A program made the position numbers and the translations under genes. Shown piece after piece: positions 1-64,000 of a stretch of 64,000 nt of DNA. Below the pieces are notes generated by a model. The model was given only the letters and a program-made list of their open reading frames with translations. It did no database searches and had not been told where the DNA came from. Source of the DNA: Tribonema minus (Eukaryota; Sar; Xanthophyceae; Tribonematales; Tribonemataceae); contig JAFCMP010000006.1 in NCBI GenBank assembly GCA_017506865.1, positions 1 through 64,000 on the forward strand, given 5' to 3'. Numbering within the stretch: position 1 is the first letter of the stretch; the number at the start of each line of letters is the position of its first letter.

Positions 1-950
1 AAGGTTGCAAAAGCGTGTATGCTGCACTGATTGCATGCCAAGCCCTGTTCGGAGGAACCACTGGCAAACCGCCGGTGTACCTTTCTGACTATGTGCCTGA
101 TGCAGTCAACGATGCTGGTACTGTGCATGAAGCTAGAGTGCTGTCATTGCGCGAGATGGCTGTGTTGCTCACATTTACACGTGACCTGCCAACAAGTCGC
201 CACCATCGAAGACGTGAAGTTATGGCTAGTGAATCTTGTCATGCCCCGCATGGCGTTTCACCTAGCAGTTGCCCTTGCAGGCTCTGGCATACTGGACCTT
301 CCCGCTAGCGTCTCGTGCTCTCGAGGCGTTCGCTTGGACCATGATCCGTCTGCACCCGCCCTGATGGATGCAGTCGGATTTGGAAGGCATTGTGCATGTG
401 GCAGAGACCCGTGAAGAGCAAGCGCGTGCGCAGGTTAGGGTTGCTGCCATTACTGCTGCTCACTGCAGGTTGGCAGCACCGTATTACACCTGACATGATT
501 AGTGCCGAGGGCCTCAACACTGGCCCTTGGTCCTCCATTGACGCGTACCAGGATGAGACAGTTGAAGATGAGACAGTTGAACTTGAGATGACAGTGATGA
601 AGAAGAACCGCTCATGCAGAGCTCAGTCAGTGACGGTGATTCGTCACACTGCCACCCTACAGCAGTGATGACAATGATGAGCCCTCGTTTGACAATGACC
701 CCCATGAAGTTCTGCGCAGACAAGGGCGTGGCAACCCACGTGCCAGCGGGGGGGGGGCTAGGCTTAATGAGGAGATTGGGAAGCCACTACACTCAATCGT
801 GGACCCTGCCTTGGTTAGACCTGGTGAGACGGTAGTGCAACCAACCGCGCCCCTAGCAAACAATGCTTTGGCCGGATGTAGCACGAGTACAGCGTCAGCG
901 CAGTTCAAAGAGCAAGACTTTATTGCTTGCTAGACCCTGGTGCTGAAGCT
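1..950 (+). pseudogene. Decayed gag-like region of the Ty3/gypsy element
   Basis: This stretch precedes the protease remnant and should hold gag. Only short overlapping frames remain. A segment around 185-310 reads as a helical, hydrophobic stretch (VKLWLVNLVMPRMAFHLAV) of the kind seen in gypsy capsids, and 540-600 is acidic. No zinc knuckle was found. Several frameshifts would be needed to read it through, so I treat it as a gag pseudogene by position rather than by clear homology. Confidence 0.4.
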
Positions 951-1200
951 GGCATGAATTGTCAGAAGAAGAGCCCGGAAGCTTTCTCCTGGGGGAATTT
1001 GCCCCCTAGAGAAGGGGGACCATTCAGTTATTGAACTAGCAGACAATCACACTCTGGTGAAGATACAGGTTGTGGTATACCTCACACTGCGGTTTGGCAA
1101 TAAGCGGGTGCGGCACAAGTTCTATGTGGTGAACCTGCCCATCACCACCATCCTGGGCAGTGATTTCTTTGGCTTGTACAGCACCTTGTTTGATTACAAG
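901..1200 (+). pseudogene. Frameshifted aspartic protease remnant
   Basis: Around 930 one frame reads LDPGAEAG, which resembles the retropepsin active-site motif (D-T/S-G-A) with the Thr replaced by Pro. The second half of the fold, ending in ILGSDFF (the flap and ILG motif of gypsy proteases), lies in a different frame that is open from 958. The two halves are out of register by one frame, and the first frame hits a stop just after 1005. The catalytic Asp is present, but the D-P-G change and the frameshift suggest an inactive protease in this copy. Confidence 0.55.
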
Positions 1201-4200
1201 GACCTGACATACAAACCGCTGGGAGCAGAGGGCCCCACCTTGAGAATGCTAGACAATACGAAAGTGCGAGCGGCAAGCTCGGTGCTGCGCGATGCCAAGG
1301 TTGCAGGTGTCATGCAAACGAGCCCAGAAACCTGCGCACCACCGGCACATCGTGCTGTGTGCCTGGTGGAGGACATACTCATCCCCGCGCACACAGAGAT
1401 GACAGTTGAAGTTGCAATTAACCCGCCAGTGCAAGGGCTCACCCCCTACACGGCGACCATAGAGCCTTCAGTGTCCCAAACGATGTTGAAGTTGCAAGAA
1501 AGAGGCGTGAAAGCCGCGATGTCAATAGATGTAGTGAGCGCGCAAAACCCTGTCCGGGCCCGATTGGTGAACTTCTCGGATCAACCAGTGTTGGTGACTA
1601 GGAACACCTACATTGGCGATGCGCGCCCCGTACGGCCAGATGAGATCATTGAGCTGGAAGCCGCAAGCGCACTCCAGCTGGAGCAAAAGCTCTTGCGAGT
1701 AGCCGCTGCGCACAACCCTGATGTGGCGTTTCGCGCGGCAGCAATGCAAGCGCTAGCCGCCATAGACAACGAGAAGAGTGCAGGTATGTATGGTGCCACG
1801 GCGAAGGCGTCGGCCGCCGCCGCCGGCGACGCGCGCACGCGCACCTCGCAAGAACCATGCACCACCGAAGAGCTTCGGGAGATGTTGCCAAAGGATGGCG
1901 ACCTGTATGAGATGAAGGCTCCAGATGGCAGACTGTATGCTGAGCACCTCATGGACATTTTCAATGAGTTCTCGAGTGTATTTGCCAAGGACCCCAAAAA
2001 CTCTACAGTGACCAACCTCATGGAGTTTGAGATTGACACTGGGGATGCAATGCCAATTGCTGAGAAAGCCAGACGATGGGCGCAAAAAGAAGCAGAGTAC
2101 ATCATGGAACATGTCAAGGCAATGCAACTGCGAAAGCAGGTAGAGCCTAGCAATGGACCATGGGCCTGTAACCCTGTGCTTGCGCGACAGGGGGACAAGA
2201 TCAGATTTTGCGTGGACTTCCGCCGTCTCAACGCTGTGACAAAGCGCGACAGCAGAGGTCTGGGCAACATTGATGACATGGTACATCAGATGAAAGGCGC
2301 CAAGTTCGTGTCATCCATTGACATGGCCGCCGGCTACCATCAGATACCACTGAGAGAAAGTGATAAGCCCAAAACTGCTTTCCGCACGCCAGATGGCGGG
2401 CTGTGGCAGTATACAGTTGCCCCGTTTGGACTAGTGAACCTGCCTGCGCAGTTCACCCGTCTGATGCACAACACACTAGGTTCAGCCCTAGGGGCCTACG
2501 CCATGGTGTACGTTGACGATGTGCTGATATATGATGACTCAATGGAAGCGCACTTGACTCACATTCGAGAAGTCTTGTCACGAATCCAGAACGCTGGCCT
2601 CAGTGTGGCTAGACACAAGTGCCAGTGGTTCCAAAGTGAGATCAAATTTCTTGGTCACATTGTGGGCGCTGGAGGCATACGCCCCGACGCTGAAAAGGTC
2701 CAGGCCATGGCTGACATGAGCGCGCCATTGAACGCAAAGGGAAGAGCTGATTTGAAGCTGGTGCGTACGGTACTGGGTTGCTTCAACTACTACCGAAGAT
2801 ATGTTGACCACTTTGCAGAACTGGCTGCGCCGCTGGTGGAGCTGACTAAAACTGATGCCAACATGGAATGGGACCGACGAAGGCGTGACGCCTTTGAAGG
2901 ACTCAAGCAGGCCATGTGCACAGCAAAGTTGGTGTCACACCCGGACTTCTCACTGCCGTTTGTGCTATACACCGATGCCTCTCAAACTGCCTGCAGTGGC
3001 ATACTGACGCAATTCAAGCCGGTACAAGCACTCAGTGGCCAAGAAGCTGCCCCCGCGGCAGGCCGCAGACGCACAGTAAATGGGAGGGAGGAAATGGAAG
3101 TGGTAGTGGGTTATTTTTCAAAAATCAACTCCACACAAGACGCCAAGATGGGCGCTACCGCACTTGAATGCTTAGCCGTTGTGCTTTCACTCAACCACTA
3201 CCGACCGTACGTATGGGGGAACCCAATCACTGTGGTCACAGACGCAGCAGCCCTGCGCTGGCTGTTGACGTTACAAGATCATAACGGCAAGTTGATGCGA
3301 TGGGCCATGAGGTTGCTGGAGTACGACATCACAGTACAACACCGACCAGGCTTGGTCAACTCAAACGCTGATGGGCCCTCAAGACTGCCGATGCAGAGAG
3401 AGTTAGACGCGCCGAGAGAATACGATCATGCAGATGAGCAGTGGTCAGACTCCATACCGTGCTTCGCAGCACCACCTTCAGGGGTGAAGTTTGCGGCGGC
3501 AAGGGTAAACCATGAGTCTGAGCCACTAGCACCGCCGCAGGCTGTGCGTATTGCGAACTTCAGAGGCAGACTCGTAAGCTCAGAATGGGGCAACCCCTTC
3601 AGCCTCAACGAGCTGGCCATGAACGACGCAAGCGACGGTAGTTTAGTTGCCAAGCTGTCAGCACTTACAGTTACGCAAGTGAACGAAATGTTAGATGAAC
3701 TGGAGGAAGAGGACTGTACGTGGACGGATGGAGAGACCACCGCACTGTCTTTCAGCCCAGCTACGCTTCACATGTATGCGAATGCATGCATGGACGAGGC
3801 AGCGGCGCCCGATGGGGGCGTCCACACCTCTAGCAGAGCCACGGAGAGAGCAGAGAAGAGACGGAAAGTAGCTGCAAGCACTACTGCACCGCAAAGTGGG
3901 GGCGCCATCCCTCCTCAGCGCGCAGAAGACGTGTCGGAACGACGCCGCAAACGCACAATCAGCGAGCCCAGCCGGGGACTGGTCCCTCAGCAACCTGCTG
4001 CAGGACCTAACCCTACTCCAGCGATGCTCAGCAGAGAAGCCTTTGTAGAGTTCCAGCAGCGAGACCCCCACAGTCAGGCCATAGCCCGCACACTGAGAGA
4101 GGGGATCCTCCCCCAGGACAGTGAGCTGGCCTTACACCTGATGATGAACCAGGATTGGTACTGCATTGAAGACGATGGACTGTTGGTACACCTGGCCACT

Positions 4201-5127
4201 AGTCACCCCAAACGCGGGATGGTGCTGCGCCAATGGCTGGTACCCACAGCTCTGAGAGCCCTAGTGCTGAGACTTGGACACGATGACGCCACGGCCGGGC
4301 ATGCAGGCGTTAGCGCTACCCATTTGCGAATCTTTGAGCGCTTTTACTGGCCCCAGATGAGCACTGATGTGCGCGCCTACGTCACTAGTTGTACCGCTTG
4401 CTTGCAGCGCAAGAAAGCTACCACTGGTAAGGCCCAGCTGATGTTGACGCTGCCAACTCGCATGTTCCAGCGAGCGCACACAGACATCACTGCGACGTCC
4501 ATGACCTCCACTGACGGCCATGTTGCCATCTTGACAGTGATTGAAGCTCGCTCTGGTTTTTGCTGGCTCATGCCAATCAAGAATAAGGACAAGTTTACCA
4601 TTGCCACCTTGCTGTACAAGGTGATTTTAGAAGCGGGGGCCATGTTCAAAGAGCTTGTGTCTGATCAGGGCAAGGAGTTCTTGAACCAGGTGGTGCATGA
4701 CCTGTGCAGAATTTTCCAGATCAGGAAGATTGACACAGCTGCCTACCACCCCCAAGCGAATGGCATTGCAGAGAGACAGAATGAGCGAATTATGGCAGTC
4801 CTAGCCGCGTGGGTCAACAAGACACAGAAGAATTGGCATGAGGGCCTAGAGGCGGTGCAGTTTGCACTACGCGCCACACCCAGGGAAGAGACGGGCTTGA
4901 GCCCCTTCTTCTGCGTGTATGGTCGCGAGCCTACCCTGCCTTTTGAGACCTTTGTTGACGAAACCCATGGTGGTGACCTGCACGCAGAGGTCGAGCGCAA
5001 GATTGACAACCTCAAGCTGGCCCAGAAAGTGATTGATGACGCCTATGGCATCAAAGTGCGCAGAATTGACAAACCAATGAGGCTGTCAAGCGCGCAATGC
5101 ATGTCAAGGTCGGCGATCTGGTCATGA
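958..5127 (+). CDS. pol: Gypsy pol: protease C-half, reverse transcriptase, RNase H, integrase
   Basis: The frame is open from 958; the first usable Met-like codon is a GTG at 1057, giving about 1356 residues. The RT has FCVDFRRLN, SSIDMAAGYHQI, PFGLVNLPAQF and the catalytic box YVDD near 2510. RNase H starts at VLYTDAS near 2965, with the Glu at ATALECLAV and the Asp at VVTDAAAL. The integrase carries an H-H-C-C zinc domain (GHAGVS ... CTACLQRK, about 4300-4415). It also has the DDE residues in AHTDITA, SDQGKEF and HPQANGIAERQN. The frame ends at 5127 in non-homologous sequence because a single-base shift near 5090 moves the integrase C-terminus into the next ORF. Otherwise the polyprotein is well preserved, which suggests recent activity. 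Confidence 0.93.
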   Translation: MVRRRARKLSPGGICPLEKGDHSVIELADNHTLVKIQVVVYLTLRFGNKRVRHKFYVVNLPITTILGSDFFGLYSTLFDYKDLTYKPLGAEGPTLRMLDNTKVRAASSVLRDAKVAGVMQTSPETCAPPAHRAVCLVEDILIPAHTEMTVEVAINPPVQGLTPYTATIEPSVSQTMLKLQERGVKAAMSIDVVSAQNPVRARLVNFSDQPVLVTRNTYIGDARPVRPDEIIELEAASALQLEQKLLRVAAAHNPDVAFRAAAMQALAAIDNEKSAGMYGATAKASAAAAGDARTRTSQEPCTTEELREMLPKDGDLYEMKAPDGRLYAEHLMDIFNEFSSVFAKDPKNSTVTNLMEFEIDTGDAMPIAEKARRWAQKEAEYIMEHVKAMQLRKQVEPSNGPWACNPVLARQGDKIRFCVDFRRLNAVTKRDSRGLGNIDDMVHQMKGAKFVSSIDMAAGYHQIPLRESDKPKTAFRTPDGGLWQYTVAPFGLVNLPAQFTRLMHNTLGSALGAYAMVYVDDVLIYDDSMEAHLTHIREVLSRIQNAGLSVARHKCQWFQSEIKFLGHIVGAGGIRPDAEKVQAMADMSAPLNAKGRADLKLVRTVLGCFNYYRRYVDHFAELAAPLVELTKTDANMEWDRRRRDAFEGLKQAMCTAKLVSHPDFSLPFVLYTDASQTACSGILTQFKPVQALSGQEAAPAAGRRRTVNGREEMEVVVGYFSKINSTQDAKMGATALECLAVVLSLNHYRPYVWGNPITVVTDAAALRWLLTLQDHNGKLMRWAMRLLEYDITVQHRPGLVNSNADGPSRLPMQRELDAPREYDHADEQWSDSIPCFAAPPSGVKFAAARVNHESEPLAPPQAVRIANFRGRLVSSEWGNPFSLNELAMNDASDGSLVAKLSALTVTQVNEMLDELEEEDCTWTDGETTALSFSPATLHMYANACMDEAAAPDGGVHTSSRATERAEKRRKVAASTTAPQSGGAIPPQRAEDVSERRRKRTISEPSRGLVPQQPAAGPNPTPAMLSREAFVEFQQRDPHSQAIARTLREGILPQDSELALHLMMNQDWYCIEDDGLLVHLATSHPKRGMVLRQWLVPTALRALVLRLGHDDATAGHAGVSATHLRIFERFYWPQMSTDVRAYVTSCTACLQRKKATTGKAQLMLTLPTRMFQRAHTDITATSMTSTDGHVAILTVIEARSGFCWLMPIKNKDKFTIATLLYKVILEAGAMFKELVSDQGKEFLNQVVHDLCRIFQIRKIDTAAYHPQANGIAERQNERIMAVLAAWVNKTQKNWHEGLEAVQFALRATPREETGLSPFFCVYGREPTLPFETFVDETHGGDLHAEVERKIDNLKLAQKVIDDAYGIKVRRIDKPMRLSSAQCMSRSAIWS

Positions 5128-6221
5128 TACGCCAGGCGCCTGCCAAGGGCCGATCTAAGAAGTTGGGCCCTAAGTTTGGAGGCCCTTGGGTGATTGTTGA
5201 GCAGGCAGGTGGCTCAGGGCTGTCATTTTCATGCCGCATGATGGGGCGTCACATACGCCGCACACGCCAGCATGTGACTAACATGAAGCCCTTTCACCTG
5301 AGGCCCGAAGTCCTAGAGACTGACCGGCCATACGCCCTGCTCAATGCCGACGATTTAAAAATGTTGGCGCCTGACGAGATGATGGAGCGCTTGGTGGACC
5401 GCCGGTACAACCCCAATGGTTCCTGGGACTACCGCTGGCTCCTGCGCGATGGTTCAACGAGTGGCTGGAAGACGGAGCACGAGGCGCTCGAGGTTGCCAT
5501 GCCTTGGACGCTTGACACCTTCCACGCACTCTATGAGCTCAAGCATGAGAACGGTATGCCAGACTACGCGATGCGCGTGCCCAAGGGAGACGCGCGCGTT
5601 GCCACGAAAGAGGCAGCGCTGGCGCTCTTCCCCAGAGGTACAAAGGTAGCGAGAGAGCACAGAGACTCGCTCAAGCAACGAGTCAAGTACGTGTGGGGGA
5701 CCGTTGTCGGCTACCTAGCCCCGTACTGGCGTGTACGCTACGAAGATGGCGAGTGGGAGGACTTCACCAAGAGGCAGTTGCAGTTAGCCATTGCTCTTGC
5801 TGAGGCCACCCAGCAGCAGGCTAAAGATGTAGGGGTCACCACCGCAAACCCCCAAGTTGTGCAGAAAATGTGCCCTGGCATCCCTGCCGATTTTGGCGAG
5901 ACCTACTTAGGTCAGACTGTGCGCGTGAATCATGTGACTGGCTGGAGCCGCGGAGTGCTGAAAGAGTATCTGCCCCGGTCCGGCAAGTACACGTTTCGGG
6001 TGTGGTACAATGGCCAGCCGGCTTCACAGCGGGTCACCGTCAAGCTTCGGCCTGAGTACTACACGACTGCCGCAACGACCGCTGAGGCTGAGGCGTGCCC
6101 CATGACGAGCTGGAACTTGCTGCTTCTCACGGCGCAGGAGCAGAGCACCGCCCGGGATGAGTGCGACCCAGACTCAAACTCGCCCAACGAATGTGAAGCG
6201 ATGGAAGTTAGCGACGACTAA
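5097..6221 (+). CDS. Integrase C-terminus with chromodomain-like and Tudor-like tail (frameshifted from pol)
   Basis: This 374-residue frame continues pol after a one-base shift. It opens with the gypsy integrase C-terminal motif (VKVGDLVMIRQ, then KLGPKFGGPWVIV). Residues about 90-130 (MERLVDRRYNPNGSWDYRWL) resemble a chromodomain, the module that chromoviruses use to reach chromatin. Further on, PYWRVRYEDGEWEDF with the preceding GTVVGY looks like a small Tudor/SH3-type barrel, and a second weaker barrel may follow (GQTVRVNHVTGW ... FRVWYNGQ). A long tail of this kind is not standard in gypsy integrases. The shift may be a mutation or, less likely, programmed frameshifting. It ends in TAA-type termination just before the putative polypurine tract. 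Confidence 0.85.
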   Translation: MHVKVGDLVMIRQAPAKGRSKKLGPKFGGPWVIVEQAGGSGLSFSCRMMGRHIRRTRQHVTNMKPFHLRPEVLETDRPYALLNADDLKMLAPDEMMERLVDRRYNPNGSWDYRWLLRDGSTSGWKTEHEALEVAMPWTLDTFHALYELKHENGMPDYAMRVPKGDARVATKEAALALFPRGTKVAREHRDSLKQRVKYVWGTVVGYLAPYWRVRYEDGEWEDFTKRQLQLAIALAEATQQQAKDVGVTTANPQVVQKMCPGIPADFGETYLGQTVRVNHVTGWSRGVLKEYLPRSGKYTFRVWYNGQPASQRVTVKLRPEYYTTAATTAEAEACPMTSWNLLLLTAQEQSTARDECDPDSNSPNECEAMEVSDD

Positions 6222-6477
6222 GAGAATTTTGAGAGCTGAAGTTCAAGAGCGAAGCACAAACACGACTTGCGGTTGTGGTAGAGCTGTGGCTGTGCAGTGT
6301 GAACGATGAACATGACGCTGCATGGTACCAACGTGTAACCTCGGACAGGACAGTCCATATGAGAGCACTACCGGTTGAGGGCAGAGATAATAAGTGTAGC
6401 TATGATGATACATCTAACAGTGGTACGTACGTTGGCAGCGCTGATCCCATTTTGGTCTCAGTCGTTTCTCTGGGGAC

Positions 6478-6540
6478 AGAGAAAGGTCGAGAAGGGGGAG
6501 TTGACACGTTTTGATGTATATAATTGAACTACTTATTATC
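6478..6540 (+). other. Putative polypurine tract and 3' LTR start
   Basis: A run rich in A and G (GAAAGGTCGAGAAGGGGGAG) ends at about 6499 and is followed by TTGACACGTTTTG. Gypsy elements prime plus-strand synthesis at such a tract directly upstream of the 3' LTR, which usually begins with TG. The position, 260 bases after the last pol codon, fits. The end of the LTR and its 5' partner could not be found in the window. Confidence 0.45.
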
Positions 6541-6890
6541 AATAGGCTTATGATGTGTCAGTGCCCTCATGTTCAATCTTGTATACATACACTCAGAGCA
6601 TAGGCGTGAGACTGCTGCACTGTAGTGGATCTTCGTGACTATTAAGACTTGCCACTTGTTTGGGGGTTGGCAAGTATTGATGGCTATGAGATCTCTGCAT
6701 AAACACACAACCTGAGAGCTGGAGCAACAAGACCAAGTAGAGGCACAGTGACTGAAGCCACCCAACAACATCCACTATGGCTCCCCCAGCAGCAGTAGCA
6801 TCATCAGCATCAGCAGCAGCCCAGGCTGCAGACACAAGTAAGCCATGCATGCCACAGATCTTTGCAACCACACACCTACATAGTCGCTTG

Positions 6891-7085
6891 TTAGACTTGA
6901 GCTGCGTCTACCTGCCTACACTCCGCTAGCAGGGCCTTGTACCGGGCATGCAATTGCACCTGCTCAGAGGCCCAACGAAAGATGGCGGCGTTGACCGCGT
7001 TGCGATCGGCAGGGTCGAGAGTGGGGTCGCTCGTCATGTGTGCAATGAGAGCGGCGGCGGCGGTGGCATTCTTGTCGGCGGACAT
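6891..7085 (-). CDS. Small acidic/helical ORF, function unknown
   Basis: From an ATG at 7085 this reads 64 residues starting MSADKNATAAAALIAHMTSD and ending VDAAQV. The composition (Ala-rich, charged helices, DPADRNAVNAAIFRWASEQV) looks like real protein rather than noise. No family is recognised. It could be an independent small gene, the first exon of a longer one, or the N-terminus of a mobile-element capsid-type protein. The flanking DNA gives no further support. Confidence 0.35.
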   Translation of the reverse strand: MSADKNATAAAALIAHMTSDPTLDPADRNAVNAAIFRWASEQVQLHARYKALLAECRQVDAAQV

Positions 7086-7574
7086 GTTCTTTGAGTGTGA
7101 GCCACATAATAAACCATCAACATTAGACGCGACTGTGCATGTGTACGGCATGCCACGTGCAAGCACATTTCAGATCCCGTACGGGTACTACACTGAACGT
7201 GCAACTGCCCGATGATCTTGTTGATCGCAGACTTGAAGTCTCCACAATCAACATGCCCTTCCTGCAGACATACCCAGCACATTTCAAACCCTCGTGTAAC
7301 AAGTCCGCACAAACAGGCGCTCGGTCGCAACGTGATCATCGTTGAGCTGCTATAATGCGTGCCACGGCCTCACGCCAATCCGCACCTTGGCGTTCTTCGA
7401 TTGGGCTACAGTCATACGTAAGGCTAGCCTTTAATACAGGCATAGAAGGCGTCAAGCTGGTAAGAAACAAGCTAGCCTGCATGTGCCTGAAACGCGCATT
7501 GTAACTGGCAGCATTGCAGCAGCTGGTGGCGGGTGCTGTTGGCTCAGCTGAGCGCATGTCTTGTCTGGCACTTT

Positions 7575-8040
7575 AACACGCGAGCTGTCATGATTGGCGG
7601 TCGCCGCTGATGAACGCGCAGCCTGCGCAAGCGCCATGCTGGTAATTTGTGAAGCCTACATGTGTCTATAGCTTGTGTGGCAGCTGGCGGCGGCGCTCAT
7701 GCTCAGCTCAGCGCTTGTCCTGTCTGGCCCTTTAACCCTCGAGCTGTCATGAACAGTGGTTGCCACTGGTGAACGCGCATCCTGCGCAAGCGCCAAGCTG
7801 GGAGTGCATACGTCCTACATGTGTCTGTAACTTGCGGGCAGGTGGCAGCCCCACGGACGCTCTGGGCGGGTGCTTGTCTGCCCTGATACTTCAGCCGCGC
7901 GAGCTGTCAAGACCGGCGGTCCCCGCTGGTGAACAGGCAGCCTGCGCAAGCGACAAGCTATACATACGTATGTACCTACCAATTCAGGAAGTGCGCCAGA
8001 TTCGTACATTGTCACGTGTCCTAGGGACAGGCGCGCTTTG
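7575..8040 (+). repeat. ~160-bp satellite, three units
   Basis: Three diverged units start near 7578, 7740 and 7898, each opening with a variant of GCGAGCTGTCATGA, continuing through GAACGCGCAGCC and GCGCAAGCG, then CCTACATGTGTCTGTAACTT and GGCAGCTGGCGGC. The same family makes up the larger array at 17.3-19.2 kb. No coding function is apparent. Confidence 0.8.
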
Positions 8041-8083
8041 GTGACTGCAAGTGTATGGGCGCCCGGTGGATGCTGCCTAGGGC

Positions 8084-8785
8084 TTGACCCGCGCGCTAAC
8101 CCAACTGTTTTGGCCCGGCGGGCTAGAATATGGGGTTCAGCAGGCAGGGTCATGGTTAGGGCAAGCATCACTGACCGCAGTCACTGCAAACATCAAAAGC
8201 AAGACATCATGCTCGCTGCGCCGATCGACCGACAACGCGATCGCACCACCTTCCTGCGCTTCAGCGCGCTGCCGCCTCGCCGCCGCTGCCGTTGCCGCAA
8301 ACGCGTGGCCTATGGAGGAGGCGTCCGCACGACGCAGCGCGACGCGCACGCCGCCATCATTGAGCGGCGCCACCGCGCGGCTGAGGAGCTGCGCCAGCAA
8401 AGGCAGCGAAGCTGCCACCATCAGCAAGCACAGTGGCTGCGCGCCTCAGCGTCTGTGGCGCACTGCTGCGGTAAGTGCGGCTGCCGTTGCCGCGTTAACA
8501 ATTGGCGTGGTCGCCGGTGTTGCTGCTGGCGCCGCCTCTGCTCAGCCTGCTGCCGCTCCTGCTGCTGCTGGTGCCGCTGAATCTGCTGCTGCTGCTGCGG
8601 CTGCTGCCGCTATCGCTGTTGCTCCTGCTGGCGCTGCTGCCGCTGCAGCTGCTACTGCTGCTGTTGCAGCAGTTGTGTGTGTTGTTGCTGCTCCGTTGAG
8701 ACACCAATGTGCCTGGTACCCAGTGGTTTGTGTACCCTGGCCTGAATGCAGTTGGGACCATGATGGCAGCGACATGGGTGGGTGA
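8084..8785 (+). CDS. Ala-rich ORF of unknown function, weak
   Basis: A 233-residue frame starts with ATG at 8084 and ends at 8785. Residues about 135-205 are almost pure Ala with Val, Pro and Gly, encoded by GCT/GCC within a CTG/GCC trinucleotide tract. There is no recognised domain, and other frames of the same tract are also open because of the repeat. A hydrophobic Ala/Val segment could be a membrane anchor, but the low complexity makes this a weak call. Confidence 0.25.
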   Translation: MTRALTQLFWPGGLEYGVQQAGSWLGQASLTAVTANIKSKTSCSLRRSTDNAIAPPSCASARCRLAAAAVAANAWPMEEASARRSATRTPPSLSGATARLRSCASKGSEAATISKHSGCAPQRLWRTAAVSAAAVAALTIGVVAGVAAGAASAQPAAAPAAAGAAESAAAAAAAAAIAVAPAGAAAAAAATAAVAAVVCVVAAPLRHQCAWYPVVCVPWPECSWDHDGSDMGG

Positions 8786-11090
8786 CCTTTAAGCTGGCCT
8801 GCTCGCGGAGAATTGGTAGCTTGGACGCATTGGTGCAGCGGAATGGAATAGTGGGGACGGGGTGAGGCTGAGGTGGGGTTTGTTGGGATTGGGTTGGACC
8901 GCCCGCAGCACCAGGACCAGTTCTTTCAGCACAAGCGCCTGATACCCTGTGATCATTTCTCCTACAGATATGATTCAGACGTGTTGGCATAGTCCTCAGT
9001 TCTGGGCACTGTCCAAGGTGACCCAGGCCTCCATTAACCTGATTCAAAATGGGACCAGCATGCTTTGTGGCAGGGCAACCCTAAGTTTGGCCTGATTATG
9101 TGATGTTGAATGCAGTTTGAAGGGGGGGGGAGGGGGGGCGTGATGCGTTCGAGTCTCACTTCCGAGAAGGAGAGCTGCATTAAGTGCACGTGTAATCCGT
9201 GACGAATAACAGGACAGCAATGAACTTGAACTCCTTGATGTTTGCACCTGGCTCCACTTTGCTGGCAGCTCTTGTGCAAACCAAACCAGTTTAAACTCAC
9301 ACATACGCCGTGCTACTGTGCCTTCCACATGCAACGTCAAACTGCTACAACACCACAAAAGGAAAAGAGTCATTAGCGATATGCCTATGACCTGCAATCA
9401 TAACGTCACTTTTGCCAGCAGCTTTGGGCTTTGTGTCTTGTTCGTTAGCAAGCAAGGATATGGCATGTGAACAGAACCACTGCTGCCACTTCTGGATTCC
9501 AAGGGGGCACACTGTCGGTGAAGCGTAATCAGTGCAACGCAGGTGCGGTGGCAGCCGCACGCAATTAACATCAGGTGGCAGCGCTCGTGATGTTTGAGCT
9601 ACCTCAGATTTTGCATTCGTGCAGCAGGGACACGAACAGACGCAGCACTGATGCACTCACACGTCATCTTGCATATTGACGCCTGGTCGATTGATGCTCG
9701 CTGCAGGTCGTTCCCTTGCGCAGCGGCTGCTCATAGCAGATCCAGCACCGGCCATGGGGTGAATCCGTAACACTCATCACACACAAAACACTAGCAGTAG
9801 CAGTACAGACATCACAAGGGTCTGAGTGCTAACCCCGCAACGCCGACACCAGTGATGGCAGCCACATATCATAATAGAGTATAATGGACCAGTAGGGCCT
9901 AGCCGCACGCGTTGGGAGCAAGCGCAGCTGAAGAAGTCGGCGGTACGCGCATGAGGACGCTGCTCCACCATCTTATCCGCCTTGGCCACTGGCTCAGCCA
10001 TCCTCATACGGGTGCCCCACTGCAAGACAACGCAACACCAGGAGGAGTCCAGTAAGCCACACTCATGGAGTGCAATGAAGCCGAAGAGTGAAGCAACGTG
10101 TGTGGGAGGAGGAGAGGAGGAGTGGACACTGACACTACGCATGTGCGAGAGGAGGCCCTTCTGAGATTAAACCTACTTACTCCTGTGCGGCAGCTTTGTT
10201 GTACTGTGTTGAAGTTCTTGTAAAGCGCGACTTCGCTGGGGGTTGCATGGGTCTGCCTGCTCACCTGCGTCAGTCTCGTTCACTACAAGTGCACGGCAAA
10301 CCGCAAAACAGCTCGTACCTGGAAAGCTGTCAAGTATAAACTTCACAAAAAGCTAACTTCACCTTGGGCATCAGTGCTTCACTTGCCGGCAGGCTCATAG
10401 ATGACTGCCGATGGCAACAGCAACTCTGGTGCATTGAAATGCCGTATCTGCGCTTTGCCTCACGATGCGGTGCCACCCAAATGCCCAATTGACCCTCAGT
10501 TGCAGTTTGCGAGACGTGGTTCCGTTGTTCAATTCAAAAAACATTCCCTTGCTCATACCTGCGGCTGCGAAGTTGCGCGTTGAAGTGCAGCGTGCTCACC
10601 TCTGCGCGCACACCTCTGCTTTCAATAACCTCGCAGAGCGTGGTGATGCGGTCCTTCCACGCAAGTGCTCAGGGCCATTGCAGACGTCTTGATCTCTCAA
10701 TTGCCTTCCTTTCACTGACAGCATCATGACACGATGCGCAAAGCTGGCGGGCCTAACTTGCATACCACACTCTACAACCTGACGCGCGTACGGTTTGACA
10801 CCTTGGTATCGCGCGCAAATATGCCTGTCTGTTCAGTGCCCCGTGCGTGTCCTCGTTGACTGCAGCGCACCGCAATGACTCTTGAAGCAGGCATGCTGTA
10901 CCAGATGGTCAGCCCGCTGCACATGGCGTCTGCTACACAGGTCATTGCGTGCCGTAACCCACCATGATCGCTGCAAGCCCCTGCCACTAGCGCAGCAACG
11001 CAGCGGCTACACGCACAGCTCTGACGCATGTCATCAACAATCACATTCACACCCCTTCCTTGATTCCGTTCCAATAGCGCCAACAACGTA
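8786..11090. other. No supported gene
   Basis: This interval holds only short frames (under about 135 codons) without recognisable motifs, a poly-G tract near 9122-9138, and scattered short repeats. I see no domain, RNA gene or clear splice structure. It lies between a satellite block and the GAPDH exon relics. Confidence 0.5.
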
Positions 11091-11094
11091 GCAG

Positions 11095-11172
11095 CGCTGA
11101 CCTCATTGTCATATCATACGTACAGCGTGACGTACGTGCCATTCACCACCGTGGTGCCATTCACCACCGTGG
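11095..11172 (-). pseudogene. Decayed second copy of the 3' end of a GAPDH exon
   Basis: On the minus strand this reads STVVNGT, a repeated TVVNGT, YVTLYV, a stop (TGA) in place of the Trp codon, then YDNE followed by a GTCAGC donor-like sequence. It matches the last third of the GAPDH exon at 11259-11463, about 100 bp away, including the exon-intron border. The stop codon and the internal 18-bp duplication mark it as non-functional. Confidence 0.7.
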
Positions 11173-11258
11173 AAAATACACCTCCGAGTAGCATAATATG
11201 GAGGGACCATTGTAACGGACATGATCTTCTATCACCAGCATAACTTGCAGGCACTGAC

Positions 11259-11463
11259 CTCGTTGTCGTACCACACGTACAGCTTGCCGGACGTGCCGTT
11301 CACCACCGTGATGCTCGGCGCGTCCATGACGTCGCTGCGCTCCTCATTGATGTAGTCCACGGAGCGGGCGCGGCTCGTAGCCCAGGACGCCCTTCAGCGG
11401 GCGCTCACTCGCAGCAGCGCTCAGGAGGGCGTTCACCTCCTCCACGCCGGTCTCTCGCTCCAC
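11259..11463 (-). pseudogene. GAPDH catalytic-domain exon with a frameshift
   Basis: After a CTTGCAG acceptor the minus strand encodes VERETGVEEVNALLSAAASE and PLKGVLGYE. It continues, one frame over, with SVDYINEERSDVMDAPSI, TVVNGTSGKLYVWYDNE and a GTCAGT donor. These are the conserved 'LKGVLGY' and 'WYDNE' blocks of glyceraldehyde-3-phosphate dehydrogenase. A one-base shift lies after GYEP, so the exon cannot be translated through. No flanking GAPDH exons were found on either side. Intact splice borders show that it came from genomic DNA rather than a processed mRNA. Confidence 0.85.
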
Positions 11464-11859
11464 CTGCAAGAGAGAGGGTTTCTTTCATGTGAGGCACATG
11501 CATGAGCAGTCACGCATTAATGGCTCGACGAACACACGTCCGCTCTCGGCAATGTGGCTTCTCAGATAACGGGCGCCGGCGTGCCACTCAGCATAGGCGA
11601 GCCGATTAACACCATGGCAGCGCCAGCGCCGCAGGCGCTCGCATTGGCGTCGCCCAGCGTCAACATATCCATTGCAGGTGGCTTCTGCGATGGCGCGAGC
11701 ACAGCGCCGCCTTCAAGATCCGGCGGAGAATGAGCCGCCGTCGCGTCAGCGACAACGTCTATGGCGGCGGCAGCGGTGATGGCTTCCTGCAAGGGTTCAA
11801 GATGGCTGCTGAGGCGCTCCCCAATGCGAAACAGGGACTGCGCATCTAGTAAAACGAGC

Positions 11860-12813
11860 GCATGATGGACGAGATCCAGCAGACTCTGGAGCCGCTGCGT
11901 GAACTCCTGCTGCGCCGTGAGTTAGCAAAGCAGGGCACGCTGCATGAGGCGGGCAACGCTCAGGTGGAAGCAGTCATGGTGGACGCGCGGGCTGGACATG
12001 CTGAAGGTGCAGATATCCCAGCAAGCGAGCGCTGTGCGCCGCTGCCGCAGCTGCGAATATAGGTGACCAGGTGGACTGCGTGAGCAACCCGGTCTCATTC
12101 AAGGTGCAACTCGAAGGCCTGGCCTACCAGCAATCTGCAGCAAGCGACAGGCGTGATGAGCGTTGCGCAGTAACAGGGTATGCAGGGACATAAATGCAGT
12201 TACAGAGCGGCAAGCTGCAGCGGCTCGGCGATATGCGCCGTGAGATAGCCCGCCTCAGCTCGCGCTTGACGCTCAGCATCAACAGAAACTGCCAACCGCA
12301 GTAGGCACGCTGGTGCCTGATGCCGAGACAGCTGTACGCTTTACCCGTGATCACATGGCAGTAGAAGTCGTCAGTGATCAAGCCGCGATTGCACAGCGTG
12401 CACCACGTGAACAGAGCCTGGCACAGGCGGTGATGCTCAGCCTGCGATCCGACCCAACGCGCGCAGCATGGAGTGCCCGACCAAGTGCCTGTGCAGCGCT
12501 TGGCCGTCGCGCAGACGACGCCCAAGAATATGTGAAATTACATGTGGGGTGTAGAGAGGTCAAAGACACTCAGCGAAATGTAAAGCGAAAGGCCGAAGCT
12601 GCCATGACGAAGCCGCGAGATGCGCAAAGGTCGAACACCAATACGGGCAAGCGCGCGGCCAGAGGGTTTGCATATGACAACAAGCAGTCGGATGCAAACA
12701 TTCGTACAAACTCTGAAGCGCCAGCCAGACTGGACTCGTTCAAACGAAAGCAGCTGACCGCAATGTGTGCCATGCAGGACTCCGAGCATGTAGACTTTCT
12801 CGAGAAATGCTGA
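11860..12813 (+). CDS. Two open frames of unknown function (11862-12062 and 12313-12813)
   Basis: The first frame gives 66 residues (MMDEIQQTLEPLRELLLRRE ...), a likely amphipathic helix. The second gives 166 residues, rich in Ala, Arg and Lys with charged helices (REVKDTQRNVKRKAEAAMTK) and ending DSEHVDFLEKC. The base composition looks coding, but no family is recognised and the join between them is not resolved. They could be parts of one small gene or of a decayed mobile-element gag. Confidence 0.3.
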
Positions 12814-13329
12814 CTTCTCTCTGCCAAAGCCGACTTCCACTTTCAGAATCAATGTACTCTTTACATGTATGCGCATTGGTCCATGTGACGCTTTGGGGTT
12901 GCACGGGGCAGGACATTTGGGGCAGGATCGGGACAGGCTAGTCCCAGTAGGTGGTGTCATCAACAGTTTCACTCAACCTTGTCGATCAGCCCTCCAAGTT
13001 CTCCAACAGACGTTATGAAACAAGGGGACAACAGGTTTTGCTTGATCAAAGGGATGAGACAAGTACGTCAAACGCCGACTGTCTCATGAAGAGAGACAAT
13101 GGGGCAGTCTCAGTGTATCGTGAAATCTGCACCTCTGATCTCGGCAAGACAAGGGCCAGTTGGCAATTACCGATTGGTAAGGTCCGGTACACGCTTGGCC
13201 CAGCCGTGTCCCACGCGTCCCAACCCTGGCTAGGTCCCCGCCACCCACCGGCTGTCACCGTCCACCTGCACAGTGGGAACAGCAGCACGATGTTATGTTG
13301 AAGTTCGTACCTTTGCCGTAGTTGAACTG

Positions 13330-14250
13330 CCTCGCAAATCGCAAATCGCCAACGACTGCAGTGCTACCATTGAGATACTCTAAACGCGAATCACAAACCC
13401 TAAACGACGTATAGTGCGTTACTGTTCTGATGCAGATGTCCAGGACTCAGGCCTAATCGCAAATCACAAACCGCAAACGAAGTGTTGTGCTTTGCTGTCA
13501 TGCTGCAGATGTTCAGGACTCAGGTCTAATCGCAAATCGCAAACCGCAAACGACGCAAAGCGCTTTGCTGTCTCCGCAGGTTCCAGGTCTAATCGCAAAT
13601 CGCAAACCGCAACGCTTTGCTGTCCTGATGCAGGTGTTCAGGACTCAGGTCTCATCGCAAATCGCAAACCGCAAACGACGTACAGCGCTTTGCTGTCTCC
13701 GCAGGTTCCAGGACTCAAGTCTAATCGCAAATCGCAAACCGCAAACGAGTGTACCGCTTTGCTGCCCTGCTGCAGATGTTCAGGACTCAGGTCTCATCGC
13801 AAATCGCAAACCGCAAGCGAGTATACCGCTTTGCTGTCTCCGGAGGTTCCAGGACTCAGGTCCAATCGCAAATCGCAAACCGCAAACGAGTATACCGCTT
13901 TGCTGCCCTGCTGCAGGTGTTCAGGACTCAGGTCTAATCGCAAATCGCAAACCGCAACGCTTTGCTGTCCTGATGCAGGTGTTCAGGACTCAGGTCAAAT
14001 CGCAAATCGCAAACGACGTAGTTCTTTGCTGTCCTGCAGCTGAATGTTTACGACTCAGGTCGAATCGCAAAACGCAAACCGCAAACGACGTATAGCGCAT
14101 TATGCTGTCCTGCTGCAGATGTTCAAGACTCAGGTCCAATCGCAAATCGCAAACCGCGAACGACGTGTAGCGCTTTGCTGTCTTGCTGCAGATGTTCAGG
14201 ACTCAGGTCTAATCGTAAGTCGCCAACCGCAAACCGCAAACGACGTAGGG
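13330..14250 (+). repeat. ~70-bp minisatellite (AATCGCAAATCGCAAACCGC family)
   Basis: About a dozen units repeat the core AATCGCAAATCGCAAACCGC followed by AAACGACGTATAGCGCTTTG, CTGTC, then a GCAGATGTTCAGGACTCAGG segment. Unit length alternates between about 55 and 75 bases because the middle segment comes in two forms (TGCTGCAGATGTTCAGGACT or CCGCAGGTTCCAGG). Long frames run through it in two registers only because the repeat lacks stops; I do not consider them genes. Confidence 0.92.
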
Positions 14251-15244
14251 GGGGAGGTAAAAGTGGCCGGTTTGAAGTTGAGGGAAGGTACTTGCACTAG
14301 GTACTTTGCCGATTTTTGGGAGAGTTGATGTTTGTGGTATTACACGACTGGCGCAGGTACCAGGGCGCTCAAGTGTAGTGATATAGCCGCTAAGAGAAGC
14401 ATCTCGCCCACACCTGCAAGCGCGCCCGCCGCTTGTGGCCCTTTGGCGCCACAGGAAGAGGCATTTGATAGCCGATTTCAGGAAAAACACGATTGTGCTG
14501 CGTAGCTGGTTGACAGCACTAGCACCGCTATCGCCATTGATGTGCGAACGCATTATGAGGTGATCTTGCGCGAAGTGCAGCCGTTCGTGGCGAATGAGCT
14601 CAAGGCGCCGCTCGAGCGCAAAAATTTTCTGTCGCTTCTTGACCTCAGAGCAGCATCAGAGGTGTGCATTTAGTATCAGCTATGCACCACAAGCACAAGC
14701 CCGCACAGCAAGAAAACAACCATGTCGGCAGTTCGTGCTGCAAAGGCGTGCAAGCTAGTACCTGTGGCTTGTAGGTGGAAACAAGGGACAAATGTGTCAC
14801 ACAGGCAAACGTATGTTGAGCATGCAGCAAGCAAAACCAACACAGTGTTTGTACATGAAAATGCATACAACAAACACTGAAAAAAAAGACGCTGAGATGC
14901 TGCGGGCCCCGGCGCACTCACAGACCTACAAGCCCATCACATCTGTGCTGATCGCAATGCCGCTCTCCAAGTTCATTATGGTATCTTGTACAATCAATGC
15001 TGCAATTCCGCTGATGAGCCTGCGCCACTGCGCAACACTTACATATGCTTACGCAAACATGCGTAATCACGTCCTCTGTCGCCACCATCCATCGAGCATT
15101 GCAAAGCCGGCGTGGTCCGGGCAGCAGCTTCAGACCAGGGGATGCTGCCGCCGCCGCCGATGCATGTGTCAGCTGTTGCGCTGCCATGGCTGCTGTTTGT
15201 CGTTGACGCCAGCGACTGCCAAGAAGTGCAGCAGTTCCTGAGTC

Positions 15245-15263
15245 TGGGGGGGGGGGGGGGGGG
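15245..15263 (+). repeat. Poly-G tract
   Basis: A run of about 18 G interrupts otherwise mixed sequence. Runs like this are prone to length error in sequencing and to G-quadruplex formation, so the reading frame across it should not be trusted. Confidence 0.9.
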
Positions 15264-15945
15264 GCAGTAGCCAGTGCGCTTGATGTCGGCACCAGTGCCT
15301 TAGATGAACATACAACGCATTACAATCAATTGGATCCCAGTGTGCGCGGCACACAGAGTGGCGATGTCAGCAGGCGCGCTCGCTACTTCATTGCCACTGA
15401 GTGAGTGGCACTATTACTGCAGTTATACGTAAGTGAAGTAAGCTAGATTCAGTATAGTGTCAGTTGCCCAGACTCCACAGTCTTAGCACTCACTCTTTAA
15501 CACCACCACATCTGACACAGTGAGTTTTGACGTATTGACCAAAATAAAGTGACCATAACAGGCAGGAAATGCAGCAGCAGCGGACGCTGAGACGAGCCGC
15601 AGAATGGAAGCCAAGTGCGAGTGGGGCAATGATTCAGTCTGTTGCAGACACACTGACGGCCGAGACCAGGTATGTGGAGGGCAAATACACGGACAAAAAG
15701 CTCAGTGCACCACTGCTCCAAGTGTCGTAGGCGCATTGAAGGGTGGTGCAAGGCGCTGCGTAGTTCTCAGACTGGCCGTGCCTGAAATAGAATGTGTTTT
15801 CCAGCGGATGGGTCGGCGAAATCAGACCTTGCCGGCTGTGGATGCACCTTAAGAATTTTGTTGTGGCGATGAGCAGCAGGCACAATGCCACAATCATTAT
15901 GGCAGCGGCCCAGGAGTTGTCATCAACCAGCAAAAGCGGCGCGCA

Positions 15946-16185
15946 GTGCAGATTAAGGAGGGGGGGACATGGCAAGTGCACTGCGCATACTCACGTCATC
16001 CCCTAGTTTGGCGTGATATGCCCCCCTGCCCCTTCCACACCATTGCCGTCAATCACCATGGTCCACTACCACTCAGTAGCAGCGGCCATAGCTATGTTTT
16101 GGTTGTCATGGACATGTATAGTGGCTGGGTTTGGTGTTACGCCAGACGACTTCAACTCAGTGAGTACAACCCGTATCCTAGTTGA
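15946..16185 (+). pseudogene. Integrase core fragment, gypsy-like
   Basis: The frame reads FHTIAVNHHGPLPLSSSG, HSYVLVVMDMYSGWVW. This is the start of the retroviral integrase core, where the first catalytic Asp usually occupies the position of the Asn in 'AVNHHGPLP'. The second Asp and the Glu are not found downstream, so the fragment is dead. Confidence 0.6.
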
Positions 16186-16189
16186 CCAG

Positions 16190-16873
16190 CATAGCACTCT
16201 CCATGGCACTCCCGCCAGGCTTCTCAGTGATGAGAAGCACCGTGTCGTAGCGCGGGCCCGCGGTCGTGGTCAGCAGCTCGAGTATTTGGTACATTGGGAG
16301 GGCGACGTTGCAGACTCTTGGGAGTCAGCACTCAACCTCGACGCTTGCGCTTCGGCGTTGCACGAGTATTGGGCGACGCTCAGCCGCGCTGCCGACTTGC
16401 GCAGTGATCTCGATATTGCAGGTGCTGGCACAGAAGTCGTCAGGCGGGAAATGCAGAAAGCATCAAACCGGCGTGGTGTTGGGGGTGTGCTCGCGCAGTG
16501 TGGCCGCCGCTCGTATGAGCTCGCGCCTGCGGCGCGCGCTATTATTTCAGCGCCTGCAGAGAAGGCGTTGTTCATTGCTGCAGTTTGCGGCATGATGGTC
16601 AAGGTCGTGTTGAACATGACTGGCGATAACGGTGTAGTAAATCAACAATGTTTTGAAGCTGAGGTAATCAGCGTTGTTGAGCCTGGCTCCACGCGTACTC
16701 GCTCCAGCCGTGAAGTTATGAAGCTTAGAGTGTTCTGGGTAGCTGAGGGTAAGTACTCAGAGCTCTCGTTTGCGGCTGACACGCATGGCACAGAGCCTAC
16801 GGCAGCTGACGGCCCATGGTTTCTTGCTGGCAGACAGGCACAGGTGGACGCACTGGCCAGCATTGCATCATAA
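16190..16873 (+). CDS. Chromodomain-like fragment of a gypsy-like element
   Basis: The 286-residue frame that starts at 16013 is meaningful from about 16240 on. VVARARGRGQQLEYLVHWEG and DVADSWESALNL match the chromodomain pattern (aromatic cage residues with the W-E-G-D turn). A later segment (QCFEAEVISVVEPG ... KLRVFWVAEGKYSELSF) may be a second small barrel, parallel to the Tudor-like tail of the first element. It ends at 16873. It is probably the C-terminus of an old integrase, but it could be a domesticated chromatin reader. Confidence 0.45.
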   Translation, partial: HSTLHGTPARLLSDEKHRVVARARGRGQQLEYLVHWEGDVADSWESALNLDACASALHEYWATLSRAADLRSDLDIAGAGTEVVRREMQKASNRRGVGGVLAQCGRRSYELAPAARAIISAPAEKALFIAAVCGMMVKVVLNMTGDNGVVNQQCFEAEVISVVEPGSTRTRSSREVMKLRVFWVAEGKYSELSFAADTHGTEPTAADGPWFLAGRQAQVDALASIAS

Positions 16874-17319
16874 GGCATAGCATGCGCGTGACTGTGCATG
16901 ATTGCCAAGTGTGTACAAGCTTGTGTATGCACAGATCGCCCTAGTCATAGCTTTAGCAGAAGTCGCACGTGGCGCATGGCATGCTGTTTGGTGCAATGCT
17001 TGCGCTGCATGTTATATGTTGTTACAACTTGTTAAAGTCACCATGGAGTCTTAACTCGATGTCGAGGCAACTGCAATATTGAACCTTGAGGCTTTGAGTT
17101 GAAGTTTTGAGGCTGACCATTTGCGCTGGGGTCCGGTTTGGACTAGAAACTGGCTAGCAAATGGTGGTGAAACTGTAGTGAAAGCTCCATATAAGCCTCA
17201 CATAAGCTTTCTAGGCCCTTTTCTAAGCTGTAAGCCGGTTTTTAAGCTCTAAGCTTATAAGCCTTATGTGGTTTGGCCGCATAAGCTTTCTCGCATCCCT
17301 ACTACGCTGGAGTAGCACT

Positions 17320-19240
17320 TCAATACTTGAGCTGTCATGACCAGCGGTAACCGGAAGTGAACGCGCAGTTTGTGCAAGCGACGAGATGGTCATTCATGGG
17401 ACATGCTTGTCCCTGTAACGTGTGCGGCAACTTTCGGCGGCGCAGAGGCTCCGGCGCCGGGTGCAATTGGCTCAGCTGAGCGCTTGTCTGCCATACCACT
17501 TCAACCTCGCAAGCTGTCGTGATCGGCGGATGCCACTGGTGAACACGCCGCCTAAGCAACCAATGAGCAGGTCTTTCATGTACACGTAGCTGTAACTTGT
17601 GCAGCAAATGGCGGCGGCACAGACAGTTGGGCGGGTGCCATTGGTTCAGCTGAGAGCTTGTCCGACAGCATCTGGAATTATTATACCACTTCAAACCCGC
17701 AAGCTGTCATGACCGGCGGAAACCGCTGATGACCGCGTAGCCTGCACAAGCAATGAGCTGGTCATTCATAGGGCCTACATGTGTCTGCAATCTGCGCGGC
17801 AGCTGGCGATGTCGCAGCAGCGTGGGGTGGACGCCATTGGTCCAGCTGGGTGCTTGTTTGGCGTAGCCATTCAATCTCACGGGCTGCCGTGATTGGTGGG
17901 GGCAGATGGTGAACACGCAGCTTGTGCAAGCGAGGAACTGGTACTTTTTGAAGCCTATACGCGTTGTTACTTGCGTGGCAGCTGGCGGATTTGCAGCAGC
18001 TCAGTGCCAGGTGCCACTGGCTCAGCCGAAGACTCATCTTGCCGGACACTCAATCCCGCGAGCTGTCATGACCGGCGGATGCCAGTGGTGATAGCGCAGC
18101 TTGTTGCAAGCGACAAGTAGTTAGGTTTGACAGCCTTTGTGCGTCTGTGACATAATCTGCAGCAACTAGCGGCCGCGCGGACGCTCGGTCCGGGTGCCAC
18201 AGGCTGGCTCAGGCGCTTGTCTGACGTAACAATTCAACTCACGAACTTTCACCATTGGCGGTCGCCGCTGATGAAGGTGCAGCCTCAGGCTGCGCAAGCA
18301 ATGAGCTAGCAAGTTATGAAGCCAATACGTGTTTGCAACTTGAGTGGCAGCTGGCGACGGTGCAGCAGATCAGGGCGGGTGCCGCTGGCTCAGTCGAGTG
18401 CCGCCTTCAAGTTGTCTGGCACTTCACTTAGTCTATTCCATATGTCATGAGTGGTGGACCCCGATGGTGAGCGCGCAGCTTGTGCAAGCGACGAGCTGGT
18501 ACTTTTTGAAGCCTATATGCGTTGTAACTTGCGTGGCAGCTGGCGGATTTGCAGCAGCTCAGTTCCAGGTGCCACTGGCTCAGCCGAAGACTCATCTTGC
18601 CGGACACTCAATCCCGCGAGCTGTCATGACCGGCGGATGCCAGTGGTGATAGCGCAGCTTGTTGCAAGCGACAAGTAGGTAGGTTTGACAGCCTTCGTGC
18701 GTCTGTGACATAAGATGCAGCAACTAGCGGCCGCGTGGACGCTCGGTCCGGGTGCCACAGGCTGGCTCAGGCGCTTGTCTGACGTACCAATTCAACTCAC
18801 GAACTTTCACCATTGGCGGTCGCCGCTGATGAAGGTGCAGCCTCAGGCTGCGCAAGCAATGAGCTAGCAAGTTATGAAGCCAATACGTGTTTGTAACTTG
18901 AGTGGCAGCTGGCGACATTACAGCAGATCAGGGCGGGTGCCGCTGGCTTAGTCGAGTGCCACATTCAAGTTGTCTGGCACTTCACTTAGTCTATTCCATA
19001 TGTCATGAGTGGTGGACCCCGATGGTGAACGCGCAGCTTATGCAAGCAATGAGATGGTAGCTTGTGAAGCCTACATGTGTCAGACTCTGTAACTTGCAGG
19101 GCAGCTGGCGGCGTCGCAGCAGCTGGCGGCGTCGCAGCAGCTCCAAGTCAGGTGCCACTGGCTCAGCTGAGCGCGAGTGCGGCGTACCACTTCCACCCTG
19201 CAAGCTGGCATGACATATGTGTTCTGGATCTGGAGGAGCG
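17320..19240 (+). repeat. ~182-bp satellite array
   Basis: About ten diverged monomers, each opening with a form of GCAAGCTGTCATGACCGGCG, then TGGTGAACGCGCAGCTTGTG, CAAGCGA, a block with CCTACATGTGTCTGTAACTT, then GGCAGCTGGCGGC and GCCACTGGCTCAGC. Starts lie near 17326, 17510, 17699, 17880, 18058, 18240, 18440, 18617, 18800, 19000 and 19200. It is the same family as the three units at 7.6-8.0 kb. Confidence 0.9.
17880..18985 (+). repeat. 557-bp higher-order repeat within the satellite
   Basis: The block that starts near 17908 (GCGCAGCTTGTGCAAGCGA...) recurs at about 18466 with very few changes over more than 500 bases. It includes the same odd sub-blocks (GTACTTTTTGAAGCC and GCCTCAGGCTGCGCAAGCAA). 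Three monomers therefore form a higher-order unit that was duplicated recently compared with the rest of the array. Confidence 0.85.
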
Positions 19241-19387
19241 CTGCTTTCTGTTGCCAATCCCGAACCCTCATCCTGCCTTGCTCATCTCGGCTGGTGGTGT
19301 ATGTGCGCGCTGCGTCGCCGAAGATAGGGTTATAACGTTATATAGGATCAGGAGTACTACTAGCAGTCTGAGAGGTCAGGGCCAGGA

Positions 19388-19580
19388 CAGGACTGCGCCT
19401 AGCCTAAGAGTTTTCATTATCCTAAGGCGCAGAATCAGTATTTGCTGCAGTGCGTGCTGATGTCGCCAGCTCTGCACGTGGACAGGACTGCGCCTAGTAG
19501 CCTAAGAGTTTTCATTATCCTAAGGGGCAGAATCAGGATTTGCTGCGTGCTGATGTCGCCAGCTCTGCACGTGATCAGCG
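19388..19580 (+). repeat. Tandem duplication, ~95-bp unit
   Basis: GGACAGGACTGCGCCTAG, CCTAAGAGTTTTCATTATCC and CTGATGTCGCCAGCTCTGCA appear in the same order at 19390-19480 and 19480-19572. The copies differ by small insertions only. Confidence 0.85.
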
Positions 19581-19589
19581 AATCTAAAA

Positions 19590-21490
19590 CCGACGGTACT
19601 CATTAGTCATTTCTAGCGAGTTGATGCCTGCGCAGGTTGCATGTTCTCAGTAACAGTTTAACTGTTGTGCGCAACAAACGTGACAGTCCCATGTGTCAGA
19701 GCGAAGGAGTCAGGATGGCTGATGCCAAGCTCGCGGACGCCAAAAAAACATGGTAACACGCAGCTGCGCACATGATGGGCAAGGGTGTCCTAGGTGACTG
19801 TGAAGAATGCAGCGGATGCTCAGGCTGCCAACAAGAACCATTACCATGGACTTCAAGGGTTTTGTATTGCACTCACACTTTGCTGACGATTTGTCACCAT
19901 GACAATGGTGTCATTTGAGAGGATTAAAGCCCAGGTGTGAAAGATGCCAGCGCTGGATGCTGTAACTGGCACAGTGTGGATTATATAAGCTGATGTCGCC
20001 CTTGAGCGGCCAGACCGGGTCTGCCTACTAGTAGGTCATTTCAAACACAATTGGTATAAGTATACTCTGCATATACTCAGTTTTCACTGACAAGCTTGCC
20101 GTACTCAGAGTCGAAGCGCACCACATTTTATCTGGTCACAAACAGAAGAGCAAGAAGGACAATGGTGATCCTCAACTCAGAAGACGATTTGACAATGGAG
20201 GCTCAGTGGCCATCACCTTCACTTTTTTGTTGCGTCAAGTATGCTACTAGATAAGAGTTTACCGTATAATGGATTGCTTGCCATGGCACTGCAGTGAATG
20301 CCACAGCTACGCAGTTCACGGCCAAACCCTCTACTGCATACATCATGAAGCAATGACTGCCACGGGAATGCAATCACCATGAAGCAATGACTGCCATAGC
20401 ACTCTGGCAGTGGTCAGTGACACCAGGCTGTTTAGTACCACCAGAACTTGCCGATTATGGTGCTGTGACTCTTGTCCTCCAGAGTTCTGTGTGTAGTGTG
20501 ACTACTAGTGTCGGTCTGTTCTGGTGGCAGCGCACAGTAGCCCAGAATAGGTACAGATGCAAGAATGAACTGCACCAGAATGGATGCATGTAGCAGAATG
20601 TGACAGAACACGGATGGACCAGAACGCTGTAAGTCTCCTAGTGTCGACCCTGTGACAATTTCAGGTCTGTGAGGCTTCACTCACCAGTACCACACATGTT
20701 TTCTGGCTCAAACCCATCATGTCAACTGTGTTTTGTTCAAGTTGCAGCATGCTGCTTCATTTGTGTAACTGCTTCTGGACTTTGTGCAACACCCGAAGGC
20801 TTGTGGTAGTTGTGCTCTCAAACGCTGATGCAAAACACAGTGCTGCATCTAAAACACAAATGATCTACACGCCAGCGTGCCTGGCCTCAGCTTGAGGTTG
20901 CCCACTTAGTAGCCTATGAGATCAACTGCGCGATGGCTGCTCATTGTGCTGCTGCAAGCTGCAGCAGCAGTACGCTATGGGGTGGCAATCGACCGGCCGT
21001 TGGAAAACTCCAGCTTTGGAGTCCAGCAATTGGCGGACTGCATGCAGCTTTTTCAAAAAGCCCACGGCCACATGCGCCAGCATCACTGCGCTGCTCCAGC
21101 CCAGGCGCACTCTTGCTGTGTTTACAGTTCAGATCAAGTCACAGCTGTCAGGTGCTCAACATCTGTCAGCCTTTTGTTAGCAATGATCTGGCAATTTCTC
21201 ATCCCCGTCAGCCGGCAAATACAAATGCCGAGACCTCGGAAGACAGCCAGCGTTCACCGGCTCAAGCGGCTTTCACTCCGATCGCCGCACACTTGCCGCA
21301 GAACATTCTGGCAAGTCGCTGGCAAGCCGACGGGCGACGGCAACGGCGGATGGTTTGCCGGCAAAATGTGGCGTCTCGCAAGTAAATGAGACCACCCCTG
21401 TTTCCTGATTATGGACTGCATACAAGAAAGAGAGACAACACAGTCACGTCATGTTGCAACTTGAACATTCAATCCCTCACACGATAAGTG
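19590..21490. other. No supported gene
   Basis: Only short frames without motifs are present. The longest (20916-21389, plus) overlaps two other open frames and has no recognisable domain. A small repeat, CATGAAGCAATGACTGCCA, occurs twice near 20343-20395. Confidence 0.45.
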
Positions 21491-21640
21491 TGACCCCGCC
21501 GGCGGGTGTAACCCTAAGTACGACCCCTAAGAATTACCCCCAAGTACGACCCCCTAAGTATGACCCCCAAGTATGACCCCCTAAGTACGACCCCCAAGTA
21601 TGACCCACAAGTACGACTGCCAAGAATGAGCTGGTGACAT
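21490..21640 (+). repeat. Short tandem repeat of CCCCNAAGTACGAC type
   Basis: Roughly nine copies of a 13-17 base unit (variants of CCCCCTAAGTATGA and CCCCCAAGTACGA) lie head to tail. No coding content. Confidence 0.9.
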
Positions 21641-21976
21641 GACACGGTAGCATGAACTGGTAGGTATATACCTACTCAGTGTGTAAGCGGCGTATATGCT
21701 CGAATCTCCTTCACCCCTGGGCCAGTGAAACATTGTTGAACAATAATAAGGTACATGATGGTGCGTCGCATGCTAGATGGGATTGTGTCTATCAATCTGC
21801 GGCATGAAGTGACAACACTGGCATGCTCTCGATCATACTGTGTCCAATAAATGTTGCAACAGCAAGCTCATTTCACTGTGGGACTGATCTCCACAAAAGC
21901 TGCAATGCTGCAGCGCTGGACAAGCACCACCGAAAGCCAAGATGTCTACCAGGGACATGATTCGCAGGTGCTATGT

Positions 21977-23742
21977 TCATTCTGACTGGCACGGGCATCC
22001 GGCGTCGTGAAGTGCTTTCTTAATGCTGTACCGCTCGTGCGACACGGCGTCACAGTATTCGGGAGTCCAGTCACCCCAGGGGCAGCCCAGCTGTACTGCC
22101 CACAAGACCGCTGCTGCATCGAGGTCGTCAGCACCAACAACATCAGCAATTTCGCTGAGCTGTGGCCATGTAGCGCCTTCGCTGCGCAGCCAACTGATGA
22201 TTTCCTTGAAGGTGGGGATGTCATGCCCGAACAAGCCGAGCAACGCGTTTGTCACCATCTCATAGCTCCAACTGCCCCCTACGCTTCGCAATCACTCCAT
22301 CTGCGACGGAGTTGCGCGAGTCACGCCCGTCCCTCTCAAACTCACCTCACAGAGGTTTTTGATATCGTGCGGGCAGCCTTTCTGATGCAGCCACTGCAGA
22401 GCAGCCGAGCGCCCGTGGCCAGCTGCAGTCATCATGGTTTGAGGCGTGAACGGCAAAGACTGCTCGTGGTGCAGCCACTGCATGACCGAAATGTGGCCGC
22501 CTGCTGCAGCCCCGTTCATCACGGTGAAATGGTGGCGTACACCACCAACAAACTCATACCAAAAGAAACTGGGCGCATTGACCCACTCAGGGCTGCTCAA
22601 GTCCACTACCGACAAGTCTTGAATGAAGGGACCGAACAGCACCTGTCCACGGTCTTTGTGCATGAGAAACTTGAGGGCCGCTAGCCGGCCATTCTCGGCA
22701 GCGATGTGGCACAAGCGGGTGCAGTACCACACCGGCCACGGCCGCACCTGTTGCGACAGCCAGATGAGCACTGCCTTCTGTTCCTCCTCATCGTACGCAC
22801 TGCGCAAAACACAGATGCCGGCGTAGGTCCATGTTTGATGATCCACCTGCTCGCCGCTCTCCAGCGCCAGCGCAGGCAGCCTGTAGAGAACGCCGGTACG
22901 CCGGGCGCGAGTTGCGCCAATTAGTACCTGAAGTACGACGCCGTCCGATACCACCATGCCGAGCTGGCGCAGACGATGTATGACCTCCATCGATCCCGAT
23001 GTACCTGCTGCGCGCTGCACATCACAACTCTTTACAAGAGCAGGCACATCGGCGCCGCGCGCCAGCGCCATCTCCAGCCGAGCTGGCGTCTCCACCACGG
23101 CTGACCCCGAGGTCACGCACACCCACGCCGCACCCTGTTGACGTGCCGTGACGGACATGTACGCGGTGCGCCAGGAGCGCGCAACTGGCACCAACTACAG
23201 CCAGTGGCGACGCCCCACAAAGCTGAGTAGTGATTCCAGCAGCTGCGGATTTGCCAGTACGGCACGCCGGGGCCCGTCGCCAACAACTTCGCTGCGCGAG
23301 GGCGCACACGCCCTGGCGTCGTCGCTTTCTGTGGCCTCCGTTACCTCCAGCAGTCTTGCCCCCATGGCCTCAAGGGTGTAGGCTAGAATGGTGACACCGT
23401 CTTTCGAGGATGGGCTGATGTCACTCAATACCAGAAGCATGGCCTCTCGCTCGGCTGCCAACTCCATCGCCTCCGTCGCCGCTACCGCTCGCTCTGCACG
23501 TGCCACACGGGGAGAGGGATGAAGCATGAGCGCGAGCTTGACAGTACACAGGGTGACTTCAAATGACGCTGCGCACCTCAAATCCTGCAACCTACAGCAA
23601 ACAACCCACCTGCAGGTGAAAGAGCCGCCAGGTTGTATCCAGGTGACATCCATGGTCTCTCGGTCAGCAGGCGCTTGAACCTCATCTGCAGTACATCCAC
23701 CACATGTTCCTGGTGCGCAACGAAATCGCGTCCTTCGTTCAT
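21977..23742 (-). pseudogene. F-box/ankyrin-like protein, minus-strand copy with two nonsense codons
   Basis: This copy mirrors the intact gene at 23834-25587. Exon 1 runs 23742-23610 and ends at a GTGGGTT donor. Exon 2 runs 23493-21977 from a TGCAG acceptor, and both borders match the plus copy. The frame continues to the same C-terminus (HDAGCPCQ) except for two in-frame stops. One is TAG at 23195-23197, where the paralogue has Phe (LVPVA follows). The other is TGA at 22292-22294, where the paralogue has Trp (SQME-W-LRS). There are no frameshifts, so the inactivation looks recent. Readthrough or a sequencing error at either site cannot be excluded. Confidence 0.85.
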
Positions 23743-23833
23743 GTCTGTTGTTTTTTAAAGCTCGAGACACTACTTCAACTTTCAGTACTTGAAGTAGCAA
23801 AAAAAGACCTGTGCAACAGGTCTGCTGAACGTC

Positions 23834-25587
23834 ATGGACGAAGATGATTTCATTTCACACCATCAACACGTGTTCGATGTGCTGCAGATGAGAGCCAAGC
23901 GCCTGCTGCATGAGAGACCATGGATGTCACATGGATACAACCTGGCAGCTCTTTCACATGCAGGTGGGTTGCTAGTCGCAGAAGTCGATGTGTGCGCAGT
24001 GCTCTCCACCTGCTCGCTGAGCACTATCAGGCTCACGCTTATGCTCTATCCCTCTCCCCGTGTGGCACGTGTGCAGAGCGAGCGGTAGCGGCGACGGAGG
24101 CGGGGGAGTTGGCAGCGGAGCGAGAGGCCATGCTTCTTGTGTTGGGTGACATCAGCCCGTCCGTGAGCGATGGTGCAACCATTCTAGCCTACACCCTTGA
24201 GGTCATGGGGACAAGACTGCTGGAGGTAACGGAGGCCACAAAACGCTACGACGCCAGGGCGTGTGCGCGCTCGCGCAGCGACGACGTTGGCGACGGGCCC
24301 CGGCGCGCCGTGCTGGCGAATCCGCAGCTGCTGGAATCAGTACTCAGCTTTATGGGGCGTGGCCAGTGGATATTCCTGGTGCCAGTCGCGCACTCCTGGC
24401 GCACGGCGTACATGTCCGTCACGGCGCATCAACAGGGTGCGGCGTGGGTGTGCGCGACCTCCGTGGGGGCGGCGGCGGAGACGCCAGCTCGGCTGGAGAT
24501 GGCGCTGGCGTGCGGCGTCGATGTGCCGGCTCTCGTACGCAGCGGTGTTGTGCAGGGCGCGGCAGGTGCATCGGGATCGATGGAGGTCATGCATCGCCTG
24601 CACCAGCTCGGCATGGCGGTCTCGAGCGGCGTCGTACTTCAAGTACTAATTGGTGCAGCTCTTGCCCGGCGTACAGGCGTTCTCTATAGGCTGCCCGCGC
24701 TGGTGCTGGAGAGCGGCGAACAGGTGGAGGCCAAAGCATGGGCCTTCCTTGGCATCCATGTCTTGCGTAGTGCGTACGATGACGAGGAACAGAAAGCAGT
24801 GCTCATCTGGCTGTCGCAACAGGTGCGGCCGTGGCCAGTGTGGTACTGCACCCGCTTGTGCCACATCGCTGCCGAGAATGGCCGGCTAGCGGCCCTCAAA
24901 TTTCTCATGCACAAAGATCGTGGACAGGTGCTGTTTGGTCCCGTTATTCAAGACTTTTTGGTAGTAGACTTGAGCAGCCCTGAGTGGGTCGATGCGCCTA
25001 ACGACCTCTGCTTTCAGTATGTTGGTGGTGTATGCCACCATTTCACCTTGATGGACAGGGCTTCAGCAGGAGGTCACATTGAGGTGATGCAGTGGCTGCA
25101 CCACGAGCAGTCGCTGCCATTCACGCCTCCAACCATGCCGACTGCAGCTATCTTTGGGCGCTTGGCTGCTCTGCAGTGGCTACATCAGGTAGGCTGCCCG
25201 TACGACATTGCATACATCTGCGAGCGGAGCTTGAAAGAGGGCGTGTATCGCGCAAGTCGATCACAGATGGAGTGGCTGCGAAGCATAGGGGGCAGTTGGA
25301 GTCGTGAGATGGTGACAGCCGCGTTGTTTGACTTGGTGGGGAATGACACCCCCACTTTCAAGGACATGATAAGTTGGTTGCGCCGCGAAGGCGCCACGTG
25401 GCCGCAGCTCAGTGACGTGGCTGATGCTGTTGGTGCAGACCTCGATGCAGCAGCGGTCTTGTGGGCAGCACAGCAGGGCTGCCCCTGGGGTGACTGGACA
25501 CTCGACTACTGTGAGGATGTGTCGCTTGGGCGGTACAGCATCAAGAAAGCACTTCACGACGCCGGATGTCCGTGCCAGTGCGAGTGA
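23834..25587 (+). CDS. F-box/ankyrin-like repeat protein (intact paralogue)
   Basis: Exon 1 is 23834-23963 (MDEDDFISHHQHVFDVLQ ...). A GT-AG intron covers 23964-24076, and exon 2 is 24077-25587. The join keeps frame and gives about 546 residues. Reading straight through from the ATG at 23920 is also open, but it ignores the intron that the minus copy shares. Near residue 120, LLESVLSFMGRGQWIFLVPV followed by WRTAYMS resembles an F-box ('VLsfv ... W ... V...WR'). The rest is a run of degenerate ankyrin-like helices with the W-L-H/R-x-x-G-C-P-W/Y signature (ALQWLHQVGCPYD, AAQQGCPWGDW). Such proteins are abundant in stramenopile algae and may be ubiquitin-ligase adaptors; the substrate is unknown. 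Confidence 0.85.
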
Positions 25588-25599
25588 ACAAAGCATGCG

Positions 25600-26620
25600 C
25601 CTCACAAATATTTTGGCTTCTGTTTGTACCTGTCTTGCTCTGCATTGCTTTTAGTTGCAACTCATTGAAATCATCTGCCCTGGTAAAAATCTCGGCATTC
25701 GTTCATGCCTGCCCTACTCTGCAGCGTTTTTCGTCTTGGGAAATCATTTAGCATCTACATACCGCTGCAGGGCGCCTTGACACACGTGCAGGAATTTCTG
25801 GTCATGTGGTACAAAGTTGACAAGTAGAAAGCTCAATACCGACTCCATTTGGCATGCATTACGGTACTGCAGTGGTGTTTTCAGCTTAAAGTTGAATGCG
25901 CCCTTTGCTGTAAACGCGCAGTGGCGATGACTATTGGCACGCATCCAACAGCACTAGTAGCGCGAACAGGGTCGTTCAACTTGAAGTTGCTGCTGCCCCC
26001 CGACATTGCGCTGTCATTTGCCAGATCCCCCTCATGAGGGCGGTGCTCGGTGTTTTGCGCCGCTCATAACCACATTCCCAAATGGTATGCAGCATAGTCG
26101 GGTTGACGACATCCTCCATGCATCGGCGAGTGCCAATGCGCATGCGGCCAATGTGTAGGCATCGCCCAATGCTGGCAATTCTGCAGGCATTTTTTGCACG
26201 GACATGTTGCATCAGGGCTCTGGGGGTCCAAGGGGGAGCAAGCTTGTGCTGCGCAGGACTAACTCAGGCTGTGGCGATACACCAGGATTGACACCTCCAT
26301 TTATAACGAGGGTTAGCAGCGGGTTTCTGCTAGGCACGGTGCCACCGGTGCAGCGGCTCAATCTCTGTTGATATGACTTAAACTGCGTCAAAACAGACTG
26401 GTGTTTTTGCGGGGGGGGTAGATGTGATGGGATATCCCAAGCAGGCCTGGTCATGTGAATATTCAACACTGACACGTAAGCCTCCTGCACTCTGAAACTT
26501 GCCCCGTCGCACCAACGCATCAAGATGGTCAAGCAGTTTGTTCACCAGGAGAGATCCATTGTGCCGTCAACAACTGCGCTGCAGCTGGTCAACTGTCTTT
26601 GAGCCCCAGTGCTCAGGCTT
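25600..26620. other. No supported gene
   Basis: Short frames on both strands only. A minus frame at 26212-26532 reads a Pro-rich segment but has no motif. Nothing here is convincing enough to annotate. Confidence 0.4.
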
Positions 26621-26624
26621 TGCA

Positions 26625-26996
26625 CTAGGGCTGATAGTTCACAACGAGGGTTGAGGTACAGTCGTAACGACCAGCAGGAAGAAACGTGACGCTGTCTGCG
26701 ACGTCGCAGCCGTCTCGTGTCAAGCTAACCCACGCAGTAGCCAGACCATCGATTTCAGCCACTAGCACAGCGTCGTCTGCAGTCAACACATAGACTCCGA
26801 ACACACTGACGAGGAGCTCGAAGGGAGTACGCACGATGGAGGACCAGCAGCAGCGACAGCTGGACGCGGAGGACGGCAGTACCGCCAACTCCGATGGATT
26901 AAATGAGCCATTGAGATCATCTCGTATAGTGAGGCCGCCTGCTATGGATGTGAGCCTGTGCAGCAACGGAGATCGCCTTCCTAGGTGAGCCCTCAC
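26625..26996 (-). CDS. Possible coding exon, function unknown
   Basis: From an ATG at 26996 the frame gives 123 residues ending TSTLVVNYQP. The second half (FGVYVLTADDAVLVAEIDGL ... TFLPAGRYDCTSTLVV) alternates hydrophobic and polar residues as in a beta-sandwich domain and looks like real protein. No family is recognised. It may be the end of a longer gene or a transposon capsid piece. Confidence 0.35.
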   Translation of the reverse strand: MRAHLGRRSPLLHRLTSIAGGLTIRDDLNGSFNPSELAVLPSSASSCRCCWSSIVRTPFELLVSVFGVYVLTADDAVLVAEIDGLATAWVSLTRDGCDVADSVTFLPAGRYDCTSTLVVNYQP

Positions 26997-26999
26997 CTC

Positions 27000-28070
27000 A
27001 TGTCACTCGCTGTCATGTCACATGTGTGCCTGCTTGTCACTCGCTGTCATGTCACATGTGTGCCTGCTGGTGAACGCAGGGCGCCACCAACAGCCAATGT
27101 ACAGAAATTAGGAGACTGTTGTATCCCACGAGTGTTTTTGTTCGGTGAAGTTCATTGCAAGTTTTCTTTGTTGGCGCCAGTCTATGTCAGGGCAAGAATC
27201 GAGTTTGCTACTTACTGGCAACAACACCGCTGCTTATCTGATAAGTGGAGTGCCGCCAGGACATCCTTGGGTTAGCATCCTGCATGCACTGCGCTAGGCA
27301 CGTCATATCCAAAGTCCTGCACTGTTGCACGACAAGAGTCATGCTAATGCAGCGTACCTTGTACATCGTCATGGCAATTATTTCAAGCCAATGGACGTTG
27401 CAACTGCAGACAGGAAAATCGCAGTCCATGAAAGTGCATTACCGCATCGCATGGCGACATTGCATGGCGGAGGCCACAAGCTTTACCTATTGAACAAAGA
27501 ATGGCTGCAAGTTGCGACGGTTATGCTGTCATGCTCTTGATATTGAACACTGTACTCCCAGACAGGTTGTACTCGGAGCTTACAGTTTCAGGGTGATTGA
27601 TATCATTTGCTGTTCAGTCTGGTGAAGCCTACTGCCAACGTTTTCCTGCTAACCTTTGGCAATCCTTACTCAATAACTTGTGTTGCGTGGTCCTGTGTAG
27701 GTACCCAATAGCCATGCAAGTATGCTTGCAGGGGGCTGGCCGGGCGCTGGTGTGCCAGCTTCATTCAATTCGTCACGTTTGCAAATGGCTTCACTTTGTC
27801 GGTTATCCCATTTGTCACGTTTGTGAATGGCTTTACTTTTTCAGATGACACAAGTTTGTTTTTGTGTGGCTAGGGGGCAGCGGGCGTCCCCACGTCGATT
27901 GTCGCAAGAATAAACTCATGCATGTACGTAGAGCGTGTGTTTTCGTACGAACACCTTCAGTCTCACGAGCTGGGAACCAAGACCGAGCCTCACACTTGAG
28001 GTACGGCACCATTGGCAATACTCAGCCGACGCTGCCACCGCCCCGGTCGCACTCAAGCCGTTCATCCAAA
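27000..28070. other. No supported gene; short tandem duplication at 26998-27065
   Basis: GTCACTCGCTGTCATGTCAC ATGTGTGCCTGCT is repeated directly at 27001-27033 and 27037-27069. A second small repeat (TCACGTTTG.GAATGGCTT) occurs at 27773 and 27816. No coding region is supported before the RING gene. Confidence 0.5.
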
Positions 28071-28076
28071 AGCACA

Positions 28077-28529
28077 ATGCGTGCGTACGTCACTAGGGTT
28101 GCACAGAAGCGTATTGCGAAGTTTACATCTGAGTTCAAGTGCTCCTTTTGTGGTGAACTGTATGCTCGGAATCGAGCCGACTCACCACACGCTCCAGATA
28201 CGCCCCTTGCGCAGCATGGTATCATATTGAAGTTGCCCAAGACTCCTAGTTGCCAGATACGCCCCAAATACGCCGTATTTGTATGCCCAAATACGCTTTC
28301 GTGTGATTCTATATGTAACAGGTGCCTGGCCGGGGGGCGCGTGCTGAGCTGCAGGTCCGCGCACCGCGTGGGGTCACAGCCGTGCCCCATCTGCCTGAGT
28401 CCGCTGCACAAGCGCGACACGCCGTGCTATGCGACTAGCTGCGAGCACGTGTTCCACCTGCACTGCGTCGTCGCCATGAGGGCCGTGAGCGGCGGCGCGG
28501 CGCGCGGGAGGTGCCCGAGCTGCAGGTGA
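28077..28529 (+). CDS. RING-H2 zinc-finger protein (probable E3 ubiquitin ligase)
   Basis: From the ATG at 28077 the frame gives 150 residues. An N-terminal CSFCGEL pair is followed by CNRCLAGGRVLSC, then a RING-H2 finger from CPICLSPLHKRD through CEHVFHLHC to CPSC. The C-C ... C-x-H-x2-H-x2-C ... C-C ligand spacing is complete. RING-H2 proteins recruit E2 enzymes and are usually E3 ligases. A TTGTAACAG acceptor at about 28321 suggests that the RING part may be a separate exon, so the upstream part is less certain. The exon end (AGCTGCAG then GTGAAC) is also a donor, so the protein may continue past the stop shown here. Confidence 0.7.
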   Translation: MRAYVTRVAQKRIAKFTSEFKCSFCGELYARNRADSPHAPDTPLAQHGIILKLPKTPSCQIRPKYAVFVCPNTLSCDSICNRCLAGGRVLSCRSAHRVGSQPCPICLSPLHKRDTPCYATSCEHVFHLHCVVAMRAVSGGAARGRCPSCR

Positions 28530-28560
28530 ACATCAGTTGAAGTTGTGCAGAAGTTGAAGT

Positions 28561-29145
28561 TGAGCCCGCTGCACAAGCGCGACGCGCCGTGCTACGCGAG
28601 TAGCTGCGAGCACGTCTTCCACCTGCACTGCGTCGTCGCCATGAGGGCGGTGAGCGGTGGGCGGCGCGCGGGCAGTGCCCCAGCTGCAGGTGAACATCGG
28701 TTGGAGTTGTGTAGAAGTTGAAGTTGAGCCCGCTGCACAAGCGCGACACGCCATGCTATGCGACTAGCTTCGAGCACGGGTTTCACCTGCAATGCGTCGT
28801 CGCCATGAGGGCGGTGAGCGGCGGCGCGGCGTGCAGGACTGCAGGTAAACTTGAAGTTGAAGTTTCGGTCAGCAGAGTTGAAATTGATTTTGAGGTTGGA
28901 GCAAATTTGAGGCTGACGCTGTCGCGGATTGATGTGACGTCGACCTACACTGCGTCGTCACCATGAGAGCGGAGCGGCAGGGTGGCGCGCGGGAGGTGCC
29001 CCCGAGCTGCAGGTGCGCTTATTTAAAAAGTCGAGGTTGAAAAGTGCAAGTGTTGAGGTTGAAGTTGAGGCTGCAAGCACGTCTTCCACCTGCACTGCGC
29101 CGTCGCCATGAGGGCGGTGAGCGGCGAGGCCGCGCGCGGGAGGTG
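28561..29145 (+). repeat. Tandem array of four decaying copies of the RING-H2 exon
   Basis: After the first RING exon (28397-28510) the same block recurs at 28561-28690, 28725-28850, 28941-29012 and 29069-29145. Conserved pieces are CCGCTGCACAAGCGCGAC, GAGCACGTCTTCCACCTGCA and GTCGTCGCCATGAGGGCGG. Copies 2 and 3 keep most zinc ligands but carry frameshifts; copies 4 and 5 keep only the second half. Each spacer contains GTTGAAGTTGAAGTT-like sequence. They are probably pseudo-exons. Confidence 0.88.
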
Positions 29146-29149
29146 AGGT

Positions 29150-32100
29150 GCAGTATTAGTGAAGTTAAATTTCAAGTTGCAGTTGCAGCGAAGTGAGCCT
29201 GACGCTGTCGCAGGTCGATGTGAAGCTCCGGGTGTTGTGGTAGCGGGCGGGCCGTGAGAGCAGCCACTTGAACTCTGGCGCAGGGAAATGTTCGAAGTAG
29301 CTGCACGTACACATAAGCTGGTGGTCAAGGCTCAGCGCAGGGAAGTGTTTGAAGTAGCTGCTGATTCACTAAGCCGGTGATCAAGGCTCGGCAATCGAGT
29401 CAAGTCGATGCTTGTTGCGCCTGACGCTGCACCTGATGGTTGCATGCGGGTAGTGCCAAGGCACCGCATTCCATGCTTCCACCAATGTACTCATGTATGC
29501 AGTAGTGGTTCAGAGGCACTCAAGTAGACGTGTACCTACGTCTGCATGAACGGAATTGTAATAATGAATCGATCAGATGTGATCAACCTGGCAATTTTGT
29601 ATCATGACAGTATGTCTTGGAAGCTTCGATGATCCTGCATGGTAACGCCATGATGCCATCAAGCACGTATAGAAGTATAATGCTGCGCCAGAATTCCAAC
29701 TGCAATCCTCGGCTTGCTACCTCGTGACCTTCCAGAGCGCCCATTGCGCACGGCCTGACGCCGGCGGGGCGCGTGCGAACTGCGCTTGACGGGCTGGAAG
29801 TGCAGGTGCGCTGACTTGGAGAATATCCAGATGTGTATTGGTCTGGTTGGTGATTGACGACAAGACTGCACGTGCAGAGCTGTATGCCTAGTGATACTTC
29901 CAAGCGCCCTGATGTGGACTTGATTTGCAGGTGCTGCCATGCTTGATGGGCTGGAAGTGCAGGCGCGATGATGACTTTCAGAACGTATTGATCTGACTGA
30001 TGAATATTCCAGCTTGTACGCCTACATAGGTAATACTAAGCACCCGATGCGTAATTGGTCTGCAGGTGCTGCCATCTTTGGCTAGCACGGTGCACCTGCT
30101 CAGTGCCGTATAATGTGGCCAACACGTGATACGCCATGAGAGGACTACTTGGAAACATGCAGAAACTTTCCATGATTGTGGCCGGCACGTAATGCATGCT
30201 AGTCTGTATTGTAGATACGGCGCACATTGTACTGTTCGTGATGAATGGCAATTGGGCGCGCCTGCGTTGCACGGACATGCAACCTGCATGCTGTGCGCTG
30301 AAGGCGCCAATGCTTTTGATATGGCAATTTTTACTATATGCATCAGGGCCCAGTGTGCTGCATATTCGACTTGTTTTCGTCTCAATCAGGAGCTGAGTGA
30401 AGCAGACATGAACAGATTACTGTTTGCCAGACGCAATGTGGTCCGTTGCCCGTTGGATATGTACACCGAGTGGCAGGCCATCAGCCCTGGAACATGCCAC
30501 ATTGACTGAGCCCAAGCAACAGTGGTCCACACTTGCACAAGGCAAAGTGCATGTTTGGTATGGAATCCTAGGTGTCCACCGAGTTTCCTGATGCATGTAT
30601 GCAACTAGTGCCTGTAGCAGCAGTGAATGGAGTTTCGCGTTCACAGCATGTATGCTGTCCCGGTCCGGACTCCCAGAGCAAGCGTTTATGAATTGAGGTT
30701 CCGCATGATGTACAAGCTTGCATTGCCTTTGGCATTCCCCAATCCTCTCTGAGCAAGGCAGGGCATCACGACACGCAAGCGGATTTGCACTCAATTTGAC
30801 TACTGTGACCGTCTACTTTGCGCTTGCAGGCCCAGGTGCGCGCCAACGCAAGGCGTGTGCGCGAGGTGTTCGCACGGCTACGTGAGGCCGCCGACCGAAC
30901 TTCCACTGATCGACAAAGCACTGCTGCTGCGCCGCGGCAGCAATGATGACGCCAAAGCTGTAGCATCGTTGTTGCCGCCGCCGCTGCAACGCCGGTGCCG
31001 GCGCCGCCTGTGGTGGCCGCTGCTGCGATGGCACCCACCCGGTCCACAAAACATGATGGCGCCCGCCTGGTTCACATCATGTTTCGGGAACCAGAGCACA
31101 TGCAACGGCTGCAGCGTGCATGCCAAGTGGTGTGGCAGCGCTGGTGGCAGCCATGGCAGTTCACGTGCATGTGCACAGGGTGTGCAGCAGGCTAGCGCCG
31201 AAGCACATATGACAGCGGTGGTTGCACTGTGGCAGTACCGCAGATACGCTCATGAGCGGCGCTGAGGTCTCCAGCTGCTAAAGTGGCAAGCGTCATATTT
31301 CAAGCTCGCACGGTGGATTGCGTGCATAGTGACTCAGCCACCGCGCCGAATCCAGCAGCTATGCTAGCACATCAGGTTCAAATAGGTGCAGAGGTTGGCA
31401 ACGCCAGTCAAGCGCAATGGCGTTCGGGTTTGAGGCCAGAAATGGATTAATCAGTGTGTAGCATGCTGGTGCCGATAGCGTATGATGTTATGTACAGCAC
31501 ACAGGTCCTGTTGCCAGCCTCTTGTAAGTCAAATACTTCGAAGTATGATCATTGAGTTCGAAGTATGATCATTGAGGCGTAAGTGAGAAACATGGGTGTA
31601 TTCATAAGAGAAGATGTGTCATAGCGCAGGATGCCACAAGGCTGCCACAAGTAACGCAGGCAAGGAGGCTCATCGGCGTCACTATAATGGGTGAGCTTTG
31701 CTACAACGATATCAACACGTACGCTGTCCACGGGCAGGCACCGATTGATGCTACGTCACGACACCTCAATAAAAAGTGCACATGTGATGAGTGTCTGTAG
31801 TGCTTTGGGCTTCTGTCTGCTATGCATTGCCGTAGCAATGGTGCGCGTGCGCTGTTGGTCGTTCGTGCTTGGCAACTTTGAAAGCGCTGATTGTCAATGT
31901 TCAGCTATGCATCAGCATGCCATGCAGGTAGGAAATGAGAACGCCCAACAACTTGCTTGAAGGTTGAAATTGTTTATCACGCAAAAACAAGGAGGGATTG
32001 AAAACGCCGAAGGTCGAAAACTGTTAAAACCAAGACACACACAAAAATGGCGCATCAAGTGATACATCAATATCGTAGGTAATTCAAAAATAATAAAGAG

Positions 32101-33100
32101 TGTCCCTGTGTTGCCCGTGGCATCCTTTATTTCAGATGATTCAGAAAGCCACAAGTCTTGAGTTTTCATATTTTTTCAAGTGTGATGTGCACCCCATTGT
32201 GTCGCCCTACAAACATATGCACAGCCAGCAAGCAAGCGCATGAGCCATCTTGCCGTGTGTGTGCACGCGTGAAATCAATTACAGCAGCGAGAATACATGC
32301 AGTCATATTGCATGCATGTATATTTTGTTGCAAGGTGCGGCGGCACTGGTTGCGATCCAGTCCGAGCGGCCTCACTGGCTGGATCACGGACAGTATGGGG
32401 GGAGATCTGCCAACGAGTACGAACGCTGCAACGCAAACACTTTGAACTGACGAACAAGCGGACCGACAACAGCTTCAGGGAGGCCTTAGCCTTAAGTGCG
32501 TACTTCTGCGAAGAGCACATTTTCCAGCGGCGATATTTCTTCCGTCAGGCGATTGCTCATGGTCGTGGACGGCAACATGCCGGCTGACCCCTGCTAACTG
32601 CGGTCATCGCCGCCGCCCACAGCTTTGCGACGCGCAAGTTGCATCTTGTGCGGATGTGAGCAACACAGTCTGAACTGAAAAAACTGCTCAATGCATCCTT
32701 CTGCAGCATGATTCAAACTGCCAACACGCTTAGCCATGAGGGCGCTGTGGTCGGAGCGCGGGCATCATATTGATGTGGGCGTTTTTGGACGCATTACCGT
32801 GTGCGCGAGCGAGTCGAGTGTAGTTGCAGTATCGGTATACCATGCACGCGCGCATGGTGTGCTAGGTCATGTCAAATGCCCACGGCTCCGGCACAGCATC
32901 GCCGCATTTCTTAGCCTCGTAGCGCACACCCGATACAGCGAATGCTGCCTGTTATGACAGGCTGCGGGGGTCGGGCACCGCAACCGCGCTAATCAAATTC
33001 GAAGCCTTAGAATCAAGAGGAATATTGCAGCGCCGCGTCGCAACGACATCGGATGGCAGTTCGGTCCATGTTGAAGTTGTATATTATGTCCTGGACCGCA
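29150..33100. other. Mostly non-coding; a few weak coding-like segments
   Basis: Most of this interval shows nothing. Weak candidates follow. At 30126-30509 (plus) a 127-residue Cys/His-containing frame ends PLDMYTEWQAISPGTCHID. At 30828-30946 (plus), after a CTTGCAG acceptor, the DNA reads AQVRANARRVREVFARLREA. At 31000-31190 another frame reads STKHDGARLVHIMFREPEHM. At 32340-32585 a frame reads RTVWGEICQRVRTLQRKHFE. None has a recognised family; they may be old mobile-element pieces. A direct repeat of TTCGAAGTATGATCATTGAG occurs at 31539-31577. Confidence 0.35.
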
Positions 33101-33141
33101 TGGGCTGCGCGCACGATAAATCGGGCTTGCAATAACTAAAT

Positions 33142-35961
33142 CTACGGAGGAGCCGGCGGTTCGGCGCTGGCCGGCGAGGGCCGCGGCACTTGCAACAGTG
33201 CGATGCGGCGGTAAGCGCTGACGTCGCCATCAGGGGCAATGACTGCGTTCCAGTTGTCGATCACGACACGTGTGAGCGCGCGCTGTAGCGCGAGGGAGGT
33301 GCGGCGGCGCCAGAAGGCAACGCGCTGCGCGAGATTGTAGCTGCCCTGCGAGCTCTGCTCGGCGAGTGCGTGTAGCAGCGCTTGGGTGTCGCGTGACATA
33401 GCGCCGAAGTGGTCAAAGGCTGCGGAAAATAGGGTGTGTGTAGTGGGGTCCAGGGCCCCTGAGACTACGTATGTGTCTATCTTTTCCTGCGAAGCCGATT
33501 CAAGCACGCGCTGCACATCGCGCGCGCCCCCCTGAGCCTGACGGAGGCGGGAGGGGCATGAGCTGTCACGTATGGTGACGTCTATGCAACAAGCTACTTC
33601 AAAGCCGCCGCGCAGTTTAGTGCACCGGCCTGCTGCTACCGCGTCGGCGCTCGGCTGCACTTTAGGGACTGGAAGGCAGACCTGGTTGCTGCCAAAGACG
33701 ATGTCCATGAACTTGTTGAACCCGTGGCGCGCCGCGTAGCGGCGGAAGGGGGCAAGGGTGTCCCGGTCGAGACCGCGGAGGTGGGCCACCTGCTTGAGCA
33801 GCTGAAAGAGCGCGTCTGCGAGCAAGTTGTGTCGCGTGACGTTAAGCCCTTGTGTGCAGCGGCGCAGGTGGGCACCCGAGTCCACTGGTCTATGGCACTT
33901 GGGGCACCGCGCCGCAGCGGGGGCGGGGCGCTCCACGCCCAGGTGGCGCCGCAGCGTCTCGCGGAATTCCGGCGGGGACATGGTCTCCGCTGGGTCAGTG
34001 CTCGGCAATTGCGCCAAGAAACCCATGGCCCCCTTAGAGGCGCCGCTGCGCCACGCCGCGACTGCTTCCAACGCATTTGCTGCTTCAAGCCGACGCAGCT
34101 GCGTGGCGGCGAGCGCTGCGTCTAGCACCCGTGATAGCGCCGCTTGACGCCGCGGCAGCACGGCGGCCGGCGGGGCCTGGGCAGAGCCTGGCTCGCGCGC
34201 CACCGCTGGCGCAGCAGCGCGGCGCGCGCCGGCGCGAGTCCGCATGCCCGGCCCCGCAGCTCCGCCTGCCCGTTGCAGCAGATCGCGCAGCGCCCGCCAT
34301 GCGCCGTCGTCCTGGCGCCAGTCCTGGTACCAGACCGTGGGCAGGAGCAGTGCGAGGGCCGCTGCAGCCTCATCGCTGCCGCTGCGCAGCTGCTGCAGGC
34401 AGGTAGCTATCTGGGTGAAGGTGAAGCCATAGCGGGCATGCTCTAGGACGCGGCTGCGTGCCGCGACTGGAAATGCCGCCAGTGCCGGCCCCATGCACTC
34501 GAGGGAACGTGCAGCAAATGCGGCACATGCACGGGGCGCCGCGCCCAGCACGCCAAAGCCACCACTCCCCAGCCGCAGATGCACGCGTACCTGCTGATGT
34601 GCTGGTAGCGTCACTGGGGCCTCGCCACCCCAGTCGGCGCCGCGTACCCATGCCACTGCCGCCGCCCACAGAGAGGGCGGCGCCGCCGCCGCCGAAACCG
34701 CCGGCGGGCCACGGCAATCGTCACCCGCCGCCGGCGCGCGCTGGTGGGCCGGCGGCGTAAGACCCGCCGATGGCTCCTGCGCCAGCGCGGCCACGGCCGC
34801 TAGCGTGATGGCGTCGAAGCGCCGTAGCTCCTCGTGCGTGAGGGATGGCGCTGTATTGCGCGAGACATGCCCTGCGCGGGCGGGGACGGCAAGACGCAGA
34901 ATGGAGAAGGCAGCCTGCACATCCTCCATCTGCACAAGCTCCGCAACCAGGCGGTCGGTGCCGGGGGCACGAAGGGTCGCCGCCACTTGCGCGCGCACGA
35001 AGCCCTCGGTGCCGACCGGCACCCCCATCAGCGTGATGCCGTCGTCACATACTGGTACGGGGACATTGGCGGCGGCAAAGACGGCGGCGGCGCGCTCGCG
35101 GGCGCCGCCTGAGGCCGGCACCACCGCCGCGCATTTCGTGACGTTGACCTGAATGTTGAGCTCGCTCAGCGCCTGTTGTATGAAGCAGAACGCGCGGCCA
35201 ACGTGGTCGAGCACCGGCGCGTCACAGCTGGGCGTCATGATGGTGAGGTCATCGAGGTAGCCCGGAAGCGCCAGTTGCGGGAACTTGGCGCGGGCAGCCA
35301 CCATGGTGCCGCGCAGTGCCAGCGCGAACAGCAGCGGCCCCAATGGGTCGCCCTGCTGCACGCCCTGTTGGGAGAGGATGATGGCGGCGTCGGCGTGCCC
35401 ATCTAGGCCAAATTGTAGCCAAGGGGCCCGGCCGGGGCCGTAGATGTGCTCGACGTAGCCGTACAGGCCAGGCAGATGCTCGGCCACCGCGGTGAGGACT
35501 GCCGAGCGCGACAGCGCGTTGAAGGCATTACTGCCGTCAATGGCAAGGAGCACGCCGCCGCACTCATGCGTGAGCTGCGCCATGAGCGCCACTCTCTCTG
35601 CGCCCCCCCGCGCGCCGACCCCAAACTGGCCAATTGGTTCCAGCAGCGCGGAGACGCGGTCCCGGGTGTCCGTGCAGAAGGTGCGGGCGAACAGGCGGCG
35701 GATGGTGTCGCCGCACGCGATGGGGCGCGCCTTCTCGCCCACAGCGCTGAGGCGCGCGGCCGCGTGAAGGCGCCAAAAGGGGGCGGGCAGCGCGGCGGGG
35801 GTGGAGTACACCGCGGTACCCAGCCACGCCAGCAGCTCAAGGAGCCAGTCAACCGTGCGCCCCGACGTGTGCGCCGTGTGCCGGACGCACTGCTGGAGGT
35901 GGGAGTTGCGCAGCCCAGAGGGACCGGCGGCCGAGCCAGGGTTGGCGGCGAGGATGGTCAC
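33142..35961 (-). CDS. Reverse transcriptase/endonuclease-like polyprotein
   Basis: This is the protein described for the 33142-36048 element. No in-frame stop interrupts the 939 residues, and the RT catalytic Asp pair and zinc ligands are all present, so the enzyme could be functional. The Pro/Ala-rich linker in the middle (about residues 390-430) and the high GC of the ORF match the neighbouring host genes, not the AT-richer intergenic DNA. Coding here rather than on the other strand is supported by the RT motifs; the long frames opposite are shadows. Confidence 0.88.
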   Translation of the reverse strand: MTILAANPGSAAGPSGLRNSHLQQCVRHTAHTSGRTVDWLLELLAWLGTAVYSTPAALPAPFWRLHAAARLSAVGEKARPIACGDTIRRLFARTFCTDTRDRVSALLEPIGQFGVGARGGAERVALMAQLTHECGGVLLAIDGSNAFNALSRSAVLTAVAEHLPGLYGYVEHIYGPGRAPWLQFGLDGHADAAIILSQQGVQQGDPLGPLLFALALRGTMVAARAKFPQLALPGYLDDLTIMTPSCDAPVLDHVGRAFCFIQQALSELNIQVNVTKCAAVVPASGGARERAAAVFAAANVPVPVCDDGITLMGVPVGTEGFVRAQVAATLRAPGTDRLVAELVQMEDVQAAFSILRLAVPARAGHVSRNTAPSLTHEELRRFDAITLAAVAALAQEPSAGLTPPAHQRAPAAGDDCRGPPAVSAAAAPPSLWAAAVAWVRGADWGGEAPVTLPAHQQVRVHLRLGSGGFGVLGAAPRACAAFAARSLECMGPALAAFPVAARSRVLEHARYGFTFTQIATCLQQLRSGSDEAAAALALLLPTVWYQDWRQDDGAWRALRDLLQRAGGAAGPGMRTRAGARRAAAPAVAREPGSAQAPPAAVLPRRQAALSRVLDAALAATQLRRLEAANALEAVAAWRSGASKGAMGFLAQLPSTDPAETMSPPEFRETLRRHLGVERPAPAAARCPKCHRPVDSGAHLRRCTQGLNVTRHNLLADALFQLLKQVAHLRGLDRDTLAPFRRYAARHGFNKFMDIVFGSNQVCLPVPKVQPSADAVAAGRCTKLRGGFEVACCIDVTIRDSSCPSRLRQAQGGARDVQRVLESASQEKIDTYVVSGALDPTTHTLFSAAFDHFGAMSRDTQALLHALAEQSSQGSYNLAQRVAFWRRRTSLALQRALTRVVIDNWNAVIAPDGDVSAYRRIALLQVPRPSPASAEPPAPP

Positions 35962-36048
35962 CTCAGAAAAAAGCGCGGTTTCGTAAAATGTGTTGTTTGT
36001 TGGCGTGGGTGGGGTGAGGCCAAGGCGGCATGACTGAATGCCTAGGTA
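33142..36048 (-). mobile_element. LINE-type retroelement ORF: reverse transcriptase plus zinc knuckle and endonuclease-like tail
   Basis: The minus frame is open from 36048 but has no ATG near its start. The longest reported start is a GTG at 35961, giving 939 residues to 33142. The RT begins at SAAGPSGLRNSHLQ and has ARPIACGDTIRRLF, AIDGSNAFNALSR, GVQQGDPLGPLLF and the catalytic box YLDD near 35250. About residue 680 a zinc knuckle follows (CPKCHRPVDSGAHLRRC). After it come RHNLLADALF, MDIVFGS and VACCIDVTIRDSSC. This arrangement resembles LINEs with a C-terminal restriction-enzyme-like (PD-(D/E)xK) nuclease. The lack of an ATG suggests 5' truncation, or an upstream exon. Confidence 0.88.
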
Positions 36049-36143
36049 TCAGTTTCCCTTGTGAATCTGGGAGTGTCCGTGTTGGCCATGTTGTTGGTCG
36101 ATGGCGATGGCCAATGATGCCGTAAAGCGCAACTGCGACAGAC

Positions 36144-36226
36144 ATGAGCATCAGCCTGCAGAGTGGCGACAGCAGGAGCAGGAGCAAAAGCAGCACCGGG
36201 AGCAACGACAACAAAAGCAGCAGGAG

Positions 36227-36263
<37 letters not shown>

Positions 36264-39200
36264 TACGCGGACAGCTGGAGTGAACAGGAGCTTTCTGAGC
36301 TGACCTGTGTCTCGCCACAACCCTTGCGAAGCCCACGTCGCATGCCGACAGCTTACAATAACCCGTTTGCGCTGGTGCCGGAATCACAGCACTCGAATGG
36401 TGGCGCATGCGCGGACGCCAGTCGTTCGGGGCAAGCTGCCGCGCACTCCCCGCCAAGCGTGCCGCTGCCATGGCAAGGCGGCGCTGCCGCGGGCAGCAGA
36501 GGAGCTTCGGGAGGTGCAGCAGCGGCGTCAACATCAACAGCAGCATTGTCGCCGCCGCCGCGCACGTCGCAAGCCTACTGCAATCCTTTTGCTGTGGATG
36601 CAGATGTTCCAACGAAAACTTCAACTGGACCCCGCAGGCGCCGCAGCATGGGAGATGCTGCCGTTGCCGCCACAACAGCCACAACAGCACACAACGGCTG
36701 TCAGCCGGGCACCACCGCCTCTTCTCTGGCGGCTCTGCGCTCTCCCCCCCTAGGCTTTGGTGCTTTTCTACCTCAGCGAGATGCGCAGCCAAAGCTGCCT
36801 GCCGCAGCAGCGCTGTCGTCCAGAGGCGGAGGTGACGATGACAGCAGCCGTGGCGGCAACGGCGGCAGCAGCAGCGGCGGAGGCCACGGCAGCAGCAGCG
36901 GCGTCACAGGCCACGGAGGCGGCGTTGGCGCCGGCGGCGGCGGTGATGGCGGCTGCGTTGGCACCGGCGGCGGCGGTGGTGGCGGTGATGCTAGCAGTGA
37001 GGGAAGCGGTAGAGGCAGCGGCGTCAGCTGTACTGGTTCAAACAGTGGCAGCACAGCAGCAGCCCAAAGCTGGGAATGCGGCACATCAGCTAGCAATGGC
37101 GGATGCGGGAATGCCGGTTTTGCGGCAGAAGCAGCGACACCAGCGGTAGCAGCGGAGACTGGCGTCCGATGTCTCGTTACTCCAGCGGAGAGTGGGGGAG
37201 GAGTGGAGAGCAATGCCGCCTCTGACGACATTGCAGCAGCAACAGCAGCAGCCGCAGCCGCAGCAGCAGCAGCAGCAGCAGCATCTGATGACACACAGCC
37301 CGCACCGGTACTGTCCAGCAAGCTCACTGGCGCAACAATGACTATCGAGGCGGCATCGGCAGAGCCAGCGCACTTGCAGCTTGTCGCTGCTACTGCAGGC
37401 GACCATGCTGCCGCCTCCGCAGCAGCCGTGCATGCAGCTGCTTCGCCATCAAGCCTGCTGCCGGAGGCCGCTATGCTAGTCACCTCTGTTGGCGCGTGTG
37501 AAAGTGGCAGCGCTCTGCTCGAGGCCCCAGTCGGGAATGCGGCGGCGCCATCACCACGCAGTGACACTGGCATGAGCGGTGACTGCGCACATGAGTGTGA
37601 TGTTGCACATGTTGGCGAGAGCGTCGGAAGCGCCAGCGGCGGCGGCGAAGCTGCCGTTGGGGCAGCTGGAGCGGCGGGACTGGCCACAAGCAGCACTAGC
37701 AGCAGCGGCAGTGCTCGGCGAGAGGAATGCGGCGCGGAAGTATCTGCAGTACCCACGCCGGATGTGCCACATACTTCTGCAGCAGCAGATAACGGCAGCA
37801 CCGATAGCAGTGGCAGCGGCGGCGGCGGCAGCAACGGCACCAATGCTGGAGCTCAATCATCAGTGCCAGTGCTCCACGCGGAACCCAGCGCTACTGCGTC
37901 AGGCGCGACGGGCCTGGGCGGACAACACACCAGCAGCAGCGGCGGCGGCAGCAGCAGCTGCAACAGCAGCGGCAGCAGTAGCACCAGCCATCTGCACATT
38001 ACAGCGCCTACAGGCGTGCTGCCAGCTGCACAACGAGACCATGACGGCAGTGGCGCAGCCGTTTGCAGCGACAGCCTGGAACCAGCGGAAGCTGCTGCTG
38101 CTGACGCTGTGCCAGCCACGGAAGCAAGGGATATTGCTGGCAGCAGCAGCAATGGAGGCGATGCGGCAGCAGGCACGGACGCAGCTGCAGCAGCGACGAC
38201 ATTGCAGCACGCCTCAGGTTCGCACACCGCTGAAATCGCTGTCGCACAAGCTGCGGCACGCGCTGCCGCTTCTGAGCGCTGCTGCGCCAATCCATTCGAG
38301 GACGCTCCCTGCGCCGCCGCCGCGCAGCCCGCCGCCGCGCAGCACGAAGGCGTGTGCGCCGGCGCGCGCAGCAGCGGCGCGTGCGACGCCAAGCCCTTCG
38401 GCAGCGCCGGCAGCAGCGCTCAGAGCAGCAGCAGCAGCGCTCAGAACAGCAGCAGCAGCAGCGCTCAGAGCAGCAGCAGCAGCAACGCTCAGAGCAGCAG
38501 CAGCGCTCAAGCGCCCACGACGCCGCTGGGCATGACGCGCGTGCACTCATACACCGGCGGCGGCGGCGGCGGCGGCGGCAGGAGCGCGCTGAGCTCAACG
38601 CTCAACCTCACGCCTCCACCGCCGCGGCGCAGGCCGCAGAAGCGCTCCCTCTCGGAGACCCGCCTGACCGCACGTAGCTCCTCCGCTGCTCTGGCGGTTA
38701 TGTGCGCTGCCAGCTCTCCCGTCGCCGCCGCCACCGGCAGTGGTGCGGTGTCGCTGTCGCCGCTGGCTTCGTGGCGGCGCTCCGCTGTCGCATTCTTCCC
38801 TGCCTCCCCTCGGGTGTCTGCAGCAGCTGGCGCTGCCGCTGCTGCCGCCGCTGCTGTTGCCGGCACTCATCTGCCGCCGCATCATGTACCGGTGTCGCCA
38901 TCCGCAGCGCCCGTACAAGGCGGCGGCAGCAGCAGCAGCGGCGACGCTGCAGCGGCGCTGTGCGGCGACATGGGTGCCTGCGCAGGTAGCGCAACCGCAA
39001 CCGCTGCTGCAACAGCTGTGTCAGAACGTGGGGCTGCAAGCCATGGGTCAGACGGTGCTGTCGCTTCGGCAAGAGCAAGTGCTCAACAGCGCTCAGCAAT
39101 TAGGCAGGACAGCGCAGGGCCCACGCTGGCAACATCAGTCATCCGCAGCAGCGCAGTGTTGGCGCCGCTCGCAGCAGCGGCAGCACCAGCGGAAGCAGCA

Positions 39201-42200
39201 GCAGCGGCTCAAGAGCGATGCGCCTTGTCACCGAGCCCTGCCGCGGCTGCTGACTCTGCAGAAGCGCCGCCGCCAATCACACTCCGCCGGCATGGCAGCA
39301 CCGCCGCAGAGCACGCTGCAGACAAAGCCGCTGCTGCATCCGTGCCGCCTGACGCTTTGCGCAGCGGCAACCCGGACAACGGCGCAGCACTGCCGCCGCC
39401 GCCGCAGCTGCTGCCGCCAGCGACGCTGCGTGCCGACTACACGCCGCTGCCAACGCCCAAGCGTGGCGGCCCCAGCGCAGCGCTCGCCTTCGAGCTGGCG
39501 GCGGCGACGGTGGCGGCGGCGGCGTCGACACTGAGTGCTGCTGCTGCCGCCGCGCCGCCGCCGCCGCCGCTGGAGAGCACCTCGCAGTATGCGCTCGCTG
39601 CGGAGCTACTGACGCACGCGATCGCGTGCGGTTGGCTGGTGGAGCCGTACTACGACAATCTGATGGGGGGCATCATGGCGGCGCGTGCAGGTGCGTGGTC
39701 TTCCAGGGGCACTGCGTAGGTCTGTAGGAGTGGGCGGATCGTATTGCCTTGAAGCATGGACATGTTTCAGCAGCAGCGGGCTCAGCTCCCGCTCAGGGCA
39801 CGCGCAGGTGCGTGATTTTCCAGATTACGGGGTATGTGGGTAGGGGCGTATGCAGTGTACGCTTTGAAGTGTGCAAATGTTCCAGCAGCAGGGACAGCTC
39901 CCCGCTCACGTGAACGGTCGGAGTCGCATCGGGATACGCTGCGAGTTCAGAACAGTCAGTTGAGGTGTACGTTAACTGGGGCCAGTGACTCTCGCACACC
40001 ACGCCACATACCAGCCATGCAGCACGGTGGCACGACAACCCTAGTCAACGCCGCTCTACCACGTCAGCGCCAACTTTCTACCTCTCAATCACCGGGGCCT
40101 CGTGCGCATACGCCAACCATCGGCGCACCGCATCCCTCGTCACGATTTGCACATCTCTGACTTGCCTCAATGACGCCATGTATCTGCAGCCAGCGTCGCG
40201 GCGCAGAGCGCGGAGGCGGCGGCGGCGGCGCGCGCCGTCGCGCTGCGCGAGGCGGCGCTGCAAGAGCGCGAGGGCGCGGCAGCACTGGCAGCAGCGGCGC
40301 GGCGCACGGCGGCGGCGGCGGCGCCGCGGCGGCATCAGCCCCCCCTTGCATTGCACTCAAACAGCGGCGTCTCGGCCGCTGCCGAAGATCTGAGAGAGGC
40401 TGCCAGCAGTGCGGTAGATGGCAAGTGTATCACTCCAGAGGGGCGCAATGCCCCTGCGGATGCTGCTGTTGGGCAGGCGGAATGGCAGCAGTCGTCGCCG
40501 CCTCCCGTGCTGATGCGCGGAGGCTCGAACTGCGGTCCGGCGCTGGGAGCGCGCGCTGCGGCACATGTCGCTGCATCGCGCAGCAGTGGCGGCCACGCAG
40601 CGCTCGAAGCGCCGCACGACGCCTGCGAGCACGCGCGCGGCAGGCGCGCGACGATGGCGATAGCGCCAGCGACCAGCAGCAGCAACAGCGGCGGCGGCGC
40701 TGCGTTGGCGAGCGCTGCCGTGGGTGCGCGGCCCATCAGCGCAGAGATGGTGGCAGCGATCCGCGGCCAGCTCACGGGTGGCGGCGGCAGCACCGGCGGC
40801 GGCGGCGGCGCCGGCGACAGCTGGTGCGCTGCATGCCAGCGGCAGCAGCGGCAGCAGCGGCGGCGGACCAGCGACCTGGCGACGGCGACGCCGACGACGC
40901 GCCGCGGCTCCGTGCGCAGCCCGTGCAGCGCGCCGCCGCGGTGGCTCAGCGGCAGCGGCGGCGGCAGCGCAGTGGGGGAGGGGCTACGCACGTGGCGCGA
41001 GCACGAGTGGCGCGGCGTGGAGCGCTGGCTGCTGAGCGCGGAGCAGCGCGCCGCCGCTGCTGCCTTCGGCGCGGCGGCGACGGCGGACGGCCAGGCTGCG
41101 CTGCGGCTGCTGCTGCGCGAGGAGGCGCTGCCGCGCGGCGCTGCGGCGGCGGCGGCAGCGGCGGCGGTTGGCGGCGGGTTTGGCGCGCGGCTGCCGGACT
41201 GCCTCGCGCATGCGCTGGAGCTCACATTCCGGGACCTGGCGCGCCGCGCAGCGAGCGCCAATGGCAGCAGCGCTGCGGATGAGCGTGGCGTGCCCGCGGC
41301 GGCGCTCGAGGAGTATGCCATTTTTGTGGGGCTCGTGACGCACGCGGACCTGGACGCTGCTGCCGCCGCTGCCGCTGCTGCCGCCGCCGCTGCTAGCTCC
41401 GACGCTCCTGATGCCGCCGCCGCTGCTGCTGCACGGCGGCGCAGTACCCTCGTCTGCCTCTCTCCGCTGGCGAGTGCGGCACTGCCAGGGGGGGCATCGG
41501 CCGTTGGTTGGGCGCCGCGCGCGTGGCTTGGGCTGATCGGTTTTGCGCAGGCGGCGCTGCGGCTCGCGCGCTGCGGCCTGCCGTGCGAGGGTCCCCTGCT
41601 GGCGAAGCGCCTGCTGCTGAAACTGACGTCTGTTGAACTCGGCGCGGTGCCCATCTCGCACGTCGCTGAGAGCGCTTGGTTGGGCGGCAGCGGCGGCGGC
41701 AGCGGCGGCGGCAGCGGAGGCGGCAGCGGCTGCGTCAGCGAGCGGACGGAGGTGGTGGTCGCGACGCCGCCGCAGCTGCACGGGCGGCGGCGGCAGTGCT
41801 CAGCAGCATCGTCGGAGTGCGGTGGAGGGGAGGGGGGAGGGGGCAGCGAGGCAGCGCTCGGCGGGCGTCCACGCAGCAGCGAGCCGCACGACCGGCAGCA
41901 CTGGGGTCACCATCTTGGCCACTTGCACACCGCGCCGCCTCAGCAGCAGCAGCAGCAGCAGCAGCGGCAGCAGCTGTGGCAGCAGCCCCCATCAGAGGAG
42001 CGGCAGCAGCGGCATAGGCGGCCGTCGACAGCTCCAGCATCCACGTGTATCAGTTACGAAGCTCCGCATGTCGCCGGCAGGTGCGCGGCGTGCGGTGCGG
42101 CTGCACAGTGCGAGTGTGATGACGAGCTTGCTGATCACCACAGAGGCGGCGCGTTTTTGCAGCAGCAGCAGCGGCAGCAGCAGCAGCAGCAGCACCGGCG

Positions 42201-44534
42201 CAGTTTCACCGAGAGCGACGCGCAGCCGCTGGCAGCGCCGCGTCCGCGACAGCGCTCTGACTCATCAGCTGGGCACCCTGCAGCAGCAGCGGCAGCAGGC
42301 GCGCCGCAGCCAGGCAGCGGCTCGCGCCAGGCCCCCGCTGCCGCAGCGGCAGCGGCAGCAGCAGCGGATGCTGCGGCGACGCCAGCGGCGGCAGTGCGCG
42401 CCGCCACGGCGGTGATCGTGCGCGAGCAGGCGACGCTGCGGGTCATATTTGATCACTACGCGTCGCGCTGCGGCGGCGGCGGCGGCGGCGGCGTGCGGCG
42501 CGCTGCGCGCGTGTCGTTTGACGCGCTGCTGCGGTTGGCGCGCGACTTTGGTTTGACGCCGGGGCTGTTCTCGCGCTCCAGTCTCGCAGAGGCCTTCAAG
42601 GTGAGTCGCGACCTGCTTCTGCACGGCTGTGTATGAGCAGGTGTTAAGCGACCGCGAGTCAGTCATTGAAATACTTCAATCTCTGCCGTTATCTGAAGGA
42701 GGTGTATAGGCACTTGACGGTACATGCATGTCTTGAAGTACTTCAATCTCTGCCGTTGTCTGAAGGAGGTGTATAGGCACTTGACGGTACATGCATGTCT
42801 TGAAGTACTTCGAAAAAGTGAAGGAGTGTTGCAAGTGCGTGGCGTGCCGAATGTTCTCAGGCATACCGCCTGCGCAGACCCTGACCGTAACCCAACCCCT
42901 AACCTTCAATCCTTGCGCACCCCAAGCTCATGATTCACACGCGCGTGCAGTCAGCATGCTGTCAGCACACGTCAGAACACAAGTATTCTGCCTCGCACCT
43001 GCTGCTGCTGCCTGTGCACGGCTGGTCTCATCTGAACCATGATCTGATTTTAATTCAACTTAAAAAAACCGTGCCAGCCATCGCTCACCAGTTGAACGTG
43101 TGCCGCGCCGCATGCGCGCCTCAGCAACCGCACCCACCCTTATTTATACACTCGTCGCCGCCACTTTGTCCTCTACACCTGCAGGTGGCAGCCTCTTCGC
43201 ACCTCGCCCTCCCCCCCCTCTCCAGCCCGAACATCACTGGCAGGGGGGGCATGCCGCCCCCCGGCACAGCGCTCAACTTTGCGCGCACGCTGCTGTGGCT
43301 GGCGGTGCTGGCGGCGCGCTGCGATGCGCTCGCAGCTGCGGAGCCCGCGCGCCGAGCCGTGCTGCTGCTGTGCTGGATGGACAGGAGCGTGCCGGGGAAG
43401 CGGGGTGTGGCAGCCGCTGTGCAGGTGCCTAACCCTACTTGAGCGTAATCCTAGAGCTGATTGCGACCGTGCAAAGGCGTGTTTGCAGTGTATCTTGAAG
43501 TTTGTTGTTCACGCAAGAGGTACCCGCCTCGGCATGCACTGGGGAGGGTTGAGGGTCAGGATTGGGGAAAGTTGGGGGCAGCAGCCACTGTACAACGCGT
43601 TTGCGCGCTTTCGAGGTTTGTTTGCATGATGTTCTGCTGGCCAGGGCATGGCATCCAATGCCATCCACGCATTGACGTCGGCGACTGTTGGGACACAAAG
43701 CGCTGAGCGGGCTCCTGTGTCGCATGCGCGCCCCAGGCGCACACGGTCACAACATGTACATTCCTTCAGCAGTATCAGCATCAGTAACTCAAATGTGCAT
43801 CCCTTCCTCTACGCCCCATTAACCACACTGCGCTCTCAACCGCGCCGTTCTCTTGCCATGCACGCCTCGCAACAGGGATGTCAGAGCCTGCCGCCATTCA
43901 GCTGCAACGGCGGCATACTAGACAAGAAGATTGGCTGCAGAGGCGGTCTCTCACGCACGTGGCCACGGCGCGCCAACGGACCTAGAACCAGCAGCGCTCA
44001 GGGTACTTGACAGTTGCTTTTTCACAAAGATTCAGTGGCACTGAGGGTATCTGACAGCTGCGGCTGTGAGAAGGAGGCAAAGGGGGTTCAAGGGGACATA
44101 GAGACTGAGCACTGCTAAGGCAGCAGGAGAGGGCGTGCCATTGCAGTTGGCGTGCATATCCGGTTTTCCAAATGCCATCGGGCTGCAACCAACGGCCACG
44201 CGTGCACCACTTGTTGCGCAGTTCACACCAGCAAGCCAGCATGCAGGCGAAGGAGCATGATCGGGGCTACGAAAGATTGCGGCGGTCACGATGCACTGGT
44301 AGCGGCGCAGCAGCGCTCTCCATGCTGGACTTGACAACAGAGATGTTGTCTTGCAGGCAGACACGGGAAAGATGCAGAGATACAGGAATGTTGCCGCCAC
44401 CATGTGACTGCTTCTCAGGTCTTTCGCGCAGCCTTTTTAAAAGAGTCATGATTCAGGGGGGGGCGGGGGCGGTATCCAGTGATCACAGAAAGAGCAGACA
44501 CTCGCTGACGTTTGACGAATTTTCCCAGATTTAG
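36144..44534 (+). CDS. Giant Ser/Ala/Gly-rich protein with NPF motifs and a conserved C-terminal helical region
   Basis: Exon 1 is 36144-39690 from the ATG at 36144. Exon 2 is 40190-42600 and exon 3 is 43185-43424. Both joins are GT-AG and keep phase. A further exon ending TFDEFSQI and a stop at 44534 is likely, but its 5' border is unresolved. The first ~1180 residues are low-complexity Ser, Ala and Gly encoded by CAG/GGC repeats. They include three Asn-Pro-Phe motifs (YNNPFAL, YCNPFAV, CANPFED), the ligand of EH-domain endocytic proteins. The join to exon 2 gives a coiled coil (ARAVALREAALQEREG). The C-terminus (TLRVIFDHYASRC, DALLRLARDFGLTP, SSLAEAFK) resembles an EF-hand-like helix pair without calcium ligands. 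No family name is justified. Confidence 0.75.
39691..40189 (+). other. Intron 1 of the NPF-motif gene
   Basis: It begins GTGCGTGG after GCGCGTGCAG and ends TATCTGCAG. Exon 1 ends one base into a codon, and exon 2 supplies two, giving an Ala codon and continuing the coiled-coil frame. The intron holds no gene; a donor-like GCACGCGCAGGTGCGTG repeats the exon 1 border at 39797-39813. Confidence 0.7.
42663..42818 (+). repeat. 68-bp tandem duplication inside an intron
   Basis: TACTTCAATCTCTGCCGTT followed by CTGAAGGAGGTGTATAGGCA and CTTGACGGTACATGCATGTC occurs twice in tandem with one base changed. It lies in intron 2 of the NPF-motif gene, 60 bases after the donor. Confidence 0.92.
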
Positions 44535-45250
44535 GCAGTTGTTGCGTCCAATCTGAGGAAGCACGCATCCACATATGACACGCCTGGCTGGAAGGCACAT
44601 GCATCAGGAATGGGGACTGATGTTGCGATCATTGACCATGGCGAGTGCGCGTGTGTGTCCGTGTGTGTGTGTGCGTGTGCTGTTTGAACTTGAGGATAAA
44701 GTGCAAACCTGTTGGCAGAGCTGTGCCTTCGTCCACACTTCTGAAGTAGCTGATGGTGAGGTGAAATGCATAGACACTGATGATTTGCGGGGCTTCTGCG
44801 TAGCCATGCAAAGTGCGTAGCAAGCAGCGGCACCCCACTGAGAAGCAGCGAATACATAGTGCATGCATGGCAAAGCATGCATTCACAGCTCCGCGGAAGC
44901 AGCGCGCAAACACAAAAGCTCAAGTCACAATGTAGGTGGAAGAAGTGCAGGTAAATTCAAAGCGGGGAGTGCCTCCAACACATAGACGCATGTCACTCTT
45001 TGTCTCCCGTGCCACTGAACAAAGGGGGGGGGGGTGGGGGTTGGCGGCAGCTACCTTAGCAGAAGGCGCCTCTAGAGTGCTCTGTATACGTCAAGCCTAG
45101 CCCTGTGTACTGTAGTGTGCGTGGGACGGTGGGAAAAACGCGCTCGCTGGATCATACCGTATCTACACTGGCAGTGAAGCTGCGGACAGTAGAGGGCGTA
45201 CAAAAAACAAAGCACACGCGTGTGCGCATGCGCGTGCGCAGCTCCGACTC
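43425..45250. other. Intergenic/intronic DNA with one probable exon at about 44410-44534
   Basis: Apart from the probable last exon of the NPF-motif gene (LFKRVMIQGGAGAVSSD ... SLTFDEFSQI, plus), nothing is supported. A GTGT-rich microsatellite lies at 44650-44680. The next gene begins with its stop codon at 45253 on the other strand. Confidence 0.5.
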
Positions 45251-48200
45251 TTACGAATCCGCACTGGCTTCGGTGTCGCCTGCACCTTCTTCAACTTCTT
45301 CTGGTGACTCTCCTTGATTGCCCGACGCCAGCCCCGACAGGATGGAGCTCCACACCAGGTCCACACAGTTCACCCACAGCACGCGGTGCTGCGCCGGGAT
45401 GACGCTGTCTGTTGAAGTTGAAGTATTGAAGTATAGCAAGCACAGAGTGTGTGTCAGCGAACAAGCTGAGGCTTTCCGAGTAAACACATGTTGAAGTTGT
45501 CATATGCAATTTAGCAAAGTTACATCGGTGACTGTTGTGCACAGCACACACTAAAGGACAGCATTGATTGCGCACTGCAGCTGATTCAGAAGACACCGAG
45601 CATCGCACACCAGCACAGCTCGACAGGGCTCCCTCTGTTGCAATTGGCCAATGTTCTCTCTGAGCTCACCAGACGCCTTGCAGTGCCCACGCAAGATGCA
45701 CACTGCCACCGTCGATAAGCAGCCTACTTCAAAAACCCACCACTGGCTATGGAATACGGCACTGGCGCAACAACAAGGCGACGCTCTGTTGCGCTGCACA
45801 ATGTTGCGCACAAAAGCAATCTGCAGTTTGTCACCATGTGCCTTGTAGGACATGCAGCGCACTGCCATCACAACACAGGCGAAGCAGCACTATTGCAGCA
45901 CGTTCCTCACAGCTCTCCAGCGCGCGGCGTGGGCAACTTCAACATCACTCACATGTAAACACGTGCACCAGTGGCCAGAACTTCCAGCCGGTTAAAACCA
46001 CTGCGGCGGGGGCACACGGCAGCAGAAACAGACACAATGAGGGCTAGGGTTAGAGTTACAGGGTCAGCTGTCACCAAGTGGCCACAAGGTGACAGAAAAA
46101 GACGTAGCAGTGAAGCATCAGGGAGCCGTGCGCCAAGTACGCTGCAGTTCAAAAGGACAGTGCCGAGGTATCAGCGTTTGACAAACAGCGACACATCAGC
46201 AAAAGGTCAACTGTCACCAGATGGCTGCAGGTGCGAGACCAAAGAGCATGGCAGTGGAGCTTTGGGGAGAAGCCATGCGTCAAGCATGTTGCAATAGAAT
46301 GTAGTACAGCATCTACCTACATATTGCATTATGAAATGTGCACCGCAGGGTACAGAACCAGAGACACAATCAGGGTTAGGGTAAGGTCAATTCTCACAGC
46401 ATTGCTACAAGGTGAGAGCGCGAAAAGCGGGAGCATTGAGAAGCAGCTATGTGTCAAAAATGTTGCGATTCATAAGGTACAGAACCAGGGAATGGGCATT
46501 TGACAAAGCACTCATGATGCTCTACGTCAGGGGGTGCTTGTTGTCAATGCCGCTGGAGTAATACGTGTGATGCGTATACTTGATGTTGCAACATTCCACT
46601 TCCACTATTCACAACAGTGCACCTGCATTCGCTCGATTTCACCTGTCTCACTGCTCATCTGCCTTGCTGTCGTCTGTCTACAGTTATTGTTCGTCACAAC
46701 TTCATTCGTTCGGATGTTCATTCGTTCGGATGAAGAAACATGCATTTGCGAGGATGCACCTGATTGTCATCCGCGCCTGCCGCTGTCGTATCATGCCGGT
46801 ACTTTTCGCCTTCTCAGTTTGGCCAATCACGAACATTTGTTGGTGTGGGGTCACCTGATCTGAACCTACAACCGGTCCCGCAGCGCCTGCAACTTAGCTC
46901 ATCTGATGGATTCATTCGTTCACATTCATGAATGTGCGCTCATGGTTCATCCACTCACATTCATGAATGTGCGCTCGCCCGTCTTGATGCGCGCCTGCTA
47001 CTGCTCCCGCACCTCCCCCAGCGAGTCATCCACAGTCACGAATGTGCGCTCATGATTCAATCATTCACATTCATGAATTTGCGCTCACCCGTCTTGATGC
47101 GCGCCTGCCACTGCTCCCGCACCTCCCCGAACGAGTCCCCCCTCAGCAGCCCCACCAAAAACATGTAGGCCGAGCACTTGGACACAAAGTAGATGCTCTG
47201 GTCCATCAGGATCTTCAGGGGGCGGTTAATGGGGACATCCATGGGCAGAATGACGTCGCTCCATTGGTAGTAGTAGTGCACGAGGGGGCCAAACATGCCG
47301 CCGATGAGGCCGTTGCGCAACGTGCGGCCGAGGTCAAAGTCGAGAATGTCGCGGCGCCCGAATTCAACTTGCGCCAGCCAGTCTCCCACCTGTGCCGAGG
47401 GGACAGATTGGCAAATCAAAACAGTAAGATGATGAAAGAGAGAGGCCTTACTTGGGCTCCAAAATCAGGAACGTGTTAGAGGCCCTGCGAGTGTAGAAGC
47501 TGTACCACGGCCAATTGCATGAGTTATATCCTCTGTTTCATGCAGCGTGCGCCAGAGATCAAAGTCGAGTATGTCGCGGCGCCCGAATTCAACTTGCGCC
47601 AGCCAGTCTCCCTCCTGCACCGCAAGAATAAACCGGAATATTGATCGATAAGAAGACACAGAAAAACGGAATATGAAAAACGAATCAAAAAGATCGTTGA
47701 GCTCTAGGTGACAAGGGATGGTTAGCCGCAAGTGCCTTCCACCAATAACCGTGGCCGCCACTGCTGCAGTCATCGGCCACGAGTTAAACAGTGCCACCAT
47801 AACCACAGTAGACACAAAGACTTCTGTGTGCAAGCTTTTTAGCGTTCGAGGCATGGGTGTTCAGTATGGACAGGTCTCACGTGTTCGGTAGGCCAGCTCC
47901 AGCCGGCAGCCCAACACAGAGGCCCAGCAGCTAGTGACAGCGCTCTTGAATGCGCGTAGTGCAGAAGGTGATGAGCGGGTTTTGAACCAATCCATGCGGC
48001 GACATGGAATATGTTGGGGCTCTGCTATTTGAACCTGTTGTCTAGTGTGGCCAGTCGTATTGGTTCATAATTGTCGGTTTTGCGCAGCGTGCAGCCGAGA
48101 TCAAAGTTGAGTATGTCGCGGCGCCCAAATTCAACTTGCGCCAGCCAGTCTCCCACCTGCGCCGAGGGGGCAGGTTGGCGAATGAATGAATTCAAAAATA

Positions 48201-51200
48201 AGAGAAAGGCCTTTCTCAAACGATGGGGCTCTGCAAGTGAAAAAGCTGCGGCGTTACCAACCGTAAATGTGCCCGACGTCAAAGTTGAGGAGTACTGCCC
48301 AACTTCAACTTCAACTCACACCTCACTTGCATTAGTGAGACATCAGTTGGTGAATACATGAATGAATCTATGGTGGGAGCAAAAGGTCAGCAGCAGAGCA
48401 CTGCTGCATTGTGAATTGCGCCGTTGGCACAGTAATTGGGTGCAGGCAGAAGGGTTGCACTGATGAAGCATGAGCACGATGCTGGCGACGACGTGCCTAC
48501 TTCAACATGTCACTTCAACACACAGCGCGCACGTACCAGGTAAATGACCACGTTGATGGTCGTCTTGGTGAGGATGGGGTGCTCATCTAGAGCGCCAACG
48601 TACCCCCCTGCACGTTAAGCGCACGAGAATTTGTGTTGAAGTCGAGGTTAGTGTTCACAAGTTTGAGTTTAAAGTAGGGTGCAGCAGCGTGGATACGAGA
48701 CAGGTTTCAAAACGTCTCTGAGGGGTGCAAGCCATGATGTCATTGCTAGTGACACTGCAAGCCATCTGGCCAAGCCAATCAAGCAGCTGTGAAAACAACA
48801 AGAACATACCAAACTTCAAGTGGTGACGCACCGCCATGCGTGCATGCACACACAATGCTTGCATGGACCACAGTGTGACTGCCACGCCTGCCATGCCAAC
48901 TTATTGCCGTTGCTGGTGTGAGTCTTCAGGCACTGGCGCGTTGCGCTGGTCGAAATAGTGCCACTTGAAGTTAGTGCTCGCGCAACGACAACCTGGCCAT
49001 CTCACCTACAGTCACAAAGGACGCCATTCTAGGGCGCGTACTGGCGTTGGCTCAAACCGTTGAGTTTCAAAAGCGTGGTCGCCCACACGGGCACTACCTC
49101 CTCATAATCCACTTAGACGATAGGCCACGTACCCCCGCAGAAATTGGCAGAAATTGACCGAGTGATTAGCGCTGAGATACCGGATTGTGATGCACAGGTG
49201 TGCTTGGTTAACAAATGGACATCTCAGCGTTCAGCAACGCTGGCTGTTGTGTAGATGTGTTTTTGTAGATACAGTGACTGCAGTAGCCATGTTTTTAGCA
49301 TTCAGCGATGCTCAGCGGTACTACAATTTGGTGTTTGCGGAAGAATGCCCATTGTGCTCATTGTGCGTGCAGCAGTGCTCAGCGCAGCAGTGCTCAGCAC
49401 GTGGCAGTGCTTATAGAGTGCGTGCTAGCTCCGAGTCTGAGTTGTTGCTATCGTGGTTGGTTCTGTTCAACGCCAACCAAGCTAGTAGCTTCGTCGGGGG
49501 TGTCTGCTCTGCAACCCTAACCCTAACCCTAACCCTAACCCTAACCCTAACCCTTTCTCCAATCTGCTCTTGGTGAAAGACCACGAATTGCTGCTGATCT
49601 AGATGCAGTGTCAGCTTTTCTGTGTGCGGACTTTCCTGGTGCATTTTGAACTCTTGAATCCGCCAAGCTGCCTCACCCGCACCTACGTAGCGCCCGTTCA
49701 CAAACGTCCTGATTTCGTCACGCTCGACCTCAACTCTGACTTCTAGCCTTGCCTGGTCGGGGCCTTTGTATATGTACTCATATATGTACTTGACCATCTG
49801 CAGTCCTGTGCAGAGCTCGACATTGAAGTGGCAGTCGTACTTGAGGAGCAGGTATGGAATGTAGGGAACTACCCATCTGTTGTCCAGCTCTGCCCCCCGC
49901 TTGTTGACCGTGCGGCCATCATTTCTGCGTCTGTAGGTAGGGTATCCACCCTCCCCCGTTGTCGTCGTTTCTGCCAAGTACTTAGGGTATCGCTTCGTGC
50001 ACTGCCCGTCCTGCATACACGGAGCATGCGGGTTGTGTTCCCCGCATGGTCTGTGCATCATGTGTGTCACTACAGCGTCGTACAGAGCGGGGTGCGGGTC
50101 GCGATCCGGTATCTCAGCGCTGATCACTCGGTCAATTTCTGCCGGGGTACGTGGCCTATCGTCTGGGTGGATTATGAGGAGGTAGTGCCCGTGCGGGCGA
50201 CCACGCTTCTGAAACTCAACGGTTCGCGCCAACCCTAATACGCGCCCTAGAATGGAGTCCTTTGTGACCTCCGCCAGCATGTGCTCCCTGTGCAAACCCT
50301 TCAATTTGTGCCCGTAACCGTAACCCTAACCCTAACCCTAAGGACAGGGCTCAGAATGAAGTGCACCGGCGCAGGTGTTCCGATGAGAGTCAAGGTTGAA
50401 TTGATCAATGTCACTCACCCCAGTTATCGTATGGAAGGCGCATGGCGATTTCCTGCAAGCAAGGGCGTGGCAGAGAACAGCATTTGTTACTGTTACGCTG
50501 CTTGCCAACACCCTCAAACTTTGTCAGCACCTAGGCAAGCAGTTGCTGAAAGCGCTTTGTCAAGGAGCTGTTTGACTGAAGCGTGATTGAATTAATGTAG
50601 CAGGTCCTGCAGGTGTTTCACTGCGGTGACCGTGTCTCCCTGGTAATCAAGATGCACTCTGGTAGCTGTGCGTGTGTTTATGTACTCAGTGACATTCTTA
50701 GATGCTCTTACTGAAATATGTGGACAGTGAGTGACACCTTGTTGGAAACTACCCACGATGCCTGCGACTTTGCCGGCAACTTGAACTTCAAGTCTGACTT
50801 CACGTCTGACATCATACGCACTGCGCTCCTGTTTGAGTAAAGGTATGGCAACAGCGTCTCGTTCTACAGTAGCCCTAAGCCTTAACTGTTAGAGTCAAAG
50901 GTACGGCAACAGCGTCTCATTCTACAGTAGCCCTACCCCTTAACCCTAATACTGTCCCCACCACCCTCACGTGACATTGCCCACTGCGGTCGCAGAGTGC
51001 ACAACGCACAGCGGTAGACGCGCCAAATGTGTGTCTTGCATGCGCGCAGCCGAGATACAAAAGCCAACATGAGGTGCGTCACCCATGCATACTTCCATTC
51101 ATTGCAAGGGTACCCAACAATGCACATTAATGGCTGGAAGGGCATCTTGCTGTATGTCGCTGGCTGAATATAATTGTTCGCCATGATCACGTACTTCACA

Positions 51201-53224
51201 GCCCATATCAAAACTTTGTTCTGCATAGCACTGCGTGCCCTTCTCGAATGTGCACGAGGGCAGCATCATCATTTCCCCCTTGCACGGTACCTTTACCTAC
51301 TTGCAATGCAACCGCCTTCCCTCTATATAAACACAAACACACACACACACATATAGACGTGTACCTACCATCAGTTGCAACAGTTACATTCCCCCTGCAA
51401 AAGTACCCACCTGCCACGTCCACCCCCTCCATATGGCATGGTCCACCGTAATGACCGTGTGCGCAATCCACAGCGCAGCGCACAGCAGGACGCCCAAATT
51501 AAGCAGCTTCTGGCCGTCCAAAGACACCTTGCCCGTCACCTCGTTGATTTGAACTGCGGGGACAGCAAGGGGGGGGGTGGAGAATGCGACGATGACGCCA
51601 TGCTTTCATACACTCAAAGGCGCCGCCGTGCACAGAACTGAAAAGCATGTTCCTACTCCTAAGGGATGACACACTTAAGTTAGCCTTCACGCAGTGCAAT
51701 CACAGCAGCGGTGCCACAGAGTTACCGTGTCAGCAGACCACACCTTCGTCCTAACAGAGGTGCTAAGCTGAAGCGGCCTGCTATGTGTAGTCACTCAGGG
51801 TGGTGAGAACTGAAGAGGAGAACCGTCGAAACAACATTGGTATCGGTCAAATGGCTTCTGCAACTTCAAGAAGTGTTTCCTGAGCCCTACTTAGGACTGA
51901 GAGCGGAATCAGCAGAATGAGCAAATGCAGAGCACTCGAGCATGATGCTCACTGCTGTATGCATTAAGAAAGTACAGAGTGTATGTGCTACCTACTTGAA
52001 ATTCCCAGTGCCAGTAGTGCCGTAATAGAAAAGGCAGCATACAACTCATCAAGGGTTACAAAGCGGACTGAACAGCAAATGGGTCGATGCAGAACTGAAA
52101 GCGACCACGACCACCACAGCGGTGAAATCTGTTTCAGCTGAAGTTTTGTGCCAAAGAGTAGTGGGGCACAAAACTGCTAATCATTACAGAAGCGGCCACA
52201 CATGCCAATGTGTTTGACAACAGCGCAGCAGCACGTCATAATTGATTCAGTATCACAGTTGGTAGTGATAGGCCGCCACAACTTCAACATCAAGTACTAA
52301 AATCTGCAGTCCACAGCGTGCTGATTCACACGCACAAGTAGACGCAAGTGCATGCAGTTATTGAACACAAAAGGCACTCGCACAGCTTCAACAAGCTAGC
52401 GCAGAACCTCAAAGTCTATTTCAGCCTGCTTCGATGCCAGTGATGCTAATCTTATTCATTTATTGATGATCAAGTATTTCATGTCTAGACTACCCGTTGA
52501 GGCGGACAGCGACACAGTTACTCTGCTTAGCATGCCTGACAGACCACCGCACATTCATGACAAGTGTTGAATTCCTGTCAGACAATATGTACAACCAAGT
52601 TTATGAGATAGTGAGCTGAGCGACAGAAGAACTGTGCAACCTCAATATGCTCCGTCTTTGAACATGCCTCACCAAGCAACTCACAAACACAATGTGTAGG
52701 GCGACCTCGTCAAGCTAATGGGTTCGAAGACTATATGGTATGGTAGCAGAACATCAGCGGACGTCAATTCTCAATTCATTTCGGCGCCATTCCATCCTGT
52801 CGACTACATAGGCACGGCACGCACGTCGCCACAAAATGAGCACCACAGCACACAGCAAGAGACGCTCACCAGGATTAAAGGGCTCCAGGCTCTCCAGCGT
52901 CACAGCCGCGGCGTCCTGACCCGCCTTGAGCAGAAGCTGTCCGGTTGAGGTGTCTTCCTCGTACGACAGAAGGCATTCGTGCTCATTGCAGCCAGGACCA
53001 TAGTCCATGAACCCATCGGGCTCAAAGCCAGCCTCGTCGCTGTCCACTTCCACCTCCCTCTCAGCCGAGCTTATCAAGACTACAGAGCTGCCCTGCGCGG
53101 CGGTGGCGCAGTGGAGTTGTTGGGACGGACTGCGATGCCGCGCTAGCAATAGTGGCTGGAATGCTGACGCGGAGGCCGCCAGCAGCGCTGTCCCTGCGAG
53201 CACCAGGCAGCGGCGTGGTACCAT
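45251..53224 (-). CDS. Plastid-targeted Mpv17/PMP22-family membrane protein, seven exons
   Basis: Exons on the minus strand are 53224-52870, 51553-51411, 50983-50971 (a putative 13-nt microexon), 48607-48537, 47389-47089, 46000-45953 and 45408-45251. All have GT-AG borders and matching phases, giving about 362 residues. The N-terminus (MVPRRCLVLAGTALLAASAS then AFQP) is a signal peptide with the ASAF-type cleavage site of red-lineage plastid targeting. Exon 2 holds a membrane helix (LLNLGVLLCAALWIAHTVI). Family motifs follow: GALDEHPILTK, VGDWLAQVE, FDLGRTLRNG, GPLVHYYYQW, ILMDQS, GWKFWPLVH and VIPAQHRVLWVN. Mpv17 proteins are four-helix channels of organelle membranes; a role in the plastid envelope is inferred. 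The C-terminus is acidic. Confidence 0.9.
46976..47026 (-). repeat. Partial copy of the 3' end of Mpv17-like exon 5
   Basis: CGTCTTGATGCGCGCCTGCT ACTGCTCCCGCACCTCCCCC closely matches 47091-47138, the last coding part of the 47089-47389 exon, about 112 bases downstream in the gene. The flanking TTCATGAATGTGCGCTC repeat also occurs at each copy, so the duplication includes intron sequence. Confidence 0.88.
47544..47620 (-). pseudogene. Truncated copy B of Mpv17-like exon 5
   Basis: On the minus strand this reads EGDWLAQVEFGRRDILDFDL followed by WRTL, preceded by a GTGCAG acceptor-like site. It matches the first 25 codons of the 47389-47089 exon and then diverges abruptly. It sits in the intron just upstream of the functional exon and lacks the rest of the protein, so it is a decoy exon at most. 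Confidence 0.88.
47668..47860. repeat. Dispersed ~190-bp repeat, copy 1 (intron of the Mpv17-like gene)
   Basis: Shared with 59500-59690: GTGACAAGGGATGGTTAGCC, GCAAGTGCCTTCCACCAATA, CAGTGCCACCATA.CCACAG and AAGACTTCTGTGTGCAAGCT. Its minus-strand translation is open for 60 residues (VFVSTVVMVALFNSWPM ... GGRHLRLTIPCH) and looks like a piece of a transposon protein. No terminal repeats were found. Confidence 0.8.
48082..48190 (-). pseudogene. Truncated copy A of Mpv17-like exon 5
   Basis: After the same GCAG acceptor this reads VGDWLAQVEFGRRDILNFDL followed by GCTLRK and then unrelated sequence. About 25 bases of the upstream intron (GCCGAGGGGGCAGGTTGGCG) are also shared with the true exon. 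Copies A and B break off at the same codon (after TLR/TLH), which suggests that one was derived from the other or that there is a breakage hot spot. Confidence 0.88.
49005..49200 (+). mobile_element. Helitron Rep fragment, plus orientation
   Basis: The plus strand reads VEFQKRGRPHGHYLLIIHLD DRPRTPAEI, then runs into stops. This is the HUH (here H-G-H) motif of the Helitron Rep endonuclease, nearly identical to the larger fragment at 49560-50304 but in opposite orientation. It lies in intron 3 of the Mpv17-like gene. Confidence 0.88.
49513..49554. repeat. Interstitial telomere-type repeat (CCCTAA)7
   Basis: Seven uninterrupted CCCTAA units directly border the 3' end of the Helitron Rep fragment. 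This is the cleanest telomere-type block in the window. Confidence 0.95.
49555..50304 (-). mobile_element. Helitron Rep (HUH endonuclease) fragment, minus orientation
   Basis: About 240 residues of Helitron Rep are open on the minus strand. It has the HUH motif in FQKRGRPHGHYLLIIHPDD, the HNPHAPCM and CTKRYPK zinc-like segments, and the tyrosine motif KYIYEYIYKG with both catalytic Tyr. Helitrons transpose by rolling circle using this enzyme. The fragment stops at a CCCTAA array on each side (49513-49554 and 50312-50341), and no helicase domain is present. The frame of 297 codons annotated here runs on into the telomere repeat (RVRVRV...), which is not real protein. Confidence 0.9.
50312..50341. 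repeat. Interstitial telomere-type repeat (CCCTAA, five units with two variants)
   Basis: CCGTAACCGTAACCCTAACC then CTAACCCTAAGG, directly at the 5' end of the Helitron Rep fragment and in the same orientation as the block at 49513. Confidence 0.93.
50836..50950. repeat. ~58-bp tandem duplication with CCCTAA ends
   Basis: GGCAACAGCGTCTCGTTCTA CAGTAGCCCTAAGCCTTAAC is repeated at 50904-50945 as CAGTAGCCCTACCCCTTAAC followed by CCTAAT. It lies 20 bases downstream (minus) of the proposed 13-nt microexon. Confidence 0.85.
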
Positions 53225-53424
53225 GGCTGTTGCTGGTACTGCCGTCACCGCGCCGGCATGGTGCGTGCCCGCTGCAAGAGGTGTTCTGCAGAAGGAGAGC
53301 AACCGATCTCGAGACTTCAAGATTGCACCTTTCTGAGCATCATCGCGAAAAAAAACGGAAAGGTCTGATCGCGAGCCAGAAAGCGAGAAAGAGCACTCAA
53401 CTGCCTGTGCGGCTGCAAAATAAC
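53225..53424. promoter_or_regulatory. Candidate bidirectional promoter between the Mpv17-like and SNAP genes
   Basis: Only 200 bases separate the start codon of the minus-strand Mpv17-like gene (53224) from the proposed first ATG of the plus-strand SNAP gene (53425). Both 5' UTRs and the promoter must fit here unless they overlap the neighbouring exons. No TATA box or other core element is evident. The assignment depends on the SNAP start exon being right. Confidence 0.45.
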
Positions 53425-56400
53425 ATGGCACTGGCTGCACAGATACCACTGCAAGAGCAGGGAGAGCACTGGATCGCTCAGGTCCGTGGTGCTTGCCACT
53501 CCGCTGCTGGGGTAAAAAGGAATGCTGTCTCGAAGATCTGACAATGTGCATGATGCCCTTCTGGATCTCTGCAGTCGGAGAAAGCCGTGAAGCGGGTTTA
53601 TCTGGATAGCATCGTGCCTTTCAAGTACTATGATGCAGAGCGTTACCTGCAGACGGCCGCCATGTGCTACCGGACGTCCAGACACTTCCAGGTGGCCAAA
53701 TGTTTGAAAGTCACTTGCCCAAGATTGCTTCAAAACTTCACTCGACTCAACCATGCACAAATGACTTCATGCACGTAGGCCATTTCATGATCTCGAACTT
53801 CGGGTAACGTTCCAATGTCTCATCAACTGCGCTACTTTCAGTGGCACGCATGTGAGCTGGTGAATACTCTGGCAGCTGGCGCAGCCAGAGTATTGCAGCA
53901 ATGCCTATAGAAAGCCTCTTGCACTGCACGAATAGAATTGCAAGCGCATTTGACACCACCATCACTGCAAAGTATTCCTCTTCAATCGGATTTATGGGTG
54001 AATGATCGCTCCTGCGAAAACACACTGAACCATTGAAAATTGAAACAGCCTGTTGCCCATTCAGATCAAGCCACGGAGTCATGGTGGCCGCCTTAGATCC
54101 ATAGACACGTGCTGTGATATTTTTAGCAATGCCTGGTGCAAGAGGCGGCAGAGAAGAATAGCTAGCATCATTTGCCTATCCAAGTGCATAACCATGCAGC
54201 TGATGTCTGTTAGCAGAAACACATTGCAACGCCCCTCGAAACAAAGCTTCTAAGTCCGTCTGCCTCTATAGCAGCGGCAACCGCTTTCCATGCGCTTCCA
54301 CCTGCTTCACTCTACGCGCGCTGCACGCTCTTCTGGCAGGATGCTGGGATGTGCTACCGACGCGCAGCAGCGCTCAGGGAGCGCATGCAACTGACGGAGG
54401 ACCACGCAGCGGTGGCGTCGCTGCTGCACGAGGTGAGGGGGGCCGGCCCCTGTGCACTGCCACGGTTTGCCCCACAATGTGGCGCTTAAGCGATCTGCGC
54501 AGCTCGCATCGCAATGGTGCGTGTGCTGGATTGCCTGACGGCGGACGATGCAGCGGTAGAGGCGCCAGAGCGGTGACGTCGCTGCTGAATGAAGTGAGCC
54601 CGTTTGCTGCCGTTGCTGACGGGGCCTGCGAGTCTTCACTTGTGTGCGGTTGAGGTCCTGACACGCCACGGGTTAGGGTTAGGGTTAAGATTAGGGTTGA
54701 GGCTAGGGTCATGTTTAGGTTTCTCTCATTCTCACCCTAACTTCGGCTGTGTTCAGTGCACTTGGCCTGATGGCCTCCGCAGCGCACGGCGACTGCAAAG
54801 CAGTAGCGTGGTACGGGCAACCCCCGCCTTCCCTCAAGTGCAACATGCACATTCGTGATTCATCACAAGTCGAAGCATGCAAACCCTTGACGACGCTTGC
54901 AGGCGGCGCTGTGCTACCGCAAGGATGACCCTCAGGCGGCGGGCGTCTGTTACAAGCGTGCAGTGGGAATGTACTGCCAGGGCGGACGATTTGATGCCGC
55001 TGCGCGCTTGGAGGTGGAGGTGGCCGGCATGCACGAGGACAACAGGTGCAGTTGCTGGCTGCACACATGATGCAGGTGAAGTTGAAGTTTGATGCTTATC
55101 ATCCTAATCAAGTTAAGGACATACCTCTTTCTGGATTCAGTGCTCAGTGCTGCAACGGGGCTGACAGCGTGCGAGAGCACCCCACTGCCGCTGCTCGTTG
55201 CTGTTCATGTATTATCAACAGCGGCGCGTACATAGCCCTTGAGCCCACCAGCTGAGAGAGCGCCGGCTGAGCGTTGACATTAATTGATGCAGCGTGCAGC
55301 ACAGGTGGTGCGGCAGTGCTCGTTTCCGTGCTGCTGCATGCAGATTCATGACAGCGGACCTGGTGAGGCCAGTTTTAAAGTCAAGACCTTGTGGCGACAT
55401 GCGCACTAGTACCGTGCACGCAGGTGTCGGAGACCATGTGCAACTGCTGCACTGGTGCCAACAAACAAGTACATGCAGTTTCTGGTGCCTGATGACCTCG
55501 CTTGCAAGTACAATGCTAGTCAACAAAGTGAAGGCATGAAGCTACGCCTCTCGTGCTGGTCGCCTTCGCCTGCACGGACGACCTCGAGAACACCAGTATA
55601 CCCTGCATCTCAACTCCGGAACGTAGAGCAACATGAAGCCTGACACAGCGGAGGTGCTTCTGCACATAACGCATGCCGTGAAGCCTTTTATTCTAGCAAG
55701 TTGAAGTACTCAGCTTCCGCTGTTTTTACCTGCAACTTCAAGGCACGGGTGACGACGGCAAAGGCAACACTTTGACGCCGCTCGAATGAAGGCCGGCGGC
55801 GTGGCAAAGTCCATGGCCAAACGGGGCGGAAGCATTTAGGCCTGAGTACTATGGTGACTGTCACACAACATGTAGATTCCGTACAGCAAGCCTAGATACC
55901 ATTCATCTATGCTTATTTGCGCCCTGCGCGAGAATTCACAAGAGTACTGTAGTGACTTGAAGTACTCACCATCTGCCTGCCACTCTTCAACTGCGACTTC
56001 AACATGCAGGAGGTGGTCATCCGCTCAGGAGCGCCACCTGCGTGCCGAGAAGCTGTTTCTGAGCGCTGGCGCGGGCTTGGCAAGCTGCGCCCATCAGAGC
56101 GTGGTGGCTGCGGCACGCGCGGCGGTGCAGGGCGCCAGGTGACGCACCGCACTCATGATTGAACTTCAACTTGGAATTTTCGCAGTTGAGTTTGATAGCA
56201 GTGCAGTGGTGCAGTGGCAGTGTTGAGGTATTGCAGAGAATGTACTCAGCATGGGCGTGTTGCCTATTGCGCACCACTCATCATTGAATTTCAACTTAAT
56301 CACCAGGGTGCTTGAGGTCAATGCTGCAGCACGTGAGGGAGCGACGGCAGTGCAGCAGTGCCGTGGCATTGTTGAGGTAGCCCGGAGCATAGTGCGTGAG

Positions 56401-59400
56401 CGGGTGATGGCAGCGCAGCAGTGCAGTGGCGTTGTTGTGACGCTGCAGGAAAGCATTGCACGAGGGGATGGTGGCATTAGCGCAGGCCACGGTGCAGGGC
56501 GGAAGGCAGTGCTCTACACCCCCTTCTGTGCCACGAGTGCTGATGGCTGCAGTGCTATTCCATTGCAATGGCATCACTGTTGGCGTCTATGGCGGTGCGT
56601 CGCATCAAGCGATGCACCACACCCGTGCCAGGCACTTGCAGTGCAAGACAGCAAGGGTGCGGTGATTGGCGGTCAGAGATGATTGCGCCCGAGCGCACGA
56701 CAGAGTTTTGTTTCGGGGCGACATATTTAAAGTGTAAGGCAGTAGAGCCCCCTCGTGCATTGGCGCCACCAATGGCTTCAAGAAAAGAAGCTGCACAGGG
56801 GGGGGGCTCTAGACCCCTTTGGCGCACCAAGCAGTGATTGTCTGTCGCACAACCATGATCATGCGTGCATCTGGGCAGCTGATGTATGTGTGTCAGCATC
56901 AGCAGGTGCCCTTGCAGATGTGTGGCTGCGGTAGGGCTCCTTTGGGCACAGCGCAGCGGGCAGCGGCGCTTCTGGCTGTACCATAGCAAACAAAAGCGTT
57001 CACAAGTAGCTGATGCATGACTGTCAGCTTAGCACCATTGCAGGAGCTGCCATTGGGGAGCACTGCTGCACGTGCTGCAGGTGCAGAAACGTGCAGACGC
57101 CGTGCCTTAACGAGCCGCAGTCACAGCCTTGCAATACTCACGTAGTTCATGTGCACGTCCAGACATTCGGCAGGTATGAACCAAAAACTTGGGGAGCTAC
57201 CTGGGGGGTTGAGCGCCTTTTCATTGTGGACTCCCCCCCCCCCCCCCGCCCTTGCAGATATGGCGATGGCGCTGAGCTATTTGAGAAGGCAGGACGACAG
57301 TGCTTGGCGACCAACCTGCTGCGTTTCAACGCACCGCAGCACTTCCTGCACGCAATCTTCTGCCTGCTGGCAAAGGTGATGAGGCGTATAGCCTGGGATT
57401 TGAAACGGGTCAGATGTGCATACTGCATCGCTCACGTGTGCAGCGGCCACTTCATTGGGCTAGCATACGGGGTAGGGTCAGGGCCAAGCAACCTCCTGCG
57501 TTTCATCACTACACAGCATTTCCTGCATGCGATGTTCTGCCTGCTGGCAAAGGTCAGTGATGAAGATGAAGTTGAACAACATGAACATTGAGGTTCTTGT
57601 TCAATGGGGAGTTGAAGCTTCTGTTTTGATCCAATCAGACAACTGAGAGTGATGACGCAGATAACACTGGGACTGAAATGGGTCAGATGTACACGCTGCA
57701 TCGCTCACATGTGCATCGGCCACTTCATTGGGCTAGGGTAGGGTAGGGTTAGGGTCAGGGTTGGGGTAAAATGGCAGCCCGTCAGCGCCACAGTGGATTC
57801 CCTGCTTCAAATGCTTTCAAGAAAGTTGCCTGCAGCAGCTGGCTGAGGTAAAATGCAGGCTTCAAGCACTGGCTTATGGCCAATCAGGAAAATACAAGTC
57901 ATAGTGGTCCCTAATTGCCCATGCTACTGGTAGTACAGTAGTCTTCTGAATGTGGTGTTTAGCTCCACGGTCCTGGCCGATCCTCTCACAAGCCATATTC
58001 ATAGCTCTGACGGGACCTTATGGGGACGGCCCTGCTTCATCATTGTGTCAAGTGGTGCACTGATTGTGTTTAATGCACTGCAACAATTGCAATTGCAAGT
58101 GCAACTGCAACTGAGCATAAGAGCCTCGTAGGAAAGCAGCACAAACCTGCTCACGTTGTACGATTCGGGAAGTTGAACACCATGGGCGATGCCTGGTGTA
58201 TGTAGGAGACTGTCCCTGTACGTAGGTCAAGCTTGACATCATGGCAGCCTGGCATCATGGGTAGAGCGGGGTGCAGTGTTGCAGCATGAGCTTTTGCAGG
58301 CATGGAAACCAGGTGGCAGGCCTCCCTTCCGATGGTGTTGCACGCGCTGGCATGCATTGTAAACGTCCTAGCTATTGCAGCTGCGCACTCGACTGGTGTG
58401 CACAGCGGGTGGTGTGTAACCCTAACCCTGCCCCTAACCTAACCCTGACCCTAATCCCATCGCCAATCCTAACCCTAACTCTAACCCTGAGCCGCTGGTG
58501 TGTTGCGCAAATGCAGTTCAGTATTGACGTGCATGGTCATGTCCATGAGATTGGACGCAGACTGGGTCCCAGATCTCTGTACATTGCAGTTTATCAAGGT
58601 GTGGCACAGAGTGAGGTGGCAGTCACGATCTTGCAGGCTGGCATCTATGGGCTGCATGACAGCATGGTGAACAGTGTGCACACCATATCGAATGATGTAT
58701 GAGACGAAATGAACCGATGCTGTCAAGTTGATAGGACGAAAGTCCAGCTTGGAATGACAAGCCAAGAGGATTTAAACGTTCTCCCACCGCCTTTTTTCAA
58801 ATATGGGTGGCAGTGAACTGCTTCCTCACTGCGCTTTGCATGTTGATTTGTCACAGGATGCAGCGCCGGTTGCAAAAGACAAGCTGGCGCGGTTTGAACG
58901 GTATGACATTGCGTTTTCCGGTTCCAGAGAGAGGCTTTTCGCCAGCAACCTCATCGACATCCATGATCGGTGAGATTTGGCAGATGCCACATCAAAAGGC
59001 AGCAGTACTGACTACTTTACCCGGCCGATCTGCCATTCTCACCATTTAATCATGCGTGCGAGGGGAGGGAGGGGGGGGCGGGGGGGGGCGTTTGCCAGGC
59101 AGGTCCTTCTGCTGCACTGTGCATACTTCGTCTAACCCCAAGTCCCAACCCTGACCTAACCCTAAGCCAAGAACGCGACTCACAACATGTTTTGTGGTTG
59201 AATGAAAAACGAATCAAAAAGATCGTTGAGCTCTGAATGCCGTACAGCTTGATGTCATAGCGAGTCATGTGGCAGAGGCGGAGGTGCTATGTACGCATAC
59301 GGGACCGCTGTGCTTGGACATGTCAAATAAGATCCTTTGTGGACACCGGCTTAGCGTGCAACAGCTGGACATGCATGCCCTGTGCGAGTAATTGAGTTGA

Positions 59401-60438
59401 TACCCAGCTCAGGACCGCAAGAAGTCTGCCAACTGACTCTGCCCCTCCTGTCCACACTTCTGTTAGAATCAGCACCACTGGTGCACAAATCTGACTGCTA
59501 CGCATATGAAACACGAACCAAAAGATTGTCGAGCTTTTGGTGACAAGGGATGGTTAGCCGCAAGTGCCTTCCACCAATATGGCCAGTGTCACATGTATCG
59601 CCAGCGTCACTGGCCACGAGTCAAACAGTGCCACCATATCCACAGTAGGCAAAAAGACTTCTGTGTGCAAGCTTTTTGGCGTAATGGTCTGAAACCCAAG
59701 GAGCTATCTTAAAAGTACGGAGGCGTTACAATCTCGTACAGAAGCGGTCCCACTCAGATGCATGGCTCATGACACTACACAAAACTTGCTCTCATAGTCT
59801 GACGACTGTGCCCAGGGTTTGCAGCAGCTTGATCTCGGCACAGCCGCGCGCAGCTGCCCTTGGCCAGTGTTTTGCTGCATATGCTGAAGCTGCACTATGT
59901 TGATCCGCAGCCCCTGCCCTGCTAACATGTAGCAGGGTTAGGGTTAGGGTTAGGGTTAGGGTTATGGTTAGGATTATGGTTAGGGTTAGGTTTAGGGTTA
60001 GGGTTACCTCACATCCTTGTGTTTCACCAGTACATGTGCTCAATGATCTGTGAGCAACTATTTTTTGAAACATGAGGACCTGGAGCAGAGCGAATACTGC
60101 AGGCCTGACAATTGCTCAAGCAAGCTATGCGCCATCTTCCAGGGCGGTGATTGGGGAGTAGATGGGGAAACAGGGAAAAGTCACTGCTGAGCTGCTGTTG
60201 CAATGGCGATGACAATAACTGCTTTTCGTGGAAGTTTTGAATGGGATGACAAGAAGTAGCACATACACACAGAGTACCAGGGCAAAGACACTGCCGAGCT
60301 GTTGTTGCACTGGCGATACCAGCAACTATTCCTTGTGGAAGTCGTGAGTGGCATGACCAGAAGTAACATGTACACTTCTTATAGAGCGGTAGCGTCATAT
60401 TACCTCTGCTACTAGTACTACCACTGCTACTAGTACTG

Positions 60439-60479
<41 letters not shown>

Positions 60480-62317
60480 GCTACTACTGCTAGTATTACC
60501 AACGACACTGTTTGAGAACTTACACCTGATAATGTCTTCTTCGTCCGCTGCACTGCAGGTCAGACCTGGATGCATTTGCAGACCACGTGTTTGACTTTGA
60601 CTGCATAGTGCAGCTGGACAGCTGGTGCCTCAGGTGAGCCTGCGAAGCGGTGCGGAAACCTGGTGTTTATATCAAATTGTTTGGCCCGTTCATGATCGAT
60701 TTCAAAATGACCGTTCTTAAATATATATATTCCTTGCATGGACGGACTTTACCAAAGCGCTGGTCTGATTTCGTGAGAAAGTACTCATTACAGGATCCGC
60801 GCAACTTTCATGCCTAACCCTAGCCGTAAGCCCCCAACCCTAACCCTACCCCTACTCAAAAGGCTCGAACGGCGCTGGGGTGCTGGGATGCCTAAGCAAC
60901 TAATCTTTGTGCCAGCATCCAATGCAAAGCCTACAGACAACACATCAACTGCAGTGCTAAACATCGCTGCCCCCAATGTCATGATGGCGCACCTTGATAC
61001 AGTAAACATTTTTCGCTGAGGGGGGGCAGACTAGTGAGTAGTGATACGCTGGTGCATGAAGGCCATGCGCCAGGCATGAGCACAAATGCAAAGAAGCGCT
61101 GTGCTAGAGAAATCAATCGACCACTGCTGAACCAGGAAAGTATGCGTTTTGACGGCGCTTTCAGCTAACCACAGCTTGTCCGGGGTCAGCGCTCCACACT
61201 CTGAAATCGAGCATACTGTATGCATGACGAGTTGAAAGCGTCTCCTGTCATGCGTATTTCTTCTGGTGACGAGCTCAGATATGCCCAGGTCAGTAACTGT
61301 TGCGCTTGGGAGCCGGTCACAAGGCTGCTGGCAGTTTCAAGCTCAACGGCCTACACCTGTAGGCGCAGCAGAAGCGCTCTCGTCTATGTACGTACGTGCG
61401 CCAACTGCACAATCACAATATTCTCGAGTGGCACCTGCATGGCCGCCGCCATGGTCATGGGATGCCGTGTTCAAGTGCAATGTCAATACACCTTGTTAAT
61501 GAGCGCCAATGTCGCACATGTTCAGTGAGGCGTGATTGACCCATCTTTTGTGCGCAACAGGGCCCTTGATCTAGTGCGAGAGAGGATCGACAAGGAGGTG
61601 CAACGGCGCGCCGCCGCCGCTGCTGCCGCTGCGAAGATCGCCGCTGCCGCCGCCGCAGCTGCGGCTGTAGGCGACACGCTCAGCATGCAGCAGGAGGTGA
61701 GGTTCAATGTCTCCATGGGCATGTGTAGTGCTCTTGTCTACCATGTATATGCACCCGTATGCCTCCGGCTTGCAGTTGTGACGCCTTGACTTGCGTCAAA
61801 ACATGGAGAGATGTCATCTATCAGTGTGAAGTCTTGTTGCGTTGCATGGCGACTCTGCTTCTGCCGCTGCATGCTCAGGCAACGCAAGATCAGGCACCAT
61901 AAAGTCTGCATCAGAAGTGCCAGAACTGAAGTGCTTTACGTTGATGCAGATGGTCAAAGTTGCCTCGGCATGACATTGTGTGCTGCGCCTTAAGCTGCAC
62001 CTGCGGTTCGTATCGAGAAACAGCATAGAGAGGAGCAGTAGTCAACGCAAAACAGAGTTCACCATGGTCTCTACGATAATTGTACCTCTTTTAAGAAGCA
62101 GCGACTCACCGCTGTTGCAACTCTATCACATGGTGACTCTCCTCCTCAGGCGAGCTCGGAAGATGACAGCGACAGTAGCAGCGAAGGCGATCGAGAAAAG
62201 CAAGGAAATCAGCCAGGTACAGCGAACCGCCAGTCTCGTGGCGGCGAGAGAACGGCCAGCAGAGCACGCAGCGGCGCAGGCACGGTAGACGCCGGTGGAC
62301 GTCAGACCACCAGCAAG
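53425..62317 (+). CDS. Alpha-SNAP (soluble NSF attachment protein), ten exons
   Basis: Exons are 53425-53481 (proposed start), 53575-53691, 54340-54432, 54903-55045, 56010-56138, 57258-57375, 58857-58969, 60559-60633, 61561-61696 and, less certainly, 62150-62317. All borders are GT-AG and every join keeps frame. Exons 1-9 give 327 residues against about 295 in animals. The TPR-like repeats align throughout. DPQAAGVCYKRAVGMYCQGG fits the 'DPQEA-C--RAI-IY---GRF' block. ELFEKAGRQCLATNLLRFNA fits the 'E--G---L-S-LLK--AK' block. VFDFDCIVQLDSWC fits the C-terminal '-YD-IS-LD-W' that activates NSF. The excess length is an Ala-rich stretch in exon 9. SNAP recruits NSF to SNARE complexes for disassembly in membrane fusion. 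Exon 10 would add an acidic Ser-rich tail (SSEDDSDSSSEGD). Confidence 0.9.
54670..54712. repeat. Interstitial telomere-type repeat (TTAGGG, degenerate)
   Basis: GGGTTAGGGTTAGGGTTAAG then ATTAGGGTTGAGGCTAGGGT in intron 3 of the SNAP gene, in TTAGGG orientation. Confidence 0.92.
56139..56480 (+). repeat. Degenerate duplications after SNAP exon 5
   Basis: The start of intron 5 (GACGCACCGCACTCATGATT GAACTTCAACTTGG) recurs at about 56268-56305 as GCGCACCACTCATCATTGAA TTTCAACTTAAT. A GCAGTGCAGCAGTGCAGTGG-type repeat appears at 56205, 56348 and 56410. Together they form a loose tandem array seeded from the exon 5/intron 5 border. Confidence 0.7.
57376..57745 (+). repeat. Tandem duplication of the 3' half of SNAP exon 6 with its intron start
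   Basis: The block from AACCTGCTGCGTTTCAACGC through CTGCTGGCAAAG and on to GGCCACTTCATTGGGCTAG (57313-57465) recurs at 57486-57738. Both the coding half and about 100 bases of intron (GGGTCAGATGTGCATACTGC) are copied. Confidence 0.92.
57481..57553 (+). pseudogene. Pseudo-exon 6b of the SNAP gene
   Basis: The copied coding part reads SNLLRFITTQHFLHAMFCLL AK and ends at a GTCAGT donor, as in exon 6. The available acceptor (GGGTCAG) leaves two bases before the frame. Exon 5 needs one, and exon 6 needs none, so 6b cannot be spliced in without a frameshift. It lacks the YGDGAELFEKAG half. The amino-acid changes (FNAP to ITT) are modest, implying a fairly recent copy. Confidence 0.85.
57731..57768. 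repeat. Interstitial telomere-type repeat, degenerate
   Basis: GGCTAGGGTAGGGTAGGGTT then AGGGTCAGGGTTGGGG. It follows the duplicated SNAP exon 6 block; a shorter form, GGGGTAGGGTCAGGG, follows the first copy at 57469-57483. Confidence 0.88.
58417..58491. repeat. Interstitial telomere-type repeat (CCCTAA, degenerate)
   Basis: TAACCCTAACCCTGCCCCTA then ACCTAACCCTGACCCTAATC and, after a short gap, CCTAACCCTAACTCTAACCC. It lies in intron 6 of the SNAP gene. Confidence 0.92.
59131..59168. repeat. Interstitial telomere-type repeat, degenerate
   Basis: CTAACCCCAAGTCCCAACCC then TGACCTAACCCTAAG, 100 bases after a poly-G/A tract in intron 7 of the SNAP gene. Confidence 0.8.
59500..59695. repeat. Dispersed ~190-bp repeat, copy 2 (intron of the SNAP gene)
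   Basis: This is the second copy of the repeat at 47668-47860, in the same plus-strand orientation. A third short piece (AAAAACGAATCAAAAAGATC GTTGAGCTCT) lies at 59201-59235 and matches 47679-47705 exactly over about 30 bases. The copies are diverged but collinear, as expected for an old transposon fragment. Confidence 0.8.
59934..60006. repeat. Interstitial telomere-type repeat, twelve TTAGGG units
   Basis: The longest block: GGGTTAGGGTTAGGGTTAGG and GTTATGGTTAGGATTATGGT then TTAGGGTTAGGTTTAGGGTT. It lies in intron 7 of the SNAP gene, in TTAGGG orientation. Confidence 0.95.
60438..60492 (+). repeat. (TAC)n trinucleotide microsatellite
   Basis: About fourteen CTA/TAC triplets in a row, flanked by imperfect TACTAG/CTGCTA units, in intron 7 of the SNAP gene. 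The poly-Ser frame on the other strand is an artefact of the repeat. Confidence 0.95.
60812..60856. repeat. Interstitial telomere-type repeat (CCCTAA, degenerate)
   Basis: CCTAACCCTAGCCGTAAGCC then CCCAACCCTAACCCTACCCC, in intron 8 of the SNAP gene. Confidence 0.9.
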
Positions 62318-62432
62318 GTATGTATGGCAGCGCATCGAAACTTCAAGTGTAATAATGCACACAGGTGTCAGACCACAAGCAAGGTATGTTTGGCAGCGCA
62401 TAGAAACTTCAAGTTCAACCATGCACACCTGC
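62290..62432 (+). repeat. 68-bp tandem duplication spanning a SNAP exon 10 donor
   Basis: GTCAGACCACCAGCAAGGTA then TGTATGGCAGCGCATCGAAA CTTCAAGT..AA..ATGCAC occurs at 62299 and again at 62367 with few changes. The copy includes the CAGCAAG/GTATGT splice donor, so there are two near-identical donors in tandem. The frame stays open through both copies to a stop at 62615-62617. Confidence 0.9.
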
Positions 62433-62727
62433 TCAATGATAGGAGGGTGATGAGCGTCGCACATTGCAACCGTGCACCACCCAACCTGTACGTCATGGCA
62501 AGGTCCGATCAGCAGTTGACAAGCTTCAACTTAGAGTACGCGAAAGCACCTTTCAGCACCTTTAGCTTAGGGCATCACACGCACATCACCAAGTCATCTC
62601 TTACCTCTGCTCGATGACTAGGCTGTTTGTGTGGCTGGTGGACAGGTCATTCCTCAATTGTGCTTTTGCTGATCCACCAGTATCGCTTGGGCAGTGCGCA
62701 TAGGGGTTACACTTACAGGTACACAAC

Positions 62728-64000
62728 ATGTCGTGGCAGCTAGCTGGGATGGCGCGGCATCACCTACAGGCAGCACAGTTCATTCTGCGCAGGTCACTGA
62801 CGAAGCGGATGGGCTTCTTAGCTCGGGTCGTTGACACGGCTTTGAGTGAGACATGGCTGCACGCATTTGACGGGTTCTGTGCATGGACGCTTGAACGCAT
62901 GCTGCACCTGCACGGCTGCGCTACCGCGGCAGTCATGAAGTCACACCTGCTGGCCGCCTGCACTGCTGGTGACAATGAGGTAGCCAGCAGTGGCAGCGTG
63001 CTGGTATTGCCGCGCTTGGGCCCGCCAGAACTCACGGACATCGCAGTGCCACTGCGGGCGTCACGGTTGCCGGAGCGACGAGGCGGTCTGGGCATGCCGC
63101 TTTTGGGGCTACTGGCACCAGCCGCATACACGGCCCAGGCATGCACAACACTGCGGCCTGCAATAATTCATGCCACTGTGGCAGCAGGGGCCCTGAGGCT
63201 CGGCACTGACGAACACGGCGCAGTCACCTGGTTCACGCAGCACTCATGCGCAATACGCGAGGACCAGGGACTGCCGCCAATCATCGAGGCCGTGCGACGC
63301 TCTACGCGAGCGCTGACAGCTGATGGCGGCGAAAAATCACGCACAGCTGTGGCCGAGCAGCTCCCAGCATCGTTGCTACGGTGGGCAGCGGATACAACGG
63401 CCGCAGCGTCGACGCTCCCCACTGCGGTGCAAGCGATCTACGCCGCAACTGCCGTCACGGAGACGGGGACCACTGAGCCAGCCCCACACACCCACGGCAT
63501 TGTGCCTGGCGCCGAGGCGGCCGCTGCGGCGGCGACCGTACCTGGCCCTCAAGCCGCTGCCGCGGCTGCCTCTTCCACGCCCGCTAAAACACAAACTAGC
63601 GCGGAAGAAAGCAGCTGCAGCGGCGGGCAGGAGGACGACGACGACGACTGGGAGGCCTATGCTGACGAGATCTGCAGAAAGGTAGTGCCCCGCCGCCGGC
63701 GCGGTCACTTCACGCACGGACTACAAGCCCGCCTTTCAAATGTTCTTCGACGTCAATACGAGGACTGCCTGGTGGAGGACCTAGAGGCTGCCTCGGCTGG
63801 TGCCGTGGGCAAGCCGACGCAGGCTACACTTATTGGTGACTTGCGTGACACCAGCCGCCGCCGCCAACAGGCTAGCGCGCGGGTCCTGGCGCAGCTGCGC
63901 AGCCAGCGTGCGTCCGGGGCAATGGCGTGGATGAGCGCGCCACCCGCTGCCAATGACCGCCCGGGTGCGGCGCCCATGTCCAGTATGGCAGCAGCCACGA
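62728..64000 (+). CDS. LINE-type reverse transcriptase C-terminal region, runs off the window
   Basis: An ATG at 62728 opens a frame of 424 codons with no stop before the window ends. LQAAQFILRRSLTKRMGFLA matches the post-catalytic block of LINE-type RTs (compare DVQAAFSILRLAVPARAGHV in the element at 33-36 kb). LPERRGGLGMPLLGLLAPAA is the 'P--GGLG' motif that follows. The centre is Ala-rich with an acidic run (GGQEDDDDDWEAYADEICRK). The last residues (ASGAMAWMSAPPAAND) correspond to SKGAMGFLAQLPSTDP of the other element, so the zinc knuckle and nuclease should lie just beyond the window. The RT catalytic core is missing upstream, so this copy is 5'-truncated or spliced. Confidence 0.8.
   Translation, partial: MSWQLAGMARHHLQAAQFILRRSLTKRMGFLARVVDTALSETWLHAFDGFCAWTLERMLHLHGCATAAVMKSHLLAACTAGDNEVASSGSVLVLPRLGPPELTDIAVPLRASRLPERRGGLGMPLLGLLAPAAYTAQACTTLRPAIIHATVAAGALRLGTDEHGAVTWFTQHSCAIREDQGLPPIIEAVRRSTRALTADGGEKSRTAVAEQLPASLLRWAADTTAAASTLPTAVQAIYAATAVTETGTTEPAPHTHGIVPGAEAAAAAATVPGPQAAAAAASSTPAKTQTSAEESSCSGGQEDDDDDWEAYADEICRKVVPRRRRGHFTHGLQARLSNVLRRQYEDCLVEDLEAASAGAVGKPTQATLIGDLRDTSRRRQQASARVLAQLRSQRASGAMAWMSAPPAANDRPGAAPMSSMAAAT

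Follow-up and report, generated by a model that had tools for sequence, protein, structure and literature searches.

Decayed copies of exon edges in Tribonema minus introns, probably left by short tandem duplications

Exon-edge copies in the window

The window, a stretch of 64,000 nucleotides of Tribonema minus DNA (contig JAFCMP010000006.1), contains a RING exon, an Mpv17-like exon and a SNAP exon end with partial copies close by, two further direct repeats formerly read as SNAP exons, and a GAPDH-like exon end with its copy.

11094..11314, minus strand: end of a GAPDH-like exon (11251-11314) with its copy downstream (11094-11157); a dispersed element contains both
28396..28525, plus strand: 3′ part of the RING exon, the copied source (window self-BLAST and border mapping)
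28561..29145, plus strand: four RING exon-edge copies downstream of the original (self-BLAST, border mapping)
46921..47027, minus strand: downstream copy of the 3′ part of the Mpv17-like exon (original 47031-47137)
47089..47389, minus strand: Mpv17-like exon of 301 bp, with its acceptor ahead of 47389 and its donor following 47089
47542..47622, minus strand: upstream copy 1 of the Mpv17-like exon 5′ part, acceptor GTGCAG (self-BLAST, border mapping)
48080..48186, minus strand: upstream copy 2 of the same part, acceptor GCGCAG (self-BLAST, border mapping)
57256..57375, plus strand: end of SNAP exon 5, weak profile match (profile positions 170-209)
57489..57757, plus strand: copies of the end of SNAP exon 5 (57489-57554) and of the intron after it (57649-57757) (self-BLAST, border mapping)
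60171..60375, plus strand: direct repeat of 98 bp, spacing 107, 78% (former 'SNAP exon 6' pair), exon status unsupported
62301..62428, plus strand: direct repeat of 62 bp, spacing 66, 89% (former 'SNAP exon 10' pair), exon status unsupported

The open reading frame 27849-28529 matches the RING profile of Pfam (PF13639, E 9.7e-07); the exon ends at 28525 and its true donor, GTGAAC, starts at 28526. Copied donors fall after 28689, 28844, 29012 and 29142, the first copies being spaced by about 164 bp. Fourfold copying of this exon, as claimed in the earlier note, was confirmed by self-BLAST of the window; two of the four copies also passed the border probe and the other two are supported by BLAST. 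Self-BLAST and border mapping likewise bore out two 5′ copies and one 3′ copy of the Mpv17-like exon. The 5′ copies have acceptors at about 47614 and 48156, each with 96% identity over 45 exon bases, and in the 3′ copy, which is 93% identical, the exon part ends near 46979 and the donor GT has become GC. The Mpv17 label derives from a Mpv17_PMP22 profile match below cut-off at 45335-45406 in the same stretch; the copied exon itself (47089-47389) had no match when searched against Pfam.

Profile support for SNAP exon 5 is weak (E 0.0115, 28.8 bits together with its neighbours). The duplication of its border was found as described before: the original ends at 57375, the exon-end copy (84%) stops at about 57552, and about 94 bp separate it from the intron copy. 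The proposed copies of SNAP exons 6 and 10 fared less well. These duplications exist, but the SNAP profile search gave no match falling in 60171-60375 or 62301-62428, so that both exon labels are unproven. For the likely exon at 58860-58970 no copy was found even at E 5, and a copied SNAP exon 6 was therefore rejected. The GAPDH pair is real (84% identity), but it lies outside 28397..62432, the range given for the recurring exon duplications. The pair belongs to an 801-bp stretch that has 17 further matches of at least 500 bases elsewhere, and alignments taking in both halves of the pair are seen, at alignment level, at 14 other places of the element. Lying inside a dispersed element, the pair may therefore not represent a local event of its own.

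Exon borders and local repeats across the genome

Kinesin and Mpv17 exons of the T. minus genome were surveyed for local copies of their borders. The kinesin search gave 134 matches, of which the 74 on the contigs covered were entered; removal of three lacking sufficient flank and of two decoys left 69 exons, and dropping borders without a clear splice site left 103. Mpv17 contributed 25 scored borders from 29 of 30 loci (L030 overlaps L020), including one in the window (L027), which has no copy. Low-complexity probes were excluded, and counts without this filter were also made. Local direct copies were present at 22/103 kinesin and 4/25 Mpv17 borders. As inverted copies occurred at 0/103 kinesin borders, the border copies are not due to chance. 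Without exception, the 44 kinesin copies sit on the intron side, and each of six kinesin genes taken as whole stretches has at least one copied border (L069-L074). Thus, at about one in five tested exon borders the neighbouring intron contains decayed copies of the border together with its splice site. Plain overlap of an exon with a local direct repeat was seen at 7/30 Mpv17 loci (with L020 and L030 as a single place), among them L008, L020 and L026, which are not among the four copied borders. At L055, only one of five BLAST copies of the exon end passed the border probe.

These counts support the suggestion of a process that constantly makes decoy exon edges in many genes. Its restriction to exons or exon halves did not hold, since local direct repeats cover 9.3% of 320.6 kb. 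In this sequence, 184 local repeat pairs are direct and five are inverted; the count skipped low-complexity pairs and omitted L001, L002 and L027 in the window and L003 (C6, 124-127 kb). Among the ten pairs with at least 94% identity, seven are contiguous, with length minus spacing of 0, 12, 0, -1, 2, -11 and 0 and lengths of 60-511 bp, and three have spacings of 429-758. The copies are direct and local and, among these pairs, mostly contiguous when young.

Short tandem duplication and the question of border preference

The border copies were probably left by short tandem duplications that lengthen introns with the protein unchanged. By geometry, a duplication crossing an exon border would place the extra half-exon and splice site on the intron side; the intron would grow while the mRNA could stay unchanged, and repeated events would build arrays of decoy exon edges. 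Such duplications would be tolerated because the original exon stays whole. We moderately favour frequent head-to-tail duplications of roughly 60-500 bp, arising by fill-in and end joining and tolerated across borders: both overhangs of staggered breaks would be filled in before end joining, selection would remove copies penetrating far into the exon, and splicing would mostly ignore the decoys. The direct orientation expected from such break repair prevails in the repeat pairs and at the borders alike. Several young edge copies are gapped (L070, 45 bp, 98%, spacing 197; L072, 66 bp, 94%, spacing 125), which counts against contiguous tandem duplication. Junction data are few, comprising seven contiguous pairs with a 12-bp overlap in one, and replication slippage may also be compatible with them.

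Comparable events have been reported elsewhere. In mammalian cells, small tandem duplications arise from fill-in of complementary overhangs and end joining (PMC8355091). The direct contiguous duplications produced there from near-blunt ends by CST-guided Pol alpha-primase fill-in share the direct orientation of ours and, judging by most of the young pairs, their contiguity. They followed breaks engineered in human and mouse cell systems; for the Tribonema copies these enzymes would be candidates. A tandem duplication across an intron-exon boundary made a new intron in a potato RdRp gene (PMC4974935), carrying splice signals along as in Tribonema; that case concerns a new intron in one gene, while in Tribonema it is existing introns that contain the copies, at about one-fifth of the tested borders. 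In Drosophila, tandem duplication has been linked to intron gain (PMC2891723). There too, locally duplicated coding sequence yields new splice contexts, but at new intron positions rather than as decayed exon halves in old introns. Exonize found partial exon matches in introns in more genes than full-exon duplication (PMC12343006). Its inter-boundary and intronic matches, in which part of an exon is copied into an intron, belong to the same event class, although rates for stramenopiles, and multi-copy arrays of one border as seen in Tribonema, are absent from the available part of that account. Titles and abstract openings retrieved in a literature search held no report of decoy exon-edge arrays in a brown-alga relative. 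If the process is general, part of the growth of long introns in such algae would come from duplications kept silent by the very fact of crossing a splice junction. Every such event would leave a datable fossil, as its source exon is conserved, and a single genome would allow one to measure how often duplications occur, how introns grow and how well the spliceosome disregards near-perfect decoys. Gene finders may call these half exons real.

Alternatively, exon borders might themselves be duplication hot spots, where R-loops, nucleosome edges or nicks coupled to transcription or splicing favour duplication, which we consider unlikely. In support of this, 25/120 edge probes were copied, compared with 31/303 in the near intron and 68/565 in the deep intron (edge/near-intron ratio 2.04, bootstrap 1.40-3.16; edge/deep 1.73, bootstrap 1.27-2.20). 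A strict threshold gave 20/120 edge probes against 4/93, and at the standard threshold 17/351 probes were copied in random unannotated stretches (five, hand-picked from 100 drawn places on 20 contigs). Position-blind simulation yielded ratios of only 0.93-0.99 and 0.67-0.70, with smaller runs in agreement; the edge excess thus counts against plain blind tandem duplication and is not reproduced as a mere effect of exon conservation. Moreover, copies reach 30-60 bp into the exon at 16/22 borders, compared with 32% simulated (KS p 0.014).

On the other hand, BLAST coverage around the 103 kinesin borders does not peak at the border: it is 21/103 there, 17 to 24/103 between 20 and 130 bp inside the intron, and 11/98 at a distance of 300 bp. 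With the complexity filter switched off, the contrast between probes narrows to 25/126 versus 16/128. Part of the excess is accounted for if exon-derived DNA decays more slowly: a model including this gave edge/near-intron ratios of 1.31-1.42 and edge/deep ratios of 1.01-1.24, around the lower bootstrap limits. This model overshoots the edge rate (0.26-0.36, observed 0.21) and the deep exon copies (0.21-0.30, observed 0.085 at -105..-60), and with penetration capped at 70 bp its edge/deep ratio drops back to 0.72. The deep intron may contain unannotated exons, and two gene families supplied the borders. It is doubtful that, in this lineage, transcription- or splicing-coupled breaks, with a preferred exon reach of 30-60 bp, make borders favoured sites of tandem duplication, so that introns grow by repeatedly copying their own splice junctions.

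Decay of the copies and remaining explanations

The copies decay neutrally, without protein constraint. In 11 arrays with at least two copies (33/44 copies), private decoy changes by codon position were flat at 35/35/42 (p 0.66), whereas changes common to all copies of an array numbered 0/1/7. Identity to the original averages 0.851 in the exon part and 0.659 in the intron part, and a simulation with exon-derived DNA decaying at half the intron rate returned 0.854 and 0.652. Among 31 copies found by exon sequence alone, 21 still align at the border and 17 of these retain the splice dinucleotide, compared with 0.84 in a neutral simulation.

That selection keeps the decoys as alternative or regulatory (poison) exons is quite improbable. 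Many copies do retain their GT or AG as well as a high identity in the exon part, and the L050 copy has an open reading over kinesin positions 268-311. Nevertheless, the flat codon-position changes reject selection on decoys, splice sites are lost at about the neutral rate and 22/44 kinesin copies contain indels. The whole-exon extent and the frame and protein constraint of functional tandem exon duplication were not found; the median exon penetration was 48 bp (22 borders). A mini-exon idea was likewise rejected, as AG or GT stands at the outer ends of only some of the 44 decoys, with no rule.

A further candidate is end joining of the polymerase theta type, in which templated insertions copy nearby sequence; the short, gapped form of some copies would suit it. 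Templated end-joining insertions, as suggested in the earlier note, should include copies in both orientations. With 184 direct pairs versus five inverted, and no inverted copy at 103 borders, they fit badly, and the contiguous pairs among the young ones measure 60-511 bp. We regard this origin, too, as highly unlikely; contiguous tandem duplication fits better. An assembly artefact is scarcely credible, with no supporting sign seen, given that exon parts of the copies differ by about 15% on average from the original and that the alignments spanning the GAPDH pair recur, at alignment level, in the 14 other element places.

Exon edge copies in and beyond the window

Edge copies, decayed direct copies of an exon border and its splice site in the adjoining intron, were postulated at many genes of the Tribonema minus assembly (158.2 Mb in 554 contigs, with the window at the start of contig C6, bases 1 to 64,000), and they do recur beyond the window. 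For kinesin genes, exons were found by profile search (134 matches) and splice borders then set by sequence on the extracted DNA. At least one local direct edge copy was present at 22 of 103 borders, giving 44 copies in total, while the identical test on the opposite strand found an inverted copy at none of the 103. All donor copies lay downstream (18/18) and all acceptor copies upstream (26/26). Six whole kinesin genes, selected for their numerous short exons, each contained at least one edge copy; the biggest array by probe, with five copies, was at locus L059. Mpv17 genes had copies at 4 of 25 borders, one of the 25 lying in the window. Profile tables showed further pairs for Mpv17 (contig C201) and kinesin (C246 and C511). 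For Gp_dh_C, the successive matches on C112 cover profile positions 1-93, 46-93 and 61-98, the second of them with a stop, and those on C24 cover 5-66 and 32-65.

Within the window, self-comparison and border mapping confirmed four copies of the RING exon edge, three of the Mpv17-like exon (two at its 5′ side, one at its 3′ side), and the single copy of the SNAP exon 5 edge. The gene labels vary in strength (E 9.7e-07 for RING, E 0.0115 for SNAP exon 5, Mpv17 below the cut-off). The segments taken for SNAP exons 6 and 10 in the earlier note (60171-60375 and 62301-62428) do contain direct repeats, but without sign of being exons. A high-copy element of about 338 bp (47671-48008) lies in the Mpv17 intron, with a 5′ copy on either side. 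A first look gave 2494 candidates for it; the 40 that were scored include 39 other near-full matches at 92-98%. GGAATATG at both ends is a possible 8-bp target duplication.

The copy of the GAPDH exon end was likewise recovered by self-comparison and border mapping, but the pair is part of a dispersed element (10900-11700). Of the 801 bases, 500 or more find a match at 17 other places, full-length at 14 (nine at 96-98%, five at 86-88%) and partial at three (92-96%). This repetition counts against an assembly artefact. Downstream of the likely source exon (C235:302355-302577; 87%; Gp_dh_C E 5.3e-13), the end of that exon is itself copied twice (302186-302244 and 302019-302103). Thus, the source gene may be where the edge duplication took place, the element then having taken it along.

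Probable local tandem duplication and the probe excess at exon borders

A process recurring at many genes, as envisaged earlier, is supported, but the copying extends beyond exons: across 320,619 bases in 57 stretches after merging (the window and five random stretches among them; spacing up to 1.5 kb), local direct repeats cover 9.3% of bases, and 184 local pairs were direct versus 5 inverted. Seven of the ten youngest pairs (at least 94%) were contiguous, with lengths of 60-511 bp; length minus spacing in these seven was 0, 12, 0, −1, 2, −11 and 0. The process looks like ordinary tandem duplication rather than exon copying as such. A tandem repeat at 17313-19213 (552-bp period, 79%) is distant kin of the repeat at 7519-7959.

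In a small sample with borders from two gene families only, 45-bp probes had local copies at 25/120 exon edges, 31/303 near-intron and 68/565 deeper-intron positions (20/120 edge probes versus 4/93 at the strictest threshold); counts were 17/351 in random unannotated stretches and 40/491 in the window. The resulting ratios, edge/deep 1.73 (1.27-2.20) and edge/near 2.04 (1.40-3.16), exceed those of position-blind simulations with constrained exons and neutral copies (0.67-0.70 and 0.93-0.99). Either exon-derived DNA is longer-lasting, or selection acts against long copies, or breaks occur preferentially at borders. Simulations in which exon-derived DNA decays two or three times more slowly than intron raised the ratios to 1.01-1.24 and 1.31-1.42, about the observed lower limits, and at half rate reproduced the exon/intron identities of the copies (0.854/0.652 simulated, 0.851/0.659 observed), but predicted absolute copy rates above those observed. 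Median exon penetration of the copies is 48 bp, with 16 of 22 borders in the range of 30-60 bp, against a simulated median of 66 bp with 32% in this range (KS p 0.014). This concentration and the probe excess would suit duplication hot spots at the borders, a reading we consider unlikely since BLAST coverage is about equal at the border (21/103) and 20-130 bp into the intron (17-24/103; 11/98 at 300 bp), and since the contrast without complexity filter is 25/126 edge probes versus 16/128.

Fate and origin of the copies

Exon and copy differed at codon positions one to three in the numbers 65/61/113. In the 11 arrays with at least two copies, changes private to a single copy were evenly spread (35/35/42, p 0.66), and those common to all copies, placed on the exon branch or common stem, numbered 0/1/7. 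Indels occurred in 22 of 44 copies; the 22 gapless copies contained no in-frame stop, a weak test over 45 bases. A search with exon sequence only gave 31 copies, of which 21 were still alignable across the border; the splice dinucleotide was kept in 17 of the 21, compared with 0.84-0.85 in neutral simulation. Thus, the copies appear neither protected nor specially disarmed.

Complementary overhangs at staggered breaks, if filled in before end joining, would yield direct, contiguous, near-blunt duplications. Such events are described at engineered breaks in mammalian cells in PMC8355091, and the duplications observed here, direct, similar in size and, in most of the youngest pairs, contiguous with mostly near-blunt junctions, match this pathway, which may act here. 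Slippage may be another source. The nearest single case described, as outlined in PMC4974935, is a duplication in a potato gene that spans an intron-exon boundary; what stands out in T. minus is the density of edge copies and the multi-copy arrays.

One kinesin (locus L040) has its nearest matches in Chrysoparadoxa australica (73%) and two brown algae, Choristocarpus (74%) and Ectocarpus (81%, with 62% of the query covered). In a 13-kinesin tree it paired with Chrysoparadoxa, brown algae adjacent, at a support of 87/89, which is not strong. The alga is accordingly treated as a stramenopile with affinity to the brown algae. Long introns are described for Ectocarpus in PMC12477816, with an autosomal median of 524 bp and about 46% of the genome intronic, which fits a lineage showing intron growth.

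Other elements and motifs

Four GAAGTT/AACTTC-type 7-mers occurred 84 times in the window versus 8 for four same-composition controls, and 176 versus 30 times in the kinesin loci; their density of 3.64 per kb in array spans versus 1.20 elsewhere is inflated by copying within arrays. Further features are listed below.

Other features of the window
958-5127: retrotransposon ORF; its domains are reverse transcriptase, RNase H and integrase
21969-25595: near-palindrome of 3.6 kb, 84% identity, with weak ankyrin matches in an ORF on one arm
33142-36048, minus strand: 968-aa ORF with a reverse transcriptase match, within a GC-rich block (~32-44 kb)
49411-50325, minus strand: ORF that matches a Helitron-like N-terminal domain
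49513-49554, 54670-54728, 58416-58488, 59934-60006: interstitial telomere-like TTAGGG tracts
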